A stretch of 64,000 nucleotides of DNA from Pseudaquabacterium terrae (GTDB taxonomy: Bacteria; Pseudomonadota; Gammaproteobacteria; Burkholderiales; Burkholderiaceae_C). The notes under the pieces are model-generated. The model was not told where the DNA came from, did no database searches, and saw only the letters and a list, made by a program, of their open reading frames with translations. Positions 1 to 64,000 of the stretch are shown one piece after another (within the stretch, counting starts at the first letter, position 1; each line of letters starts with the position of its first letter). The position numbers were made by a program, and so were the translations under genes. The DNA is taken from contig NZ_JABRWJ010000008.1 of assembly GCF_013266755.1 (NCBI RefSeq), forward strand, positions 186,001-250,000. Reading direction: 5' to 3'.

Positions 1-2964
1 CCCCTGGCCCGCCATCACGGGTTGCGAGAACGTCAGCTGCAGGTTGCTCGACACCGGGACGTCGGTCGCGTCATCGGCGGGCGACACGCTGGTCAGGAGC
101 GGCGTCGCGCCCGCCGTCAGCCGGTAGCCTCCAATGGCGCTGCCCTCATCGGCGGCGCCGAGGTAGTAGGTGCCGGTCGTCGGCGCGGTGTAGCTCAGCC
201 GCGCTGTGCCGTCCTTGGAGCCGCCGCCGTCGTAGTCGATGGCCAGCGTCACGCCCGACGGATCGAGCAGCGTCAGCAGCGGATCGAACCCGCCGGCGCT
301 GCCGTCGCTCTCGAGCTTGAACACATAGCTCTGGCCGGCCTGCAGCTGCACCGCGAACATGTCGCCATCCCCGGCGAACTGGATCCGCCCGGTGCTGGAC
401 GTGCCGTCGGTCGCGACCTGGCCCGGGGTGCTGGTCGACCACGGGTAGTCGTCGGCCGGCGCCGCGGTGCTGAAGTTGTAGGCGCTCGTGCCGCCGAGGC
501 CGGCGAAGGCGGCGCCGTCGCTGCCGACGATCGCGCCGGTGTCGATGCCGACGAAGTAGTCGCGGCCGGCGAGCAGGTCGGCCGCCGGGTTGATCGTCAC
601 GCTGTTGCCGTTGAACTGCACCTGCGTCGTGTCGCTCGCGGCCATCCAGTGCGAGCCGCTGCCGTCCGCCCGGTAGACCACGATCGCGCCATTGCCGGCC
701 TGGACCGGCTGCGAGAAGGTCAGCGTCAGGTTGGCGTCGACCGGGACGCCGGTCGCGTCATCGGCCGGCGACATGTCGGTCAGCGTCGGCGCCGTCGCCG
801 CCGTCGCGAAGACGCGGTAGCCGCCGGTGGCGGTGTTGGTTTCGTCGGTGGCGCCGAGGTAGTAGGTGCCCGTCGTCGGCGCGGTGTAGGTGATGCGCGC
901 GGCGCCGTTCGTCGAGCCGCCGCTGTCGGTGTCGGTGGCCACGGTCTTGCCCGCCGGATTGAGCAGCGTCAGCAGCGGATCGAGCCCGCCGGCGCTGCCG
1001 TCGCTCTCGAGCTTGAAGACGTAGGTCTGGCCCGCCTGCAACGGCACTCGGAACATGTCGCTGTCGCCGGCGACTTCGATCGTGCCGGTGCTCGGCGTGC
1101 CGTCGGTCGCCACCTGGCCCGTGGTGCCGGTCGACCAAGGGTAGTCGTCGGCCGGCGGGGGCGAGCCGGCCGTCGTGAAGTTGAAGCGCGTCGGGTCATC
1201 GAGTCCGGCGAAGGCTGCGCCGTTGGTGCCGACGATGGCGCCCGGCTGGATGCGGATGTAGTAGCCGCGGCCGGGTTGCAAGTCGCCGGGCGGATCGAGG
1301 GTCACGGTGCTGCCGTCGAAGCTGATCTGTGAGCTGTCGCTGGCGGGGATCGAGAGGGCCACGTTACCGTTGGCGTGGACCAGGTCGATCGTGCCCTGGC
1401 CCGCGGTCACGGGCTGCGAGAAGGTCAATCGCAGGTTGCTCGACACCGGCACGTCGGCGGCATCGTCGGCCGGCGTGGTGCCGACCAGGATGGGCACCTC
1501 GATGCCGGTGGCCGTCAAGCTGTAGCCGCCGCCGGCGAGGCCGGCGCCGTCGGCGGCCACGTAGTAGTCGCCATCGACGGTGGCCGTGTAGGCGATGCTG
1601 ACGCTGCCCGTGCCGCTGGCGCTCTGGAGGACGGCGCTGGATCCATCGGCATGCGGTGGCCACAGCAGAAGGTGGGGTGACTGCAGGCCATTGCTGTCGC
1701 CCGCCAGCGTGAAGGTGTAGCGCGTTCCGGCGCTCAGGCTCACCTTGAACATGTCGGTGTCGTGCGCCCGCTCGATGCTGCCCGTGGCAGCGACGCCGTC
1801 GGTCGTCAGCACTGCGCTGGTGTCGAACAGATGGGTATGGTCGTCGGGCCGCGATGCGCCGTGGTCAAGGGCGTCCAACCGATAGGTGCCTGTGCCGCCG
1901 GCCTCGTCGGCGGCTCTCAGGTAGTACAGGCCGCTGGTCGCCGGCGTGAAGTTCACGATCTGCGCCGTTCCTGTCTTCGAGCCGCCGCTGTCGAGATCGC
2001 TCGCCACGACCTGGCCCGCCGGGTCGACGAGCGACAGCATCGGATCGAGCCCCGTTTCGCCGGCCGAGCGGTCGAGCGCGAAGCTGTAGACGTTGCCGGC
2101 CTGCAGCTGCACGGCGAAGTCGTCGGTGTCGCCGAGGACCTCGATGTGTCCCGTCGCGGCGCTGCCGTTCAGGGTGACCTGGCCCGGCGCAATGGCCGGA
2201 TAGTCGTCGGTCGCCGCCAGCGTCCTGAAGTTGTAGGCCGTCGAGCCGGCGAGGCCGGCGAACGGCACGCCGTCCAGGCTGACGATCGCACCCGCGTCGA
2301 TGGTCAGGTAGTAGCCGCGGTCCCCCACGAGATTGCCCGTCGGGTTGATGGTCAGCGCGTTGCCGCTGAAGTTGACCTGCGTGTGATCGGAGATCGCAAT
2401 CGTCCGCTCGACGCTGCCATCTGCGTTGTGCAGCACGACAGCGCCTTGTCCGGCTTGCACCGGCTGGGAGAAGCTCAGCTGCAGGTTGCTCCACACCGGC
2501 ACGTCCGCGGCATCGTCGGCCGGCAGCAGCCCGGTCAGCACCGGCGCCACCACGGCGGTCGCCGCGAGGCGGTAGGCACCGGTCGCAACGCCTTCGTCCG
2601 TCGCGCCCAGGTAGTAGGTGCCCGTGCTGGTCGGCGTGAAGGTCAGCCGCGCGCCGGTGGACTTCGACCCCGCCGAATCCCGATCGGTCGCCAGCGTCTG
2701 GCCCGCCGGGTCCAGCAGCGTCAACATCGGATCGAGGCCGCCCACGCCGCCGTCGCTGTCGAGCGCGAAGCGATAGGTCGTTCCCGCCACCAGCAGCACC
2801 TGGAACATGTCGCCGTCACCGGCGATTTCGATGCGGCCGGTGCTGGGCACGCCGTCGGTCGCCACGGTTCCGGGCGTTTGCGTGGACCACGGGAAGTCAT
2901 CGGCTTCGGACGGCATCGGCGTGGTGGAACCGGTCTGGACTTGCGACATGGGTTGGACGCTCAT
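1..2964 (-). CDS. Giant secreted PPC/Ig-like repeat protein (3' end outside window)
   Basis: The frame is open from ATG 2964 to the left edge: 988 codons and no stop, so the C-terminus lies outside the window. The product alternates pre-peptidase C-terminal (PPC) beta-sandwich domains (first at about residues 22-135, with GDxDMFxVxLxAGxTYxF and TGTYYLGATDE motifs) with SbsA-type Ig-like domains (first at about 138-250, with PADDAADVPVxSNLxLxFSQPVxAGxG and PFAGLxGSTxYNF motifs). The pattern repeats four or more times. There is no N-terminal signal peptide, which fits type I secretion through a C-terminal signal that would be off-window; this is an inference. The same modules occur in the metalloprotease at 20342-24298. 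A second in-frame ATG lies at 2949. The Shine-Dalgarno is weak. The gene starts 33 bp after the TPR-GNAT gene and probably shares its operon. The activity is unknown because any catalytic part would be off-window. Confidence 0.85.
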   Translation of the reverse strand, partial: MSVQPMSQVQTGSTTPMPSEADDFPWSTQTPGTVATDGVPSTGRIEIAGDGDMFQVLLVAGTTYRFALDSDGGVGGLDPMLTLLDPAGQTLATDRDSAGSKSTGARLTFTPTSTGTYYLGATDEGVATGAYRLAATAVVAPVLTGLLPADDAADVPVWSNLQLSFSQPVQAGQGAVVLHNADGSVERTIAISDHTQVNFSGNALTINPTGNLVGDRGYYLTIDAGAIVSLDGVPFAGLAGSTAYNFRTLAATDDYPAIAPGQVTLNGSAATGHIEVLGDTDDFAVQLQAGNVYSFALDRSAGETGLDPMLSLVDPAGQVVASDLDSGGSKTGTAQIVNFTPATSGLYYLRAADEAGGTGTYRLDALDHGASRPDDHTHLFDTSAVLTTDGVAATGSIERAHDTDMFKVSLSAGTRYTFTLAGDSNGLQSPHLLLWPPHADGSSAVLQSASGTGSVSIAYTATVDGDYYVAADGAGLAGGGYSLTATGIEVPILVGTTPADDAADVPVSSNLRLTFSQPVTAGQGTIDLVHANGNVALSIPASDSSQISFDGSTVTLDPPGDLQPGRGYYIRIQPGAIVGTNGAAFAGLDDPTRFNFTTAGSPPPADDYPWSTGTTGQVATDGTPSTGTIEVAGDSDMFRVPLQAGQTYVFKLESDGSAGGLDPLLTLLNPAGKTVATDTDSGGSTNGAARITYTAPTTGTYYLGATDETNTATGGYRVFATAATAPTLTDMSPADDATGVPVDANLTLTFSQPVQAGNGAIVVYRADGSGSHWMAASDTTQVQFNGNSVTINPAADLLAGRDYFVGIDTGAIVGSDGAAFAGLGGTSAYNFSTAAPADDYPWSTSTPGQVATDGTSSTGRIQFAGDGDMFAVQLQAGQSYVFKLESDGSAGGFDPLLTLLDPSGVTLAIDYDGGGSKDGTARLSYTAPTTGTYYLGAADEGSAIGGYRLTAGATPLLTSVSPADDATDVPVSSNLQLTFSQPVMAGQG

Positions 2965-2997
2965 GTTGGGAGTTGGGTGGATGTGGTTGGTGGGCGC

Positions 2998-4056
2998 TCA
3001 GGTCGATGTCCAGCGCCGGCGCATGCGCTGCAGCCGCGCATCGGCGTCGAACTCCGAGCGCAGCAGGCCGTTGACGTGCAGGTCGATGCGCTGGTCCCCG
3101 TCGGCCAGGTGGCTGCGCAGCAGGCCTTCACGTGTGAAGCCCAGGTGCAGCGTGTTGGCCTGCGCCACCGGGTTGTCGCCGTAGACGTAGCTGACGAGCT
3201 TGTCGAGCTGCAACCGATCGAAGGCGAAAGCAATGGCGCCGATCGAGGCCTTCAAGGCCAGCGCTTCGGCACCGCTGCGGTAATCGGTGTCGGGCACGCC
3301 GACCAGCAGCTCGCCGCGCCGGTTCAGGAAGTCGATGTCGACGATCGACACCAGGCCGGCGGCGCGGCCGGCGCGGTCGACGACGATCCAGTCGCGGCGG
3401 CGCGTCTCGCGCGGCGGGCGCTGTGCGCGCTCGACGAACTCGCGCACGGCAGGCTCCTCGCCGCGCTGGTAGCGGTGGAAGCGCGGCATGAAGGCCGTGT
3501 CGTTGAACGCGGTGCGCACGAAGGGCAGGTCGTCGGACAGCGGCAGGCGCAGCGTCGCGCCGCCGATGGGCTGCGGCTCCCACCAGCGGCTGGCGAGCGC
3601 CGCGCGCGCTGCCTGCATCGGTTCGGGCAGGCCGGCGCCGGCGGTCGCGGCGAGTTGCGCGGCGCGGTCCCCGGCATCCGCGGCCTCGGACCAGCGGCCG
3701 GCCGCCTGCAGCGCGAGGCACAGCTTCTCGAGCGCCGGATAGGCCTGCGGTGCCCGGCGCACCAGGCCGGCGGCCAGTGTGCACGCTTCTGCGCTCTCGC
3801 CGGCATCGATCAGCGCCTGGGCCAGGTTGACGAAGTGCAGCAGGTTGCCCGGCTGCAGCCGGCAGGCATGCCGCCAGTCGGCGACGATGCGCGCGCCGCG
3901 CTCGGGCGTGCGCTGCGCGCGTGTCAGCAACAGCGCGTGTGCCGCGTACTCCAATGCAGTGGACGGCTCGCGCTCCCCGAAGTGAGCCTGCAGCCTCGGC
4001 CAATCGCCACGCTGCAGCCACGCCTGCAGCTCTCCCTCACGGCTGGCTTGCACCAT
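2998..4056 (-). CDS. TPR-like repeat protein with C-terminal GNAT acetyltransferase domain
   Basis: This 352-aa protein has two parts. The first ~140 residues are alanine-rich helical repeats of TPR type (phrases such as LLHFVNLAQALIDAGESAEA and AYPALEKLCLALQAAGRWSEA). Residues ~165-350 form a GNAT fold of the RimJ/RimL type, with LRLPLSDDLPFVR at the start and VSYVYGDNPVAQANTLHLGF near the acetyl-CoA site. The start at 4056 is supported by a GGGGAGGAG Shine-Dalgarno. The gene lies directly upstream of the giant PPC/Ig protein, so it could modify that protein or a glycan. The substrate cannot be read from the sequence. Confidence 0.75.
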   Translation of the reverse strand: MVQASREGELQAWLQRGDWPRLQAHFGEREPSTALEYAAHALLLTRAQRTPERGARIVADWRHACRLQPGNLLHFVNLAQALIDAGESAEACTLAAGLVRRAPQAYPALEKLCLALQAAGRWSEAADAGDRAAQLAATAGAGLPEPMQAARAALASRWWEPQPIGGATLRLPLSDDLPFVRTAFNDTAFMPRFHRYQRGEEPAVREFVERAQRPPRETRRRDWIVVDRAGRAAGLVSIVDIDFLNRRGELLVGVPDTDYRSGAEALALKASIGAIAFAFDRLQLDKLVSYVYGDNPVAQANTLHLGFTREGLLRSHLADGDQRIDLHVNGLLRSEFDADARLQRMRRRWTST

Positions 4057-4390
4057 CGCCGCTCCTCCCCTTCCGGCCGAATCGTTGCGGCCGGTCCCCT
4101 GTTCATAGTGGGGCGGAGGCTAGCATGTGGTTACAGCGGAGAAGCCCCCGTGGTTGCGGGGGATCTGGCACTTGATGGGCGTTGCGGCTGAAGTCGTCGA
4201 ACTGCTCCTTGGATACCGGCTTCAACGGCCGGACTTCAACAAGCTGCACCCACAGCGGGCCAGCTCGTCGTCTCGGCACTGAGTTCGTCGCCCGACGTAG
4301 CGAATGCTGTGCAGGCGCGGCAGGCCGGTCTGCTTTGACCGATGGTGCGGAAGTCCGGAAATCGGCGTACGCGCACGCACACAGGTCGCG
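4057..4390. other. 334-bp intergenic stretch without a supported gene
   Basis: This is the leader of the TPR-GNAT gene plus the downstream flank of the secreted protein at 4391-5422. Short open frames on both strands show no family signature. A 6-bp hairpin (CCCCCG/CGGGGG with loop TGGTTG, 4145-4162) is the only clear structure and it has no T-tract. The stretch could contain a degraded mobile-element remnant, but I cannot name one. Confidence 0.4.
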
Positions 4391-5422
4391 CTAGTCCGGC
4401 AGCGTGATCCTGTCGGCCGAGTCTGACTCGTTGGTGCGAACCCAAAGCAGCGTTACGCCAATGACGGCGAGCGCGGCGTCGCAGCTTGGGTTGAATGCGG
4501 CGTGTTTCCAAATGCCGAGCCCACTCAATGGGCCGAATGGCTTGCCGCCTACCACGATCCGTCGTCCCGTGGTGGCCATGTTGTGCACGACGAGTACGCC
4601 GCTTTCGCCGATCAACCCGAAGGAGTCGCGGCATCCGATGTCAAGGAGCAAGCGTGCGGGGCCCTCTCGCGGCTCCAACGAGGTCATTTCACCGGATCGG
4701 ACGTCGCCGAGAATGGCCGAAAGCGTGGAGTACTCGTTGTATCCGACCCACGGGGTGATCGGCCGATCGGCAGACAAGACCGTGCCCCGGATCTGATTCG
4801 CCGCGACGACAACGCGACGACCGTCGGCGAGCAACTTGGGAGGTGCCAGGGGCAATTGCGCCTTGGCCTCGATGATCCGGGTATCGGCTTGCGACCGTTG
4901 GTCGTACACGAAAACGTCATGTGCGGCGATCACCGCCGGGCGGATGCGCCGCGGGTATGGGGTCGTTCCCTTGGACACCTGCTGGGCGGCCGAGCGCAAT
5001 CCCCAGTAGAACAGTTGGCCATCGGCGCCAATGGTGGGCAGAAAGGCGGGCAGTGATGTCTTGATCGTCCTTTGCGTGCCAGTGGCGGTGTCGATCAGGA
5101 CGAGCTCGGAACTCAGGTAGTCGCACGCGCCTTCAGGGCACAGTTGTCGAGAGGTCGCGATCGTGCCCTGGTCCTTCGAATACGTTGCGCTGTCGTACGA
5201 GGCTTCAGCCACCTCGTCGCGAATGTAGATTCGCTCCCAGTGGCGCTCCGCAGTGCTGAACTTCCACGGGCGGCAGTACAGGCGATTCCAACACAGCGTC
5301 ACCAGAAAATGATCCCCTGTGGGTGCCAGTTGAACGAGCCTGGGGATCCATCGAGGTGGGTCCGTCGCCTGGGCTGAGCGGCCAACGGTCAGCGCAGACA
5401 GCACAAGGACCAGCTTGATCAT
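4391..5422 (-). CDS. Secreted protein of unknown function, possibly beta-propeller-like
   Basis: The protein is 343 aa from ATG 5422; an in-frame ATG at 5479 would add 19 residues. I prefer 5422 because it opens directly into a Sec-type signal peptide (MIKLVLVLSALTVGRSAQA). The mature part has repeated beta-strand segments (LVLIDTATGTQR, HDVFVYDQRSQADTR, KLLADGRRVVVAANQIRG) resembling TolB/WD40-like blades, and several cysteines. No family is recognised. The gene sits just outside the left attachment site of the element. Before integration it lay immediately downstream of tRNA-Ser in the same orientation. Its base composition is somewhat less GC-rich than that of its host neighbours. Confidence 0.6.
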   Translation of the reverse strand: MIKLVLVLSALTVGRSAQATDPPRWIPRLVQLAPTGDHFLVTLCWNRLYCRPWKFSTAERHWERIYIRDEVAEASYDSATYSKDQGTIATSRQLCPEGACDYLSSELVLIDTATGTQRTIKTSLPAFLPTIGADGQLFYWGLRSAAQQVSKGTTPYPRRIRPAVIAAHDVFVYDQRSQADTRIIEAKAQLPLAPPKLLADGRRVVVAANQIRGTVLSADRPITPWVGYNEYSTLSAILGDVRSGEMTSLEPREGPARLLLDIGCRDSFGLIGESGVLVVHNMATTGRRIVVGGKPFGPLSGLGIWKHAAFNPSCDAALAVIGVTLLWVRTNESDSADRITLPD

Positions 5423-5504
5423 CGGCGTGATCACCGAGCCAACGAACGAACTGAGAGGAAGTGCTGCCATGGAGGTCAATGCCCAACGCGGCGTTGGGCC
5501 CGCT

Positions 5505-5520
5505 GGTGGCGGAAGCGGTG
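5505..5520. repeat. attL core of the element
   Basis: The 16-bp sequence GGTGGCGGAAGCGGTG is identical to 20173-20188, which is the tRNA-Ser 3' acceptor and CCA region read on the plus strand. Identity stops on both sides (T against A before it, T against A after it), which defines the core exactly. Confidence 0.85.
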
Positions 5521-5570
5521 TCTTTAGAACCGTCAGGATTGGCGCGGGTTAGCGGGCAGATTCTAACCAG

Positions 5571-5592
5571 TTCCCCCATCCGTACCCCCATC
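5571..5592. repeat. Left pair of candidate integrase arm-type sites
   Basis: Two copies of (T/A)CCCCCATC lie at 5571-5580 (TTCCCCCATC) and 5583-5592 (TACCCCCATC), spaced 12 bp start to start. The same pair, spacing and orientation recur at 20041-20062 near the other end. Tyrosine recombinases of integrative elements typically bind such arm repeats. Confidence 0.6.
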
Positions 5593-5605
5593 GCGTGGAG
5601 GAGGG

Positions 5606-5625
5606 TATAGCGAAATAGCGGTGAT
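5606..5625 (+). promoter_or_regulatory. Copy 1 of a conserved 20-bp element-internal motif
   Basis: TATAGCGAAATAGCGGTGAT lies 57 bp before the alpA start. It matches 9925-9944 at 18 of 20 positions, and a partial copy lies at 8719-8731. Its position upstream of two regulator genes suggests an operator, perhaps bound by one of those regulators. Confidence 0.45.
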
Positions 5626-5681
5626 GGACTGCGCGGCTCGCCCCGCCAACACTGACTCGTCACTTCAGCACGAGACACAGC

Positions 5682-5900
5682 ATGCCGCAACCACTCTACT
5701 ACCGAGAATCCCAGCTCATTGGCCGGCGAGCCACGCCGACGCGCAGCGCGCGGACGGGTCTACTCCCGTTCAGCAGCGCCACACTTTGGCGCATGGTCAG
5801 GGCTGGCAAGTTCCCCAAGCCGGTGAAGCTCGCCGATCGAGTCACTGCATGGCCTGCCTCGGATGTCGACGCGTGGCGGCAGTCGCGCACTGCCGCCTGA
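5682..5900 (+). CDS. AlpA-family phage regulator / excisionase-like protein
   Basis: This 72-aa protein has the AlpA layout: a winged-HTH core in which LPFSSATLWRMVRAGKFPKPVKL is followed by VTAWPASDVDAWRQSR. AlpA proteins in P4-like elements activate integrase transcription or act as excision factors. The gene is the first in the element, about 160 bp from attL and downstream of the arm-like repeats and the 20-bp motif. No strong Shine-Dalgarno is seen before ATG 5682. A stable hairpin follows the stop codon. Confidence 0.85.
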   Translation: MPQPLYYRESQLIGRRATPTRSARTGLLPFSSATLWRMVRAGKFPKPVKLADRVTAWPASDVDAWRQSRTAA

Positions 5901-5909
5901 AAAGCGAAA

Positions 5910-5931
5910 GCCCGCTGCGACAACAGCGGGC
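5910..5931 (+). terminator. Hairpin after alpA (terminator or attenuator candidate)
   Basis: An 8-bp perfect stem, GCCCGCTG/CAGCGGGC with loop CGACAA, is preceded by AAA and followed by CCTCTAT rather than a T-run. A related hairpin sits at 8748-8776 and shares the flanks CGAA-GCCCG and GGGCCCTCT, so the unit appears to be reused within the element. Confidence 0.5.
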
Positions 5932-5961
5932 CCTCTATCGAACCAGAGTCTTGGGGGACTC

Positions 5962-6195
5962 GTGTCAAATCATACGTACAAACTAGACGCGCCGCAACCG
6001 CCGTGCGCCGTCTGCAGCGGCAGCACCGCGCGACGTGGCGGGACCGCTCTTGCCTTCCCACTCCTCGGCCTATTCGTGCGCATATGCCACGTGTGCACCG
6101 CACATGGCGAGGCAACCGACGAAGCGGCGGCCCGCATCGTGCGCGTGGCTATGCGTCGCAGCGGCTGGGATGCCGAATTGGGTCCGGGTCGCTGA
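5962..6195 (+). CDS. Small zinc-ribbon protein
   Basis: This 77-aa protein starts at GTG 5962 behind a GGGGGA Shine-Dalgarno. It carries two CxxC pairs (PPCAVCSG and RICHVCTAHG) that could coordinate one zinc ion, followed by a basic helical tail. Its stop overlaps the primase-helicase ATG by one base (TGATG), which indicates translational coupling. Zn-ribbon partners beside phage primases are common, so a role in replication or transcription is likely but unproven. Confidence 0.65.
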   Translation: MSNHTYKLDAPQPPCAVCSGSTARRGGTALAFPLLGLFVRICHVCTAHGEATDEAAARIVRVAMRRSGWDAELGPGR

Positions 6196-8549
6196 TGTCT
6201 ACGGCAAACCTCGGGCCGCTGCAGCCGCTCGCCGCGTACCGGCAATTCATCGTCGTGAAGCTGGCCCCGAAGCCGGACGGGAAAACGCTGAAGCTGCCAA
6301 TCCACTACGAGACGACGCGCGCCGTCGACGCGCACGACCCGCAGAACTGGACCGACTACACAACGGCAGCAGCCGTGGCGGGCGTCCTCGGGGCCGATCA
6401 TTGCGTCGGGTTCGTGCTGACGAAGGCCGCGAACGTCTGGTGCCTCGATATCGACAACTGCGCGACGCCCTCGGGCTGGTCGCCGCTGGCGAACGAACTG
6501 TGGCAGGCGCTGCCGGGAAGCGTGATCGAGGTGTCGCAGTCTGGGCGCGGCTTGCACCTGTGGGGCTTCGGGCCAGTTCCCGAGCACTCGATGAAGAACA
6601 CCGCACTCTCGTGCGAGATGTACTCGGACAAGCGATTCATTGCGCTTGGTTCGGGCGCTGTCGGCGAGATGGCGTCGAGCTGTCCAGGCATCGCCGCTGT
6701 CATCGCGCGCTACTTCCAGCCGCATGCAGTGGCCGGGGTCGACGTGCCGGCCACTGGTCCGCGAGCGGATTGGAGCGGACCAGAGGGCGATGATGAATTG
6801 ATCGAGCGCGCGATGCGGTCGCAGTCGGCCCGCGCTGCTTTCGGCGGGGGCGTGTCGTTCGCCGACCTGTGGGAGTGCAACGAGGCAGCATTGGCCGCCA
6901 AGTGGCCCGGTACCGGCGACGCGTTCGACCGCAGCGCGGCCGACATGGCGCTCTTTCAGCACTTGGCGTACTACACCGGTTGCAATCAGGGGCGCATGCG
7001 TGACATCGCCGAGCGCTCGGCGATGCGTAGGGCGAAGTGGGACGATCGAGCCGATTACCTGCCGCGCACCATTGAGCGGGCGTGCTCGCTGCAGCGCGAG
7101 GTTTACAACGACGGGCGGCGGGCCGCTGCGCCAGAAGCGGCGGGACCGGAGCCCCAGGCACCGCCGGTTCGCACCACGACCCTAAGCGCCAAAGACCCGT
7201 TGAACAGCGCAAGAGCGATCGTCGACAAGGCCTACCAAGGTCCCGGCGGATATCCGGCACTGCGCTACTGGCAGAGCGTGTTCTATCGCTGGGCAGGCGC
7301 GGCATGGGAGGACCTCCCCAACGATGATGTCAAGGCCGAGGTTTACCGCTTCATCGATCGGCACGGCTTGACGTTCAAGCCCGATCAATCAAGCGTTGCC
7401 AAGGTCGTCGACGCATTGAAAGCCGAAGTGAACTTGACGGCGCAGCACGAACCGCCGTGCTGGATCGATGGCAGCACGGGGCCGACGCCCCTGGAGTTGA
7501 TTTCAGTCGACAACGGACTACTTCACTTGCCCACGGGTCAACTGCATCCGCCGGACGTTCGACTCTTCACATTCAATGCCGTCCCCTGCAAGTACGATCC
7601 GCATGCGCCGCTGCCGTTTCAATGGCATCACTTCTTGCGCAGCATCTGGCCGAACGATCCCGAGGCAATCTCTACGCTTCAAGAGGTATTCGGCTACTTG
7701 CTCACGGCTGACACGAGTCAGCAGAAAATCATTCTCATTGTCGGTCCGAAGCGATCCGGCAAAGGAACCATTGCACGCGTACTTACAGAGCTATTGGGGA
7801 AGCGAAACGTCTATGGCCTATCGCTGTCGAGCCTGTCCGAGACGTTTGGGCTCCAACCCCTTATCGGCAAGCTCGCTGCGGTAGTGTCTGACGCCCGGAT
7901 CAGCGGACGGACCGACCAGCAGAGCGTCGCGGAAAACCTTCTGCGGATAAGCGGCGAAGATGCGGTCGGCATCAATCGCAAGAATCTGCCGCACGTGTCT
8001 TTGACGCTCAACAGCCGCTTCATCCTGCTTACCAATGAGTTGCCAAGGATTGCCGACTCGTCCGGCGCGCTCGCGTCGCGCTTCGTCGTGCTCACCATGA
8101 ATGAGTCCTTCTATGGCCGCGAGGATCGCGGGCTGACGGCTCGACTGCTTGGGGAACTACCCGCGATCCTGAACTGGTCCCTTGAGGGCTGGAAGCGCCT
8201 CAACGCTCGGGGGCATTTCGCGCCGCCGCGGTCTTCGGAAGAAGCCGCAAGCGACCTGGCGGACCTGGCATCGCCGATGCTGGCTTTCGTGCGCGAGTGC
8301 TGCACCTTGGCGCCGCTGGCCGAGGCGCCGCTCGACGCGCTCTACCTGAGGTTCCGCATGTGGGCGGGGGACCAGGGAATGACTGGGATGCTGCCAACCA
8401 AGCCGGTATTCGCCCGCGACCTCAAGTCGGCGCTGGCGGGCAAGATCACACGGCACGAGCGCCGCAACACGGCCGGCAAGAAGGAACCGTTCTATCGGGG
8501 CCTGTCTGTCCAGGGGTGTCCGGGGGTCCAGAGCATCGCGGCAACATAG
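6195..8549 (+). CDS. Primase-helicase with AEP-like and D5/SF3 helicase motifs
   Basis: The 784-aa protein starts at ATG 6195, coupled to the zinc-ribbon gene. The N-terminal ~200 residues show the three motifs of archaeo-eukaryotic primases: CLDIDN (D85, D87), SGRGLHLWG (H121) and a downstream RFIALGSG. A D5_N-like middle follows. The C-terminal part is an SF3 helicase: Walker A GPKRSGKGT (about 517-525), a Walker-B-like VVSDARISG, and motif C in TLNSRFILLTNELPR, with an arginine-finger region ALASRF. Such proteins start replication of P4-like elements at their own origin. A perfect 16-bp inverted repeat spans its 3' end. Confidence 0.9.
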   Translation: MSTANLGPLQPLAAYRQFIVVKLAPKPDGKTLKLPIHYETTRAVDAHDPQNWTDYTTAAAVAGVLGADHCVGFVLTKAANVWCLDIDNCATPSGWSPLANELWQALPGSVIEVSQSGRGLHLWGFGPVPEHSMKNTALSCEMYSDKRFIALGSGAVGEMASSCPGIAAVIARYFQPHAVAGVDVPATGPRADWSGPEGDDELIERAMRSQSARAAFGGGVSFADLWECNEAALAAKWPGTGDAFDRSAADMALFQHLAYYTGCNQGRMRDIAERSAMRRAKWDDRADYLPRTIERACSLQREVYNDGRRAAAPEAAGPEPQAPPVRTTTLSAKDPLNSARAIVDKAYQGPGGYPALRYWQSVFYRWAGAAWEDLPNDDVKAEVYRFIDRHGLTFKPDQSSVAKVVDALKAEVNLTAQHEPPCWIDGSTGPTPLELISVDNGLLHLPTGQLHPPDVRLFTFNAVPCKYDPHAPLPFQWHHFLRSIWPNDPEAISTLQEVFGYLLTADTSQQKIILIVGPKRSGKGTIARVLTELLGKRNVYGLSLSSLSETFGLQPLIGKLAAVVSDARISGRTDQQSVAENLLRISGEDAVGINRKNLPHVSLTLNSRFILLTNELPRIADSSGALASRFVVLTMNESFYGREDRGLTARLLGELPAILNWSLEGWKRLNARGHFAPPRSSEEAASDLADLASPMLAFVRECCTLAPLAEAPLDALYLRFRMWAGDQGMTGMLPTKPVFARDLKSALAGKITRHERRNTAGKKEPFYRGLSVQGCPGVQSIAAT

Positions 8550-8616
8550 CGTCAGTAAATACAGAGAAGAAGAGAGAGGGAAGGGAAGAGCAGTGAGAAA
8601 GACCCCCGGACACCCC
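8513..8616. repeat. Perfect 16-bp inverted repeat across the primase stop
   Basis: GGGGTGTCCGGGGGTC at 8513-8528, inside the coding region, is exactly complementary to 8601-8616 beyond the stop. The 72-nt loop is purine-rich (AGAGAAGAAGAGAGAGG). It could be a long-loop terminator or processing site, or part of a replication signal. Confidence 0.55.
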
Positions 8617-8811
8617 CAGCCGGCAATCAAAGTAGTGCAAGATGCGCGGCATTCGCTGCCACTACGTTTAAAAGAAATGACACAAACGCGCAGCGCATGG
8701 CATCATGTGGCCGTCAGTCGCTAAATAGCGGCCCAGACAAAGACGAAGGCCCGATGCTGCAGCAACAGCCCGGGCCCTCTGACCACTCGCAGCTAAACAG
8801 GAGCGTGCGCA
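8550..8811. other. Intergenic leader between the primase gene and the next gene
   Basis: The 262 bp contain the second arm of the 16-bp inverted repeat, a short palindrome CGCTA-AA-TAGCG at 8719-8730 that resembles the 20-bp motif, and a GC-rich hairpin with arms GGCCCG (8748-8753) and CGGGCC (8771-8776). An AGGAG Shine-Dalgarno for the gene at 8812 completes it. No ORF here is convincing. Confidence 0.5.
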
Positions 8812-9255
8812 ATGGCTATCCACGAGTCTACGTCTTGCCCGGTCGATCCGGCATCCCCAGTTTTCTACATCCTGGCCGACGGCATCAAGCGTTTCGCGCC
8901 GCGAGCCGACGAACTGTGTTGGCGCGACCTCCCCCCGGAAGAGGGCCGCATCGTCAGCTACGAGCCCTTCACGGAATGCCCAGTGCTCCGGCTCGCAAAC
9001 GCATCGGCGTCGGCAGCGGGCTATGCGTCCGCCGAGGGCTGGGCCGCGCTGCGTGATGATCCGTTCCGCGCCGTCGGGCTGTTCGCCAGCGCCGAGGCCG
9101 CTCTCGGGGCCGCAATCGATCTGTTGGAGGATGCAGACGACGATGGCGAGCATCGCCCCACCGTGCGCGCCCTGCGAGCGCTTGAAGTCGAAGCGCGCCG
9201 CGGGCACTGGCGCGCGTGCCTGCGGTACTCACGAAATACCACGAGGACAAATTGA
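8812..9255 (+). CDS. Hypothetical element protein, acidic
   Basis: This 147-aa protein has an AGGAG Shine-Dalgarno 9 bases before ATG 8812. It is acidic in the middle (LLEDADDDGEH) and shows the phrase SPVFYILADGIKRFAPRADELCW near the start. I recognise no domain. Its stop overlaps the next start (TGATG), so it is coupled to the following small gene. The region between primase and structural genes often holds element-specific accessory proteins. Confidence 0.6.
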   Translation: MAIHESTSCPVDPASPVFYILADGIKRFAPRADELCWRDLPPEEGRIVSYEPFTECPVLRLANASASAAGYASAEGWAALRDDPFRAVGLFASAEAALGAAIDLLEDADDDGEHRPTVRALRALEVEARRGHWRACLRYSRNTTRTN

Positions 9256-9494
9256 TGATGGACGCCGACAAGATCCCTACGCTGGAACGACTCGCTGCTG
9301 CAGCCGACGTGCTGTCGTGGCTTGGCAATCGAGCAAGTCTCTTACCCGACGACCAACCCAACGGCGTGACGATGGGGCTGCAATTGACACTCGCCGCTTC
9401 CTACCTCGTGGAGTACCAAAGGCACCTCGTCGACGGCATGGAACCTTACGATGCCCTCTTAGCCACGGCACGAGGCGAACTGCGGCTGACCTGA
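9255..9494 (+). CDS. Hypothetical small helical element protein
   Basis: The protein is 79 aa from ATG 9255, which overlaps the previous stop by one base and has an AGGAC-type Shine-Dalgarno. It is predicted helical throughout. It ends YDALLATARGELRLT, close to the end of the protein at 16959-17303 (HDALLATARGTNPLHL). The two may therefore be paralogous or share an interaction motif. The function is unknown. Confidence 0.6.
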   Translation: MMDADKIPTLERLAAAADVLSWLGNRASLLPDDQPNGVTMGLQLTLAASYLVEYQRHLVDGMEPYDALLATARGELRLT

Positions 9495-9517
9495 GCCGCG
9501 CTTGGGCGGACCGGCAG

Positions 9518-9784
9518 ATGACAGTGGACAGGCGTCGGGAGACGCCCCACGCGTGGGCGCCGCCTGACCTCACGCGCGACGAGATAGCGGAGATATGCCG
9601 ACCGCTGCAGCAAGGGGCCGCGCAAGTGCGGTTCCTTCGCTCGCTCGGGCTGCGCGTTGAGCGTCGACCGGACGGCTCGCCACTGGTGAACCGTCAGCAT
9701 TACACCGCGGTCCGCGGCGCCGTCATCCAGCCGGCGATGCTCACCAGTCGGGATGACTGGCAACCGCCGACGCGGCGCAAATAG
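9518..9784 (+). CDS. DUF4224-domain phage protein
   Basis: The protein is 88 aa from ATG 9518. Its core LTRDEIAEICRPLQQGAAQV, followed by FLRSLGLRVERRPDGSPLVNR, is the DUF4224 signature found in many prophages and integrative elements, often near integrases. The biochemical role is unknown; the short basic fold suggests nucleic-acid binding. The ATG lacks a strong Shine-Dalgarno, and a GTG two codons downstream (9524) is an alternative. Confidence 0.75.
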   Translation: MTVDRRRETPHAWAPPDLTRDEIAEICRPLQQGAAQVRFLRSLGLRVERRPDGSPLVNRQHYTAVRGAVIQPAMLTSRDDWQPPTRRK

Positions 9785-9982
9785 TTTCCGGGGACCCAGC
9801 GAAACGACAGACGCACACGGGGGGGCAAAGACGCCCACCCGTCGGCGAGTTTTGGGCTCGGAAATCTTGAACATGCGTGGGTTCGCAGGGTTCGCTGCGC
9901 CGTTTCGGTCGGCTGCGATCGATCCATAGCGAAATCGCGGTGATTAACTTGCGTTCGCTGCGTGCGTACCGTTCGCACCGCA
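9785..9982. other. Intergenic candidate control or origin region
   Basis: This 198-bp gap holds four same-strand copies of GTTCGC (9881-9886, 9890-9895, 9953-9958, 9971-9976) and copy 2 of the 20-bp motif (9925-9944). Clustered short direct repeats beside a P4-type primase-helicase resemble iteron origins. They could equally be operators for the HTH gene that follows. Confidence 0.4.
9925..9944 (+). promoter_or_regulatory. Copy 2 of the conserved 20-bp motif
   Basis: CATAGCGAAATCGCGGTGAT lies 39 bp before the HTH gene. It differs from 5606-5625 at two positions and contains the inverted repeat GCGA-AA-TCGC. It is a probable operator for an element regulator. Confidence 0.45.
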
Positions 9983-10210
9983 ATGCAGCCCGACTCCACC
10001 CCCCGCCTCGAACGCTTGAGCAGCTTCGCACGAGAACTCGGCGTGTCCGAGCACGTCGCGAAGCGGCTTCTCACGGACGGGCAGTTGCCGATCCGTTTCG
10101 TTGAAGTCGGGGACCACCGCAAGGTCACGTTCGTGCACTCGGCCGACGCGGCCCGGTGGCGCGAGGAATACGACCGGCCGCATCCCGCCCTGATGACGGA
10201 TCACCAATGA
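9983..10210 (+). CDS. Helix-turn-helix DNA-binding protein
   Basis: This 75-aa protein starts at ATG 9983; an upstream in-frame start at 9962 is possible. It contains an excisionase/MerR-type HTH: RLSSFARELGVSEHVAKRLL, then a wing-like PIRFVEVGDHRKVTFV. It is the first gene of a tightly coupled operon of eleven genes that includes the portal and tape measure genes. A regulatory or DNA-bending role is likely. Confidence 0.7.
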   Translation: MQPDSTPRLERLSSFARELGVSEHVAKRLLTDGQLPIRFVEVGDHRKVTFVHSADAARWREEYDRPHPALMTDHQ

Positions 10211-10530
10211 AGAACTTGAACATGCTGCAGGCATGGGCGCGCACTCTTGGGCGCCCGACTTCCCGGCAGCACGAACAGCATCGCTGCGCGGTGTTGCTCG
10301 ACTGGATCGGCGAGGAGGACGTGCCCACCGAGTCGGCGGCCGAGTTTGCCGAGCGCTTCGAAGAGGTCAAACCGATCCTTGATGCGATTGACCGCGACCG
10401 TGCGCGCAAAACGCCGAGGCAAGCCGCCGCAGAGATTCGCGCCGCCCTGGCGAAGCCGAAGACGATCGCGCCCGCCGAGTACGACCCGCAAGCCGTGTGG
10501 CTTGCCCTGCGCGCGAGGAGCGCCAAGTGA
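10207..10530 (+). CDS. Hypothetical element protein
   Basis: This 107-aa protein starts at ATG 10207 in an ATGA overlap with the HTH gene. It is helical and rich in charged residues (SAAEFAERFEEVKPILDAID). The segment DRDRARKTPRQAAAEIRAAL could bind nucleic acid. No known family is recognised. It lies second in the coupled operon. Confidence 0.55.
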   Translation: MKNLNMLQAWARTLGRPTSRQHEQHRCAVLLDWIGEEDVPTESAAEFAERFEEVKPILDAIDRDRARKTPRQAAAEIRAALAKPKTIAPAEYDPQAVWLALRARSAK

Positions 10531-10892
10531 ACGAACGACTCGCACAACTACAAATCCGGCTCGCGTTGCTCAATGCTCAAACTGCGGGGCTGTCGCAAGC
10601 TCGGGCAGCGGCCGCCGAGTATCACTCGCGCTTTCGTGCAGCCATCTCACGCCATGGCGCGATGGTGTCTGCCGCCGACTTGCCCGCCCTTGCCGCGCTG
10701 CCCGCGAGCGAGCTGCAAGCACAAGGCGTCGACCCCGGCGACTTGAACCGAGCAATCAAAGACGTTCGTTTCTGCGAGGCGATCGAGCGAGAGCACAGGC
10801 GCTTGATTGTCGAAGTGGAACCGCTCCGCACGTTGATCGAGCGAATCGAAAAGGAGAGGTCGACCGACGATCAATGGAAGGCCGCATCATGA
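10527..10892 (+). CDS. Hypothetical coiled-coil element protein
   Basis: This 121-aa protein starts at GTG 10527 in a GTGA overlap, with GAGGAG as Shine-Dalgarno. It is almost entirely helical with heptad-like leucines at the start (NERLAQLQIRLALLNAQT) and end (LIVEVEPLRTLIERIEKER). The function is unknown. Proteins of this shape upstream of portal genes sometimes act in head assembly, but nothing here proves that. Confidence 0.55.
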   Translation: MNERLAQLQIRLALLNAQTAGLSQARAAAAEYHSRFRAAISRHGAMVSAADLPALAALPASELQAQGVDPGDLNRAIKDVRFCEAIEREHRRLIVEVEPLRTLIERIEKERSTDDQWKAAS

Positions 10893-11359
10893 CGACCGAC
10901 TTCAACACCCTCCGCGCGCGCATCCAGGCGCTGACGGAAGAGCGCAAGCAGCTCGACTTCTACGCGCTGAACACCGCCGAGACGCGCGCCGCAGTCGAGC
11001 GCGCTATGACGACGGCCGCCGAGTCCTACCGTGGCGGCAAGCTGCGGCAAGCGGCAGGCGATACGGCAATCAAGGGCGTGTTCCACCTTGATGTGGCCGC
11101 ATCGGACGTGCTGCCGCTGCTCGCAACGGTGCTTAGCCCGAAGAAGGTAGCCGAGGCACTCACGAGCAACCTTGCCGAAGTCGAGGACGGCCCGAAGGCG
11201 TCCGACCGCAGCAAGCGTGTCAAAGAGATCGAGGCCGAACTGCTCGAACTGGGACGCGAGGAAGAGCGCTTCATCCGCGCCGCCGAAGCGAAGGGCCACT
11301 ACATCCCGCGGCGTGCTGATGCCGACGCGTCGATTGTGCTCGCGGAGACCCTGCAATGA
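10889..11359 (+). CDS. Hypothetical coiled-coil protein upstream of the portal gene
   Basis: This 156-aa protein starts at ATG 10889 (ATGA overlap). It has an N-terminal coiled coil (FNTLRARIQALTEERKQLDF), a middle LSPKKVAEALTSNLAEVEDG, and a second coiled coil (RVKEIEAELLELGREEERF). It occupies the place where lambda-like phages carry terminase and gpW, but shows neither terminase motifs nor a gpW fold. Confidence 0.55.
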   Translation: MTTDFNTLRARIQALTEERKQLDFYALNTAETRAAVERAMTTAAESYRGGKLRQAAGDTAIKGVFHLDVAASDVLPLLATVLSPKKVAEALTSNLAEVEDGPKASDRSKRVKEIEAELLELGREEERFIRAAEAKGHYIPRRADADASIVLAETLQ

Positions 11360-13062
11360 AGGGCCGTTTCCGAGATGCCAAGGCCGTCGCGGACTTCATG
11401 GCTCGTTACGACGCGGGTGGCACCGGCCGCCGCGTCAAGTCCTGGCAGCCGCCCAGCAGCGGCCCACGCGACGCACTTCAGCCGGGCTTCGAGCGCCTTC
11501 GCAACCGGGGCCGCGACGTAGCGCGGAACGACTGGGCAGGCGAGTCGGGCGTTCAGAAGTGGACGACTACGCTCATCGGCACCGGCATTCAACCGCGATG
11601 GGCCGACCCAACCGTGAATGAAGCGTGGGAGCGGCAAGGGCGTACCTGCGACGCAGACGGCGTCAGCGATGTCTACGGGATGCAGGCGCTGGGCGTGCGC
11701 TCGTGGATCGGCTCGGGCGAGGTCTTCTTGCGATTGCGCGTCCGCAATGACTCGCTCGTGGCTCGTGGGTTTCTCGCATCGCCGGTGCAGTATCAACTCA
11801 TCGAGTCGGATTTCTGCCCGATGTTCGACGCGGATCAGTGGGACGGCATGCCGAAGGACCACTACATCCGGCAGGGTATCGAGCTGAACCGGTACGGCCG
11901 CCGCGTGGCGTATTGGATGTACCCGGAGCACCCGGGCGATCGGTCGCGCGGCATCTCTCCGGGCAAGCACGACCTCATCCGCATCCGCGCGGAGGAAATC
12001 AGCCACGTGTTCGAGCCGCTGCGCCCGGGTCAACTCCGCGGCGTGTCGCCGCTGGCGCCGATTCTGGTCAGGCTGCGCAATGCGGCCGACTTTGAAGACG
12101 CAACGCTTGACCGTCAGAAGCTCGGCAATCTCTTTGTCGCGTTCCTGAAGCGAAACATTCCGGCTGGCGCGCACCTCGAATACGATCCGGTCACCGGCTT
12201 GCCGGTCTTCTACAACCAGAAGGGCGACCCGCTCGCAGGCCTCGAACCTGGCATGTTCCAAGAGCTGATGCCGGGCGAGGAGATGCAGTTCGCGAACCCG
12301 CCTGACCCCGCGGCCTCGTACCCCGATTTCATGCGAGTGACCAATCGAGGAACCGCGGCAGGGCTTGGACTGCCCTACGAGCTGTTCGCCGGTGACATCC
12401 AAGACGTCAGCGACCGCACGCTGCGCGTCATCATCAACGAGTTCCGCCGCTACGCCGAGCAGCGCATCTGGACGATCGTCATTCCGAAACTGTGTCAGCC
12501 TATGGTCGATTGGTGGGCGATCTACGGCGCGGGCAACATCGCCCATTCGGTTGCGAGCCGCCCGACGTGGCACCCGCAGGGCTGGCCGTACATCCACCCC
12601 GTGCAAGACGTGGAGGGCAAGGTCAAGGCGATCGAAGCCGGCCTCACATCGCGATCGGCGGTGATCAGCGAACGCGGCGACGATCCGCGCGGAGTCGCGC
12701 GCCAGATCGCGGAAGACGCCGAGCTGTTTCCCGTAGCGCCGCCGACGGTTGCGCCCGCGGTCGCGTCGATGCCCGATGACCTACGGCGCTTCGAAGCCCG
12801 CGCCGCCGACCAGCAAATCGCGATGGTCAACATCCTGGCGAACCTCGTTCCGGCCATCACCGGCAAGGCCGATGCCGCGTCGCTGACGCGTGCAATCGAC
12901 GCTATCAAGGTGACGGCCGAGGCAGCCAAGGCCGCCGCGGAGAAGGCGATCGACGTGAACGTGTTGATGCCCGATCGCAAGCGAGAGACCAACGTCGAGT
13001 ATGACGCGGCGTCCGGCGAGATCGTCAAGAGCACGACCATCGAAACGTCCCTGCTGCAATGA
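11356..13062 (+). CDS. Phage portal protein, lambda (gpB) family
   Basis: The protein has 568 aa, close to lambda gpB. Family features include the N-terminal RDVARNDWAGESGVQKW, the phrase ESDFCPMFDADQWDGMPKDH, YGRRVAYWMYPEHPGD, the conserved GQLRGVSPLAPILVRLR core, and RTLRVIINEFRRYAEQRIW. Portals form the dodecameric ring at the capsid vertex through which DNA is packaged. The reading frame is intact and coupled to its neighbours on both sides. What is unusual is that no terminase precedes it and no protease or capsid gene follows it. Confidence 0.92.
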   Translation: MKGRFRDAKAVADFMARYDAGGTGRRVKSWQPPSSGPRDALQPGFERLRNRGRDVARNDWAGESGVQKWTTTLIGTGIQPRWADPTVNEAWERQGRTCDADGVSDVYGMQALGVRSWIGSGEVFLRLRVRNDSLVARGFLASPVQYQLIESDFCPMFDADQWDGMPKDHYIRQGIELNRYGRRVAYWMYPEHPGDRSRGISPGKHDLIRIRAEEISHVFEPLRPGQLRGVSPLAPILVRLRNAADFEDATLDRQKLGNLFVAFLKRNIPAGAHLEYDPVTGLPVFYNQKGDPLAGLEPGMFQELMPGEEMQFANPPDPAASYPDFMRVTNRGTAAGLGLPYELFAGDIQDVSDRTLRVIINEFRRYAEQRIWTIVIPKLCQPMVDWWAIYGAGNIAHSVASRPTWHPQGWPYIHPVQDVEGKVKAIEAGLTSRSAVISERGDDPRGVARQIAEDAELFPVAPPTVAPAVASMPDDLRRFEARAADQQIAMVNILANLVPAITGKADAASLTRAIDAIKVTAEAAKAAAEKAIDVNVLMPDRKRETNVEYDAASGEIVKSTTIETSLLQ

Positions 13063-13253
13063 TCGACCCGAACATCATCCCCAACACGTCGACGCAACAC
13101 CGCGTGCTCGACGAGATCGCCCGCCGCGGGCTGTCACTCGTTCGCCGCCCGGACGAGTCGCTTCGTCTGTCGGGCAACGGCTGCACGATCGTCGTCACCG
13201 AACTGTGCCGGCTGACGCTTGAGCACGTGCGACGCGCGAGCGAGGGGCGATAG
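13059..13253 (+). CDS. Small protein between portal and tape measure genes
   Basis: The protein is 64 aa, starts in an ATGA overlap with the portal gene, and ends (TAG) directly against the tape measure ATG. It is weakly basic, with the phrase QHRVLDEIARRGLSLVRRPD. It could be a head-tail connector or regulator, but I recognise no family. It takes the place where phages normally carry capsid and tail genes. Confidence 0.6.
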   Translation: MIDPNIIPNTSTQHRVLDEIARRGLSLVRRPDESLRLSGNGCTIVVTELCRLTLEHVRRASEGR

Positions 13254-16200
13254 ATGGCAACCGGATCGAAGCGTGACGTTACGCTCGGCGTCGAGGTCGA
13301 GACGACCGGTGAACAGGGGCTGCGCGACCTCGCCGGGGAGATGCGCGGCCTATCGACCGCAGCGGCTGCAGCGCAGAAGGCCGAGGCTGCAGCCCGCGCT
13401 GATGACAACGCAGCGAAGGCTGCCGTCCGTGAGCGTGCCCTGGAGCTGCGCCGGCTGAAGACCGAGACCGACGCCGCGAGTCGTGCCACGGTCGAGCACC
13501 AAGAGGCGGAGCGCGCCGCAACCCGTGCCCTGAACGATGCGCGGGCAGCGGCGAACGGTACTGCTTCGGCGCTCGCAAAGAAGGCCGCCGAGACTCGCCA
13601 GGCCGCTGCAGCCACGGAGCAACTGCAGACCGAGATCGACGCCACCACGCGAGCGAGTGTCGCGGGCAACAGCGCGCTATCTGACTCGCTGAAGTCTGTA
13701 GGCGGGCAGCTCACGCTGCTTCGCGGCATCGCAACCGCGGCCCTCGGCGGGACGCTGGTCGGCGGACTGGCCCGGGAACTTGCCGAGACTGCCGATGCGG
13801 CCGCGAACCTCCAGGCAAGCGTCAAGCTCGCAACCGGCGAGGGCCGAGCGTTCGCCGAGGCGTGGGCCGGCATCGGGCAGATTGCGCAGCGTACCGGCGC
13901 GGACCTCGAAGCGACGGGCACGCTGTTCGCGCGCATCTTGCAGGCGGGCAAGGAATTCGGCCTGGCGCAGCGTGACGCGCTCGCGCTGACCGAGGCCATC
14001 AATCAAGCCGTCGCGGTGTCGGGCGCATCAGCGCAGGCCAGCCAAGCGGCGATCACGCAACTGATCCAGGGCTTGCAATCGGGCGTCCTGCGAGGCGAGG
14101 AGTTCAACAGCGTGATGGAGCAGGCCCCGCGCCTCGCTCGCGCGCTGGCCGATGGGCTCGGCGTCACCACGGGTGAGCTTCGCAAGATGGCCGAGGCAGG
14201 CGCGCTGTCCTCGCAGACCGTCATTCAGGCGCTGCAGAGCCAGAGCAACACGCTGAAGCGTGAGTTCGAGTCGCTGCCGCCCACCGTCGGCCGCGCCATC
14301 ACGCAACTGTCGAATGCCTGGACCATCTATGTCGGCGAGACCTCGCAGGCGACCGGCGCGTCAAAGACCGCGGCCGATGCAATCTCGTTCCTCGCCGCGA
14401 ACCTCCGCACCGTGGCCGACCTGCTGTATGGAGTCGGCAAGGCCGGAGCGGCATACGTCGCTGTCAAGCTTGCCGCCGCGTTCATCGAGTCCGCAACTGG
14501 CGCGCGTGCCGCTGCTGCAGCGACGATCACCGCGACCGCTGCCACGACGGCCCACACCGCGGCGACCGTTGCCAACACCGCAGCGCAAGGGGCGAACGCT
14601 GCCGCCAGTGCCGGCGCTGCCGCCAGTGCTGGCCGGTTCGCGTCGATCATCGGATCGTTGAAGCTTGGCGCCCTTGCCCTTGTGGTCACGAACCTGAAGG
14701 AAATAGGGACCGCGATCGGCGAAGGCGCGGCCCGGCTCATGGGCTACGGCAAGTCGATCGATGCACTCGACGAGTCGCTGCGACGCGAGGAGGAGACGAC
14801 TCGGCGCAATGCTGCGGCGAAAGCCGAGCTGACCCAGCGCACCCTACAGGCAAGTGACGCGGCCCTCGGCCTCGGCAAGGAATCCAAGCGGCTGATCGGT
14901 GAGTTCGAAGGCGTCGAGCGCAAGGCGGGCAATGTGTCCGAGGCGCTGGAGAAGCTCGCCAAGGAATTGCGGCTCGGCGACATCAGCGGCATTCAGGCTG
15001 CCGGCGCTGCGCTAGACGCGCTGGCCGTCCGGGGCAAGATCAGCGCGGACAACGTGCGCGACGCGCTGTCAGCAGCGCTGAAGACCGAGGACTTGCTGCG
15101 CTTCGAAGTTCAGGCGCGGGCTGCCTTCGACGGCAGCGAGCAAGGCGCTCGCCGGCTGAAGGCCGCACTCGACGCGATCGCCGACGAGTCCCTGCGCCGT
15201 GCTGGCACCAGTGCCGAAGAGCTGGCTACCGGGTTCAGCAAGGCGACGACAAGCATCATCAACGATGTCGACATCGTTGCGAAGACTCTACGCGACCTCG
15301 GAGTGACCGGCGAGGATGCCGGCCGCGCGTTGACGGCGGCACTGGACAAGGCGACGGCCGCAGCGAGCACGGAACGCGCCGTGCAGGCTGTTATCGACCG
15401 TCTGCAGGCGCTGGGCAAGGAAGGGTTGCTAAGCGGCGAGCGCGTCGCCGCAGGCTTGGAGAAGGCGAAGGCCAAGCTCGACGACTTGAAGCCGGGCATC
15501 AACTCACTCGACGAAGCGCTGAAGAACTTCGGACTTCAGACGCAGGCGCAGATACAGCAAACGGCCGACAAGCTCGCCGAGTCCTACCGTGTGATATCCA
15601 CGTCGGCCGGTGTCTCGCTGCAGCAGCAGATCGAGGCCTACGGCAAGTGGCGCGCAGCCGCCCTTGCTGCGTCGGGAGGTGTCGAGTCCGGGCACCTTGC
15701 CGAACAGCGTGTGATCCTGCAGAACCGCGCCGCTGTGGCTGGGCTCGGCGACGACTACGAGCGCCACATCGGCGGGCGAGCGCGACGGGCAATCCGGGAG
15801 GTGGCGGGCGAGCTTGCGCAACTGAACGCGCAGGCCGGTTCCCTGTCGTCGTCCTTCGACAAGACCAGCCAAGCGGCGCGCAGTATCGTCGGCGGTGCGA
15901 CCTACGACAAAGACAACTTTGCGACGGGGCCGGACGGGCAGCGCATCACCGCGGGCTCGCAGCTCGAACCCCCGGACAAGTCGGGCAACTGGACGTTCAT
16001 CAGCGACGCGTCGGCGTCGGCCGGTCAGCAAACGGTGACGCTGCCTAACGGCCGGCGCACGACGGGCATCGGCGTTGCGCGGGTCGGCTACTGGGTGCGC
16101 ACGGACGGGCCGGGCGCGTCGTTCGGATTCCGTGCGTTCGAGGGCTCCCAGCAGTTCGGGTTCTTCGGCGGGCCGAACCTCAACGACTTGGGCTCGACCA

Positions 16201-16391
16201 CAACGGCCCCCGCGCCGACCGTGCGCGCTCCCTCGGCCGCTCCGGCGCCGTCGAGCGGCACCCCCGTGACCATCAACGTCAACGGCAAGCCGACAACGAT
16301 CAACGTAGCCAACGATGACGAGGCGGCCGCGCTGGCGCGACTGGTCGAGCTGCTCTCACAGGGTTTCATGGCTTCAGAGGGGGGCGTATGA
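13254..16391 (+). CDS. Tape measure protein
   Basis: The protein has 1,045 aa. The N-terminal ~140 residues are alanine-rich coiled coil. The tape-measure domain follows at about residues 150-340, with GVLRGEEFNSVMEQAPRLAR, then ADGLGVTTGELRKMAEAGAL and SSQTVIQAL. A hydrophobic alanine-rich stretch occupies about 400-480, then more coiled coil. A beta-rich C-terminus (GYWVRTDGPGASFGFRAFEG) ends in a proline-rich linker and VTINVNGKPTTINV. Tape measure proteins set tail length and enter the host envelope during DNA ejection. It is intact, yet no tail tube, tail terminator or baseplate gene accompanies it. Confidence 0.92.
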   Translation: MATGSKRDVTLGVEVETTGEQGLRDLAGEMRGLSTAAAAAQKAEAAARADDNAAKAAVRERALELRRLKTETDAASRATVEHQEAERAATRALNDARAAANGTASALAKKAAETRQAAAATEQLQTEIDATTRASVAGNSALSDSLKSVGGQLTLLRGIATAALGGTLVGGLARELAETADAAANLQASVKLATGEGRAFAEAWAGIGQIAQRTGADLEATGTLFARILQAGKEFGLAQRDALALTEAINQAVAVSGASAQASQAAITQLIQGLQSGVLRGEEFNSVMEQAPRLARALADGLGVTTGELRKMAEAGALSSQTVIQALQSQSNTLKREFESLPPTVGRAITQLSNAWTIYVGETSQATGASKTAADAISFLAANLRTVADLLYGVGKAGAAYVAVKLAAAFIESATGARAAAAATITATAATTAHTAATVANTAAQGANAAASAGAAASAGRFASIIGSLKLGALALVVTNLKEIGTAIGEGAARLMGYGKSIDALDESLRREEETTRRNAAAKAELTQRTLQASDAALGLGKESKRLIGEFEGVERKAGNVSEALEKLAKELRLGDISGIQAAGAALDALAVRGKISADNVRDALSAALKTEDLLRFEVQARAAFDGSEQGARRLKAALDAIADESLRRAGTSAEELATGFSKATTSIINDVDIVAKTLRDLGVTGEDAGRALTAALDKATAAASTERAVQAVIDRLQALGKEGLLSGERVAAGLEKAKAKLDDLKPGINSLDEALKNFGLQTQAQIQQTADKLAESYRVISTSAGVSLQQQIEAYGKWRAAALAASGGVESGHLAEQRVILQNRAAVAGLGDDYERHIGGRARRAIREVAGELAQLNAQAGSLSSSFDKTSQAARSIVGGATYDKDNFATGPDGQRITAGSQLEPPDKSGNWTFISDASASAGQQTVTLPNGRRTTGIGVARVGYWVRTDGPGASFGFRAFEGSQQFGFFGGPNLNDLGSTTTAPAPTVRAPSAAPAPSSGTPVTINVNGKPTTINVANDDEAAALARLVELLSQGFMASEGGV

Positions 16392-16666
16392 CCATTGGAC
16401 TGCACGAATACGGCGGGTTCGCCATAAGCCCCCGGCCGTTCCCTGCGCCCGGCGCTGTGTGCGCCGTGGTCGAGCTGGCCGAGCTTCAGGCCTTGCACGC
16501 CCTCGCGCGCCAGATGTTCGAGCACATCGCTGCGATGCCCGACAACCGCCTGGCGGTGCACTTCGCTGATCGCGTTGTGCGGCGCATCGGCGCGCTGCCG
16601 CAACACGTTGCTGTTATGCCACCCCGCGCCGACCGGCGCACTTCACCTGAGAACGACCCCCTATGA
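16388..16666 (+). CDS. Hypothetical element protein
   Basis: This 92-aa protein starts in an ATGA overlap with the tape measure gene. Its middle is helical (VVELAELQALHALARQMFEH) and its C-terminus is basic and proline-rich. No family is recognised. Its position directly after the tape measure gene suggests a small assembly or accessory protein. Confidence 0.55.
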   Translation: MTIGLHEYGGFAISPRPFPAPGAVCAVVELAELQALHALARQMFEHIAAMPDNRLAVHFADRVVRRIGALPQHVAVMPPRADRRTSPENDPL

Positions 16667-16962
16667 GCAATGATGCCGCGCAGGAACTGAAACAAGGAGG
16701 CGTGGCCCTTGTGGCCGCCTTCGACTCCATAAAGTCATGCCTCGATCGGCTTCGCGCCGCCCTCGAAGCCGTCCATCCGGGCGTACCGGGAACGTACGAG
16801 GCGGGAAGACAGACAGCCGAGGCGATATCAACCGGCGCTGATATGAAGCTCATCGTGCTGGAGAGCCGCAAGCAAGCGCTGGCGTTTTTCGAGGGCATGA
16901 AGGACGAATTTCAAAGCATCTACCAACAAGCACCTTCCGCGAACTCTGAGGAATCATCATGA
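16663..16962 (+). CDS. Hypothetical helical element protein
   Basis: This 99-aa protein is coupled by ATGA to its neighbours on both sides. It is helical, with KQGGVALVAAFDSIKSCLDR near the start and RKQALAFFEGMKDEFQSIYQ near the end. No domain is recognised. It is the ninth gene of the coupled operon. Confidence 0.5.
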   Translation: MSNDAAQELKQGGVALVAAFDSIKSCLDRLRAALEAVHPGVPGTYEAGRQTAEAISTGADMKLIVLESRKQALAFFEGMKDEFQSIYQQAPSANSEESS

Positions 16963-17303
16963 CCATCACCGCAACCCGTACCGCCGAGATGCACGCAGCG
17001 ATTGCCGCAGCACGCGTCAACGACCACATGGAGAGCAACCCCAAAACTTACCCCAGCGGCATGACGACGTTCTACGAACTCGGCAAGCAACGGGCCGCCG
17101 AGTCGCTGAGTTGGGCGCAGGCAAAGGCGATCGTCGACAAGAGCGACGCTACCCTGGCGGCCGAGCTGATCGGGACCGAGATCGAGCCCGCCGGCGCACT
17201 GTGGGAGACCATCGCTCAGGTGAGTGCGTACCGCAGCGGCGTGCTGGAGGTCCACGACGCGCTGCTGGCGACTGCCCGCGGGACCAACCCGCTCCACCTG
17301 TGA
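16959..17303 (+). CDS. Hypothetical element protein with DALLATARG tail
   Basis: The protein has 114 aa and an ATGA-coupled start. It is helical, with WAQAKAIVDKSDATLAAELI in the middle, and ends HDALLATARGTNPLHL, which recalls the small protein at 9255-9494. The following gene product contains ALLAARCSQGTNPLDAL, so the ALLA...GTNPL phrase recurs. The function is unknown. Confidence 0.55.
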   Translation: MTITATRTAEMHAAIAAARVNDHMESNPKTYPSGMTTFYELGKQRAAESLSWAQAKAIVDKSDATLAAELIGTEIEPAGALWETIAQVSAYRSGVLEVHDALLATARGTNPLHL

Positions 17304-17578
17304 CCATCCGGTCAACGTTTTGCCTCGGCACGCGGGGCTTCTCGCCGCCGGGAGCCGCGGTCTTCACCGTCAACGCCGAGGACATGCTAGCCCTCGCCAA
17401 GGCAGTCAACGCGGCGGCCGTGCTCGCTGAGGAAGGCGGTAGTGAGGCGCAAGTCCGCCAAGCGGCGACCGCTGCGAATCGCGCGCTGCTGGCGGCCCGC
17501 TGCAGCCAGGGGACGAACCCGCTGGACGCGCTGAAGGCCTTCGCCGAGTCGATCCGGGCCTACGCGCCGCCCCCGTGA
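17300..17578 (+). CDS. Hypothetical element protein, last of the coupled operon
   Basis: This 92-aa protein starts at GTG 17300 in a GTGA overlap. It is mostly alanine-rich helix (ALAKAVNAAAVLAEEGG) with the phrase ALLAARCSQGTNPLDALKAF shared in part with the previous product. It ends 44 bp from the convergent HEPN gene; that gap contains no clear terminator. Confidence 0.5.
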   Translation: MTIRSTFCLGTRGFSPPGAAVFTVNAEDMLALAKAVNAAAVLAEEGGSEAQVRQAATAANRALLAARCSQGTNPLDALKAFAESIRAYAPPP

Positions 17579-17622
17579 ACGTCGGTCGATCGCGCAGGAC
17601 GACGTAGCCTGCAGCAAGTCCT

Positions 17623-18807
17623 CTAGAACGGAACGTCTTCGTCAGAGATGGATGCTGGCATCCACGGGTACTTTTCGGCCTCGGTAACGTAGTCTGTGCC
17701 GTAGTCCCCCATGGCTCCCCAATATTCGACGCTATCAATTTCGCTCAAGTCAGTACCAAGCTTTCGCGTGTCGACAACCCAATACTCGTTTCCGAAAGAA
17801 GCGGCCTTCTGAAGGCTCGCCGAGACTTCCTTTGCTTCAATCAATTCACCGCGCGCCAAGTTGTCTTGCTTCACCAGTTCGGTTTCCTGCTCCACTTGCA
17901 GCGCCATGTCCTTCAAGGATTGAGATATATCGATCACCTTGGCAGTCAGCGTCGGCTCCGAGAACACGATGTTGATCGATCGCTGCACGATCGGCGCGTC
18001 CCCCCTTACCTCAGAGGATGTATGCCCGTCGGAAATGAAGATGCACGCGTCTCGAATCTTCTCGAAATGCTTTACAACTTGAGCCGTGCGCAGCGTCGTC
18101 ACGCGACTTGTCAGGTAGTCACGATCGCTGTACATGTGGTTCCTGAGAACGGTGCAGCGTTGGGTCACTCGTATGCGAATCCACTTCTCGTCGGGACTTG
18201 AGAAGATGTTTGTCGCGAAGTGTGGGTTACCAATCGGCTTTATTTGTTTGTACCATTCTCGATCGGAGTTTGTTGGCACGACATTCCGAATGCCCGATAT
18301 CCGTCCTAGACAAGCCTGAACCTCTAGCAGCACATGCTTCGTTGTTTGCTTTATCAATTCGACGTCATCTTGGCGAATCGGGCGGAAATGGGCCAGTGAA
18401 TTTCTGACGGTATTGATTTCTGCAAGCTTGGTTTGAATTACACCCTGCTTTGCTCGGAAGTACGGCGCAAAATGCTTCCAATAGGACTCGTGGAGCATGA
18501 TTGTCGTAAGGTCGCCGCTGCTTAGAAACAGCATTGGGGACGTCACGACCTCACCGACATACCCGTGATCGTTGGCCTGAGCAATGCGCTTTTTGGTTTC
18601 GCTGCGGATTGTTCCGGCCCCGCCAATGCTGGCGCTGTCCCAGTCCTTGCCGAGGCTATCCTTTAGGACGACATACACAAACAAGCGCAGCGCGTTCTCG
18701 AATCTGAAGAGAATGTTTAGCGCTTCGTAGTAGTAGAGATGTAGCCAGCTCCCGGGAACCTTTACCATCCCGTCCGTCACCTGAGCCGCCTTCCAATCCA
18801 TAGCCAT
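17623..18807 (-). CDS. HEPN-domain protein with RNxxxH motif (candidate defence cargo)
   Basis: The protein has 394 aa from ATG 18807, placed by a GGAGG Shine-Dalgarno. Early helices read YYEALNILFRFENALRLFVY (the E..LR helix usual in Swt1-like HEPN domains), and R135-N136-SLA-H140 in INTVRNSLAHFRPI is the HEPN ribonuclease motif. The C-terminal half has no domain I can name and ends in an acidic tail. HEPN RNases act in abortive infection and toxin-antitoxin systems. The gene lies alone, opposite to the structural operon and next to the integrase, the usual cargo slot of satellites. It is clearly less GC-rich than its surroundings, which suggests separate acquisition. No antitoxin gene is evident. 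Confidence 0.7.
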   Translation of the reverse strand: MAMDWKAAQVTDGMVKVPGSWLHLYYYEALNILFRFENALRLFVYVVLKDSLGKDWDSASIGGAGTIRSETKKRIAQANDHGYVGEVVTSPMLFLSSGDLTTIMLHESYWKHFAPYFRAKQGVIQTKLAEINTVRNSLAHFRPIRQDDVELIKQTTKHVLLEVQACLGRISGIRNVVPTNSDREWYKQIKPIGNPHFATNIFSSPDEKWIRIRVTQRCTVLRNHMYSDRDYLTSRVTTLRTAQVVKHFEKIRDACIFISDGHTSSEVRGDAPIVQRSINIVFSEPTLTAKVIDISQSLKDMALQVEQETELVKQDNLARGELIEAKEVSASLQKAASFGNEYWVVDTRKLGTDLSEIDSVEYWGAMGDYGTDYVTEAEKYPWMPASISDEDVPF

Positions 18808-18852
18808 CACGCGCCCCTCCGCATCAAGCGGGGAAATATAACCTTGGGGTGG

Positions 18853-20028
18853 CTACCCGAGGAACTCCGCCCACTCCGCCATCAACGCGCGCCGCTTCTC
18901 GAACAGATCGCCGCGCCGATACGCTGCCTCGGTCTGATCGCCGATAGCATGGGCTAGGGCCATTTCGCGGACCTCCGCCGGGGTCGCGGTCCGCTCGGCG
19001 CACCAGTCCGAGAACGTGCTGCGCAACCCATGCGGGACGGCCGTCAAGTTCATCCGGCGCATGACCGCCGTCAAGCTCATGTCCGACAACGGCTTGTCAA
19101 CGTCACGGCCCGGAAAGATCAACTCGACGTCTTTGAGTCGGGGGAGGGCCTTCAACAGCGCGACGGCAGCCGGGGACAGCGGCACGCGGTGCTCACGACC
19201 GGACTTCATCACGTCCGCCGGACACGTCCACACGGCCGCCTTGAGGTCGACGTTCCCCCACGTCGCCGCCCGCACCGCGCCGGTCCGGCTGGCCGTCAGA
19301 ACGGCGAACTCCAGCGCTCGGGCGCTCGTGCCGGCCGTTGCCCGCAGTCGCTTCATGAAGGCGGGCGCGTCGTCGATCGGCAGGGCCTCGAAGTGCGCGC
19401 GCTTGTTGACCTTGCCCGGCTTCGGCAGGGCCGCGTCGAGATTGCCGCGCCAGCGCGCCGGGTTGAGGCCTTCCGGCCGTAGCTCGCGCTGCACGGCATA
19501 GTTGAGAACCAGCTCGATCCGGCTGCGCAGGCGGACCATCGTCTCGTTCTTCGTCGACCACTCCGGCTCGATCGCCGCCAGGACATCGGCCTTGGTCACG
19601 TCGCGCACGTGCTTGGCGCCGAACGTGGGGTAAGCGTACGTCTGCAGCGTGTTCTCCCACTGCTGGGCGTGCTTGGCGTTCTTCCAGCTCGGCCGGTGCG
19701 CTTCGATGTAGGCCTCGGCGGTTCGCTGAAAGGTCCACTCGATCGTCTGCCGCGTGGCTCGACGTGACGCCGCGGGGTCGACGCCGGCCTTGATCTGCTG
19801 CAGCGTCGACCGAGCGCTCTCGATCGCCTGCGCGAGCGTCACCGTGGGGTAACCCCCGAGCCCCAGCTCGGCCCGGCGCGCGCCGACCATCGTCCGCAGG
19901 ACCCACGACTTCGTGCCGCTGGGCTTGACGTACAGGCGCAACCCGCTGACGGTGCCGACCGGGTGCAGGCCTGGCACGGCGAGGCGCTTGACCTCCAGGG
20001 CTGACAGCGGCTTGGCGAGCTTCGGCAT
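18853..20028 (-). CDS. P4-type tyrosine integrase
   Basis: The 391-aa protein starts at ATG 20028, chosen for its GGAGGA Shine-Dalgarno; the frame is open to 20061. The N-terminal DUF4102-type domain (LRLYVKPSGTKSWVLR, ELGLGGYPTVTLAQA) is followed by a SAM-like core-binding domain and a catalytic domain with R248 (TASRTGAVR), H333-R336 (HGLRSTFSDW), H360 (LAHAIG) and Y370 (AYRRG). All five residues needed for catalysis are present. It lies beside the tRNA-Ser attachment site. Two candidate arm repeats sit in its own leader, so it may repress itself. Confidence 0.93.
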   Translation of the reverse strand: MPKLAKPLSALEVKRLAVPGLHPVGTVSGLRLYVKPSGTKSWVLRTMVGARRAELGLGGYPTVTLAQAIESARSTLQQIKAGVDPAASRRATRQTIEWTFQRTAEAYIEAHRPSWKNAKHAQQWENTLQTYAYPTFGAKHVRDVTKADVLAAIEPEWSTKNETMVRLRSRIELVLNYAVQRELRPEGLNPARWRGNLDAALPKPGKVNKRAHFEALPIDDAPAFMKRLRATAGTSARALEFAVLTASRTGAVRAATWGNVDLKAAVWTCPADVMKSGREHRVPLSPAAVALLKALPRLKDVELIFPGRDVDKPLSDMSLTAVMRRMNLTAVPHGLRSTFSDWCAERTATPAEVREMALAHAIGDQTEAAYRRGDLFEKRRALMAEWAEFLG

Positions 20029-20040
20029 AGTTCCTCCCGT

Positions 20041-20062
20041 CTCCCCCATCTGTTCCCCCATC
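20041..20062. repeat. Right pair of candidate integrase arm-type sites
   Basis: CTCCCCCATC (20041-20050) and TTCCCCCATC (20053-20062) repeat the left pair in sequence, orientation and 12-bp spacing. They lie just upstream of the integrase start, 111 bp from the attR core, and overlap the probable integrase promoter or leader. Confidence 0.6.
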
Positions 20063-20172
20063 GATCGATGAGGTTGACTGACATGAGGCGAAGTGACGTG
20101 ATTCGAACTATACGGGAGAAGAGGGCTGTTTTTGGGGGATCTGATGCGTCACGAGGACGCCTGCCACCCCTA

Positions 20173-20188
20173 GGTGGCGGAAGCGGTG
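20173..20188. repeat. attR core within the 3' end of tRNA-Ser
   Basis: This perfect 16-bp copy of 5505-5520 covers the tRNA CCA and acceptor-stem 3' strand. The tRNA gene therefore stays intact after integration, as usual for tRNA-targeting elements. Confidence 0.85.
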
Positions 20189-20264
20189 AGATTCGAACTC
20201 ACGGAGGGGATGAACCCTCGCCGGTTTTCAAGACCGGTGCCTTAAACCGCTCGGCCACGCTTCC
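20175..20264 (-). tRNA. tRNA-Ser (anticodon UGA)
   Basis: The gene is 90 bases including an encoded CCA. The acceptor GGAAGCG pairs with CGCTTCC. The D-arm TGGCCGAGCGGTTTAAGGC is of serine type, the anticodon loop is CTTGAAA within CCGGT/ACCGG, the long variable arm (GAGGGTTCATCCCCTC) is class II, and the T-arm has GTTCGAATC. A weak TACGAT -10-like box lies 15 bp upstream on the minus strand. It is the attachment site of the element. Confidence 0.97.
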
Positions 20265-20341
20265 ATCGATCGGCGCTCATCGTAGCGCCGGTTTTGCCTG
20301 CACTTCACGGCGTGCGCGGAGCGCACACCGGACCGCGATTC

Positions 20342-23300
20342 TCACATGTACCCGATCCCGGTCTCCGCCAGACCGACGAGGTCGATGTTGATCGCGTTGA
20401 GCTCGGTCTCCGCGGCCAGCACGCCCAGCTCGGCGGGCGTCATGACGCCGTTGTCGAGCAGGCCCCGGTAGAAGGCCATGTCGGCGGCCGGTGGCGCGAA
20501 GCCGACGACGTTGGTGTAGAGCAGCCGCACGACATCGGTGTGGCTGGCGTTCGCCCCGATCGCGAAATCGAGCGCCAGCTGCATCAGCGTTTCGTAGTCC
20601 ATGCCGCCATCGAGCAGCTGCAGGCCGACACCCACATAGGCCATCTCGTAGATCGATTGGGCACCGAACACCGCGCCGAGGATCTTCACCGTGGTGCCGG
20701 CGTTGCCGTCGAGATCGATCGCCCAGCGCAGGTCGTCCCACTGGAGCCGCTCGACGCCGTAGAGCAGGTCGCGGCCTTCGCCGCCCGGCTGATCGTGCGC
20801 CACGGCCCAGCCGGTTTCCTGCGGGCCGAGGAAGTAGGTCTGCGCGAAGCCGGCCAGGCGCGCGGTGTCGATGCCGTTGCCGCCGTCGAGGATGTCGTCG
20901 CCCTCGCGCCCGCGCAGCACGTCGTTGGCGTTGCCGCCATTGAGCGTGTCGGGGCCGGTCGTGCCGCTGAGGCTGTCTGCCGCGGCGCTGCCGTTGATGA
21001 CGTTGCGCTGAAGCGCGGAGATCGTGTAGCTGCCCGTGCCGGTGTCGAAGTCCGAGGCCGAGACGTAGTAGGTGCCCGTCGCCGACGGCGTGAAGGTGAT
21101 CTGCGAGTTCAGCCCGACGCCTGAGTCGTCGTCGAAGGCCAGGGCCTGGCCGGCGCCGTTGGACAGCGTCAGGTAGGGATCGTCGAGCTGGTTGGCGACG
21201 AGGTCGATCGTGTACTGGACGCCGGCGTTCAGCGTGATCGCGAACATGTCGCTGTCGGTCGGCACGCCGATGTTGCCGGCGACGGCGGCGGCGCCGACAT
21301 TGACGCGGCCGCTGGTGTTGGTCGCGGCGCGGTAGTCGTCGTCCGGCACCTGCGACGAGATCGTGTACGTGCCCGTGTCTTCGGAATAGTCGAAGGCGGC
21401 GAGGTAGTAGTTGCCGCTGACGCTGGGCGTGAAGTACAGCCGCGAGTCCAGCGGCAGCGGGCCGCTGTCGTCGTCGTAGGCAATGAGCTCGACATCGTCG
21501 CCGCCGTACAGCGCCATGTACGGATCGACGTTGCTGCTCAGCGGGCTGACCATGTCGAACTGGTAGGTCCGGCCGGCCTCGAGCGGCACGCGGAACAGGT
21601 CGCCGTCGTTCGGGGTGTCGATGCGGGCGTTGATCGCGCCGGTGCCGCCGTTGAGCACGCCGCCCGTGTTGACGTCGAGCGGAAAGTCGTCGGTGGACGA
21701 CGGCACAGCGGTTCTGAAGTTCCAGGCCGTCGAGCCGCTCAGGCCGGCGTATGCATTGCCGGCGCTGTCGCGGAATGCGCCGGCGCCGATGTTGACGTAG
21801 AAGGCCGTGTTGCCCGGCAGGTTCTCGCCGGGATCGATCGTCACGCTGGCGCCGCTGATCTGCACCGCCGGGTCGTTGACGCTGATCTCGCGCAACAGCG
21901 TGCCGTTGCCCGCGTACAGCAGCACGCTGCCGTTGCCGCGCTGCACCGCTTCGCTGAAGGTCAGCACCAGGTTCGCGGTGACGTTGACCTGGGCCGCATC
22001 GTCGGCCGGGGTCACGCTCTGCAGGCGCGGTGCGCCGCTGTCCTGCGTCGCCGTCGTGGCACTCAGCGTGTAGCCGCCGGTGCCGAGGCCGAAGTCGAAG
22101 GCGCCCAGGTAGTGCGTGCCGCTCGCGGTCGCGGTGTAGGTGATCAGCGCGGTGGAGCCGCCGCCGCTGTCGTCGTCCAGCGCGATGTAGCTGCTGCCGG
22201 GCTGCGGGCTGAGCAGCCCCAGGTAGGGGTCGGCGAGGCCGGTGCTGGTGAGCGTGAAGGTGTAGGTCGTTCCGGCCGCCAGCGTGACCGTGAACAGGTC
22301 TTCGTCGAGCACCGATTCGATGACGCCGGTCCGCGCCGGGCCGTTGACGAGCACCTGGGCGGTGGTGTCGAAAGTGAACGGCACGTCGTCGAGCACCGAT
22401 GCCGGGCTGGTGCGGAAGGTCCACGCGGTCTGCGAGCTGATGCCGGCATAGGCGATGCCCGTCGCATCGCGGAAGGCGCCGGCATCGACCGTGACGCTGA
22501 ATTCGGTGTCGGCGGCCAGGTCGGCCGGCGGATCGATGAACACGGTGCTGCCGCTGATCGACACCCGGTTGGCATCGGTGGCGGCGATCGTGTGCACGAC
22601 GTTGCCGCCGCTGCGGATCACGATGTTGCCGCTGCCTGCGACCACCGGCTCGCTGAACTGCATCTGCAGGACGGCCGAGCGCGACAGGTTGGTGGTGTCG
22701 TCGGGCGGCGTCAGCCCGGCGAGCTGCGGTGCGCCGGTGTCGGTCGTGCCGGTGCTGAAGTTCCACGTCGTGGTGTTGTTGCCGGTGCCGGCCCACGCGT
22801 TGCCGGACGGATCGGTGATCACGCCGGCGCCGATCTGCACGTAGTAGCTCGCGCCGGCCACCAGGTTGAGCGTGGGGTCGATCGTCGCGGTGTTGCCGGT
22901 GAAGCTGACCTGCGCGGCATCGGCCACCGAGATGCTGCTGAACAGCGAGCCGTCGGCGTTGAAGATGTTGATGCTGCCCGTGCCCGCTTCGACCGCTTCG
23001 TTGAAGCTCAGCATGAGGTTGGCGCCGATGGCGACGCTGCCCGCGTTGTCGGCCGGGCTGAAGCCCTGCAGCACCGGTGCGCTGCTGTCGCCGCCGGGCG
23101 CCAGGTCGTTGACCGTGCGCACCGCATCGGCGAACTGGAAGCGTTCGACGCCGCTGATGCGGTCGCTGCCGCTGGCGCCGCCGCTGATCGTGATCAGGCC
23201 GGCGGCGACGCTGATCGTGTAGCTGGCGAAGGTGCCTTCGAGCACCGCGGTGTCGTTGCCGCCGCCGCCCTCGATCGTGTCGTTGCCGGCGCCGCCTTGC

Positions 23301-24298
23301 AGCGTGTCGTCGCCGTCGCCGCCCGTGAGCTCGTCGTTGCCGCCGCCGCCTTCGAGGCGGTTGGCGGCCTCGTTGCCGGTCAGCGTGTCGTTGCCGGCGC
23401 CGCCGCGGGCGTTCTCGATCGTCGTGTTGTAGGCGATCGCGATGTTGTTCGTCATGCTGTTCGCAGACGAGAACTGTCCGGCGCGCAGGTCGATGCGGCT
23501 GGCGGTGCCCCAGCCGCTCAGGTCCAGCGTGTCGGTGCCGCCCGAGTCGTAGATCGTCAGGATCGGGTTGGCGTTGCGCGCGAAGTCGTAGATCTGGCCG
23601 GTGGTGCCGCCGATCGTGCTGCTGAAGCCGTAGACGGTGTTGTCCAGCCGCGTCGTGGTCGAGGCACCGTAGATGCGCTGGATCGCCGCGATGTCGTTGA
23701 GCATCGGCGTCTGCGGCGAGTGCACGACGTTGCTGGTGTCGGCCCAGTCGGCCTGCATCACCTCGGCCGAGTAGTTCGGGGCGGCGTAGCGCGGCCCGAA
23801 GTACGACATGATCGACAGCACCACGCTGTCCTGGAACGACGACGGCGACCAGTTGCCGTTGCCGTTGTAGTCGCCCATGTGGTTGAGGCCGAGCGCATGC
23901 CCGATCTCGTGGATGTAGGTCTGAAAGCCGTACTGGCCGATCGCCGTGGTGACGAGGTCGGCCTCGGTCGAGTTGAACCAGACGCTGCCGACCTGCGGGT
24001 AATACGCGTGGGCGTAGCCGATCTCGGTGCTGGTGTAGCCGAACTCGATGTTGGTGGCGCCCGGCGTGCCGGGCATGAAGGTCTGCGTGACCAGCTCGTC
24101 CCAGGTCGCCATCGCCAGCGTCATCAGCGCCTGCTGGCTCGGATTGACGGCGCGAAAGCCCGCTGCCTCGCCCTGGCCGGAGATGCCGTTCGAGCTGGTC
24201 GGGAAGGCGTAGGTGATCGCATTGCCCGACCACCGATTGCCCCCATTGAGCTGATTGAAAACCTGTTCCTGGCTCCAGTTGGCCGCCATGCTGATCAC
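20342..24298 (-). CDS. Serralysin-type M10 metalloprotease with Ig-like, PPC and RTX repeats
   Basis: The protein has 1,318 aa. The zinc site HEIGHALGLNH is at about 130-140 and the Met-turn SIMSYF, with the serralysin Tyr, at about 162-167. RTX calcium-binding nonapeptides (GGxGxD) occur at about 298-350. SbsA-type Ig-like and PPC domains alternate from about 405 to 1090, a second short RTX block follows, and a DUF4214-like domain ends the protein (VRLLYTNVVGFAPPAADMAF). There is no signal peptide or propeptide, which fits type I secretion. It is likely an extracellular calcium-stabilised protease. The accessory domains match the giant protein at 1-2964, so the two probably share an evolutionary and secretion context. 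GGAG precedes the ATG; an ATG at 24289 is an alternative. Confidence 0.92.
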   Translation of the reverse strand: MISMAANWSQEQVFNQLNGGNRWSGNAITYAFPTSSNGISGQGEAAGFRAVNPSQQALMTLAMATWDELVTQTFMPGTPGATNIEFGYTSTEIGYAHAYYPQVGSVWFNSTEADLVTTAIGQYGFQTYIHEIGHALGLNHMGDYNGNGNWSPSSFQDSVVLSIMSYFGPRYAAPNYSAEVMQADWADTSNVVHSPQTPMLNDIAAIQRIYGASTTTRLDNTVYGFSSTIGGTTGQIYDFARNANPILTIYDSGGTDTLDLSGWGTASRIDLRAGQFSSANSMTNNIAIAYNTTIENARGGAGNDTLTGNEAANRLEGGGGNDELTGGDGDDTLQGGAGNDTIEGGGGNDTAVLEGTFASYTISVAAGLITISGGASGSDRISGVERFQFADAVRTVNDLAPGGDSSAPVLQGFSPADNAGSVAIGANLMLSFNEAVEAGTGSINIFNADGSLFSSISVADAAQVSFTGNTATIDPTLNLVAGASYYVQIGAGVITDPSGNAWAGTGNNTTTWNFSTGTTDTGAPQLAGLTPPDDTTNLSRSAVLQMQFSEPVVAGSGNIVIRSGGNVVHTIAATDANRVSISGSTVFIDPPADLAADTEFSVTVDAGAFRDATGIAYAGISSQTAWTFRTSPASVLDDVPFTFDTTAQVLVNGPARTGVIESVLDEDLFTVTLAAGTTYTFTLTSTGLADPYLGLLSPQPGSSYIALDDDSGGGSTALITYTATASGTHYLGAFDFGLGTGGYTLSATTATQDSGAPRLQSVTPADDAAQVNVTANLVLTFSEAVQRGNGSVLLYAGNGTLLREISVNDPAVQISGASVTIDPGENLPGNTAFYVNIGAGAFRDSAGNAYAGLSGSTAWNFRTAVPSSTDDFPLDVNTGGVLNGGTGAINARIDTPNDGDLFRVPLEAGRTYQFDMVSPLSSNVDPYMALYGGDDVELIAYDDDSGPLPLDSRLYFTPSVSGNYYLAAFDYSEDTGTYTISSQVPDDDYRAATNTSGRVNVGAAAVAGNIGVPTDSDMFAITLNAGVQYTIDLVANQLDDPYLTLSNGAGQALAFDDDSGVGLNSQITFTPSATGTYYVSASDFDTGTGSYTISALQRNVINGSAAADSLSGTTGPDTLNGGNANDVLRGREGDDILDGGNGIDTARLAGFAQTYFLGPQETGWAVAHDQPGGEGRDLLYGVERLQWDDLRWAIDLDGNAGTTVKILGAVFGAQSIYEMAYVGVGLQLLDGGMDYETLMQLALDFAIGANASHTDVVRLLYTNVVGFAPPAADMAFYRGLLDNGVMTPAELGVLAAETELNAINIDLVGLAETGIGYM

Positions 24299-24396
24299 TC
24301 CACCGAGGGGCTCGGATATCGAATGGCGGTCATTGAATCACTTTGGGCGGTGGCTGCGTAGGCACCAAAGGAGCCATTGGTCATATGCCCGGCGGG

Positions 24397-25200
24397 CTAG
24401 TCGCACGGAACCTGAACCAGTTCACGCCGCCCGCCATCGACCCGCACCGCGCTCAGGCGCCCGCCCCAGACGCAGCCGGTGTCCAGCGCCATCAGCTTCG
24501 GCTCCATGCGCAGCCCGAGCGTCGACCAGTGGCCGAAGGCGATCGGCGTGTCGGCGCTGCGCCGGCCCGGCACCTCGAACCACGGCCGGAACCCGGGCGG
24601 CGCGCCCGCGCTGCCGTCCTTGGTCTTGAATTCGAGCGTGCCGTCGTCGCTGCAGAAGCGGATGCGCGTCAGCACGTTGATGACGAAGCGCCAGCGCTCG
24701 GCGCCGCTCAGGCGGTCGTCCCAGCGCAGCGGCTCGTTGCCGTACATCACGCGCAGGAAGCCGGGCAGGTCCGGGCCGCGCAGCAGGTGGCTGACCTCGT
24801 CGGCCAGCGCCAGCGTCGTCGCCGCGTCCCATTGCGGCACGACGCCGGCATGCACCAGCAGCCAGCCGTGCGCCGTGTCGGCCAGCGGGCACTGGCGCAC
24901 CCATTCCAGCCAGGCTTCGCGCTCGGGGCTTTGCAGGATCGGGTCGAGCGTGTCGCTGGCATGCAGCGGGCGCACGTGCTCGGCGGCGGCCAGCAGGTGC
25001 AGGTCGTGGTTGCCGAGCAGGCAGGTCGCCGCCGCGCCGAGCCCGCGCAGGCGTTCCAGCGTGGGCAGCGACTGCGGGCCGCGGTTGACCAGATCGCCGA
25101 GCACGTGCAGGCGATCGCGTGAGGGCGAGAAGCCGATCTCGGCGAGCAGGCGCTCGAACGCGTCGCAACAGCCTTGCAGGTCGCCGACGAGGTAGTGCAT
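24397..25200 (-). CDS. apaH: Symmetrical bis(5'-nucleosyl)-tetraphosphatase
   Basis: The 267-aa protein carries the metallophosphatase motifs: VGDLQGC at residue 5, LGDLVNRGP (GDxVxRG), CLLGNHD, LLVHAGVVPQW, and FGHWSTLG near the C-terminus. ApaH splits Ap4A into two ADP and lowers alarmone-like dinucleotides. It also removes Np4 caps from RNA. The length is typical of beta- and gammaproteobacterial ApaH. The start at 25200 is the first ATG and opens directly into the MHYLVGDLQG motif. Confidence 0.95.
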   Translation of the reverse strand: MHYLVGDLQGCCDAFERLLAEIGFSPSRDRLHVLGDLVNRGPQSLPTLERLRGLGAAATCLLGNHDLHLLAAAEHVRPLHASDTLDPILQSPEREAWLEWVRQCPLADTAHGWLLVHAGVVPQWDAATTLALADEVSHLLRGPDLPGFLRVMYGNEPLRWDDRLSGAERWRFVINVLTRIRFCSDDGTLEFKTKDGSAGAPPGFRPWFEVPGRRSADTPIAFGHWSTLGLRMEPKLMALDTGCVWGGRLSAVRVDGGRRELVQVPCD

Positions 25201-25376
25201 CAGCGCCCGCCCGGCCGCCCGAAGGGCGCTGAGGCCCCCTCGGGGGGAGCGAACGCAGTGAGCAGGGGGCAGGTCACTCGCGGGGAGCAGTCCATGCGGC
25301 CGATTCTGCTACGCTCGCGTCCCTCGCCTTTTCAGGGGCGCGCAGCCCGGTACGACCACGGGAACGGCGCCACCGC
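25201..25376. repeat. Intergenic GC palindromes of Burkholderiales type
   Basis: A CCCCC-TC-GGGGG hairpin (25235-25246) and the phrase GCGAACGCAGTGAGCAGGGG are characteristic of dispersed intergenic repeats in this order. The rest is the shared promoter region of the divergent apaH and CorC-like genes. Confidence 0.5.
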
Positions 25377-26687
25377 ATGGACGTTGCGCTGCTGGTATTC
25401 CTGATTCTGCTGAACGGGCTGTTCGCCATGTCCGAAATGGCCCTCACCGCGTCGCGCAAGGCACGCCTGGCGGTGATGGTCGAGGCCGGCGAGTCCGGCG
25501 CCCAGGTGGCGCTGGACCTGCACGACCACCCGACGAAGTTCCTGTCGACGGTGCAGATCGGCATCACGTCGATCGGCGTGCTCAACGGCATCGTCGGTGA
25601 TGCGGCGTTCTCCAAGCCGCTGGCCGCATGGCTGCAGGCGACGTTTCCGATCGGTCATGCCGTTTCGACGGTCAGCGCCACGGCGCTGGTGGTCGTCATC
25701 ATCACCTTCCTGACGATCATCTTCGGCGAGCTGGTGCCCAAGCGGCTGGGCCAGATGTACCCCGAGACCGTGGCGCGGCTCGTCGCGCGGCCGATGGAAT
25801 GGCTGTCGGCGGCGACGCGGCCCTTCGTCTGGCTGCTGTCCATCTGCACCGAGACGACCTTGCGCCTGCTCGGCATCCGCGAGGCGCCGTCGCGCAGCGT
25901 CACGGAAGAAGAGATCGCCGCCAGCCTGGAGGAAGGGCTGGAGACCGGCGTCATCGAGGCGCAGGAGCACCAGATGGTGCGCAACGTGTTTCGGCTCGAC
26001 GAGCGGCAGATCGGCTCGATGATGATTCCGCGCGCCGAAATCACCTGGCTCGACATCCATGCGCCGATGGACGAGCTGTTGGCGCTGATGGCCGAGCACG
26101 GCCGCTCGCGCTACCCGGTGTGCCGCGGCGGGCTCGACGATGTCGTCGGCGTCATCGAGGCGCGCTCGATGCTCCAGCCGCTGGCACGCGGCGGGCAGCC
26201 CGACATCGGCGCGCTGATGCAGCCGCCGGTGTTCGTGCCGGAGACGCTGTCGGGCATGGAACTGCTGGAGCACTTCCGCAATACCAGCGCCGAGCTGGTG
26301 TTCGTCGTCGACGAATACGGCGCGGTGCAGGGCGTGATCTCGGTGCGCGATGTGCTCGAGGCTATCGCCGGCGAGTTCAGCACGCCGAGCGCCGAGGACG
26401 CCTGGGCGGTGCAGCGTGCCGACGGCAGCTGGCTGATGGACGGCCTGATCCCGGTGCCCGAGCTGAAGGACCGGCTCGAGCTGAAGGAGTTGCCCGAGGA
26501 AGACCGCGGCCGCTACAACACGCTGGCCGGCATGGTGATGCTGCTGCTGGGCCGGCTGCCGCGCACGGCCGATGTGGTGGAATGGGAGGCTTGGCGTTTC
26601 GAGGTCGTGGACCTCGACGGCAAACGCGTCGACAAGGTGCTGGTATCCCGCATCGCCCCCTCCGAACAAGGTAGTACGAACTCATGA
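25377..26687 (+). CDS. CNNM/CBS/CorC-domain membrane protein (hemolysin C family)
   Basis: The 436-aa protein starts with a DUF21/CNNM membrane domain (about 1-190) of several helices containing ASRKARLAVM and the motif FGELVPKRLGQ. Two CBS domains follow (about 215-340), with the phrases MMIPRAEITWLDIHAPMDEL and AELVFVVDEYGAVQGVISV, then a CorC_HlyC domain (SWLMDGLIPVPELKDRL). Relatives act in magnesium, cobalt or sodium transport. The family is often called hemolysin, but hemolysis is rarely shown. It overlaps the next gene by four bases (ATGA). Confidence 0.9.
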   Translation: MDVALLVFLILLNGLFAMSEMALTASRKARLAVMVEAGESGAQVALDLHDHPTKFLSTVQIGITSIGVLNGIVGDAAFSKPLAAWLQATFPIGHAVSTVSATALVVVIITFLTIIFGELVPKRLGQMYPETVARLVARPMEWLSAATRPFVWLLSICTETTLRLLGIREAPSRSVTEEEIAASLEEGLETGVIEAQEHQMVRNVFRLDERQIGSMMIPRAEITWLDIHAPMDELLALMAEHGRSRYPVCRGGLDDVVGVIEARSMLQPLARGGQPDIGALMQPPVFVPETLSGMELLEHFRNTSAELVFVVDEYGAVQGVISVRDVLEAIAGEFSTPSAEDAWAVQRADGSWLMDGLIPVPELKDRLELKELPEEDRGRYNTLAGMVMLLLGRLPRTADVVEWEAWRFEVVDLDGKRVDKVLVSRIAPSEQGSTNS

Positions 26688-27469
26688 TCAACGAAAACCT
26701 GCACAAGAAGCCGGTCGCGCTGGACCGCCAGAAGCACCGCAATCTGAAGCTCGATCGCAATGCGCGCGACATGACGCGCAGCAAGGGCCTGAACGCCTTC
26801 TTCATCGCCGCCGGCGAGTTCGCCGAAGCCTGCAAGGACTACCCGATCGTCTGGGTGCCGGCGGGCCAGGATCCGAAGGGCAAGGCGCAGGTGGCGCCGA
26901 TCGCGGTGTTCGGCCTGACGGCCGGTCAGAACCTGTGCATCGACGCCGCCGACCGCTGGCGCGTGCGCTACGTGCCGGCGATGCTGCGCACCTATCCGTT
27001 CGCGATGGCCCGCACCACCGAGACCGAATTGCTGCTGTGCATCGACGAGGAGTGGGTGGGTCTGTCGGAAGAGACGGGCGAGCCGCTGTTCAAGGCCGAC
27101 GGCAGCCCGACCGAGCTGATCCTCGGCGTGCAGCAGCAGCTCGAGCAGCTCGAAGGCGACATCGAGCGCACGCGCCGCTACGGCGAGATGCTGGTCGAGA
27201 AGAAGCTGCTGCGCGAGATGCAGTTCGACGCCACGATGCCCGACGGCAACAAGATCCACGTCAACGGTTTCCTGACCATCGACGACGAGCAGATGACCAA
27301 GCTGTCGGATGCCGAGCTGCTGGAGCTGGCCAAGACCGGCCTGCTGGGCATGATCCACGCGCACCAGATCTCGCTGTCGAACATGAACCGCCTGGCCGAG
27401 TGGCAACTGGAGCGCGCGGCCGCCGAGGCGCCGATGCCCGACATCAACAAGCCGATCGGCAACGCCTGA
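26684..27469 (+). CDS. SapC-family protein
   Basis: The 261-aa protein has the SapC signature: an N-terminal HKKPVALDRQKHRNLKL, EFAEACKDYPIVWV, FGLTAGQNLCID, RWRVRYVPAMLRTYPFAMAR and LLLCIDEEWVGLSEETGEPLF. The family is named after an S-layer-like gene of Campylobacter, but its function in betaproteobacteria is not established. It is coupled by ATGA to the CorC-like gene and followed by a very strong terminator hairpin, so these two genes form an operon. Confidence 0.85.
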   Translation: MINENLHKKPVALDRQKHRNLKLDRNARDMTRSKGLNAFFIAAGEFAEACKDYPIVWVPAGQDPKGKAQVAPIAVFGLTAGQNLCIDAADRWRVRYVPAMLRTYPFAMARTTETELLLCIDEEWVGLSEETGEPLFKADGSPTELILGVQQQLEQLEGDIERTRRYGEMLVEKKLLREMQFDATMPDGNKIHVNGFLTIDDEQMTKLSDAELLELAKTGLLGMIHAHQISLSNMNRLAEWQLERAAAEAPMPDINKPIGNA

Positions 27470-27506
27470 GCCTCGCGCGGCCGCTGAAGCGCGGTCGTCG
27501 CAACCA

Positions 27507-27538
27507 TCGCCCGCCGCGGGGAAGCCCGCGGCGGGCGA
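27507..27538 (+). terminator. Strong hairpin terminator after the SapC-family gene
   Basis: The perfect 14-bp stem TCGCCCGCCGCGGG/CCCGCGGCGGGCGA has loop GAAG. It is followed by TGTGCATTT. It separates the CorC-SapC operon from the aromatic module. Confidence 0.75.
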
Positions 27539-27593
27539 TGTGCATTTCGAGTGCGGGTTTTTACCTAGACTGGGGTTTTCGGCTCCAGACAGA

Positions 27594-27610
27594 ATACATG
27601 CTGTATACAA
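27594..27610 (+). promoter_or_regulatory. Candidate GntR operator upstream of vanA-like gene
   Basis: The interrupted palindrome ATACA-TGC-TGTAT (27594-27606) continues into TGTATACAA. The TGTATACA core resembles operators of FCD-type GntR regulators. It lies at or near the probable promoter of the Rieske oxygenase gene, and a GntR/FCD gene is encoded in the same cluster. Confidence 0.5.
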
Positions 27611-27625
27611 ACGATGGATTGCAGC

Positions 27626-28693
27626 ATGGCTCAGTTCCCCCTCAATGCCTGGTACGCGGCGGCCTACGACGTCGAGCTGAAGCCCGCTCTGCTGGCCCGC
27701 ACGATCTGCAATCAGAAGGTCGTCCTCTACAGGAAGACCGACGGCCAGCCGGCCGCTCTCGAAGACGCCTGCTGGCACCGCCTGCTGCCACTGTCGATGG
27801 GCCGGCTGGAAGGCGACGAGGTGGTCTGCGGCTACCACGGTCTTGTATTCAATGATGAAGGCCGCTGCACACACATGCCGTCGCAGGAGACGATCAACCC
27901 GTCGGCCTGCGTGCGCGCCTACCCGGTGGTCGAGAAACACCGCTTCGTCTGGCTGTGGCCGGGCGACCCGACGCTCGCCGACCCGGCGCTGATCCCCGAC
28001 TTGCACTGGAACCACGACCCGGCCTGGGCCGGCGACGGCCAGCGCATCTCGGTGCAGTGCGACTACCGGCTGGTGATCGACAACCTGATGGACCTGACGC
28101 ACGAGACCTTCGTGCATGGCAGCTCGATCGGCGACCGCGCGGTCGCCGAGGCGCCGTTCGTTGCCACGCACGGCGAGCGCTTCGCGACCGTCACGCGCTG
28201 GATGGAGAACATCACGCCGCCGCCGTTCTGGGCCGGCCAGATCTTCCAGGGGCGCGGCTACCGCGGGCCGGTCGATCGCTGGCAGATCATCCGCTTCGAG
28301 GCGCCGGCGACGGTGGTCATCGATGTCGGCGTCGCGGTCGCCGGCACCGGCGCGCCGCAGGGCGACCGCAGCCAGGGCGTCAACGGCCACGTGCTGAACA
28401 CGATCACGCCGGAGACCGACACCACCTGCCACTACTTCTGGGCCTTCGCGCGCAACTACTGCCTCGACGAGCAGCGGCTGACGCACGAACTGCGCGAAGG
28501 TGTCGCGCGCATCTTCCGCGAGGACGAGACGGTGCTCGAGGCGCAGCAGCGCGCGATCACCGAGCGCCCCGGCTACCGCTTCTACAACCTGAACATCGAT
28601 GCCGGCGCGATGTGGGCGCGGCGCTTGATCGATGCGCAGATCGCCGCGGAGGCGCCGGCGCTGCGCACGATCCCGCTGCGGCCGGCGGCCTGA
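27626..28693 (+). CDS. vanA: Rieske aromatic ring demethylase, vanillate O-demethylase oxygenase-like
   Basis: The protein is 355 aa from ATG 27626 (MAQFPLNAWYAAAYDVEL, the usual VanA start); ATG 27614 would add four residues. The Rieske centre is C49-x-H51 (ACWHR) and C68-xx-H71 (CGYHG). The mononuclear iron site is in DNLMDLTHETFVH. A C-terminal phrase WAFARNYCLDEQRLTHELR is typical of the VanA/dicamba monooxygenase group. These enzymes oxidise aryl O-methyl groups and release formaldehyde. Vanillate is the most likely substrate, but related substrates cannot be excluded. The partner reductase lies two genes downstream. Confidence 0.85.
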   Translation: MAQFPLNAWYAAAYDVELKPALLARTICNQKVVLYRKTDGQPAALEDACWHRLLPLSMGRLEGDEVVCGYHGLVFNDEGRCTHMPSQETINPSACVRAYPVVEKHRFVWLWPGDPTLADPALIPDLHWNHDPAWAGDGQRISVQCDYRLVIDNLMDLTHETFVHGSSIGDRAVAEAPFVATHGERFATVTRWMENITPPPFWAGQIFQGRGYRGPVDRWQIIRFEAPATVVIDVGVAVAGTGAPQGDRSQGVNGHVLNTITPETDTTCHYFWAFARNYCLDEQRLTHELREGVARIFREDETVLEAQQRAITERPGYRFYNLNIDAGAMWARRLIDAQIAAEAPALRTIPLRPAA

Positions 28694-28701
28694 GGTCCAC
28701 G

Positions 28702-29472
28702 ATGGCTGCCACCGTGCACGACCTTCCGCCCACCGAAGATCCCGCCGCCTCGCAGACGGTGCGTGCGCAAGCCCGGCTGCGCGAGCTGATCGTCAGCGGC
28801 GAGCTGGCGCCCGGCGCGCGCATTCCCGAGCTCACGCTGGTCGAGCGGCTCGGCGTGTCGCGCACACCGGTGCGCGCCGCGCTGCTGCGCCTGCAGGAAG
28901 AAGGCCTGCTCGAGGCCTTGCCCGGCGGCGGCTTCGTCGTGCGCGAATTCGGCGAGGCCGACATCCACGACGCGATCGAGCTGCGCGGCACGCTCGAAGG
29001 CCTGGCCGCGCGGCTGGCGGCCGAGCGTGGCTGCGGCGCCGTGGTGCTGGCGGGCCTGCGCGACTGCCTGGACCGCATCGACGAGCTGCTGGCGCGCGAG
29101 GCGATCGACGACGAGTCTTTTGCAGGTTATGCGGCGCACAACGGGCGTTTCCACCGCCTGCTCGCCGAAGCCGCGGGCAGCCCGACGATCCGGCGCCAGA
29201 TCGAGCGCGTGGTGACGCTGCCGTTCGCCTCGCCGAACGGCTTCGTGCGCGTCGGCGCCGGTGCGCCGGCGGCGCGCGACACGCTGGTGATCGCGCAGGC
29301 GCAGCACCATGCCGTCGTCGAGGCCATCGTGCAGCGCGAGGGCGCACGTGCCGAGAGCCTCATGCGCGAGCACGCGCGCATCGCTCGCGGCAAGCTCGAC
29401 GAGGCACTGGCGACGCAGCAGGGGCTGCAGTCGTTGCCCGGCGCCGGCCTGATCCGCCGCGCCGGACGTTGA
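28702..29472 (+). CDS. GntR/FCD-family transcription regulator
   Basis: The protein is 256 aa from ATG 28702. An N-terminal winged HTH (LRELIVSGELAPGARIPELT, then LVERLGVSRTPVRAALLRLQ and EEGLLEALPGGGFVVREF) precedes a C-terminal FCD effector domain with the metal-binding D/H pattern (HNGRFHRLLAEAAGS, QHHAVVEAI). It lies between the oxygenase and reductase genes in the same orientation. It is likely the VanR-type repressor, relieved by the aromatic substrate, and the TGTATACA palindrome at 27594 is its candidate site. Confidence 0.9.
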   Translation: MAATVHDLPPTEDPAASQTVRAQARLRELIVSGELAPGARIPELTLVERLGVSRTPVRAALLRLQEEGLLEALPGGGFVVREFGEADIHDAIELRGTLEGLAARLAAERGCGAVVLAGLRDCLDRIDELLAREAIDDESFAGYAAHNGRFHRLLAEAAGSPTIRRQIERVVTLPFASPNGFVRVGAGAPAARDTLVIAQAQHHAVVEAIVQREGARAESLMREHARIARGKLDEALATQQGLQSLPGAGLIRRAGR

Positions 29473-29490
29473 ACGGAATCCAGAGAACCC

Positions 29491-30537
29491 ATGAAGCAAT
29501 CGACCGACTGGCAATCCGCCCGCATCACGCGCATCACCGCGCTCAGCCCGACGGTGCGCGAATTCGAGATCACGAGCGACGCGCCGTTCGAGCGCTGGAC
29601 GCCGGGCGCGCATCTGCAGCTGCAGATCCCCGCCCGGCCGGGCGGTGGCGCCGAGACCACCCGTTCGTACTCGCTGGTCGGCCTGCCCGACGCGGGCGTC
29701 TACCGCATCGCGGTCAAGCGGCTGGCGGCGAGCCGGGGTGGCTCGAGCGGGCTGCATGCATTGGCGGAGGGCGCGGCGCTGCGCGTGCTGCCGCCGCACA
29801 ACCACTTCGAGCTGCCGCCCGGCGCGCGGCCGACGCTGCTGATCGCCGGCGGCATCGGCATCACGCCGATGGTCGGCATGGCGCTGGCCCTGGCCGCGCG
29901 CGACGCGCCGCTGCGCGTGGTCTACGCCGCGCACAGTGCCGACGAGCTGGTGTACGCCGATCTGCTGCGCAGCGCGCTCGGCGAGCGGTTGGCCAGCTTC
30001 GCCGGCGACCGCGGCGAGCGCCTCGACCTCGCCGCCGAGATCGCCGCATTGCCGGCCGATGCGCAGGCGCTGGTGTGCGGCCCCTTGCGCCTGCTGCACG
30101 CGGTGCAGGCCGAGTGGGCGGGCGCCGGCCGGCCGGCGGCGCAGTTGCGCTTCGAGACCTTCGGTGCCGGCGGCACGCAGCCGGCGCAGGCGTTTCGCGT
30201 CAAGCTGCCGCGCCACGGCCTCGAGCTCGAAGTGCCCGCCGACCGCAGCCTGCTCGACGTGCTCGAAGCCCACGGCGTCGCGGTACTGTCCGATTGCCGC
30301 AAGGGCGAGTGCGGGCTGTGCGCGATCGACGTGCTGGCGCAGGAGGGCGAGTGCAGCGTCGACCACCGCGACGTCTTCTTCAGCGCCGCCGAACGGCACG
30401 AGAGCCGGCGCCTGTGCGCCTGCGTCTCGCGTGCGGCCGGGCCGGGCGCGACGCTGGTGCTCGACGACGCCTGGCGCGCCGACCCCGCCGGCTCCGAGCT
30501 GAAGCCATGCCGCCGCGCGATAGCTGCTATGGGCTGA
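29491..30537 (+). CDS. vanB: Vanillate O-demethylase reductase-like, FMN/[2Fe-2S]
   Basis: The protein has 348 aa in the phthalate-dioxygenase-reductase order. A flavin domain comes first (TTRSYSLVGLPD, about 56-67), then an NADH domain (LLIAGGIGITPMVGMA). A C-terminal plant-type ferredoxin has SDCRKGECGLCAIDVLA, with cysteines in C-x4-C-xx-C spacing and the fourth in RLCACVSRA. It passes electrons from NAD(P)H to the Rieske oxygenase. The GntR gene lies between the two enzyme subunits, 18 bp upstream of this start. Confidence 0.88.
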   Translation: MKQSTDWQSARITRITALSPTVREFEITSDAPFERWTPGAHLQLQIPARPGGGAETTRSYSLVGLPDAGVYRIAVKRLAASRGGSSGLHALAEGAALRVLPPHNHFELPPGARPTLLIAGGIGITPMVGMALALAARDAPLRVVYAAHSADELVYADLLRSALGERLASFAGDRGERLDLAAEIAALPADAQALVCGPLRLLHAVQAEWAGAGRPAAQLRFETFGAGGTQPAQAFRVKLPRHGLELEVPADRSLLDVLEAHGVAVLSDCRKGECGLCAIDVLAQEGECSVDHRDVFFSAAERHESRRLCACVSRAAGPGATLVLDDAWRADPAGSELKPCRRAIAAMG

Positions 30538-30622
30538 ACATGGGTTTGCCTGCGGGCCGCACCGGGTCGGCAGCTTGGCGGCCGCGCCGCACAATGAATC
30601 TCAGCAGGGAAGGATTCCTTCG

Positions 30623-31738
30623 ATGAGCACCCGCAGCACCCCCCCGTTCCGCGCCGACCACGTCGGCAGCTTCCTGCGCCCGAAATACCTGCTCGATGCG
30701 CGCGCGCAATTCGCGCAGGGCGAGATCGATGGCGCGCAGCTGCGCGCCGTCGAGGACCGCGCGATCGCCGAGATCGTGAAATTCCAGCAGGACGTCGGCC
30801 TGCAGAGCATCACCGACGGCGAGTTCCGCCGCACCTACTTCCACATCGATTTCCTCGAGCAGCTCGGCGGCGTGCACTGCGATGCACCGACGACGATCAT
30901 CAAGCCCGACGGCAGCGAGGAGCTCGCGCCGCCGGTGATGCGCGTGACGGGCAAGGTGCGCCACGCCAGGGACATCCAGCGCGCCGATTTCGAGTACCTG
31001 AAGTCTCAGGTGGCCGCCGGCCGCACGCCCAAGGTGACGATCCCGTCGCCGACGATGCTGCACTTCCGCGGCGGCCGCGCCGGCATCAGCCGCGAGGCCT
31101 ACCCGGAGCTCGAGCCCGAGTTCTACGACGACGTCGCGCGGGCCTACGGTGACGAGCTGCGTTCGCTGGCCGCCGCCGGCTGCACCTACGTGCAGATGGA
31201 CGACACCAACATGGCCTACCTCTGCGACGAGCGCATGCGCGAAGCCGCGCGCTCGCGCGGCGACGACCCGAACGAGCTGCCGCACCGCTATGCCAGGTTC
31301 ATCAACAAGGTGGTGGCCCAGAAGCCCGAGGGCATGACGCTGGCGATGCACCTGTGCCGCGGCAACTTCAAGAGCACGCATGCCGCGGCCGGCAACTACG
31401 AGCCGGTGGCCGAGGCGCTGCTGGCCGAGATGCATCTCGACGCGTACTTCATGGAATACGACGACGATCGCTCGGGCGACTTCCGCCCGCTGCGCTTCCT
31501 GCCCAAGGGCAAGACCGTCGTGCTCGGGCTGGTGACGACGAAGTTCGGCCAGCTCGAGGACAAGGACGCATTGAAGCGCCGCATCGACGAGGCCGCGCGC
31601 TACGCACCGCTCGAGCAGCTGTGCCTGTCGCCGCAATGCGGCTTCTCCAGCACGGTGCACGGCAACAACATCGCCGTCGAGGCGCAGCGGGCGAAGCTGG
31701 CGCTGGTGGTCGAGACCGCGCACGAGGTCTGGGGCTGA
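30623..31738 (+). CDS. MetE-core cobalamin-independent methyltransferase (YxjG-like)
   Basis: The protein is 371 aa from ATG 30623 with an AGGGAAGGA Shine-Dalgarno. It corresponds to the C-terminal catalytic barrel of MetE only. The zinc ligands are all present: H243 and C245 (MHLCRGNF), E278 (YFMEYDDDR) and C339 (SPQCGF). Other MetE marks are RADHVGSF and DGEFRRTYF. Core-MetE proteins move methyl groups to a thiol, but their methyl donor often differs from methyl-tetrahydrofolate. Next to a demethylase and a TRAP transporter it may handle a methyl group from the transported substrate; that is inference. Confidence 0.82.
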   Translation: MSTRSTPPFRADHVGSFLRPKYLLDARAQFAQGEIDGAQLRAVEDRAIAEIVKFQQDVGLQSITDGEFRRTYFHIDFLEQLGGVHCDAPTTIIKPDGSEELAPPVMRVTGKVRHARDIQRADFEYLKSQVAAGRTPKVTIPSPTMLHFRGGRAGISREAYPELEPEFYDDVARAYGDELRSLAAAGCTYVQMDDTNMAYLCDERMREAARSRGDDPNELPHRYARFINKVVAQKPEGMTLAMHLCRGNFKSTHAAAGNYEPVAEALLAEMHLDAYFMEYDDDRSGDFRPLRFLPKGKTVVLGLVTTKFGQLEDKDALKRRIDEAARYAPLEQLCLSPQCGFSSTVHGNNIAVEAQRAKLALVVETAHEVWG

Positions 31739-31809
31739 GCGTTTCCACCCATGGCGCCGCCGCGCTCGCGTCGCAACAGTTGTTTGCTCAAGAACGAAGG
31801 AGACGTCGC

Positions 31810-32853
31810 ATGAACAAGATGATCCGCCGCTCGCTCGCCCGCCTTCCCGTGGTGGCTGCCGGTCTGGCGCTTGCCGGCGCCGCGCAGGCGCAGGAGGTGA
31901 CGCTGAAGTTCCACCACATCTGGAACACGCAGGCGATGGCCTCGGTGCAGCTGATCACGCCGTGGTGCGACAAGATCGCCAAGGAGTCCGCGGGCAAGAT
32001 GAAGTGCCAGGTCTTCCCGGCGATGTCGATGGGCGGCACGCCGCCGCAACTGGTCGACCAGGTCAAGGATGGCGTGGCCGACCTCGTGATCACGCTGCCG
32101 GGCTACACCGCCGGCCGCTTCCCGGCGTTGGAGGTCTTCGAGCTGCCGTTCATGACCAATTCGGCCGAGGTCGGCGCCCGCGCCGCCTGGGACTACCTGC
32201 AGAAGTACGCGTTGAAGGAGTTCCCCGGCACCAAGATCCTGGCGATCTGGGTGCACGACGAAGGCTACGTGCACACGCGCGAGAAGCCGGTCAAGACGCT
32301 GGCCGACTTCAAGGGCCTGAAGATGCGCGCGCCGACGCGGCAGACCAACAAGCTGCTGGCCGCGCTCGGCGCCTCGCCCGTCGGCATGCCGCTGCCGGCG
32401 ATCGTCGATGCGGTCAGCAAGGGCACGATCGATGGCTTCCTGCTGCCGTGGGAGGTGATGCCCTCGCTGAAGCTGCACGAGATGGTCAAGTACCACAGCG
32501 AGACCGATCCGACGCGCCCGGCGCTGTACAGCGCGGTGTTCGTCTTCGCGATGAACCAGGCCAAGTACGACAGCCTGCCGGCGGAGCTGAAGAAGGTGGT
32601 CGACGCCAACAGCGGCGCCGCGTTCTCGCAGGACATCGGCAAGATCTGGGACGCCAGCCAGGCGGTCGGCCGCAAGCTGGCGCAGGACCGCGGCAACAGC
32701 TTCTACATGATCCCGGCGTCCGAGCTGCAGAACTGGGTGCAGGCGTCGCAGCCGCTGTACCGCGACTTCGTCGCCGACATGGACAAGAAGGGGCTGCCGG
32801 GCCAGCAGATGCTGCAGGACGCGCGCGAGCTGCTGACCAAGTACAAGAAGTAA
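31810..32853 (+). CDS. TRAP transporter substrate-binding protein (DctP family)
   Basis: The protein is 347 aa from ATG 31810. A twin-arginine-free Sec signal (MNKMIRRSLARLPVVAAGLA, cleaved after AQA) precedes a DctP fold: FHHIWNTQAMASVQLITPWC, ELPFMTNSAEVGARA and LKMRAPTRQTNKLLAALGAS, the last containing the conserved arginine that binds carboxylates. It is periplasmic. It is the first gene of a DctP-Q-M set and probably imports an aromatic or dicarboxylic acid for the neighbouring catabolic genes. Confidence 0.92.
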   Translation: MNKMIRRSLARLPVVAAGLALAGAAQAQEVTLKFHHIWNTQAMASVQLITPWCDKIAKESAGKMKCQVFPAMSMGGTPPQLVDQVKDGVADLVITLPGYTAGRFPALEVFELPFMTNSAEVGARAAWDYLQKYALKEFPGTKILAIWVHDEGYVHTREKPVKTLADFKGLKMRAPTRQTNKLLAALGASPVGMPLPAIVDAVSKGTIDGFLLPWEVMPSLKLHEMVKYHSETDPTRPALYSAVFVFAMNQAKYDSLPAELKKVVDANSGAAFSQDIGKIWDASQAVGRKLAQDRGNSFYMIPASELQNWVQASQPLYRDFVADMDKKGLPGQQMLQDARELLTKYKK

Positions 32854-32868
32854 GGCGCGGGCCGCGTC

Positions 32869-33369
32869 GTGCAGTTCATGCTGGTGCCGCTGGCGCGGCG
32901 TTTTGCGCTCGCGGGCGGCGCGGTCGCGAGCGGGCTGGCCATCATGACGGTGGTCAGCATCGCCGGCCGTGCGTTGTGGTCGGTGCCGATCCCCGGTGAC
33001 GTCGAGCTGATGCAGATGGGCATCGCGTTGTGCATCTCGCTGTGCCTGCCGTGGTGCCAGCTGCATGGCTCGAACATCATCGTCGACTTCTTCACCCAGG
33101 CGCTGCCGCAGCGCGCCACGCGCGCGCTCGACGGCATCGGCGCGTTGTTGCTGGCGCTGATGTGCGCGCTGCTGTCGCTGCGCACTGCTGCCGGCGCGAT
33201 CGCGGTGCACGCGGCCGACGAGCAGACGATGATCATCGGCCTGCCGATGTGGTGGGCCTACGCGATGCTGGCGCCGGGGCTCGGGTTGACGGCCGTGATC
33301 GGCGTCTGGCAGGCGCTGCGGCTGTTGCGCGGCCTGCCGGCGATTCCGGAAGCGGAGCCGGCGCGATGA
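32869..33369 (+). CDS. TRAP transporter small permease (DctQ family)
   Basis: The 166-aa protein starts at GTG 32869, 15 bp after dctP. Four hydrophobic helices are visible, with the DctQ phrases VVSIAGRALWSVPIPGDVEL and LPWCQLHGSNIIVDFFTQAL. It pairs with the large permease in the inner membrane to form the sodium-driven transporter. Confidence 0.9.
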   Translation: MQFMLVPLARRFALAGGAVASGLAIMTVVSIAGRALWSVPIPGDVELMQMGIALCISLCLPWCQLHGSNIIVDFFTQALPQRATRALDGIGALLLALMCALLSLRTAAGAIAVHAADEQTMIIGLPMWWAYAMLAPGLGLTAVIGVWQALRLLRGLPAIPEAEPAR

Positions 33370-33454
33370 GGCGGGCCGAGCGCCGGGCCGCTCCCAAGCC
33401 GGCCCGCATCCCCTCGGGGGATCGGCCGCGGTACTCCGCGGACGAGGGGCAGAC
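33370..33454. repeat. Dispersed intergenic repeat inside the TRAP operon
   Basis: The 85 bp between dctQ and dctM hold several palindromes (CCCCTCGGGG, CCGCGGTACTCCGCGG) and the phrase CCCAAGCCGGCCCGCATCCC. This composition resembles short dispersed intergenic repeats of Burkholderiales. It ends in the GAGGGG Shine-Dalgarno of dctM. Confidence 0.5.
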
Positions 33455-34780
33455 ATGAACCCCACCGCCATCGGCCTGCTGATGTTCGCGGCGATGCTCG
33501 GCCTGATGGCCGTGCGCATCCCGATCGCCGCGGCGATGTTCATTCCCGGCGCGCTCGGCTACTGGGCGCTGGCCAACGACATGGCGCTGCTGAACCTGAT
33601 GAAGGGCAGCGCCGTCGCCCGGCTGACGGTGTACGACCTGTCGGTGATCCCGCTGTTCCTGCTGATGGGCCAGTTCGCGACGCAGGGCGGCTTGTCGCGT
33701 GCGCTGTTCCAGGCGGCGGCAGCATTCGTCGGGCACATCCGCGGCGGGCTGGCGATGGCATCGGTCTTGTCGGCCGCGGCCTTCGGCGCCGTCTGCGGCT
33801 CGTCGGTCGCCACCTCGGCGACGATCACGCAGGTGGCCTATCCCGAGATGAAGGCCCACGGCTACCAGGGGCGCCTGACGACTGCCGCGCTGGCCAGCGC
33901 CGGCACGCTGGGCATCCTGATCCCGCCCTCGGTGCCACTGGTGGTCTACGCGATCCTCACCGAGCAGAACGTCGCCAAGCTGTTCGCCGCGGCGATGCTG
34001 CCAGGGCTGATCGCGACCTTCGGCTACATCGTCGTGATCGGCATCCTGTGCCGCCTGAAGCCCGAGCTGGCGCCGCCGAGCGAACCGGTGCCCTGGCGCG
34101 ACCGCTGGCACGCACTGCTCGGCGTGTGGCCGATCGCGGTGATCTTCGTGGTCGTCTTCGGCGGCATCTACCGCGGGGTGTTCTCGCCCACCGAGGGCGC
34201 GGCGGTCGGAGCGGTCGGCACCTTCATCGCGGCGCTGGCACGGCGCGAGCTGACGCTGGTCGGCATCCAGCGCAGTTTCCTCGGCACTGCGGAGACCTCG
34301 GCGATGGTCTTCATGATCTTCCTCGGTGCCGACATGATGAACTCGGCGCTCGCGCTGACGCAGATGCCCGCGCGCCTGGCCGACTGGGTCGGCCACCTGC
34401 AGGTCGCGCCGCTGGCGATCGTCGGCGCGGTGCTGTTCGGCTACATCGTGCTCGGCTGCGTGATGGACGAGCTGTCGATGATGCTGCTGACGATTCCGGT
34501 GATCTTTCCGGCCATCATGAGCCTCGACCTGTTCGGCCTGCAGCCCGAGGCCAAGGCGATCTGGTTCGGCATCCTGGTGTTGATGACGGTGGGCATCGGG
34601 CTGACCGCGCCGCCGGTGGGGCTGAACGTCTACGTCGTCAACAGCATCGCGCGCGACGTGCCGATGAGCGAGACCTACAAGGGCGTGTTCCCCTTCCTCG
34701 CCACCGACGTGGTGCGCATGCTGCTGCTGCTGTTCTTCCCGGCGCTGACGCTGTCGTTCGTGGAGCTGTTCTTCAAGTAG
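33455..34780 (+). CDS. TRAP transporter large permease (DctM family)
   Basis: The 441-aa protein has about twelve hydrophobic segments. DctM marks include FGAVCGSSVATSATITQVAY, GTLGILIPPSVPLVVYAILT, YRGVFSPTEGAAVGA and GLTAPPVGLNVYVVNSIA. It forms the transport channel with DctQ and is loaded by the binding protein at 31810-32853. The full P-Q-M set is intact. Confidence 0.94.
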   Translation: MNPTAIGLLMFAAMLGLMAVRIPIAAAMFIPGALGYWALANDMALLNLMKGSAVARLTVYDLSVIPLFLLMGQFATQGGLSRALFQAAAAFVGHIRGGLAMASVLSAAAFGAVCGSSVATSATITQVAYPEMKAHGYQGRLTTAALASAGTLGILIPPSVPLVVYAILTEQNVAKLFAAAMLPGLIATFGYIVVIGILCRLKPELAPPSEPVPWRDRWHALLGVWPIAVIFVVVFGGIYRGVFSPTEGAAVGAVGTFIAALARRELTLVGIQRSFLGTAETSAMVFMIFLGADMMNSALALTQMPARLADWVGHLQVAPLAIVGAVLFGYIVLGCVMDELSMMLLTIPVIFPAIMSLDLFGLQPEAKAIWFGILVLMTVGIGLTAPPVGLNVYVVNSIARDVPMSETYKGVFPFLATDVVRMLLLLFFPALTLSFVELFFK

Positions 34781-34820
34781 TCGGAGTAGGCTTGCGGCGA
34801 TTGAACCGAAGGAGACCCCG

Positions 34821-35597
34821 ATGTCCGAAGCATTGATCCTCGCCGCGACCGAAGGCCCGGTACGCACGCTGACCCTGAACCGGCCCGCCGCGCTGAACAG
34901 CTTCACCGCCGCGATGCACGCCGAGCTGCGTGCGGCACTCGCCGAGGCCGCCGCCGACGACTCGGTGCGCTGCCTGGTGCTGACCGGCGCCGGCCGCGGT
35001 TTCTGCGCCGGCCAGGATCTCAACGACAGCGAGATGGCAGGTGACGTCGAGGGCGTCGTCGAGCGCCACTACAAGCCGCTGGCGCTGACGATCCGCAGCT
35101 TCCCGGTGCCGGTGATTGCGATGGTCAACGGCGTCGCTGCCGGCGCCGGCGCGAATTTGGCGCTCGGCTGCGACTTCGTGATCGCCGCCCGCTCGGCGAG
35201 CTTCATCCAGGCCTTCAGCAAGATTGCGCTGGTGCCCGATTGCGGCGGCACCTGGCTGCTGCCGCGGCTCGTCGGCCGCGCCCGCGCGCTCGGCCTGGCG
35301 ATGACCGGCGACAAGCTGCCCGCCGAGGAAGCCGAGCGCATCGGCATGATCTGGCGCTGCGTCGACGACGCGGCATTGCTCGACAGCACGCAGTCGCTGG
35401 CGGCCAAGCTCGCCGCGCTGCCGTCGAAGGCGCTGGCCGAGACGCGGCGGCTGATCGACTCCGCAGCGCCGATGGACTTCGCGCTGGCGCTCGGCCAGGA
35501 GGCGAAAGTGCAGGGCGCGATGAGCCGGGCGCCCGATTTCGCCGAGGGTGTCGGCGCGTTCCTGCAGAAGCGCGCGGCGGTGTTCAAGGACCGCTGA
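34821..35597 (+). CDS. paaG: Enoyl-CoA hydratase/isomerase, PaaG-like
   Basis: The 258-aa crotonase-fold protein has an AAGGAG Shine-Dalgarno before ATG 34821. The phrases GRGFCAGQDLND, SFIQAFSKIALVPDCGGTWL, LPRLVGRARALGLAMTGDKL and EAERIGMIWRCVDDA are those of PaaG. That enzyme isomerises the ring-epoxide of phenylacetyl-CoA to an oxepin-CoA, with the catalytic Asp in VPDCGGTW. The rest of the paa operon is not here, so a related isomerisation for the neighbouring aromatic genes is possible. Confidence 0.82.
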   Translation: MSEALILAATEGPVRTLTLNRPAALNSFTAAMHAELRAALAEAAADDSVRCLVLTGAGRGFCAGQDLNDSEMAGDVEGVVERHYKPLALTIRSFPVPVIAMVNGVAAGAGANLALGCDFVIAARSASFIQAFSKIALVPDCGGTWLLPRLVGRARALGLAMTGDKLPAEEAERIGMIWRCVDDAALLDSTQSLAAKLAALPSKALAETRRLIDSAAPMDFALALGQEAKVQGAMSRAPDFAEGVGAFLQKRAAVFKDR

Positions 35598-35599
35598 GC

Positions 35600-35896
35600 T
35601 TAGTCAGGCGCGCTTGAAGAACTGGCCCCCGGCTCTCGGGCCGTGTGGGCGACCGCGACGATCAGTACGCTCTCGTCGCGCACGGCCTAGAGCATGCGGA
35701 AAGGGAAACCGCGCAGGAGGTACGCCCTGATGTCGCGTTCGACCAAGCGAAACGAATCGGGCCTGCGGGCAATGAGTTGCTCGGCTTCTTCGATGGCACG
35801 AATGAAGCGTTCTCCCAACCCCGGCGCAGCGGCCTCGTAGCGGTCCACCTGCGCGAGGTACTCGGCCTTGGCCGGCGGAAGGTAGCAAACTTGCAT
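35600..35896 (-). pseudogene. ParE/RelE-type toxin with an in-frame nonsense codon
   Basis: ATG 35896 opens a ParE-like frame (QVCYLPPAKAEYLAQVDRYE, then RFIRAIEEAEQLIARRPDSF and LLRGFPFRML) that stops at TAG 35687-35689 after 69 residues. The same frame continues without shift as AVRDESVLIVAVAHTAREPG, the usual end of the family, up to TAA 35600. Intact homologues have Tyr at the stop position (FRxLYAVR), so one base change (TAC or TAT to TAG) explains it. The start overlaps the antitoxin stop by one base. The toxin is probably inactive. Confidence 0.8.
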
Positions 35897-36123
35897 CAGC
35901 GCAGACGGGATCGCGCCGCGCGATGGACCTCGTCTGCGGGCTCGGCGGTCACCTCGCCGCGGTCGTAGGCACCGAGGCGCTCGCGTGCGACCACGTTCCA
36001 CTGCTGGTCGACCGCTTCGCTGGGCTCGCCATCGAGTGATCGCAACAGGTCGAGCGCGAGTTGCGCTCGCTCATCGGCGTCGAGTTGCCGCGCTTCGCGT
36101 TTCAGGTCAAGCAGATTCGCCAT
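35896..36123 (-). CDS. Addiction module antitoxin (TIGR02574-like)
   Basis: The protein is 75 aa from ATG 36123. It reads LDLKREARQLDADERAQLAL at the start, then LLRSLDGEPSEAVDQQW and YDRGEVTAEPADEVH, the pattern of addiction-module component proteins that pair with ParE/RelE toxins. The short N-terminal helices bind DNA or dimerise and the C-terminus wraps the toxin. It is intact, while its toxin carries a stop codon. Confidence 0.85.
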   Translation of the reverse strand: MANLLDLKREARQLDADERAQLALDLLRSLDGEPSEAVDQQWNVVARERLGAYDRGEVTAEPADEVHRAARSRLR

Positions 36124-36152
36124 CGGTGAAGCATACGCGCTCGGCGTGAGGC

Positions 36153-36608
36153 TCAGGTCGCCGGCTCCGGCCGCTTCGGCGCCTCGGGCCCGATCTTGAA
36201 CAGGCCGCTGATGCGCAGGCAGGGCACGCCGTCGGCGGTGGCCAGGCCTTGTGCGAAGACCATGTTGCGGGTCGTGCGCAGCACCTGCGCCTCGCCTTGC
36301 ACCCAGGCGCCGAGCGGCGCCGGCGCGAGGTAGTCGATCTGCAGGCCGATCGTCGGCAGGAAGCGGAAGCCGATCTCGCTCTTGCGGTGCACCGTCACCG
36401 GCAGCAGCATGTCGGCGAAGGTCGCGAGCATGCCGCCGTGGCAGATCTTCAGCGGGTTGGTGTGGCGCGGCTCGACACGAAAGCCCAGCAGCACCTGGTC
36501 GCCCTCGTGCTTCAGGTACAGCGGGCCGTTGTGGCGGATGAAGTCGCCGCCGATCGGCAGCGGCGCGAAGCCGGCGGGCAGGTCGAGGGGGAAGGTCTCT
36601 TGGGTCAT
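36153..36608 (-). CDS. HotDog-fold thioesterase, PaaI-like
   Basis: The 151-aa single HotDog domain has the motif LKICHGGMLATFADMLLPVT, the PaaI-type HGG helix with the catalytic Asp, and the strands FRFLPTIGLQIDYLAPAPLG and NMVFAQGLATADGVP. It likely hydrolyses a short-chain or aromatic acyl-CoA. The four-base overlap with the upstream transglutaminase gene (ATGA at 36605) suggests one operon. Confidence 0.85.
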   Translation of the reverse strand: MTQETFPLDLPAGFAPLPIGGDFIRHNGPLYLKHEGDQVLLGFRVEPRHTNPLKICHGGMLATFADMLLPVTVHRKSEIGFRFLPTIGLQIDYLAPAPLGAWVQGEAQVLRTTRNMVFAQGLATADGVPCLRISGLFKIGPEAPKRPEPAT

Positions 36609-37279
36609 GGGGTGGTCGGGTTCTCGCGCGCCACTTCGGCCAGGAAGTCGGCACGCTGCATCGTCTCGGCCTGCGACATCCAGGCCGGGTACAGGCGCTG
36701 GAAGTCGGCGACGATCCGGTCGAGCGGCATGTCGTCGAAGCTGCCGCGCTGGTGCACGTATTCCATGTGCCGGTTGCCGGCGCGGTCGAACGGGTGGTAG
36801 ATCGAATCATCGCGGCCGTTGAATTCGAGCGGCAGCAGCCCGAAGCGATCGCACAGCGACAGGTTGAAGGCCGGCGTCGCCTTGCGCCAGGCACCGTCGA
36901 GCCAGATCTCGGTGTAGCCGTGCCAGTGGAACAGGTCGGTCTGCATGGTCTGGCGCATGCGCTCGGTGGACAGGTGGTTGCGCACGTCGGCGAAGCCCAG
37001 CCGCGCCGGAATGTCGAGCGCGCGGCAGCTGGCGGCCAGCAGCGCGGCCTTGGTCACGCACCAGCCGTGGCCGCGCGCGAGAACGCCGCTCGCGCGCATG
37101 CCGGCGACGCTCAGGTCGACCTGATACGGGTCGTAGCGGAAGCCGTCGCGCACGGCGTAGTACAGCGCCACCGCGCGCGACGTGTCATCGTTGCCGACGC
37201 CGTGGTCGGCGGCGAACGCGGTGACGGCGGGATGATCGCTGTCGATCAGCGCGGTCGCTGTCAGCGTGCTGGGTCTCAT
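36605..37279 (-). CDS. Transglutaminase-like cysteine protease family protein
   Basis: The 224-aa protein has a transglutaminase core: the catalytic Cys in GHGWCVTKAALLAASCRALD and His in LFHWHGYTEIWLDGAWRKAT. The third triad position is in ATPAFN, where an Asn replaces the usual Asp. The fold is found in peptidases and amidases of unknown substrates. There is no signal peptide. It is transcribed with the thioesterase downstream, and divergent from the GST gene. Confidence 0.8.
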   Translation of the reverse strand: MRPSTLTATALIDSDHPAVTAFAADHGVGNDDTSRAVALYYAVRDGFRYDPYQVDLSVAGMRASGVLARGHGWCVTKAALLAASCRALDIPARLGFADVRNHLSTERMRQTMQTDLFHWHGYTEIWLDGAWRKATPAFNLSLCDRFGLLPLEFNGRDDSIYHPFDRAGNRHMEYVHQRGSFDDMPLDRIVADFQRLYPAWMSQAETMQRADFLAEVARENPTTP

Positions 37280-37344
37280 TCGTGACTCCTGAAGTCCGAG
37301 TTTGCGGCTACCCTGGTCGGCTCGCTGTCACCGGGGTGCCATTC

Positions 37345-38049
37345 GTGATTCACTTGTACTACTGGCCCACGCCGAACGGCTGGAAGGTCTCCATCGCGCT
37401 CGAGGAGCTGGGCCTGCCGTACACATTGAAGGCCGTCAACATCGGCCGCGGCGAGCAGTTCACGCCCGAGTTCACGCGCCTGAGTCCGAACCAGCGCATG
37501 CCGGCGATCGTCGACCAGGCGCCGGCCGACGGCGGGGCGCCGCTGTCGCTGTTCGAAAGCGGCGCAATCCTGATCTACCTCGCCGAGAAGAGCGGCCGGC
37601 TGCTGCCTGCGGACCTGCGCGGCCGCCATGCGGTGCTGCCGTGGCTGATGTGGCAGATGGGGGGCTTGGGGCCGATGCTCGGTCAACATGGTCACTTCCG
37701 ACTCTACGCCGCCGAGAAGATTCCATACGCCATCGAACGGTATGAACGCGAGACGCGCCGCCTCTACGACGTGCTCGATGCGCAGCTGGCGCAAGGCGAG
37801 TACGTGGCCGGCGACTATTCGATCGCCGACATCGCGATCTTTCCGTGGATCATCACGCACAAGGCGCAGGGCTTGACGCTCGACGACTGGCCGCACGTGA
37901 AGCGCTGGTTCGCGCAGGTGCGCGAACGCCCGGCGGTGCAGCGCGGCACGGCGCTCGGCAAGGAAATGCGCAAGAGCGCGATGGACGACGAGGCGCGGCG
38001 CCACCTGTTCGGCGCCGCGGGAACGGTGGCCCAGGAGACACGCCAATGA
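37345..38049 (+). CDS. Glutathione S-transferase (YfcG/YghU-like)
   Basis: The protein is 234 aa from GTG 37345, chosen because it gives the family start IHLYYWPTPNGWKVSIALEE. The thioredoxin-like half includes LSPNQRMPAIVDQ and the glutathione-binding LFESGAILIYLAEKSGRLLP. The helical half includes VAGDYSIADIAIFPWI. GTG codons at 37336 and 37282 are alternatives. It is coupled by ATGA to a DsbA-like isomerase gene, and together they suggest glutathione-dependent isomerisation or detoxification of aromatics. Confidence 0.85.
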   Translation: MIHLYYWPTPNGWKVSIALEELGLPYTLKAVNIGRGEQFTPEFTRLSPNQRMPAIVDQAPADGGAPLSLFESGAILIYLAEKSGRLLPADLRGRHAVLPWLMWQMGGLGPMLGQHGHFRLYAAEKIPYAIERYERETRRLYDVLDAQLAQGEYVAGDYSIADIAIFPWIITHKAQGLTLDDWPHVKRWFAQVRERPAVQRGTALGKEMRKSAMDDEARRHLFGAAGTVAQETRQ

Positions 38050-38666
38050 TCGAATTCTTCTTCGACTGCTCGAGCCCGTGGACCTGGCTCGCCTTCCACA
38101 ACCTGCAGCCGCTGGCCGCCGAGCTCGGCGTCAAGGTGCAATGGAAGCCGGTGCTGGTCGGCGGCATCTTCAACGCGGTGAACCCGAGCGTCTACGAGTT
38201 CCGCGAGAAGGGCGCGCCCGCCAAGCAGGCCTACCTGAAGAAGGACCTGCAGGACTGGGCGCACCACAGCGGGCTGTCGATCGTCTTTCCGCCGAAGATC
38301 TTCCCGGTCAACAGCGTCAAGGCAATGCGCGGCTGCTGCTGGCTGCTGGCCAGCGGCGGCGAGCAGGCGATGCTGCCGTTCGCGCGAGCGGTGTTCGAGG
38401 CCTACTGGACGCGTGAGGAAGACATCGCGCAGGACAGCGTGCTCGCTGCGCTGTGCGAGCGCTGCGGCATCGACGCCCCGGCCTTCCTCGAAGCCATCGG
38501 CTCGCCGCAGATCAAGGCGCAATTGAAGGCCAACACCGACGAGGTGATCGAGCGCGGCGGCTTCGGCTCGCCGACGATCTTCGTCGGCGGCAACGACATG
38601 TACTTCGGCAACGACCGGCTGCCGCTGGTGCGCGAGGCGGTGCTGAGCAAGCTTCAGGCGCCGTGA
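38046..38666 (+). CDS. 2-hydroxychromene-2-carboxylate isomerase-like DsbA-fold protein
   Basis: The protein is 206 aa. The start EFFFDCSSPWTWLAFHNLQP and the end RGGFGSPTIFVGGNDMYFGN, followed by DRLP, are those of the HCCA isomerase branch of the DsbA superfamily. That branch uses glutathione to isomerise ring-cleavage products of polycyclic aromatics. The redox CxxC of DsbA is absent; Ser is at the active position in FDCSSPW. It forms an operon with the GST. Confidence 0.85.
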   Translation: MIEFFFDCSSPWTWLAFHNLQPLAAELGVKVQWKPVLVGGIFNAVNPSVYEFREKGAPAKQAYLKKDLQDWAHHSGLSIVFPPKIFPVNSVKAMRGCCWLLASGGEQAMLPFARAVFEAYWTREEDIAQDSVLAALCERCGIDAPAFLEAIGSPQIKAQLKANTDEVIERGGFGSPTIFVGGNDMYFGNDRLPLVREAVLSKLQAP

Positions 38667-39322
38667 AAGCGTGCGAATTCTTCCAGCGAGGCGCGACGTG
38701 AGACGAGCGCGTTGACCGGATGCGCCGGGTTGCGGCGCCCGATCGCCATGCCGCAGAACAGCATGCGCTCGGGCGGCAGGGCGATGAAATCGCCCACCGT
38801 GCGCGGATACGCTGCCCAGCATTCCTGCGGGCAGCTGTCCCAGCCTTCCTCGCGCAGCAGCAGCATCACCGATTGCAGGAACATGCCGAGGTCCGACCAC
38901 TGCGGCGGCCCCATCCTCCGGTCGACCGAGCAGAACAGCGCCATCGGTGCGCCGAAGAACTGATAGTTGCGCGCAAACCAGGCGCGCCGCGCCGCCTTGT
39001 CCTCGCGCGGGATGCCCATCAGCGCGTACATGTCCTCGCCGACCTGGAAGCGGTAGTCGCGGTAGGGCGCGACGAGCTCCTTCGGATAGACGTCGTAGTC
39101 GCTCGGCTCGGCCTCGCCGGATTCGAAGCGGCCCTGCATCCGCAGCTTCAATGCCGCCAGCGGCTCGCCGGCCAGCACGTCGACATGCCAGGGCTGCAGG
39201 TTGCCGCCCGAGGGCGCGCGCGACGCGGCAGCCAGCACGCGGCGAATCAGCGCCGGTGGCACCGGCTCGGGCAGGAAGTCGCGGATCGAGAGGCGGGTGG
39301 CAAGCGCTTCGGCGACGGACAT
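38654..39322 (-). CDS. Nitroreductase-family flavoprotein
   Basis: The protein is 222 aa from ATG 39322. FMN-binding marks are TRLSIRDFLPEPVP and AASRAPSGGNLQPWHVDVLA at the start, GMFLQSVMLLLREEGWDSCP in the middle, and FCGMAIGRRNPAHPVNAL at the end. It resembles the NfnB/BluB-like nitroreductases that reduce nitroaromatics, quinones or enones with NAD(P)H. It overlaps the 3' end of the isomerase gene by 13 bp on the opposite strand and is divergent from the acyl-CoA dehydrogenase. Confidence 0.88.
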   Translation of the reverse strand: MSVAEALATRLSIRDFLPEPVPPALIRRVLAAASRAPSGGNLQPWHVDVLAGEPLAALKLRMQGRFESGEAEPSDYDVYPKELVAPYRDYRFQVGEDMYALMGIPREDKAARRAWFARNYQFFGAPMALFCSVDRRMGPPQWSDLGMFLQSVMLLLREEGWDSCPQECWAAYPRTVGDFIALPPERMLFCGMAIGRRNPAHPVNALVSRRASLEEFARFHGA

Positions 39323-39409
39323 CGGGACTCCTCGGGTCGACCTCGGGTTGGACTCACTCGACGATAACCCGCATGCCGGCGCGCCGGATTCCTTGTCACC
39401 ATCAGCCCC

Positions 39410-40606
39410 ATGAGCCTGCTCGACGCACCGCCCGCACCCCACTACTTCAGCCCCGAGCACGAGCAGTTCCGCCGCACGATGCGCGACTGGGTGGCGCGCG
39501 AGATTTCTCCGCACGTCAATCACTGGGACGAGGCCGAGACATTCCCGCGCGCGCTGTATCGCCAGGCCGCCGAGATCGGCCTGCTCGGCCTCGGCTACCC
39601 CGAGGAGCTCGGCGGCACGCCGGCCGACGTCTTCTACTTCCTGATCGCCAGCGAGGAGCTCGCGCGTGCCGGCAGCGGCGGGCTGCAGGCGTCGCTGCTG
39701 TCGCATTCGATCGGGCTGCCGCCGGTGCTGGCGCACGGCAGCGAGGCGCTGAAGCGCCGCGTGATCCCGCCGGTGCTGGCGGGCGCGAAGATTGCGGCGC
39801 TCGCCGTCACCGAGCCCTCGGGCGGCTCGGACGTCGCGGCGCTGAAGACCACCGCCATCCGTGACGGCGACCACTACGTCGTCGACGGCGAGAAGGTCTT
39901 CATCACCTCCGGCATGCGCGCCGACTTCATCACCTGCGCGGTGCGCACCGATCCGGCGAGCAAGGGGCCGAACGGCATCTCGGCACTGCTGGTCGAGGGC
40001 GACGCGCCGGGCCTGACACGCACGCCGCTGAAGAAGATGGGCTGGTGGGCCAGCGATACCGCGCACCTGCGCTTCGAGCGCTGCCGCGTGCCGGTCGAGA
40101 ACCTGATCGGCGAAGAGCACCGCGGCTTCAAGACCTTCATGACCAACTTCAACGCCGAGCGCCTCGGCATGGCCGCTCTGGCGCTGGGTTATGCCGAGGT
40201 CTGCCTGGACGAGGCGCTCGACTGGGCGCGTCAGCGGATGACCTTCGGCGCGCCGCTGTCGGAGCGCCAGGTCATCCGCCACAAGCTGGTCGACATGCTG
40301 CGCCAGATCGACGCTGCGCGCTGCATGGTCTACGAGCTGGCCTGGCGCACGGAGCGAAGCGACCACGGGCTCGAGCACGGCCGCGACGATCCGGCGCGGC
40401 TGGTCGCGCGCATCGCGCTGGCCAAGGTGCAGGCGACGCAGGCAATGCAGTTCTGCGCCGATGCAGCAGTGCAAATCCTCGGCGGCATGGGCTTCATGCG
40501 CGGCACCAAGAGCGAGCGCATCTACCGCGAGGTCAAGGTGATGATGATCGGCGGGGGCTCGGAAGAAATCATGAAGGACCTGGCCGCGCGCCAGCTCGGC
40601 ATCTAG
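39410..40606 (+). CDS. Acyl-CoA dehydrogenase
   Basis: The 398-aa flavoenzyme has all family marks: LAVTEPSGGSDVAALKTTAI (FAD and substrate loop), LKKMGWWASDTAHLRFERCR, GFKTFMTNFNAERLGMAALA, RQRMTFGAPLSERQVIRHKL, and QILGGMGFMRGTKSERIYRE at the C-terminal catalytic region. It introduces the alpha-beta double bond into an acyl-CoA. The chain length and branching preference cannot be read safely. No electron-transfer flavoprotein gene is adjacent. Confidence 0.93.
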   Translation: MSLLDAPPAPHYFSPEHEQFRRTMRDWVAREISPHVNHWDEAETFPRALYRQAAEIGLLGLGYPEELGGTPADVFYFLIASEELARAGSGGLQASLLSHSIGLPPVLAHGSEALKRRVIPPVLAGAKIAALAVTEPSGGSDVAALKTTAIRDGDHYVVDGEKVFITSGMRADFITCAVRTDPASKGPNGISALLVEGDAPGLTRTPLKKMGWWASDTAHLRFERCRVPVENLIGEEHRGFKTFMTNFNAERLGMAALALGYAEVCLDEALDWARQRMTFGAPLSERQVIRHKLVDMLRQIDAARCMVYELAWRTERSDHGLEHGRDDPARLVARIALAKVQATQAMQFCADAAVQILGGMGFMRGTKSERIYREVKVMMIGGGSEEIMKDLAARQLGI

Positions 40607-41030
40607 TTGAATACTGCCCACCCAATTCATTCGTTGCACTCCGTCCGAGCGTCGGATCACGGCCCTGAGCGGTCGTCGGCGCCGTACCGCGCATGCACAG
40701 ACAGAGCGAGCCAAGGCCACGGGGTACCCGCTGCCGCTCGTGTCCCCCGGTCGCTCCGCTCCCTCCTCCTCTTACCTCGCCGCAGCGGGCACCCCGTGTC
40801 CTTGGCAACGGCACCGCGGTGGCGTGCGAAGAATCAGTTCCAGGGCGGTGCCGGATCAGGACGGCAGGGTGCCCTGTGGAGCGAGGTAAGAGGAGGAGGG
40901 AGCGGAGCGACCGGGGGACACGAGCGCAACAGGGCGCCCTGGCGGCCTGATCTCGCTGAGTCTTCAATCGCATTGGCAGCAATGGGCCGAAAGCTACTGC
41001 CACTCGCCAGCGCCGCCCTGGACATCTGAC
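40607..41030. repeat. Intergenic region with two inverted copies of a REP-like element
   Basis: No gene is supported in these 424 bp. A perfect 45-bp inverted repeat, 40736-40780 against 40881-40925, has cores starting GCGAGGTAAGAGGAGGAGGG when read on the appropriate strand. Each core is flanked by its own short complementary arms, and the arms differ between copies: CGGGGTACCCGCTG/CAGCGGGCACCCCG around the left core, CAGGGTGCCCTG/CAGGGCGCCCTG around the right core. This resembles dispersed intergenic repeats rather than a terminator. Confidence 0.75.
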
Positions 41031-41420
41031 ATGTGGCAACGCGCCGCCGCCGATGCCGTGCTGCTGCTGCACGGCGCCTTCATCGTCTTCGCCGTCTTCG
41101 GCGGCCTGCTGGTGCTGCGCTGGCGCCGCGCGGCGTGGCTGCACCTGCCGGCGGCGGCGTGGGGCGTCTTCGTCGAGGCCAGCGGCACGCTGTGCCCGCT
41201 GACGACGCTGGAGAACCGCCTGCGCATGGCCGCCGGCGATGCGGGCTATGCCGGCGGTTTCGTCGAGCGCTACCTGCTGCCGCTGATCTATCCCGAGGCG
41301 CTGACGCGGGAGCTGCAGTGGTGGCTGGCCGGCTTCGTGCTGGTGATCAATCTGCTGGTGTACGGCGCGGTGATCTGCTACGGTCGCCGGCTTTCTCGCC
41401 AGCCGCCCGCCGACCGATGA
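41031..41420 (+). CDS. DUF2784 membrane protein
   Basis: The 129-aa protein has three or four hydrophobic helices and the DUF2784 phrases AVLLLHGAFIVFAVFGGLLV, GVFVEASGTLCPLTTLENRL and YAGGFVERYLLPLIYPEALT. It is an inner-membrane protein of unknown function. It is coupled by ATGA to a periplasmic phosphatase-like gene. Confidence 0.85.
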   Translation: MWQRAAADAVLLLHGAFIVFAVFGGLLVLRWRRAAWLHLPAAAWGVFVEASGTLCPLTTLENRLRMAAGDAGYAGGFVERYLLPLIYPEALTRELQWWLAGFVLVINLLVYGAVICYGRRLSRQPPADR

Positions 41421-41959
41421 TCCAATGCCTTCTTGCCGCGCTGCGCCTGGTGCTGCTGCTGACGCCACTGGGCGCCGCGCTGCCTGCGTCCGCCGCGCCG
41501 ATCGACGCCCCGAACGTCGTCGAGATCTCGCCGAAGCTGACGACCTCGGGCCAGCCGACGCGCGAATCGCTGGCCGGGCTGGCGGCGCTCGGCTACGAAG
41601 CGGTGATCTACCTCGCGCCGCCGACCGTCTCCGACGCGGTGCGCGACGAGCACCTGATCGTCGGCCGCCAGGGCCTGCTGTTCGTCAACCTGCCGATCGA
41701 CTTCGACAAGCCCACGGCGCGTGATGCCGACACCTTCGCCGCGCTGCTGCGCGCGCTCGGCGAGCGCAAGGTGCTGGTGCATTGCCAGGTCAACATGCGC
41801 GCCTCGTCGATGGTCTTCCTGTACCGCGCGATCCATGCCAAGGACGATCCGCGCAGCGCCTACGAAGCGGTGTCGCGGGTGTGGAGCCCAAACCGCGCCT
41901 GGCGCCAGCTGATCCGCGAGCAGCTGCGGCAGCACCGGGTCGAATTCGAACCGCTGTAG
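41417..41959 (+). CDS. Exported protein tyrosine phosphatase-like protein
   Basis: The protein is 180 aa from ATG 41417. A signal peptide (LRLVLLLTPLGAALPASAA) precedes a dual-specificity phosphatase fold with ISPKLTTSGQPTRESLAGLA and the P-loop VHCQVNMRAS (HCx5R). The acid loop Asp may be in LPIDFDKP. It is periplasmic by prediction. The substrate is unknown; such proteins are often annotated beta-lactamase hydrolase-like or PTP family. Confidence 0.82.
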   Translation: MIQCLLAALRLVLLLTPLGAALPASAAPIDAPNVVEISPKLTTSGQPTRESLAGLAALGYEAVIYLAPPTVSDAVRDEHLIVGRQGLLFVNLPIDFDKPTARDADTFAALLRALGERKVLVHCQVNMRASSMVFLYRAIHAKDDPRSAYEAVSRVWSPNRAWRQLIREQLRQHRVEFEPL

Positions 41960-41968
41960 GCTTCGCGG

Positions 41969-42289
41969 ATGAGAACCAGCCGCCTGGTCGTCGCTGCGCT
42001 GATCGCGATCCTGCTCGGTGTGGGGCAGTTCACGCCGGCGCTGTCGAACGCTTGGCGCCTGCTGACCAGCCGCGGCTTCGTGTTGCCGGCGGAATCCTCG
42101 ATCTGGCGCTTTCGCGTCACGCAGATGAACGAGGGCTCCGGCGGGTGGTGGCTGTACGGCGAGGACGACCGGTACTACTACCGATTCATCGGCCGGGACG
42201 AGGCGCCTTACGAGAAGATCACGCGCCGCGAGGCGCTGCGCTGCCAGGGCTTCGATGCGCGGCGCTACGAATCCTGGTGCCGCAAGTGA
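41969..42289 (+). CDS. Hypothetical small exported or membrane-anchored protein
   Basis: The 106-aa protein has an N-terminal hydrophobic segment (RLVVAALIAILLGVGQFTPA) and an aromatic-rich globular part, EGSGGWWLYGEDDRYYYRFI, ending with two cysteines (ALRCQGFDARRYESWCRK). I recognise no family. It is coupled by a GTGA overlap to the following MBL-fold gene. Confidence 0.6.
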   Translation: MRTSRLVVAALIAILLGVGQFTPALSNAWRLLTSRGFVLPAESSIWRFRVTQMNEGSGGWWLYGEDDRYYYRFIGRDEAPYEKITRREALRCQGFDARRYESWCRK

Positions 42290-43296
42290 AGCGGCTCGCG
42301 ATCCGGCTCGCGCTCGGACTGCTCGGTCTCGCCGCGCTGGCGATCGGCTGGGTCGTCTGGCAGATCAACGATCGGCCGAGCCTCGCGCCGTATGCGGCGC
42401 ACTGGCTGCCCGCCGCGGCGGCGCCCGCCTCCGGTGCAGCCCCCGCCGCGGCGCCGCTGCGCATCACCTTCCTCGGCGTCGCCACCGTGCTGCTCGACGA
42501 CGGCGAGACACCGATCCTGATCGACGGCTTCTTCACGCGGCCCTCGATCGGCCGCGTCGCTTTCGGCCGCGTGGCGCCCGAGCCGGACACCATCCGCCGC
42601 ATGCTCGCCAAGGCCGGGATCAAGCAGCTCGCCGCGGTGATCACCGTGCACTCGCACTACGACCATGCGATGGACACGCCCGAGGTCGCGCAGCAGACCG
42701 GCGCGCTGGTCGTCGGCTCGGCCTCCACCGCCAACGTCGCGCGCGGCTGGGGCCTGCCCGAGGCGCGCATCCGCACCGTCGACGACGGCGACCAGCTGCA
42801 GTTCGGCCGCTGGCGGCTGACCGTGATCGGCTCGCGCCATGCGCCGACCGGCTTTACCGGCGGCAGCATCGACGAGCCGCTGAAGCCCCCGGTGCGTGCG
42901 ACCCGATATGCCGAGGGCGGCAGCTACTCGCTGCTGCTGCGCAACGGCGCGCGCTCGCTGCTGGTGCACGGCTCGGCCGGCTTCGTGCAAGGCAAGCTCG
43001 CGGGCCGTCGCGCCGATGTCGTGCTGCTCGGCGTCGGCGCCGTCGGCAAGCAGGACGACCGCTACCTCGGCCAGTACTGGGCCGAGGTGATCGCGCAGGT
43101 CGGCGCGAAGCGCGTGATCCCGATCCACTGGGACGACTTCACGCTGCCGCTGGACGAGCCGCTGCAGCCCGGTCCGCGCCTGCTCGATGACTTCGACCAC
43201 ACGATGCGCTTCCTGCTCGATGCCGGCCGGCGTGAGCAGGTCGACGTCAAGCTCGCGCCGGCGTGGGTGGCGGTCGATCCCTTCGCGGGCATCTGA
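42286..43296 (+). CDS. Membrane-anchored metallo-beta-lactamase-fold hydrolase (UlaG-like)
   Basis: The 336-aa protein starts at GTG 42286 (GTGA overlap). An N-terminal membrane anchor (LALGLLGLAALAIGWVVWQI) precedes an MBL domain: ITFLGVATVLLDDGETPILI, the zinc motif VHSHYDHAMD, IGSRHAPTG and the late IPIHWDDFTLP. The family (COG2220) includes L-ascorbate-6-phosphate lactonase and N-acyl-phosphatidylethanolamine phospholipase D relatives. The substrate is unknown and the active site probably faces the periplasm. Confidence 0.82.
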   Translation: MKRLAIRLALGLLGLAALAIGWVVWQINDRPSLAPYAAHWLPAAAAPASGAAPAAAPLRITFLGVATVLLDDGETPILIDGFFTRPSIGRVAFGRVAPEPDTIRRMLAKAGIKQLAAVITVHSHYDHAMDTPEVAQQTGALVVGSASTANVARGWGLPEARIRTVDDGDQLQFGRWRLTVIGSRHAPTGFTGGSIDEPLKPPVRATRYAEGGSYSLLLRNGARSLLVHGSAGFVQGKLAGRRADVVLLGVGAVGKQDDRYLGQYWAEVIAQVGAKRVIPIHWDDFTLPLDEPLQPGPRLLDDFDHTMRFLLDAGRREQVDVKLAPAWVAVDPFAGI

Positions 43297-43433
43297 ATCG
43301 GGGGTGAATCGGGAAGGGGCTGTCCCGAAGGCGACACGCCTCTCGGGGCTTTCCCCGGGCGACAGCGCCGCCCGAACACCGCAGCATCGCGGGCACCGGC
43401 GCTGCACCCGACGCGCCGCGGGAGTCCCGCACC

Positions 43434-44309
43434 TTGGCCCTCGTGCAACTGATCATCTCCGGCGTCGCGCTCGGCTGCATCTATGCGTTGATCGCGCTCG
43501 GCTTCGTGCTGATCTACAAGGCCACCGAGACGGTGAACTTCGCGCAGGGCGAGCTGATGATGCTGGGCGCCTTCGCCGGGCTGGTGCTGATCCAGACCGT
43601 CGGCCTGTCGTTCTGGCTCGCGGTACCGCTGGCGGTGATCGCCACGATGGCGCTGGGCGTGGCGCTCGAGCGCGTGGTGATCCGGCCGATCCTCGGCCAG
43701 CCGCAGTTCACGGTCGTGATGCTGACCATCGGCGTCGGCTACCTCGCGCGCGGGCTGATCACGATGATCCCCGACATCGGCTCGACGACCTCGACGCTCG
43801 CGGTGCCCTACCAGGGCCAGGTGTGGAACCTGGGCGGCGCGGTGATCAGCATCGACCAGCTCACGGTGATCGGCACCACCGCCGCGCTGTGCGCGCTGCT
43901 GTACGCGATGTTCCGCTACACCAAGCTCGGCATCGCGATGCAGGCCGCGTCGCAGAACCAGCTCGCCGCGTACTACATGGGCATCCCGGTGCGGCGCCTG
44001 AACGGGCTGGTCTGGGGCCTGTCGGCCGGCGTCGCGGCGCTGGCCGGGCTGCTGCTGGCGCCGATCACCTTCGTGCACGCGAACATGGGCTTCATCGGGC
44101 TGAAGGCCTTTCCGGCGGCGGTCGTCGGTGGTTTCGGCAGCCTGCCCGGCGCCATCGTCGGCGGCCTGATCATCGGCCTGGTCGAGGCCTTCGCCGGCTT
44201 CTACCTGCCCGAGGGCTTCAAGGACATCGCCGCCTACGTCGTCGTGCTGGCAATGCTGGTGATCAAGCCGAACGGCCTGTTCGGCGGCGCCGCGCGCAAG
44301 AAAGTCTGA
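43434..44309 (+). CDS. livH: Branched-chain amino acid-type ABC transporter permease LivH
   Basis: The 291-aa protein starts at TTG 43434 (a GTG at 43443 is an alternative). Multiple helices carry the LivH marks: LIISGVALGCIYALIALGFV, IYKATETVNFAQGELMMLGA, and GLKAFPAAVVGGFGSLPGAI close to the cytoplasmic loop. It pairs with LivM. In this cluster the transporter probably takes up a carboxylic acid that the linked acyl-CoA synthetase then activates. Confidence 0.93.
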   Translation: MALVQLIISGVALGCIYALIALGFVLIYKATETVNFAQGELMMLGAFAGLVLIQTVGLSFWLAVPLAVIATMALGVALERVVIRPILGQPQFTVVMLTIGVGYLARGLITMIPDIGSTTSTLAVPYQGQVWNLGGAVISIDQLTVIGTTAALCALLYAMFRYTKLGIAMQAASQNQLAAYYMGIPVRRLNGLVWGLSAGVAALAGLLLAPITFVHANMGFIGLKAFPAAVVGGFGSLPGAIVGGLIIGLVEAFAGFYLPEGFKDIAAYVVVLAMLVIKPNGLFGGAARKKV

Positions 44310-44320
44310 CCCCCTCATCC

Positions 44321-45397
44321 ATGCACTTCATCTTCAAGACCCGCTACGAGCAGGACATCACGCTGGTGCGCCACGGCGGCCAGGTGTTCTGGTACGGCCT
44401 GCTGATGGCGCTGATGCTCGCCGCGCCGCTGTGGGCCGGCGACTACGGGCTGTCGCAGCTGAGCTTCGTGCTGATCTATGCGATCGCCGGGCTCGGGCTG
44501 ATGGTGCTGTCGGGCTACACCGGGCTGGCGTCGATCGGCCATGCCGCGTTCCTCGGCGTCGGTGCCTACGTCGAGGCCTGGTGCGCGGCGCGCGGCTGGC
44601 CGTTCCCGTTGTCGATGGCCGCGGCGGCGGCGCTGTCGGCGGCGGTCGGCATCGTCGTCGGGCTGCCGGCGCTGCGCGTCAAGGGCATCTACCTGGCGAT
44701 CGCCACGCTGGCCTTCGGCTTCATCGTCGAGGAGGTGCTGGCGCGCTGGGAGAGCGTGACCGGCGGCAATGCCGGCGTGTCGGTCAAGCCGCTGCAGTTC
44801 TTCGGCATCGAGCTCGGCTCGGCCGAGGGCTTCTACTTCGTGGCGCTCGGGCTGTGCGTGCTGGTGACGCTGGGCGTGATGAACCTCTTGCGCTCGGCCA
44901 CCGGCCGCGCCTTCATCGCGATCCGCGATTCGGAGATCTCGGCGCAGAGCATGGGCATCCACCTGGCGCGCTACAAGACGCTGTCCTTCGCGCTGTCGGC
45001 AGCCATCGTCGGGCTGGCCGGCACGCTCTACGCGCACCAGCTGCGCTTCATCTCGCCGGACCAGTTCGGCATCCTGCAGTCGATCGACCTGCTGCTGCTG
45101 GTCGTCGTCGGCGGCCTCGGCTCGATCCACGGTGCCTTCCTCGGCGCCATTTTCCTGATCGCGATGCCGCAGATGATCGCCGTCGCCAAGGACTGGCTGC
45201 CGGCGGCGATCGGCCAGGCCAGCGGCCTGCAGGCGGTGGTGTACGGCGCGGTGCTGATGAGCTTCGTGCTGTTCGAGCCGATGGGCCTGTACGGGCGCTG
45301 GCTGAAGGTGCGCACCTGGCTGCAGCTGTTCCCGTTCTATCGGCGCGGGATGTTCAAGCGCCAGAAGTCCTACACGAAATCGGAGCGCCTGAAGTGA
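44321..45397 (+). CDS. livM: Branched-chain amino acid-type ABC transporter permease LivM
   Basis: The protein is 358 aa from ATG 44321. LivM features include [60 protein letters not shown] with the EAA-type loop, and [20 protein letters not shown]. The basic C-terminal tail ([18 protein letters not shown]) reaches into the cytoplasm. Its stop overlaps the LivG start (GTGA). Confidence 0.93.
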
Positions 45398-46209
45398 GCG
45401 ACATCCTGCTGACCGCCCAGGAAATCAGCGTGCGCTTCGGCGGCGTGCTGGCCGTCAACAAGGTCAGCTTCGACGTCCGACGCGGCGAGGTCTTCACGCT
45501 GATCGGCCCGAACGGTGCCGGCAAGACGACGGTGTTCAACCTGATCAGCCGGATCTACACCCCGACGCAAGGCACGCTCACTTTCGAAGGCACTCCGCTG
45601 CTGACGCAGCCGCCGCATGCGATCGCGACGATGGGCATCGCGCGCACCTTCCAGAACATCGAGCTGTTCGAGCACGCCACGGTGCTGCAGAACCTGCTGA
45701 TCGGCCACCACATCCACCGCGGCGCGGGCTTCTGGAGCAACCTGCTGCACACGCCGGCCACGCGCGCCGCCGAGATCGCCGCGCGCCAGCGCGCCGAGGA
45801 GGTCATCGAGCTGCTCGATCTGCAGCACCACCGCGACGCCTTCGTCGCCGGGCTGCCGTACGGCGTGCGCAAGGTGGTCGAGCTCGGGCGCGCGCTGGCC
45901 ACGGGTCCGAAGCTGCTGCTGCTGGACGAACCGTCGTCGGGCCTGAACGTCGAGGAGACCGAGGACATGGCCTGGTGGATCCAGGACATCCGCAGCGAGC
46001 TCGGCATCACCGTGCTGATGGTCGAGCACGACATGAGCCTGGTCTCGCGCGTGTCCGACCGCGTGCTGGCGATGAACCAGGGCGAGGTGCTGGCGCTCGG
46101 CACGCCGGCCGAGGTGCAGGCCCATCCCGGCGTCATCGAGGCCTACCTCGGCTCGGTCGACGACCTGTCGTCGATGCGCCGGCCGAGCGAAGAGAGGAAA
46201 GCCGCATGA
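45394..46209 (+). CDS. livG: Branched-chain amino acid-type ABC transporter ATPase LivG
   Basis: The 271-aa protein starts at GTG 45394. It has Walker A (GPNGAGKTT), the LivG phrase [20 protein letters not shown], a signature region degenerate at [16 protein letters not shown] where the usual LSxGQ is replaced by LPYGV, and Walker B with [12 protein letters not shown]. The altered signature is common in LivG proteins. It acts with LivF and is coupled by ATGA to it. Confidence 0.93.
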
Positions 46210-46991
46210 GCGCCGCCGACACGCCGCCGCTGCTGGCGCTGGCCAACGTCGAGAGCGCCTACGGCCCGATCAAGGCGATCCGCGGCATCAGCCTGCGCGT
46301 GCGCCCGCAGGAGGTCGTCACCGTGCTCGGCAGCAACGGCGCCGGCAAGAGCACCATCCTGAAGACCATCTCCGGCGTGCTCGACCCGACGCGCGGCACC
46401 GTGCGCTTCAAGGACGAGGACATCACCGCCCACGATCCGGCCGAGATCGTCAAGCGCGGCCTGGTGCACGTGCCCGAGGGGCGCGAGGTGTTTCCGCTGC
46501 TGTCGGTGCACGACAACCTGATGATGGGCGCCTACACGCGCTCCGACCGCGACGGCGTTGCGAAGGACCTGGAGCAGGTCTACCGCTACTTCCCGATCCT
46601 GCGCGAGCGCCAGAAGCAGGATGCCGGGCTGCTCTCCGGCGGCCAGCAGCAGATGCTGGCGATCAGCCGCGCGCTGATGGCCGCGCCGACGCTGATGCTG
46701 CTGGACGAGCCGAGCCTGGGGCTGAGTCCGAAGCTGACGCGCGAGATCTTCGAGATCGTCGTGCGCATCAACCGCGAGCGCGGCACGACGATCCTGCTGG
46801 TCGAGCAGAACGCGCACATGGCGCTGAATGCCGCCGACTTCGGCTACGTGCTGGAGAACGGCCGCATCGTGATGGAAGACACCTGCGACCGCCTGCGCGA
46901 GAAGGAAGACATCCGCGAGTTCTACCTCGGGATGAAGGAGGCCGGCGTGCGCGGCGAACGGCGCTGGAAGAAGAAGAAGACATGGAGATGA
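46206..46991 (+). CDS. livF: Branched-chain amino acid-type ABC transporter ATPase LivF
   Basis: The 261-aa protein has Walker A (GSNGAGKST), signature LLSGGQQQMLAISRALM, and Walker B (LMLLDEPSLGLSP). LivF marks include GRGLVHVPEG-like RGLVHVPEGREVFPLLSVHD. A lysine-rich tail (RRWKKKKTWR) ends the protein. The gene runs up against the acyl-CoA synthetase start, so the two are cotranscribed. Confidence 0.93.
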   Translation: MSAADTPPLLALANVESAYGPIKAIRGISLRVRPQEVVTVLGSNGAGKSTILKTISGVLDPTRGTVRFKDEDITAHDPAEIVKRGLVHVPEGREVFPLLSVHDNLMMGAYTRSDRDGVAKDLEQVYRYFPILRERQKQDAGLLSGGQQQMLAISRALMAAPTLMLLDEPSLGLSPKLTREIFEIVVRINRERGTTILLVEQNAHMALNAADFGYVLENGRIVMEDTCDRLREKEDIREFYLGMKEAGVRGERRWKKKKTWR

Positions 46992-47005
46992 CCGAAGGAG
47001 CTCGC

Positions 47006-48883
47006 ATGGCCGCCTCGCGCATCGTCAAGACCGACCGCCCCGGCTGGGTGCCGGCGCAGCTGCCCTTCGACACCGTGCCGAAGATGTTCTGGCACCGCGT
47101 CGCCGAGCACGGCGACGCGGTGATGATGCGGCAGAAGGATCTGGGTCTGTGGCGCGCCTACAGCTGGCGTGAGGTGGCGCAGATCGTGCGCGAGATCGGC
47201 GCCGGCCTCGTCAGCCTGGGCTTCGCGCCCGGCGAGGTGATCTCGGTGCTCGCCAACACCTGCCGCGAATGGGTCTGGGCCGACCTGGCCGGCCAGAGCA
47301 TGGGCGGCGTCGTCAACGGCATCTATCCCACCGATGCGCCGGCGCAGGTGGAGTACCTGTGCAGCGATTCCGGCACCGTCTACCTGTTCGTCGAGGACGA
47401 CGAGCAACTGGACAAGCTGCTCGAGGTGCGCGAGCGGCTGCCCAAGCTGCGCCGCGTCATCGTCTTCGACATGGAAGGCCTGTCGCGGCTGGAGGACCCG
47501 ATGGTCATCAGCCTCGAGGCGCTGCGCACGCTCGGCCGCGAGCAGCTCGCGCTGCACCCCGAGCTGCTCGAGGAGCGGCTGAAGAGCCGCGGCCCGGACG
47601 ACCTGGCGGTGCTGGTCTACACCTCGGGCACCACCGGGCGGCCGAAGGGCGCGATGCTGAAGCACCGCAACATCATGGCGTCGATGGCCGCCGCGCAGGG
47701 GGCGGCCTTCGAAGGCCTGCCCGAAGGCGGCGAACGTGTCGCTTTCCTGCCGCTGTGCCACATCGCGGAGCGCAACTTCGGCGAGTACCTGGCGATCCTG
47801 CGCAGCTCGGTGATCAATTTCGTCGAGAACCCGGAGACGGTGTTCGAGAACCTGCGCGAGGTGCAGCCGCATGCCTTTCTCGCGGTGCCGCGGGTCTGGG
47901 AGAAGCTGTATTCGAGCGTCGCGATCACCATCAAGGAAGCCGGCCGCCTGCAGCAGCTGGCCTACGGCTGGGCGATCGGCACCGGCATGGCCGTCGCGCG
48001 CCACACCGAGGCCGGCACGCCGCCCGGCGGATGGCTGAAGCTGCAGCACGCGCTCGCGAAGCTGCTGGTACTGAACAACGTGCGGCGCATGGTCGGCCTG
48101 TCGCGCGTGCAGCTGGCCTTGACCGGCGCGGCGCCGATCTCGCCCGAGCTGATCCGCTGGTACCACGCGCTCGGCGTGCCGATGCGCGAGGTCTGGGGCA
48201 TGACCGAGACCACCGGCACCGGCACCGTCTCGCCGCGCGATGCGGTGAAGTTCGGCAGCATCGGCATGCCCGGCCCCGGCATCGAAATGCGCATTTCCGA
48301 GCAGGGCGAGATCCTGCTGCGCGGCCCCGGCGTCTTCGCGGGTTATCTGAACCAGCCCGAGAAGACCGCCGAGACGATCGACGCCGACGGCTGGCTGCAC
48401 ACCGGCGACGTCGGCCGCGTCGACGACGCCGGCTACTTCTACATCACCGACCGGATGAAGGACATCATCATCACCGCCGGCGGCAAGAACGTGACGCCCT
48501 CGGAATGGGAGAACCAGCTGAAGTTCAGCCCCTACGTCACCGATGCGGTGGTCATCGGCGACAAGCGGCCGTACCTCGCCTGCCTGGTGATGATCGACCA
48601 GGAGAACGTCGAGCGCTGGGCGCTCGACCGCAACGTGCAGTTCTCCGACTACAAGAGCCTGACCCGCGCGCCCGAGGTCATCGAGCTGATCTCGGCCGAG
48701 ATCGAGAAGATCAACAAGCAGTTCGCCCGCGTCGAGCAGATCAAGCAGTTCCGGCTGATCGAGAACCGGCTGACCGTCGAGGACGAGGAGCTGACGCCGA
48801 CGATGAAGTTGAAGCGCGCACTGGTCAATCGCAAGTACGCGGATTTGATCGAGTCGATGTACGCGGCGAAGGCGGCCGCCTAG
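47006..48883 (+). CDS. Long-chain/aryl acyl-CoA synthetase (AMP-forming)
   Basis: The 625-aa protein starts at ATG 47006, chosen for GAAGGAG; ATG 46982 overlapping livF is also in frame. Motifs are AMP-binding VLVYTSGTTGRPKGAMLKHR, EVWGMTETTGTG, the hinge WLHTGDVGRVDDAGYFYITD, and RMKDIIITAGGKNVTPSEWE with the catalytic lysine region in the C-terminal domain. It belongs to the FadD15-like group often linked to Liv transporters. It activates the imported acid to a CoA ester. Confidence 0.9.
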   Translation: MAASRIVKTDRPGWVPAQLPFDTVPKMFWHRVAEHGDAVMMRQKDLGLWRAYSWREVAQIVREIGAGLVSLGFAPGEVISVLANTCREWVWADLAGQSMGGVVNGIYPTDAPAQVEYLCSDSGTVYLFVEDDEQLDKLLEVRERLPKLRRVIVFDMEGLSRLEDPMVISLEALRTLGREQLALHPELLEERLKSRGPDDLAVLVYTSGTTGRPKGAMLKHRNIMASMAAAQGAAFEGLPEGGERVAFLPLCHIAERNFGEYLAILRSSVINFVENPETVFENLREVQPHAFLAVPRVWEKLYSSVAITIKEAGRLQQLAYGWAIGTGMAVARHTEAGTPPGGWLKLQHALAKLLVLNNVRRMVGLSRVQLALTGAAPISPELIRWYHALGVPMREVWGMTETTGTGTVSPRDAVKFGSIGMPGPGIEMRISEQGEILLRGPGVFAGYLNQPEKTAETIDADGWLHTGDVGRVDDAGYFYITDRMKDIIITAGGKNVTPSEWENQLKFSPYVTDAVVIGDKRPYLACLVMIDQENVERWALDRNVQFSDYKSLTRAPEVIELISAEIEKINKQFARVEQIKQFRLIENRLTVEDEELTPTMKLKRALVNRKYADLIESMYAAKAAA

Positions 48884-48886
48884 GAA

Positions 48887-50410
48887 TCAGGCGCGCCGCG
48901 GCGAGACCCAGCGCGCGAGCAACTCGAACAGGCCCTGCGTCAGCAGCGCCAGCGCCGCCGCCGGCAGTGCGCCGGCCAGCAGCGTCGGATGGTCGTTCAG
49001 TGCCAGCCCGGTGGCGATGCGCTCGCCATAGCCGCCGGCGCCGATGAAGGCGGCGATCGTCGCGGTGCCGACGGTGATCACCGCGGCGGTCTTGACGCCG
49101 GCCAGGATCACCGGCAAGGCCAGCGGCAGGTCGACGAGGCGAAAGCGCTGCCAGCGGCTGAAGCCGAGCGCGGTGCCCGCGGCGCGCAAGCCCGCCGGCA
49201 CCTGCGTCAGCCCCGTGCAGGTGTTGCGCACGATCGGCAGCAACGCATACAGCGCCAGCGCCACCAGCGCCGGCACGGTGCCGATGCGGCCCAGCAGGGG
49301 AATCAGCGCGGCGAAGAGCGCCAACGACGGCACCGTCTGCAGCAGGCCGACCAGCGCCATCACCGCGTGTTCCAGCCGCGGCAGCGCTGCCGCCAGCGCG
49401 CCCAGCGGCAGGCCGATCAGACAGGCCACGCCGACGGCGACCAGCACCAGCACGACGTGCTCGCGTGTGAGCCGGCCCAGGTCGTCGGCGAACAGGCGCT
49501 CGCCGAAGCCTTGGCTGGCTCTGACGCCTGGTGAAGGCGAGGGCGCCGCCGCGAGGAAGTCGCGCGCGATCGCCGCGAACGACTGCCCGCGCAGCTCGGC
49601 ATCACCGTTGAGCCGAATCATGGCTGCCTCGTCGATGCGCCCCTCGAGCGCGCTGATCGCCTTCCAGGCCGCCGGCAACCGCTGCGGCAGGTCCAGTCGG
49701 TACAGCAGCACCGCGTCATAGCGTGGGAAGTACGCGGCATCATCGGCCAGCACCTTCAGCCCGAGCGCGGCGATCTTCGCGTCGGTCGAGTAGATGTCCA
49801 TCACGTCGATGCGCCCGGCAGCGAGCGCCTCGTAGGCGATGCCGTGGTCGATGCCGGTGGGCTTGTGCGGCAGCCGGTAGCGCGCGGCCAGGCCCGGCCA
49901 GCCGTCGGCGCGGCCGATGAATTCATGCGACAGCCCGAAGGTCAACGCCGGATGGCGCGCCAGGTCGGACAGCTTCGTCAGGCCCAGCCGCTGCGCCGCG
50001 TCGCCGCGCAGCGCCAGCGCGTAGCCGTTCTGGAAACCGAAGGGCACGGCGATGCCGAAGCCCTGCGCTTCGAGCGCCTTGCGCATCTTGCCCAAGTCGG
50101 TCGGCTTCGGATTCTTCAGGATCTCGGCATCGATCGTGCCGAGGTACTCGGGGTAGACGTCGATCGCGCCGGCCTTCAGCGCACCGAACACCACCGCCGT
50201 GTTGCCCAGGCCCTGGCGATGCTCGACCGCGCCGGCATGTGGCCGCGCCGCGTGCGCGACGATCTCGCCGAGGATGTACGACTCGGTGAAGCGCTTCGAG
50301 CCGACGACGAGGCGTTCGCCGTCGGCGGCCGCCGCGGGTCCGGCCATCAGCACGACGAGCAGCGCGGCGAGCGCGCGCCGCACCGATCCGATCGTTGGCC
50401 TGCTTCGCAT
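48887..50410 (-). CDS. Osmoprotectant-type ABC transporter: binding protein fused to permease
   Basis: The protein is 507 aa from ATG 50410 (GGAAGAG upstream; ATG 50425 is also in frame). A signal peptide (RRALAALLVVLMAGPAAAAD) leads to an OpuAC/ProX-like binding domain (LVVGSKRFTESYILGEIVAH, then VYPEYLGTIDAEIL) over about residues 25-285. A BPD_transp_1 permease follows (LIGLPLGALAAALPRLEHAV, GTATIAAFIGAGGYGERIAT). The usual family order is permease first; here the binding domain comes first, inside one chain. No ATPase gene lies next to it. Quaternary amines are the likely ligands, but ergothioneine-type ligands also occur in related fusions. Confidence 0.87.
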   Translation of the reverse strand: MRSRPTIGSVRRALAALLVVLMAGPAAAADGERLVVGSKRFTESYILGEIVAHAARPHAGAVEHRQGLGNTAVVFGALKAGAIDVYPEYLGTIDAEILKNPKPTDLGKMRKALEAQGFGIAVPFGFQNGYALALRGDAAQRLGLTKLSDLARHPALTFGLSHEFIGRADGWPGLAARYRLPHKPTGIDHGIAYEALAAGRIDVMDIYSTDAKIAALGLKVLADDAAYFPRYDAVLLYRLDLPQRLPAAWKAISALEGRIDEAAMIRLNGDAELRGQSFAAIARDFLAAAPSPSPGVRASQGFGERLFADDLGRLTREHVVLVLVAVGVACLIGLPLGALAAALPRLEHAVMALVGLLQTVPSLALFAALIPLLGRIGTVPALVALALYALLPIVRNTCTGLTQVPAGLRAAGTALGFSRWQRFRLVDLPLALPVILAGVKTAAVITVGTATIAAFIGAGGYGERIATGLALNDHPTLLAGALPAAALALLTQGLFELLARWVSPRRA

Positions 50411-50425
50411 GAAGGCTCTTCCCAT

Positions 50426-50576
50426 GTGGCCCCCAAGCCGCCTTCGGCGTCGGCCCCCCGAGGGGGCGCACCCGCCTTGGGGCGGCCCGGCGGCGGGTCT
50501 TGAATGCGCGCCGATTCTGCACGAGCTCCGGCTGTGGTCCACTTGGCGGGTCCCGGTTTGATTGAGTTCTGAAGCA
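50426..50576. repeat. Intergenic GC palindromes
   Basis: The gap between the divergent transporter and paaH-like genes holds GGCCCCCCGAGGGGGC and CCAAGCCGCCTTCGGCG/CGCCTTGGGGCGGCCC repeats typical of dispersed Burkholderiales intergenic elements. Both promoters must also lie here; none is clear. Confidence 0.5.
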
Positions 50577-52124
50577 ATGAGCACCCTGTCCCTCGACACC
50601 CCTCTCCTCGTCATCGGCGCCGGCATCATGGGCGCCGGCATCGCACAGGTCGCCGCGCAGGCCGGCCATCCGGTGTGGCTGTACGACCTGCGCGAAGGCG
50701 CCGCGGCGCAGGCGCTGGACAAGCTGGCCGGCGGCCTGCAGGCGCTCGAAGCCAAGGGCAAGCTGGCCGCGGGCCAGGCGCAGGCGATCGCTGCGCGCAT
50801 CCGCGTCGCCGGTACGCTCGAGGACGCTGCCGGCGCCGGGCTGGTGGTCGAGGCGATCGTCGAGAACGTGGGCGCCAAGCGCTCGCTGTTCGCGCAGCTC
50901 GAGGGCTTGCTGTCGCCCGACGCGATCCTGGCGACGAACACCTCGTCGATCTCGATCACCGCGATCGCGCAGGGCCTGAAGCGGCCGCGCCAGGTCGTCG
51001 GCATGCACTTCTTCAATCCGGTGCCGTTGATGAAGCTGGTCGAAGTGGTGTCGGGGCTGGAAACCGCACCCGCGGTTGCGGAAGCGATCCACGCGCTCGC
51101 CAGTGCCTGGGGAAAGACGGCGGTGCACGCCCGCTCGACCCCCGGCTTCATCGTCAACCGCATCGCGCGGCCGTACTACGCCGAGACCTGGGCGCTGCTG
51201 CAGGAGCAGGCGGCGACGCCGGCGGCGATCGATGCGGCGCTGCGCGGCGCGGGCTTTCGCATGGGACCGTGCGAGCTGATGGACCTGATCGGCCACGACA
51301 CCAACCTGGCGGTCACCGAATCGGTGTACCAGGCCAACTACGGCGACAAGCGCTTCCAGCCCTCGCTGCTGCAGCGCGAGCTCGTCGATGGCGGCCTGCT
51401 CGGACGCAAGAGCGGGCGCGGCTTCTACGACCACGCGGCCGGTGCCGCGACGCCGGTGCTGAACGCCGCACCGACGGCGCCCGTGACAGGCCCGGTCGAG
51501 GTCCATGGCGGCTGCGCCTTCGCGCAGCGCCTGGCCGACGGCCTGCGCGCTGCCGGCATCACCGTCGAGCAGGACATCGGCGCGCCCACCGTCGGCCTGC
51601 GCTGGGCCACCGGCCGGCTCGAGGTCACCGACGGCCGGCCGGCGCTGCAGCGCGCAGCGGAGGCCGGCGTCGCCGACAGCGCGGTGTTCGACTGGGTCGT
51701 CGCCGACCCGGCCGCCGGCGTGCGCGGCGCATTGGCCTTCGCGGTCGCGCCGAGTGCGTCGGACAGCTTTGCCGCGCAGGCCGCCGGCCTGCTGGCGGCG
51801 CTCGGCTGGCAGCCGCTGCGCGTCGCCGATGCGCCGGGGCTGATCGTCGCGCGCACGATTGCCATGCTGATCAACGAAGCCGCCGATGCGGTGCAGCAGG
51901 CCGTCTGCGCGCCCGACGCCGCCGACGCGGCGATGAAGCTCGGCGTCGGTTATCCGGCCGGACCGTTCGAGTGGCTGCAGCGGGTCGGCGTCGGGCCGGT
52001 CGTCGAGCTGCTCGACCGGCTCGACCAGCACTATCGCGGCGAACGCTACCGCGTCAGCCCGTGGCTGCGCCGGGCGCACTGGCAGGCGCGTGCGCCGCAG
52101 TCGCCTGCGCGTCACGCTGGCTGA
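50577..52124 (+). CDS. paaH: 3-hydroxyacyl-CoA dehydrogenase, PaaH-like
   Basis: The protein is 515 aa from ATG 50577. An N-terminal NAD fold (LLVIGAGIMGAGIAQVAAQA) is followed by the catalytic phrase RQVVGMHFFNPVPLMKLVEV, TPGFIVNRIARPYYAETWAL and a C-terminal duplicated 3HCDH domain (ADAAMKLGVGYPAGPFEWLQ). The double C-terminal domain and length fit PaaH, which oxidises 3-hydroxyadipyl-CoA in phenylacetate degradation. It heads a three-gene run with an MBL hydrolase and a crotonase. Confidence 0.85.
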   Translation: MSTLSLDTPLLVIGAGIMGAGIAQVAAQAGHPVWLYDLREGAAAQALDKLAGGLQALEAKGKLAAGQAQAIAARIRVAGTLEDAAGAGLVVEAIVENVGAKRSLFAQLEGLLSPDAILATNTSSISITAIAQGLKRPRQVVGMHFFNPVPLMKLVEVVSGLETAPAVAEAIHALASAWGKTAVHARSTPGFIVNRIARPYYAETWALLQEQAATPAAIDAALRGAGFRMGPCELMDLIGHDTNLAVTESVYQANYGDKRFQPSLLQRELVDGGLLGRKSGRGFYDHAAGAATPVLNAAPTAPVTGPVEVHGGCAFAQRLADGLRAAGITVEQDIGAPTVGLRWATGRLEVTDGRPALQRAAEAGVADSAVFDWVVADPAAGVRGALAFAVAPSASDSFAAQAAGLLAALGWQPLRVADAPGLIVARTIAMLINEAADAVQQAVCAPDAADAAMKLGVGYPAGPFEWLQRVGVGPVVELLDRLDQHYRGERYRVSPWLRRAHWQARAPQSPARHAG

Positions 52125-52150
52125 AGGGCCTGCCCGCAGAATCGAAGCCC

Positions 52151-53293
52151 ATGTCCGCCAACGCTCCCACGATCACTTCGGACGGCCGCGCCGATGCCGC
52201 GCCCGACGACAACCGCGGCCTCGTCTACCCCTGCGGCGAACCGCCGGCGCCGGGCCAGGTCACCGAGATCGCGCCCGGCCTGCTGTGGCTGCGCATGCCG
52301 CTGCCCTTCGCGCTGAACCACATCAACCTGTGGGCGATCGCCGACGAGGACGAGCAGGGCCCCGGCTGGGCCATCGTCGACACCGGCACCAAGACGCCCG
52401 AGGCGCTCGATGCCTGGCGGCAGCTGACGGCGCCTGAAGGTCCGCTCGCCGCATACCTGCCGGGGGGCCGTACGGCCGCGGGCGGCGCACGCCTCACGCG
52501 CGTGCTCGTCACCCACATGCACCCCGACCATGTCGGCATGGCTGGCTGGCTGACGCGCAAGTTCCAGTGCCGGTTGTGGATGACGCGGCTCGAATACCTG
52601 ACCTGCCGCATGCTGGTCGCCGACACCGGCCGCGAGGCGCCTGACGAAGCGATCCGCTTCTACCGCCGCGTCGGCTGGCCGGAGGAGGCGATCGACACCT
52701 ACCGTGCGCGCTTCGGCGGCTTCGGCAAGTACATGCACGCGCTGCCGGAGAGTTATCGGCGCCTGTCCGACGGCGAGACGCTGCGCATCGGCGCGCACGA
52801 CTGGCGCGTCGTCGTCGGCCGCGGCCATTCGCCCGAGCATGCCTGCCTGCTGAGCGAGAGCTTGGGTGTGATGATCTCCGGCGACCAGGTGCTGCCGCGG
52901 ATCTCGTCGAACGTCTCGGTGTTTCCGACCGAGCCGGACGCCGATCCGCTCGCCGACTGGATCGGATCGATCGACCGCCTGCGCGCGACGCTCGGCGACG
53001 AGTGGCTGGTGCTGCCGGCGCACGGCGAGCCCTTCCGCGGCCTGCATGCGCGGCTCGACCGGCTCGCCGCCGGCCATCAGCGCGGCCTCGAGCGGCTGCG
53101 CCGCAGCCTCGTCGAGCCGAAGCGGGCGATCGACGTCTTCGGTGCGCTGTTCGCGCGGCCGATCGACAGCAAGGGCGAGCTGCTCGGCATGGCCACCGGC
53201 GAGAGCCTGGCGCACCTGAACCACCTGCTCGCGCGCGGCGAGGCCGTGCGCGAAGAGGGCGCCGATGGCGTGCTGCGCTTCCGGATGGCATGA
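52151..53293 (+). CDS. Metallo-beta-lactamase-fold hydrolase
   Basis: The protein is 380 aa from ATG 52151. MBL motifs are VTHMHPDHVG, GRGHSPEHACL, MISGDQVLPRISSNV and LPAHGEPFRGLH. A C-terminal helical domain (LGMATGESLAHLNHLLARGE) is typical of the family found beside acyl-CoA genes, where it is sometimes called a beta-lactamase domain thioesterase. It is coupled to the crotonase gene by ATGA, so a role on a CoA thioester is a fair guess. Confidence 0.82.
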   Translation: MSANAPTITSDGRADAAPDDNRGLVYPCGEPPAPGQVTEIAPGLLWLRMPLPFALNHINLWAIADEDEQGPGWAIVDTGTKTPEALDAWRQLTAPEGPLAAYLPGGRTAAGGARLTRVLVTHMHPDHVGMAGWLTRKFQCRLWMTRLEYLTCRMLVADTGREAPDEAIRFYRRVGWPEEAIDTYRARFGGFGKYMHALPESYRRLSDGETLRIGAHDWRVVVGRGHSPEHACLLSESLGVMISGDQVLPRISSNVSVFPTEPDADPLADWIGSIDRLRATLGDEWLVLPAHGEPFRGLHARLDRLAAGHQRGLERLRRSLVEPKRAIDVFGALFARPIDSKGELLGMATGESLAHLNHLLARGEAVREEGADGVLRFRMA

Positions 53294-54099
53294 CGATGGA
53301 CGCGCCCGTTCTCCATGAGGTCGCCGACGGCATCGCGACGATCACGCTGAACCGCCCGCAGGCGCGCAATGCGCTCGACGCGGCGATGAAGGAGGCGCTC
53401 GCTGCGCTGGTGCCGGCGCTGGTCGCCGATGCGTCGGTGCGCGCGGTGATCCTGACCGGTGCCGGCGGTGCCTTCTGCGCCGGCGGCGACCTGCGCGGCA
53501 TGGCCGAGGTGCGGCCGACGATGGACTTCGAAGGCTGGCGCGCGCGCATGCGCGACGTCCAGCCGTGGCTGGCGCAGCTGATCGAGCTCGACCGGCCGCT
53601 GATCGCCGCCGTCGACGGCCCGGCCTTCGGCGCCGGCTTCGGTCTTGCGCTGGCGGCGGACTTCGTGGTTGCGACACCGCGTGCGCGCTTCTGTCTGTCG
53701 TTCATGAAGGTCGGCCTGGGGCCGGACTTCGGCGCGATGTACACGCTGCCGCGGGTCGTCGGCGTGCAGCGGGCGAAGGAGCTGATGCTCTCGGCGCGCG
53801 AGGTCGGCGCGGACGAGGCGCTGCGCCTCGGACTGGTGCTGGAACTGCAGCCCGAAGACCGATTGCTCGAACGAGCCCGCGCGCTGGCGCGCAGCTTCAT
53901 CGGCGCCTCGCCGCTGGCCGTCAAGCTGATCAAGCAGGACGTCGCGCGCTCGCTGGCCAGCGACCTGCCGACGATGCTGGCGCTCGAAGCCGAGCACCAG
54001 GCGCGGTGTTTCGACACCGCCTACCAGGCCGAAGCCGTGGAGCGCTTTCTCGCCAAGCAGCCGCCGCGTTTCAGTTGGCCGCCGGATGACGGGCGATAG
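53290..54099 (+). CDS. Enoyl-CoA hydratase/isomerase family protein
   Basis: The protein is 269 aa. Crotonase marks are ATITLNRPQARNALDAAMKE, TGAGGAFCAGGDLRGMAEVR (the oxyanion hole), and DGPAFGAGFGLALAADFVVA. One catalytic glutamate position of hydratases is Asp (VGLGPDFGAMYTLP), a pattern of isomerases and PaaG/PaaB-like members. It is the last gene of the paaH-like operon. Confidence 0.85.
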   Translation: MTMDAPVLHEVADGIATITLNRPQARNALDAAMKEALAALVPALVADASVRAVILTGAGGAFCAGGDLRGMAEVRPTMDFEGWRARMRDVQPWLAQLIELDRPLIAAVDGPAFGAGFGLALAADFVVATPRARFCLSFMKVGLGPDFGAMYTLPRVVGVQRAKELMLSAREVGADEALRLGLVLELQPEDRLLERARALARSFIGASPLAVKLIKQDVARSLASDLPTMLALEAEHQARCFDTAYQAEAVERFLAKQPPRFSWPPDDGR

Positions 54100-54234
54100 C
54101 TCCGATTGCGTATGAACAGTTGGGGCTTCCCCGCACTTTGACGCAAAGGTTCAATTTGTAACCAGGGTTCGGGGCTATCATGCCGCCCTAGTGCCTACCC
54201 CGGGCGCGGTACGGATCCCGAGAGCACAGCCCCC

Positions 54235-55059
54235 TTGAAATCCAGCACCATCATCGCTGCATCGCTGATGTGGCGCCGCAACTCCGGCAACATGCTGGTC
54301 GAGAACCCGCGGATCGACCTGCTGCCCGATGGTGCTCCGGGCCCGCGTCGCTTCAAGATCAAGGTGGCCGACCAGAAGAACCGTCGTGGCCTGGTCGAGA
54401 GCCTGCTGAAGCACCGTTACGCCTGGCGCGGTTACCAGCAGGTCAGCCTGCCGACCGATCAGTCGGTCCACAAGTTCACGCTGGCGGCGATGGAGAACGA
54501 CCAGTCGATCGGCACGATCACCGTGTCCTTCGACGGGCCGAACAAGCTCAGCTCCGACGACGCGTTCGCCGAAGAAGTGCAGGCCATGCGCAGCCAGGGC
54601 AAGCGCATGTGCGAGTTCACGAAGCTGGCGGTCGATCCGACGACGGCGACCAAGCGCGTGCTCGCCGCGCTGTTCCACGTGGCCTACATCGTCGCCCACC
54701 GCATCCGCGGCTTCGACACGCTGCTGATCGAAGTCAATCCGCGCCACGTGCGCTACTACGAGCGCATGCTCGGCCTGAAGGTCGTCGGCAGCGAGCGTCT
54801 GAACCGCTCGGTGCGCGCACCGGCGGTGCTGCTGGCATGCGACTTCTCGTACATCCTGCAGCAGATCGGCGAATTCGGCGGCCAGCCCGAACGCGCGGCC
54901 ACCGAGCGCTCGCTGTTCCCCTTCGCCTTCTCGCTCACCGAAGAAGCCAGCATCATCGCCCGCATGCAATCGGTGCAGCAGCAGCGCGAAGACCAGCTCT
55001 CCAAGCCCGTGCACGAGCGCGAAGACGAGCACCTGCCGTCCGACCTGATGCCGGGCTGA
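54235..55059 (+). CDS. FeeM-like N-acyl amino acid synthase domain protein
   Basis: The 274-aa frame opens at TTG 54235; ATG 54268 (MWRRNSGN) is a plausible alternative start. The GNAT-like FeeM fold is indicated by HKFTLAAMENDQSIGTITVS, MCEFTKLAVDPTTATKRVLA and LLIEVNPRHVRYYERMLGLK. FeeM uses acyl-ACP to make long-chain N-acyl amino acids, and the fold is related to LuxI autoinducer synthases. A C-terminal extension of about 60 residues is acidic and Gln-rich. The gene is single and close to no acyl carrier gene. The product could be a signal or membrane lipid. Confidence 0.8.
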   Translation: MKSSTIIAASLMWRRNSGNMLVENPRIDLLPDGAPGPRRFKIKVADQKNRRGLVESLLKHRYAWRGYQQVSLPTDQSVHKFTLAAMENDQSIGTITVSFDGPNKLSSDDAFAEEVQAMRSQGKRMCEFTKLAVDPTTATKRVLAALFHVAYIVAHRIRGFDTLLIEVNPRHVRYYERMLGLKVVGSERLNRSVRAPAVLLACDFSYILQQIGEFGGQPERAATERSLFPFAFSLTEEASIIARMQSVQQQREDQLSKPVHEREDEHLPSDLMPG

Positions 55060-55068
55060 GCGCCCGGT

Positions 55069-56055
55069 TCAGCGATTCACATCGACGATGGTGCGGCCAC
55101 GCACGTGGCCTTCGATCAGCCGCGGCGCGTAGTCGATCACCTCGCTCAGTCCGATCTCGGTGCTCAGCACCTCGAGCTGCTTCGCATCGAGGTGCTTGGC
55201 CATCAGGGCCCAGGCGTCGGCGCGCTGCGCATTCGGCACGAACACGCTGTTGATGCCGTAGAGCGTGACGCCGCGCAGGATGAAGGGCATCACGGTGGTC
55301 GGGAAGTCGCCGCCCTGCGCCAGGCCGCACGCAGCGACGGCGCCGTAGAAGCGGGTCTGCGCGCAGGCGTTGGCCAGCGTGTGGCTGCCGACGGTGTCGA
55401 CCACGCCCGCCCAGGCTTCCTTCTGCAGCGGCTTGGCCGGTTCGCTCAAGGTCGCGCGATCGACGATGCGCCGCGCGCCCAGGCCCTGCAGGTAGTCGGC
55501 CTCGTGCGGCCGGCCGGTCGACGCGACGACGGTGTAGCCCAGCGCTGCCAGCAAGGCCACCGCGATCGAGCCGACGCCGCCCGCCGCGCCGGTCACCAGC
55601 ACCTCGCCGTCACCCGGCTGGAGCCCGTGGCGCTGCAGCGCCTGCACGCAGAGCGCCGCGGTGAAGCCGGCCGTGGCGATGATCATCGCGCTGCGGGCGG
55701 TGAAGGGCGCCGGGATCTTCAGCAGCCAGCCGGCGTCGACGCGCTGGCGTTGCGTCAGCCCGCCCCAGTGGTTCTCGCCCAGGCCCCAGCCGGTGACGAC
55801 GACCGCATCGCCGGCCTGCCAGTCCGGATGCTTGCTGGATGCCACCGTGCCCGCCAGGTCGATGCCCGGCACCAGCGGCCAGCTGCGCACCACCGCGCCG
55901 CGGCCGGTGATCGCCAGCGCGTCCTTGTAGTTCAGCGTCGAGTACGCGACGTTCACCGTCACGTCGCGGTCGGGCAGGCGCGCATCGTCCAGCTCGAGCA
56001 GTTCGGCGCGGGTCTTCTTGTCCTCGGTCTGCGACAGCAGGATGGCTTTGAACAT
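55069..56055 (-). CDS. acuI: Acrylyl-CoA reductase (AcuI/YhdH) family MDR oxidoreductase
   Basis: The 328-aa zinc-free medium-chain reductase has YSTLNYKDALAITGRGAVVR, GIDLAGTVASSKHPDWQAGD, GWGLGENHWGGLTQRQRVDA and the NADPH fold VLVTGAAGGVGSIAVALLAA. The C-terminal RGVTLYGINSVFVPNAQRAD is also diagnostic. It reduces acryloyl-CoA to propionyl-CoA with NADPH and protects against toxic acrylyl-CoA. It is transcribed alone. Confidence 0.9.
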   Translation of the reverse strand: MFKAILLSQTEDKKTRAELLELDDARLPDRDVTVNVAYSTLNYKDALAITGRGAVVRSWPLVPGIDLAGTVASSKHPDWQAGDAVVVTGWGLGENHWGGLTQRQRVDAGWLLKIPAPFTARSAMIIATAGFTAALCVQALQRHGLQPGDGEVLVTGAAGGVGSIAVALLAALGYTVVASTGRPHEADYLQGLGARRIVDRATLSEPAKPLQKEAWAGVVDTVGSHTLANACAQTRFYGAVAACGLAQGGDFPTTVMPFILRGVTLYGINSVFVPNAQRADAWALMAKHLDAKQLEVLSTEIGLSEVIDYAPRLIEGHVRGRTIVDVNR

Positions 56056-56092
56056 GCGGATCTCCCAAGTGCGCAGGATGATCGCATGGCCC

Positions 56093-57556
56093 TCATGCCT
56101 GTGAGAGCAGCCGGTGGTAGAAGCGGATCATGTCGGCATAGCCGTCGACCGCGATGCGCTCGTTCGTGCCGTGGAAGCGCGGCAGGTCTTCGGGCCGCGT
56201 GCGCAGCGGCGTGAAGCGGTAGATGTCGTCGACCAGGCCGGCGTAATGCCGCGTATCGGTGGCGCCGACCATCAGGCCGGGCGCGACCAGCGCGCCGGGG
56301 AAGACCTCGCGCACGGTGCGCTCGATCTGCCGGTATCCCGCGCTGTCGTGGCGTGACACGCGCGAGCCGGCCCAGCCGCCCGGCGTCGCCGCCGCGCGCA
56401 CGCCGTGCGGATCGACCGCGCGTTGCACATGGTCGAGCGCCGCGTCCGGAGTGTCACCGGGCAGCAGCCGCAGGTTGATCCGCGCCCCGGCATGCGCCGG
56501 CAAGGTGTTGTCCTTGGCGCCGGCGCGCAGGCTGACCGGCGCGATCGTCGTGCGCAGCATCGCATTCGCCGACGGCAAACGCTGCAGCTGGCGCTGCACG
56601 AGCGGACCGAACAGCCACAGGTTCGACAGCAGCAGGCGGTTGGGTCCGCTGAATTCGGGCGCCAGCGCGTCGAACATGCCGCGCGCGACGCCATCGAGGT
56701 CCGCCGGCATCGGCGTTTGCTGCAACGCGTCGAGCGCCGCGGCCAGGCTGCCGATCGCCGTGCGCTGCGGCGGCATCGACGAGTGGCCGTCGTGGGCGTG
56801 GGCGGTCAACTCGAGCGTGAGGTAACCCTTCTCGGCGACACCGATCAGCGCCACCGGCGCTTCGAGGCCCGCCATCACGCCCTCGGTGACCAGCAGCCCT
56901 TCATCGAGCGCGTAGGCGAAGCGCTGCCCGCGCGAACGCAGCAGCGCGGCGATGGCCGCTGCGCCGTCGCGCCCGGCGCCGCTGCCCATCTCCTCGTCAT
57001 GGCCGAGGGCGAAGACGACGGTGCGGCGCGGTCGCACGCCGGCAGCGACCAGCCGCTCGACCGCCTCCAGCATCGCCATCAGGTTGCCCTTGTCGTCCCA
57101 CGCGCCGCGGCCCCAGACGTGGCCGTCGGCCAGCGCGCCGCTGAAGGGCGGCTGCTGCCAGTCGCCTTCGGTCCCGGGCGCGATCGGCACGACGTCCTGG
57201 TGCGCCATCAGCAGGATCGGCGCCTGGCGCGGGTCGCTGCCGGTCCAGGTGTAGAGCAGGCTGTGGCGGTTGACCACCTCGCGCTTCAGCGCCTGGTGCA
57301 CGAGCGGGAAACTGCGCTCCAGATGCGCGTGCAGCTCGATGAACGCGTCGCCGCTCGCGCCGGGCTGCCCGTCGATCGACACGGTGCGGATGCGCACCGC
57401 GCCGCCCAGTCGTTCGGCCGCGGCCGCCGTATCGATCGCCAGCGGCGGCAGTGGCACGACCGCCACCTGGCGCGACGGCAGCAGTGCCGTTCGCAGCAGC
57501 AGCACCAGCACCAGGCCGCCGGCCAGCAGCAGGCCGAGCTGCAGCAGGCGGCGCAT
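56093..57556 (-). CDS. M20 family metallopeptidase (PM20D1-like)
   Basis: The protein is 487 aa from ATG 57556; an upstream in-frame ATG exists at 57619. An N-terminal membrane anchor (LLQLGLLLAGGLVLVLLLRT) is followed by M20 motifs: ILLMAHQDVVPIAPGTEGDW, VWGRGAWDDKGNLMAMLEAV, GHDEEMGSGAGRDGA, AEKGYLTLELTAHAHDGHSS, and TDTRHYAGLVDDIYRFTPLR. This subgroup includes PM20D1, which makes or breaks N-acyl amino acids. The neighbouring FeeM-like gene at 54235 is suggestive in that light. It probably acts in the periplasm. Confidence 0.88.
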   Translation of the reverse strand: MRRLLQLGLLLAGGLVLVLLLRTALLPSRQVAVVPLPPLAIDTAAAAERLGGAVRIRTVSIDGQPGASGDAFIELHAHLERSFPLVHQALKREVVNRHSLLYTWTGSDPRQAPILLMAHQDVVPIAPGTEGDWQQPPFSGALADGHVWGRGAWDDKGNLMAMLEAVERLVAAGVRPRRTVVFALGHDEEMGSGAGRDGAAAIAALLRSRGQRFAYALDEGLLVTEGVMAGLEAPVALIGVAEKGYLTLELTAHAHDGHSSMPPQRTAIGSLAAALDALQQTPMPADLDGVARGMFDALAPEFSGPNRLLLSNLWLFGPLVQRQLQRLPSANAMLRTTIAPVSLRAGAKDNTLPAHAGARINLRLLPGDTPDAALDHVQRAVDPHGVRAAATPGGWAGSRVSRHDSAGYRQIERTVREVFPGALVAPGLMVGATDTRHYAGLVDDIYRFTPLRTRPEDLPRFHGTNERIAVDGYADMIRFYHRLLSQA

Positions 57557-57664
57557 CGCACGGGTCTTGGGGTTCGGAAAGCGCACAGGGGTCCTCGTCG
57601 GGTTGCATCGTGCTGGCATGATCCGCAGACGCCGCCGCCGCCGCATTAACCGAGGTTCATTCGC

Positions 57665-58297
57665 ATGTCGTTGGACGCTGCCTGTTCGCCCTGCGGGCCC
57701 GGCCTCGCGCAGGCGCTGGCGGCCGATCCGTTGCTGGCGCAGGCCTGGCCCGGCCTGCCGCGCCGGCAATGGCCGGCCGGCGCGATGCTGCTGGCGGCGG
57801 GCGAACCGGCGCGCGAGCTGTGGTTCATCGAGTCGGGCCTGGTGCGCCTGTACTGCCTGGCGGCCGACGGCCTGGAGCGCAACAAGTCCTTCCATGCCGA
57901 AGGCGCCTGGATCGGCGCCGGCGTGCCGCCGCTCGCGGCGCCGAGCCCGTACTTCATCGAGGCGCTCGAGCCGGTCACCGCGGCGCAGCTGTCGTATGCC
58001 GAGCTGCTGCGCTGGTCGGCCGGCTCGCCGGCGGTCGGCCAGCTGCTGGCCGCCGGGCTGGCCCGCGTCTTCGCGCGGCTGGCGGCGCGCGAGGCCGAGC
58101 TGCTGCTGCTCGATGCGCCGGCACGTTACCGCGCCTACCTCGCGGAGTACGCGGCCATCGCGGCGCGCGTGCCGCTGCGGCACGTGGCCGGCTACCTCGG
58201 CATCACCAACGTCGCGCTGTCGCGCATCCGCCGGCGCCTCGGTGTCGGCGGGCGCACGCGGCCCGTCAGCCCTGGCGCTCGGCCCAGCGGCGAATGA
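57665..58297 (+). CDS. Crp/Fnr-family transcription regulator
   Basis: The 210-aa protein has a cyclic-nucleotide-binding-like domain (AGAMLLAAGEPARELWFIES, then GLVRLYCLAADGLERNKSF) and a C-terminal HTH (LRHVAGYLGITNVALSRIRR). It lacks an FNR cysteine cluster. Its effector is unknown. The 3' end overlaps the convergent binding-protein gene by 32 bp. Confidence 0.85.
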   Translation: MSLDAACSPCGPGLAQALAADPLLAQAWPGLPRRQWPAGAMLLAAGEPARELWFIESGLVRLYCLAADGLERNKSFHAEGAWIGAGVPPLAAPSPYFIEALEPVTAAQLSYAELLRWSAGSPAVGQLLAAGLARVFARLAAREAELLLLDAPARYRAYLAEYAAIAARVPLRHVAGYLGITNVALSRIRRRLGVGGRTRPVSPGARPSGE

Positions 58298-59087
58298 TGC
58301 GCTGCAGCGCGGCCAGGCCGTCGGTCAGCGCCGCCGGCCCGGGCTGCAGGATGAGCGGCGACTTGACCTCGTGCAGCTCGCCGTCGCGCACCGCCGGCAG
58401 CGCCGACCAGCCCGGTCGCGCGGCGACCTGCTCGGGCCGGAACTTCTTGCCGCACCACGAGCCGATGATGATGTCCGGCGCCGCGTCGAGCACCTCCTGC
58501 GCATCGGCGACGATGCGGTCGCGGCCGAGGCTGGCGGCGGCGCGCTGCGGAAAGATGTCGTCGCCGCCGGCGATGCCGACCAGCTCGCTGACCCAGCGGA
58601 TCGCGCTGATGCGCGGTTCGTCCCACTCCTCGAAATACACGCGCGGCCGGCGCGGCAGCGTCGCCGCGGCGCGCCGGGCCGCGTCGACCTGCGCGGCCAG
58701 CTCGGCCGCATAGGCATCGGCCTTGCCCGCCGCGCCGACCAGCGCGCCGAGCCGCTGCACGTAGCCCAGGATGCCGTCCACCGAGCGATGGTTCGAGATC
58801 CACACCTCGACGCCGGCCTTGATCAAGGCCGCGGCGATGTCGGCCTGCATGTCCGAGAAGCCGATCGCCAGGTCCGGCGCGAGCTCGAGGATGCGATCGA
58901 TCTTCGCGCTGGTGAAGGCGCTGACCCGCGGCTTCTCCTGCCTCGCGCGAGCAGGGCGCACGGTGAAGCCGGAGATGCCGACGATGCGGTCCTGCTCGCC
59001 GAGTGCGTACAGCACTTCGGTCGGCTCTTCCGTCAGACAGATGATGCGTTGGGGACGCATCGCTTGCGAGATATCCATCGGTGGCAT
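58266..59087 (-). CDS. ABC-type helical-backbone metal receptor (BtuF-like)
   Basis: The protein is about 273 aa from ATG 59087; ATG 59078 and 59060 are alternatives. It reads RIICLTEEPTEVLYALGEQD, then GFTVRPARARQEKPRVSAFT and ILELAPDLAIGFSDMQ, the Peripla_BP_2 fold of corrinoid and siderophore receptors, with PDIIIGSWCGKKFRPEQV near the end. It has no signal peptide or lipobox and no TonB or permease neighbours. This branch is common as stand-alone cytosolic proteins. Its ligand is unknown. Confidence 0.8.
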   Translation of the reverse strand: MPPMDISQAMRPQRIICLTEEPTEVLYALGEQDRIVGISGFTVRPARARQEKPRVSAFTSAKIDRILELAPDLAIGFSDMQADIAAALIKAGVEVWISNHRSVDGILGYVQRLGALVGAAGKADAYAAELAAQVDAARRAAATLPRRPRVYFEEWDEPRISAIRWVSELVGIAGGDDIFPQRAAASLGRDRIVADAQEVLDAAPDIIIGSWCGKKFRPEQVAARPGWSALPAVRDGELHEVKSPLILQPGPAALTDGLAALQRIIRRWAERQG

Positions 59088-59145
59088 TGTGCGGTTCAGG
59101 GCCGCCGGCGCCCGTGTAGCATGCGCCGGCACCTGACGAGCCACG

Positions 59146-60006
59146 ATGCCGGACCAGCGCTTCCCTCCCGAACCTCCGCCGGTGGAACGACCGGACTTCA
59201 GCGGCGTGCGCGTGCTGCTCGCCGAGGACAACCTGATCAACCAGGAGGTGGCGGTCGAGCTGCTGCAGGTGGTCGGCGCGGTCGTCGACGTCAGCCTCGA
59301 TGGCCTGGCCGCGGTGGCCTGCGCGACCCGCTCGCCCTACGACCTGGTGCTGATGGACGTGCAGATGCCGGGGCTCGACGGCCTGGAGGCGACGCGCCGC
59401 ATCCGGCTGCTGCCGGCCCATGCGCGCACGCCGATCCTGGCGATGACGGCCAATGCCTTCGGCGAAGACCGCGCGGCCTGCCTGGCCGCCGGCATGAACG
59501 ACCACATCGCCAAGCCGGTCGACCCGCAGCAGCTGTATGGGCTGATGCAGCGCTGGCTGAACCTGGCGCCCGGCGACTGGCCTCAACCGACGCCGCCGCC
59601 GCCGCGGCCGCCGATCGAAACCGGGCCGCTGGCGGTGATTCCGGGCCTGGTCATGTCGCGCGCCTTGATGTACCTGCCCGGCCGCGACGAGATCTTCATG
59701 CGTGTGCTGCAGCGCTTCGCCGACGATTACTACGCCGGCCTGCCGCGCATCACCGCGCTGCTGGCCAGCGGCGAGCACCGGCAGGCGCGGGCGCTGGTGC
59801 ACACGCTGCGTGGCAGCTGCGGCGCGATCGGCGCGGTGAACCTGAGCGAGCAGGCGCTGGCCTACGAAGAGGCGCTCGAACGTGCCGAGCGCGGCGGCGC
59901 TGATGGCAACGCATTGGCCGATGCCGAGCGCTCGCTGCAGCGAGCGCTCGCCGGCCTGACCGGTGCGATCCGCAGCGCGCTGCGGGAACGCCCGCCGGGT
60001 CAGTAG
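59146..60006 (+). CDS. Response regulator receiver fused to Hpt domain
   Basis: The protein has 286 aa. The receiver (about 20-140) contains LLAEDNLINQEVAVELLQVV, the phosphoacceptor in LVLMDVQMPGLDG, AMTANAFGEDR and the lysine in AKPVDPQQL. A proline-rich linker (PTPPPPRPPIETGP) leads to an Hpt domain with the phosphotransfer His in ARALVHTLRGSCGAIGAVNL. It resembles the C-terminal half of hybrid kinases as a free protein. No histidine kinase lies beside it. Confidence 0.9.
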   Translation: MPDQRFPPEPPPVERPDFSGVRVLLAEDNLINQEVAVELLQVVGAVVDVSLDGLAAVACATRSPYDLVLMDVQMPGLDGLEATRRIRLLPAHARTPILAMTANAFGEDRAACLAAGMNDHIAKPVDPQQLYGLMQRWLNLAPGDWPQPTPPPPRPPIETGPLAVIPGLVMSRALMYLPGRDEIFMRVLQRFADDYYAGLPRITALLASGEHRQARALVHTLRGSCGAIGAVNLSEQALAYEEALERAERGGADGNALADAERSLQRALAGLTGAIRSALRERPPGQ

Positions 60007-60848
60007 CGGTAGACGCCGCGGCCGGTCTTGCGGCCGAGCCAGCCGGCGGCGACCATTTCTTTCAGCAGCGGGGCCGGGCGGTACTTCGAATCGGCGAATT
60101 CCTCGACATAGACGTTCATCACCGCGAGGCAGACGTCCAGGCCGATCATGTCGGCCAGCGCCAGCGGGCCGATCGGCTGGTTGCAGCCGAGCTTCATGCC
60201 GGCGTCGATGTCCTCGGCCGTCGCCAGGCCCTCGGCCAGCACGAAGAAGGCCTCGTTGATCATCGGCACCAGGATGCGGTTGACGACGAAGCCGGGGGCG
60301 TTCTTCACGCTGATCGGTGTCTTGCCCAGCGCTTCGGCCATGGCCTTCACGGCGTCGTGCGTGGCGTCGCTGGTCTGCAGGCCGCGGATGATTTCGACCA
60401 GCGCCATCATCGGCACCGGGTTGAAGAAGTGCATGCCGATGAAACGGTCGGCGCGCTGGGTCGATGCGGCGAGCTTGGTGATCGAGATCGAGCTGGTGTT
60501 GGTGGCGATGATCGTGTCGGCCGGCAGCAGCGCATCGAGCTGGCCCAGGATCTTCAGCTTCAGCGCCTCGTTCTCGGTCGCCGCCTCGATCACCAGCTGC
60601 GCGGCCTTCAGGTCCTCGTAGCTCGTCGTGGCCTGGATGCGTGCCAGTGCGGCGTCCTTGTCGGCGGCGCTCAGCTTGTCCTTCTTGATCAGCCGGTCGA
60701 GGCTGCCGGCGACGGTCGTGAGGCCGCGCTGCACGGCGGCCTCGTTGATGTCGACCATCACCACGTTCAGGCCCTTGACCGCGCAGGCTTGCGCGATGCC
60801 GTTGCCCATGGTACCGGCGCCGACGATGCCGATGGTGTTGATGCTCAT
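60000..60848 (-). CDS. 3-hydroxybutyryl-CoA dehydrogenase
   Basis: The 282-aa protein has the NAD motif IGIVGAGTMGNGIAQACAVK, then GMHFFNPVPMMALVEIIRGL, APGFVVNRILVPMINEAFFV and ADMIGLDVCLAVMNVYVEEF. Its single C-terminal domain and length identify the short-chain 3-hydroxybutyryl-CoA dehydrogenase group (Hbd/PaaH2). It oxidises or reduces 3-hydroxybutyryl-CoA and may also serve aromatic pathways. It overlaps the receiver-Hpt gene by 7 bp at its 3' end. Confidence 0.92.
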   Translation of the reverse strand: MSINTIGIVGAGTMGNGIAQACAVKGLNVVMVDINEAAVQRGLTTVAGSLDRLIKKDKLSAADKDAALARIQATTSYEDLKAAQLVIEAATENEALKLKILGQLDALLPADTIIATNTSSISITKLAASTQRADRFIGMHFFNPVPMMALVEIIRGLQTSDATHDAVKAMAEALGKTPISVKNAPGFVVNRILVPMINEAFFVLAEGLATAEDIDAGMKLGCNQPIGPLALADMIGLDVCLAVMNVYVEEFADSKYRPAPLLKEMVAAGWLGRKTGRGVYRY

Positions 60849-60941
60849 GACGAAAGACTCCGGATCGGATGGAATAGATGCAGTGCGGCGAATTATCGGC
60901 GCCGCCGCATCCATCCCTTCGCTCACTGCGTAGCCTGCACG

Positions 60942-61847
60942 ATGAAGCTCAAATACCTGCTGGGCGGCCTGCTGGCCGTGATCGTCGCGACCGGCGCCGT
61001 GGTGCTGCTGTCGCCGCTGAAGGCACTGAACGTGCTGGCGGCGGTGGACAGCCGGCGCGCCGCGGTGGGCGAGGCCTACGGCCCGCTGCAACGCCAGCGC
61101 TACGACCTGTACCGCCCGGCCGGCGCGCAGCCGGCGGCCGGCTGGCCGCTGGTCGTCTTCTTCTATGGCGGCGCCTGGAACCGCGGCGAACGCGGCGACT
61201 ACCGCTTCGTCGGCGAGGCGCTGGCCGCACGCGGGTTGATGGTGATGGTGGCCGACTACCGGCTGCATCCCGAGGTGCGCTACCCCGACTTCCTGCACGA
61301 CTGCGCCCGCGCGCTCGGCTTCGCGCTCGAACGAGCCGCGAGCTGGCAGGCCGATCCGAAGCGCATCTTCGTGATGGGGCACAGCGCCGGCGCCTACAAC
61401 GCCGCGATGCTGGCGCTCGATCCGCGCTGGCTCGCCGCGGCCGGGCATCGCCCGGGCGAGCTCGCCGGCTGGATCGGCGTCGCCGGGCCGTATGACTTTC
61501 TGCCGATCAAGACGCCGGAGGTGCAGCTGGTGTTCCACCACCCGAACGTGCCGGCCGACTCGCAGCCGATCCGCCACGTCATCGGCAGCGGCGTGCCGGC
61601 GCTGCTGGCGGTCGGCACCGGTGACCAGCGCGTCAACCCGCTGCGCAATTCCGTCGGCCTGGCGCATGCGCTGCGCGACGCCGGCGCGCCGGTGGCGCTG
61701 CGGCAGTACGACGGGGTGAGCCACGACGCCGCGATCGCCGCCTTTGCCTGGCCGCTGCGCCGGCTCGCGCCGGTGCTCGAGGACGTGGTCGGCTTCGTGC
61801 AGGCGCCGGCGGCGCCACGCACCATGGCCGCGCTGTCGGAACGTTAG
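60942..61847 (+). CDS. Alpha/beta hydrolase (BD-FAE-like esterase), membrane-anchored
   Basis: The protein is 301 aa from ATG 60942. A membrane anchor (YLLGGLLAVIVATGAVVLLS) precedes a hydrolase of the kynurenine-formamidase/BD-FAE group: oxyanion motif VVFFYGGAWNRG, nucleophile elbow GHSAGAYNAAMLALD, and late Asp and His in GTGDQRVNPL and GVSHDAAIAA. The active site is probably periplasmic. The substrate is unknown, perhaps a short-chain ester. Confidence 0.87.
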   Translation: MKLKYLLGGLLAVIVATGAVVLLSPLKALNVLAAVDSRRAAVGEAYGPLQRQRYDLYRPAGAQPAAGWPLVVFFYGGAWNRGERGDYRFVGEALAARGLMVMVADYRLHPEVRYPDFLHDCARALGFALERAASWQADPKRIFVMGHSAGAYNAAMLALDPRWLAAAGHRPGELAGWIGVAGPYDFLPIKTPEVQLVFHHPNVPADSQPIRHVIGSGVPALLAVGTGDQRVNPLRNSVGLAHALRDAGAPVALRQYDGVSHDAAIAAFAWPLRRLAPVLEDVVGFVQAPAAPRTMAALSER

Positions 61848-64000
61848 GCCAGCAGGCGTTCGAGCAGCCGCGCGACGTGCAGCGCCTCGCGCTGCGCGCC
61901 GTCGGCGATCTGGTGGCGGCAGCTGGTGCCGTCGGCGACGACGATCGCCTCGGGCCGGCGGCGGATCGCCGGCAGCAGCGCGGCCTCGGCCATCTGCATC
62001 GACACCGCATGGTGCTTCGCTTCGTAGCCGAAACTGCCGGCCATGCCGCAGCAACTGCTGTCGATCAGCTCGGGCTGCGCGCCGGGGATCAGCCGCAGCA
62101 CCTCGAGGATCGGCTCGACCGCGCCGAAGGCCTTCTGGTGGCAGTGGCCGTGCAGCAGGATCGGCGCGCCGGCCGGTTTCAGCTCGAGCGCGAAGCGGCC
62201 GGCCTTGATTTCGTCGGCGACGAACTCCTCGAACAGCTGCGCGGCGCGGGCGACCCGTTCGGCTGATTCGCCGAAGCCCAGCACCAGCGCCTCGTCGCGC
62301 AGCGTCAGCAGGCACGACGGCTCGAGGCCGACGATGGCCAAGTTGGCGCGCGCGAAGGGCAGCAGCGCGCCGAGCAGGGCGCCGAGCTTGACCCTGGCCG
62401 CATCCACCTGCCCCGATGCCAGCAGCGTGCGGCCGCAGCAGTGCGCGCCGCCGTCGCCCTTGTGCACGGCGTGCACCAGGTAGCCGGCGGCCTGCAGCAC
62501 GTGCGCCGCGGCGCGCGCGTTCTCGCTGTCGAAATAGCCGTTGAAGGTGTCGACGAACAGGACCACCGCCTTGCCGCCCGACGCGGCGGCGTCGAGCACC
62601 TCGTCCCGCTTCGCGAGGCCCGCGGGGCGCGCGCGCCAGAAGGTGTCGCGGCGCCAGGCCGGCAGCGAACGCGCGGCCGCCAGACCGAGCCAGCGCTCGC
62701 CGAGCCGGCGGGCCAGCGGCACGCGGTTGCGCAGGTTTACCAGCCAGGGCACGCGGCTGGCGAAGGGCGCGATGTCCGGCAAGGCGCCGATCAGCCGGTC
62801 CTTGACCGAGCGGCCGTGGCGCGCCGTGTAGTGCGCCAGGAACTCGATCTTCATCTTCGCCATGTCGACGCCGGTCGGGCAGTCGCGCCTGCAGCCCTTG
62901 CAGCCGACGCACAGGTCCATCGCCTCGGCGACCGCGTCGCTGGTGAACGCATGGGGCCCGAGCTGGCCCGACAGCGCGAGCCGCAGCGTGTTCGCGCGGC
63001 CGCGCGTCAGGTGCTGCTCGTCGCGCGTGACGCGGTAGCTGGGGCACATCGTGCCGGCGTCGAACTTGCGGCAGTGGCCGTTGTTGTTGCACATCTCGAC
63101 CGCCTTGGCGAGGCCGCCGGTCGAGTCGCCGCCGCTGCCGGGCGCGCTCGTCTGCTCGGTCACCGGGTCGGCCTGCACGTTCCAGCTCGACCAGTCGAGC
63201 ACCGGCTTCAGTTCGATGCGCCGGTACGGCTTGGGCGCTGTGGGCGGCGCAAAGCGGAACAGGGCGCCGTCGTCCATGCGCGGCGGGTCGATCATCTTGC
63301 CGGGATTGAAGAGGCCGGCCGGGTCCATCTCGGCCTTGATCGCGCGGAAGGCCTCGTTCAGTGCCGGGCCGAACTGCCACTCGATCCACTCGCCGCGACA
63401 CAGGCCGTCGCCATGCTCGCCGCTGTAGGCGCCCTTGAACTTCCTGACCAATGCGGCCGCTTCGTCGGCGATCGCACGCATCTTCAACGCGCCGTCACGC
63501 CGCATGTCGAGGATCGGCCGCACGTGCAGCGTGCCGACCGAGGCATGCGCGTACCAGGTGCCGCGTGTGCCGTGCCGCGCGAAGACCTCCGTCAAGGCAT
63601 CGGTGTACTCGGCCAGGTGCTGCAGCGGCACCGCGCAGTCCTCGATGAAGCTGACCGGCTTGCCGTCGCCCTTCAGGCTCATCATGATGTTCAGGCCCGC
63701 CTTGCGCACTTCCCACAGCGCCTTCTGCGGTGCGTCGTCAGCCATGGCGACGACGGCGTTGGTCAGTCCGAGATCGCCGATCAGCGCATCGAGATCCTTC
63801 AGCTTCGCCTGCAGCGGCGGCTTCGTATCGCCGTTGAACTCGACCAGCAGGATCGCCGCCGGCAGGCCGATCAGGGCCGTCTCGATGACCGTGCGGAAGG
63901 CCGGGTTGGCCAGGCTCAGCTCGATCATCGTGCGGTCGACCAGCTCGACCGCCGTCGGCCCCAGCGCGACGATGTGCTGCGCGGCATCCATCGCCGCGTG
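61844..64000 (-). CDS. YdiJ-type FAD-linked oxidase/Fe-S dehydrogenase (N-terminus outside window)
   Basis: The frame is open through the right edge, so only the C-terminal ~718 residues are present. They contain the end of the FAD-linked oxidase domain (GEHGDGLCRGEWIEWQFGPA), GHCRKFDAGTMCPSYRVTRD, the 4Fe-4S ligand set VGCKGCRRDCPTGVDMAKMK, and a C-terminal CCG-type domain (HGHCHQKAFGA, SSCCGMAGSFGYE). This order and length match YdiJ-like D-2-hydroxy-acid (D-2-hydroxyglutarate or D-lactate) dehydrogenases of about 1,000 aa. The stop overlaps the convergent hydrolase by 4 bp. Confidence 0.9.
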   Translation of the reverse strand, partial: HAAMDAAQHIVALGPTAVELVDRTMIELSLANPAFRTVIETALIGLPAAILLVEFNGDTKPPLQAKLKDLDALIGDLGLTNAVVAMADDAPQKALWEVRKAGLNIMMSLKGDGKPVSFIEDCAVPLQHLAEYTDALTEVFARHGTRGTWYAHASVGTLHVRPILDMRRDGALKMRAIADEAAALVRKFKGAYSGEHGDGLCRGEWIEWQFGPALNEAFRAIKAEMDPAGLFNPGKMIDPPRMDDGALFRFAPPTAPKPYRRIELKPVLDWSSWNVQADPVTEQTSAPGSGGDSTGGLAKAVEMCNNNGHCRKFDAGTMCPSYRVTRDEQHLTRGRANTLRLALSGQLGPHAFTSDAVAEAMDLCVGCKGCRRDCPTGVDMAKMKIEFLAHYTARHGRSVKDRLIGALPDIAPFASRVPWLVNLRNRVPLARRLGERWLGLAAARSLPAWRRDTFWRARPAGLAKRDEVLDAAASGGKAVVLFVDTFNGYFDSENARAAAHVLQAAGYLVHAVHKGDGGAHCCGRTLLASGQVDAARVKLGALLGALLPFARANLAIVGLEPSCLLTLRDEALVLGFGESAERVARAAQLFEEFVADEIKAGRFALELKPAGAPILLHGHCHQKAFGAVEPILEVLRLIPGAQPELIDSSCCGMAGSFGYEAKHHAVSMQMAEAALLPAIRRRPEAIVVADGTSCRHQIADGAQREALHVARLLERLLA

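What the first reader, a model, noticed from the sequence alone, without database searches (positions are those of the whole stretch)
5505..20188. Compact tRNA-Ser element with satellite-like gene content
The element has exact ends, an intact integrase, AlpA-like, primase-helicase and HTH genes, and only two recognisable virion genes (portal and tape measure). At 14.7 kb it is about one third of a typical 40-50 kb siphophage genome, as in capsid-remodelling satellites. Known P4-like and PICI satellites do not usually pair a portal with a tape measure while lacking terminase and capsid. This may be an undescribed satellite family.
Basis: partly seen in the sequence, partly recalled or inferred. 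Interest (0 to 1): 0.85.

Follow-up and report, generated by a model that had tools for sequence, protein, structure and literature searches.

The report
Satellite element carrying its own tape-measure protein
A 14.7 kb piece of mobile DNA in a betaproteobacterium looks like a parasite of viruses that brings its own ruler protein for the virus tail, and other small elements seem to have picked up such a ruler gene too.

Summary
In detail: an intact element lies between exact 16-bp repeats (5505, 20173) at the 3' end of tRNA-Ser(tga), with integrase, AlpA, primase-helicase, a lambda-type portal and a TMP_3 tape-measure protein (TMP). No terminase, capsid or other tail gene was recognised. The three TMPs form one clade (SH-aLRT 100) of long divergence, so this is not a recent deletion derivative. 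TMPs also sit in eight other AlpA-primase loci, some with one further virion gene (capsid-like, TerS or gpZ-like); at least four are contig fragments. A single origin for three TMP groups is rejected (AU p 1e-5). One such element is on record both integrated and rejoined. Best reading: a satellite that puts its own TMP, and here perhaps its own portal, into helper-derived virions. Cholera PLEs were shown in 2026 to build such chimeric tails, so the principle is known. The siphophage-type TMP, lineage, portal pairing and recurrence appear new. Packaging and helper are unproven.

The parts
5505..5520 (.). left attachment repeat (16 bp)
   Evidence: exact copy of 20173-20188
5682..5900 (+). AlpA-family regulator/excisionase, 72 aa
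   Evidence: PF05930 8e-8; phrog_66
6195..8549 (+). primase-helicase, 784 aa
   Evidence: phrog_1829 1.4e-127, PF22763, PF08706; 54% identical over the N-terminal 300 aa to the L113 primase
8812..9255 (+). 147-aa protein, conserved in relatives
   Evidence: 38% over 71 aa to the L112 ORF near 5966, 2e-14
9962..10210 (+). small HTH / AlpA-like protein, 82 aa
   Evidence: phrog_66 0.0016; 32% to L112 7032-7412, 4e-8
10527..10892 (+). small protein, no known family
   Evidence: open frame; the longer 10497 frame had no hit
10889..11359 (+). 156-aa helical protein, core gene of the family
   Evidence: 31-34% to L112 8111-8605 and L113 8381-8881; AF2 mean pLDDT 79, all helical
11356..13062 (+). lambda-family portal protein, 568 aa; start overlaps the upstream stop, stop overlaps the next start
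   Evidence: PF05136 1.8e-99; nearest phages PCA1 50.8%, ACF1 50.1%, contig L031 54%; a genome of the same order, G088, has 54%
13059..13253 (+). 64-aa protein directly before the TMP
   Evidence: homologue in the same place in L112, 5e-6; no known family
13254..16391 (+). tape-measure protein (TMP_3), 1045 aa
   Evidence: PF20155 1.3e-61; phrog_12706 5e-123; 56% and 48% to the L112 and L113 element TMPs
16388..17303 (+). three small overlapping ORFs (92, 99, 114 aa) after the TMP
   Evidence: no family hit
17623..18810 (-). HEPN_Swt1-domain protein, probable defence cargo
   Evidence: PF18731 1.4e-6; PADLOC PDC-M34B 2e-14
18853..20061 (-). tyrosine integrase, 402 aa
   Evidence: PF22022, PF13356, PF00589
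20173..20188 (.). right attachment repeat, 3' end of tRNA-Ser
20175..20264 (-). tRNA-Ser(tga), integration target
   Evidence: ARAGORN; same tRNA beside the same right flank in G401 and G416

Best explanation
It is an integrative phage satellite. The integrase and AlpA govern integration and excision at tRNA-Ser. The primase-helicase replicates it when a helper siphophage grows. The satellite then lends its own TMP, and in this copy probably its own portal, to virions otherwise built from helper head and tail proteins. The TMP fixes the length of a chimeric tail and leads the DNA into the next cell; a private portal could favour satellite DNA or set how procapsids start. Shown: anatomy, exact ends, conserved int-primase-TMP core in two relatives at other tRNAs, long retention of the TMP, more than one TMP capture. 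Inferred: helper dependence, packaging, chimeric tails, the portal's role.
For: L112 and L113 keep a primase, several small ORFs and a full-length TMP between 49- and 48-bp repeats at tRNA-Lys and tRNA-Asn, with no portal, capsid, terminase or other tail gene recognised. The three TMPs form one clade, SH-aLRT 100, path 0.7-1.15 changes per site, nested among TMPs from loci with phage tail genes. TMPs also occur in loci found through primase, not TMP: L176, L179, L180, L182 and L300, L305, each with an AlpA-like gene. The AU test rejects one origin for the window clade, L101 and L076/L077, p 1e-5. L180 also has TerS; L182 and L305 a gpZ-like protein before the TMP; L101 a capsid-like protein. 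L170 lies between 14-bp repeats, and L078 and L076 span the rejoined junction. The closest TMP pair has dN 0.015 and dS 0.13-0.18 over its first 400 codons. Candidate-defence hits in the window, L112 and L180. Precedent: PLE TMPs; PLE11's is shown in particles, and tmp deletion cuts transduction in PLE1, PLE4 and PLE11 (PMC12987554).
Against: No helper was identified. G000 has no GpA-type terminase and no second TMP_3 gene and no second portal match; other terminase types were not searched there. No TerS was recognised in the window; cos and pac sites were not sought. No tail chaperone was recognised, though PLEs carry one. The portal is in one of three clade members only. In same-primase regions of Burkholderiales genomes I saw a TMP in 2 of 20, so it is an accessory gene of that wider class. 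L176, L179, L180 and L182 are contig fragments with no integrase seen, so larger phages cannot be excluded for them; L300 is in a genome but also shows no tyrosine integrase.
Confidence: 0.62

Rival explanations
1. A decayed prophage: a siphophage lost terminase, capsid and most tail genes by deletion, leaving portal and TMP.
For: Both genes are clearly of phage origin. No helper was found. A portal-TMP pair without the genes between could be made by one deletion.
Against: The frames are intact, and those from 10889 to 13062 overlap start to stop. Relatives have the same core without the portal, and their TMPs have diverged together for a long time. The phage contig nearest in TMP that has a portal match, L036, matches at only 28%, while the nearest portals are in ACF1, PCA1 and L031, so one deletion in one such phage does not give this pair.
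Confidence: 0.12
2. A satellite whose TMP is a weapon: a decoy that ties up helper tail chaperones or hubs and blocks helper tails, without entering satellite virions.
For: Tail assembly is a known target: Tab acts on the TMP (PMC10884400, abstract and section headings seen), Tai blocks tail assembly and occurs in PICIs and P4-like satellites (PMC11364771, passages), Rta targets the ICP1 TMP (PMC12987554). An extra TMP might compete.
Against: The TMP is full length with conserved N-terminal and central parts and a recognisable C-terminal end, more than a decoy should need. Genes beside it in other loci are gpZ-like, TerS and capsid-like proteins, which suggest building. In PLE11 the TMP is a virion part.
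Confidence: 0.14
3. An integrative element that moves by its own replication and transformation or general transduction; TMP and portal are cargo with an unrelated function.
For: In most same-primase regions fetched no TMP was seen (18 of 20, not every long ORF scanned), so the core lives without it.
Against: More than one capture of the same kind of gene, and purifying selection in the one pair measurable.
Confidence: 0.12

Closest known systems
PLEs (PLE1, PLE4, PLE11) of Vibrio cholerae with chimeric tails (PMC12987554; section 8 and passages read)
   Same: Small integrative element with its own TMP and few virion genes; in PLE11 the satellite TMP replaces the helper TMP in the particle
   Different: PLE TMPs serve the contractile-tailed ICP1 and come with a chaperone (TAC) and, in PLE11, a baseplate hub. 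Here the TMP is siphophage-type, with AlpA and primase-helicase, no recognised TAC or hub, and a portal
P4-like satellites, and AH14b of Pseudomonas (PMC4936722, abstract and passages read)
   Same: Integrase, AlpA-like regulator and primase; 16.8 kb for AH14b; defence cargo in P4-like elements (recalled)
   Different: AH14b was reported to have no head-neck-tail gene; P4 psu, sid and delta were not recognised in the window
PICIs and cf-PICIs
   Same: Integrase, AlpA and primase as in PICIs (recalled); L180 also has TerS; tmp genes noted in a sampling of cf-PICIs (figure legend in PMC12987554)
   Different: No TerS in the window; cf-PICIs carry a head gene set (recalled) that is absent here
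Burkholderiales siphophages ACF1 / PCA1 (phage type recalled) and contigs L031, L033-L036
   Same: Closest portals (50-54%) and, in L033-L036, closest TMPs (51-55% over the matched part)
   Different: They have tail modules with major tail protein and hub-type genes, or (ACF1, L031) terminase and capsid as well

Membership tests
Phage satellite (general) | integrase, regulator and replication genes without a full virion set | tested here: met
   relatives
Phage satellite (general) | transfer depends on a helper phage | not testable with these tools
   no helper known; bench test needed
P4-like satellite | AlpA/Vis-type regulator and primase-helicase with a tyrosine integrase | tested here: met
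P4-like satellite | P4 psu, sid, delta genes | tested here: not met
   no such hit among window ORFs in PHROGs or Pfam; P4 proteins themselves were not compared
PICI | own small terminase or packaging redirector | tested here: not met
   no TerS in the window; one in locus L180
cf-PICI | own capsid and packaging set | tested here: not met
   portal only; no capsid or terminase
PLE | TMP together with tail assembly chaperone | tested here: inconclusive
   TMP met; no chaperone recognised, but the small ORFs before the TMP have no family and were not identified
PLE | relatedness to PLE genes outside the TMP | not tested
   PLE sequences were not fetched

The most novel reading that the evidence does not exclude
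Capturing a tape-measure protein is a recurrent, convergent strategy of P4-type (AlpA-primase) satellites: unrelated lineages each take a TMP from different siphophages, often with one more gene acting where DNA, head and tail meet (portal, TerS, gpZ-like, capsid-like), so the satellite supplies the parts that decide the length, loading and ejection of a chimeric virion and takes the rest from the helper.
Probability: 0.42. Interest if true: 0.85.

Novelty: new variant of a known kind. Interest (0 to 1): 0.72.

Why it matters
[quoted passage not shown] cholera PLEs then proved to build chimeric tails. If the elements here do the same, tail piracy through a private TMP would be a general, repeatedly evolved trick that reaches non-contractile phages and other bacteria. 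It would give a sequence marker (orphan TMP beside int, AlpA and primase) for finding satellites. It would also make the open question of why a satellite wants its own TMP testable, by comparing lineages with TMP alone against TMP plus portal, TerS, gpZ-like or capsid-like protein.

Tried and rejected
Deletion derivative of a local prophage: rejected as the main reading (relatives, TMP clade, different phage sources of portal and TMP). Portal as a core gene: rejected, since L112 and L113 have a 208/209-aa protein there. A shared C-terminal tail between portal and that protein is only suggestive (2-4 of 1000 shuffles for the last 45 aa, but 160 and 14 of 1000 for the longer tail; hhalign probability 15.6%, P 0.0017). 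Identity of the 209-aa protein: AF2 mean pLDDT 70, no Foldseek match under E 0.001 in BFVD or PDB. Shorter tails as a rule: not supported; TMP lengths (1040-1055 for the window group, 1087 in L101, 1340-1353 in L076/L077) are not consistently below those of the nearest phages, and L101's is longer than its neighbours' 918 and 944. Y8A first looked like a phage with two TMPs; the earlier gene matches tail-hub-type proteins of ACF1, so its TMP has moved. L137 (Thiocapsa) has TMP, AlpA and integrase but also a gpG-like gene and a probable transposase (not scanned), so I left it out. L114 has a TMP but no integrase seen. A clean empty attB was sought in G401, G416 and G414 and not found. A search for TerS, gpZ-like and capsid-like relatives across 11 TMP loci found only the gpZ pair L182/L305.

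Gaps in the counts. In one search only some long ORFs of the 20 regions went on to PHROGs; others were taken by eye as chromosomal. L173, L174, L175 and L178 are contigs of about 5 kb and cannot show a TMP. L171 (primase C-terminal end at a contig start) was left out. The screen of 94 primase-found loci (L172-L265) used BLAST against my own TMP set and would miss unlike TMPs. Which A7 member carries TerS (phrog_57) or the late activators was not traced.
Full report
Observation. The element at 5505-20188 is real. ARAGORN finds one tRNA in the window, tRNA-Ser(tga) 20175-20264 on the minus strand, and 16 bases at its 3' end recur exactly at 5505-5520. Pfam and PHROGs identify AlpA, primase-helicase, a lambda-family portal, a TMP_3 tape-measure protein (TMP), a HEPN_Swt1 protein and a tyrosine integrase; no terminase, capsid, major tail, hub or fibre gene was recognised among 18 proteins scanned. 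The genes from 10889 to 13062 overlap start to stop.

Relatives. A portal-based scan of genome contigs found none; a TMP-based scan found 39 loci. Two match over nearly the full TMP: L112 (Ideonella sp. A 288, 56%) and L113 (a Rubrivivax MAG, 48%). G414, in the same genus as the window's genome, has a contig of the same number of bases (72,846) as L112's record and so is probably the same strain (inference). Between them they carry a related primase and homologues of the window's small ORFs (8812, 9962 and the 64-aa ORF in L112; 10889 in both), integrases of another kind, and ends of 49 bp at tRNA-Lys and 48 bp at tRNA-Asn. Neither has a match to the window portal or, outside the TMP, to 26 non-TMP reference proteins of phages ACF1 and Y8A. 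In the portal's place stands a 208/209-aa protein without family. Some small ORFs there were not put to profile searches (see Tried and rejected), but a large terminase, portal or major capsid gene would be too long to hide among them.

The TMP is old in this lineage. In a tree of 63 TMPs the window, L112 and L113 form one clade with SH-aLRT 100 and path lengths of 0.7-1.15 changes per site; the nearest outside rows come from loci such as L033, L035 and L036 with major tail protein, TMP, hub-type gene in the usual phage order (L053 is cut by its contig end). Differences between window and L112 TMP genes fall mostly at third codon positions (0.31, 0.26, 0.54).

Other TMP-carrying loci. From the TMP scan of viral contigs: L101 (17.2 kb; int, AlpA, TMP, primase, near-repeat ends beside tRNA-Leu) and L170 (15,981 bp, first seen as L077; int, AlpA, Rha-like regulator, primase, TMP). 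L170 has a 14-bp repeat at 113 and 15878; contigs L078 and L076, from other IMG/VR samples, run across the joined ends, so both the integrated and an excised (circular or concatemeric) form are on record. From primase scans, not biased by TMP: among 11 new viral-contig loci with a close primase (L172-L182), four have a TMP (L176, L179, L180, L182), three longer ones show none (L172, L177, L181), and four are contigs of about 5 kb that cannot tell. IMG/VR admits contigs partly by viral genes (recalled), so that share may be inflated, and these four are fragments without an integrase in view. In 300 genomes of the window's order (Burkholderiales, a name inferred from its relatives) 35 have such a primase; of 20 regions fetched, out of 40 rows listed, two have a TMP (L300, L305). 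L305 has an integrase beside tRNA-Leu. L300 has no tyrosine integrase in view. All eight loci have an AlpA-like gene.

What accompanies the TMP. L101 has a capsid-like protein (phrog_4523, 5e-23); L180 a small terminase subunit (phrog_57, 2e-24); L182 and L305 a gpZ-like minor tail protein just upstream of the TMP (phrog_1924; 33% identical to each other; 'gpZ-like' is my recalled name for this family); the window a portal. A scan of 118 further ORFs of eight TMP loci showed no other head or tail family among the 25 of 27 families listed, apart from a weak tail-completion hit to the same gpZ-like protein. As a rough control, 112 ORFs of 23 primase loci (including L179 and L182, which do have a TMP) gave one gpZ-like protein (L182), one TerS and two late-activator families among the 25 of 38 families shown; no capsid, portal or large terminase was shown.

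Independent captures. Holding the TMPs of the window clade, L101 and L076/L077 together as one group costs 668 log-likelihood units and is rejected, p-AU 1e-5 (the grouping came from gene content, but the tree had been seen). The TMPs of L176, L180, L300 and L305 have as best hits PHROGs that are not the best hits of the window TMP. The closest pair, L076 and L170, has dN 0.015 and dS 0.13-0.18 over the first 400 codons and no difference after that, a mosaic; the ratio indicates purifying selection, from 52 changed codons.

Source of portal and TMP. The nearest portals are those of Curvibacter phage PCA1 and Acidovorax phage ACF1 (about 50%), contig L031 (54%) and genome G088 (54%; its surroundings were not studied). 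The contig nearest by TMP that has a portal match, L036, matches at 28%; L033, L034, L035 and L053 are short and show none. The pair is best explained by separate acquisitions.

Helper. The window's genome has no GpA-type terminase, no second TMP_3 gene and no second portal match. A resident helper of these types is absent; an infecting one is possible.

Mechanism. The precedent is in Vibrio cholerae: PLE11 particles contain the satellite's TMP and hub and lack those of ICP1, tails are 10 nm shorter, and tmp deletion cuts transduction by about 99.9% in PLE11, 96% in PLE1 and 99% in PLE4 (PMC12987554, section 8 read). Its discussion and Extended Data Fig. 10 legend mention putative tmp genes in PLE-like elements and in a sampling of cf-PICIs. 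By analogy I infer that the element here inserts its TMP into tails of a siphophage helper. The portal could mark procapsids for satellite DNA. The advantage is not known: escape from tail-targeting defences, loading of satellite DNA, or ejection into new hosts are all possible.

Novelty. The listings of searches of open-access papers show no description of this lineage; most subscription papers are unseen, and de Sousa 2023 could not be read. The principle is known since 2026; the lineage, the siphophage type, the portal pairing and the recurrence appear new.

Noticed in passing
L170:113-126 and 15878-15891; L078:6184-6197; L076:7432-7445: A 15.8 kb TMP element is seen integrated (two 14-bp repeats) in one metagenome contig and with its ends rejoined in two others, evidence of excision.
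   Followed up: yes
L169:9329-12838 and 19134-22616: In Psychrobacter phage Y8A the tape-measure gene lies outside the tail module, several kb downstream near a KilA-N gene; the gene in the usual place matches tail-hub-type proteins of ACF1.
   Followed up: partly
window 20342-24298: A 1318-aa protein with a zinc-protease-like HEIGHALG stretch, Ig-like repeats and GGxGxD repeats (motifs recalled) next to the tRNA; partial paralogues lie nearby in this genome and in same-genus genomes.
   Followed up: no
L180:10839-11846: A ShosA-like defence protein (PADLOC 1e-98) directly after the primase of a TMP-plus-TerS locus.
   Followed up: no
L112:13403-13984: A SoFic-like ORF (PADLOC 2e-17) near the tRNA end of the Ideonella element, roughly where the window element has its HEPN protein.
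   Followed up: partly
L101:13381-14409: A capsid-like protein matching only the capsid half of protease-capsid fusions, beside TMP and primase; possibly a capsid-size or assembly modifier.
   Followed up: partly
L298:226-1665 and 8883-9929: Two integrase-like genes flank the AlpA-primase core of one element.
   Followed up: no
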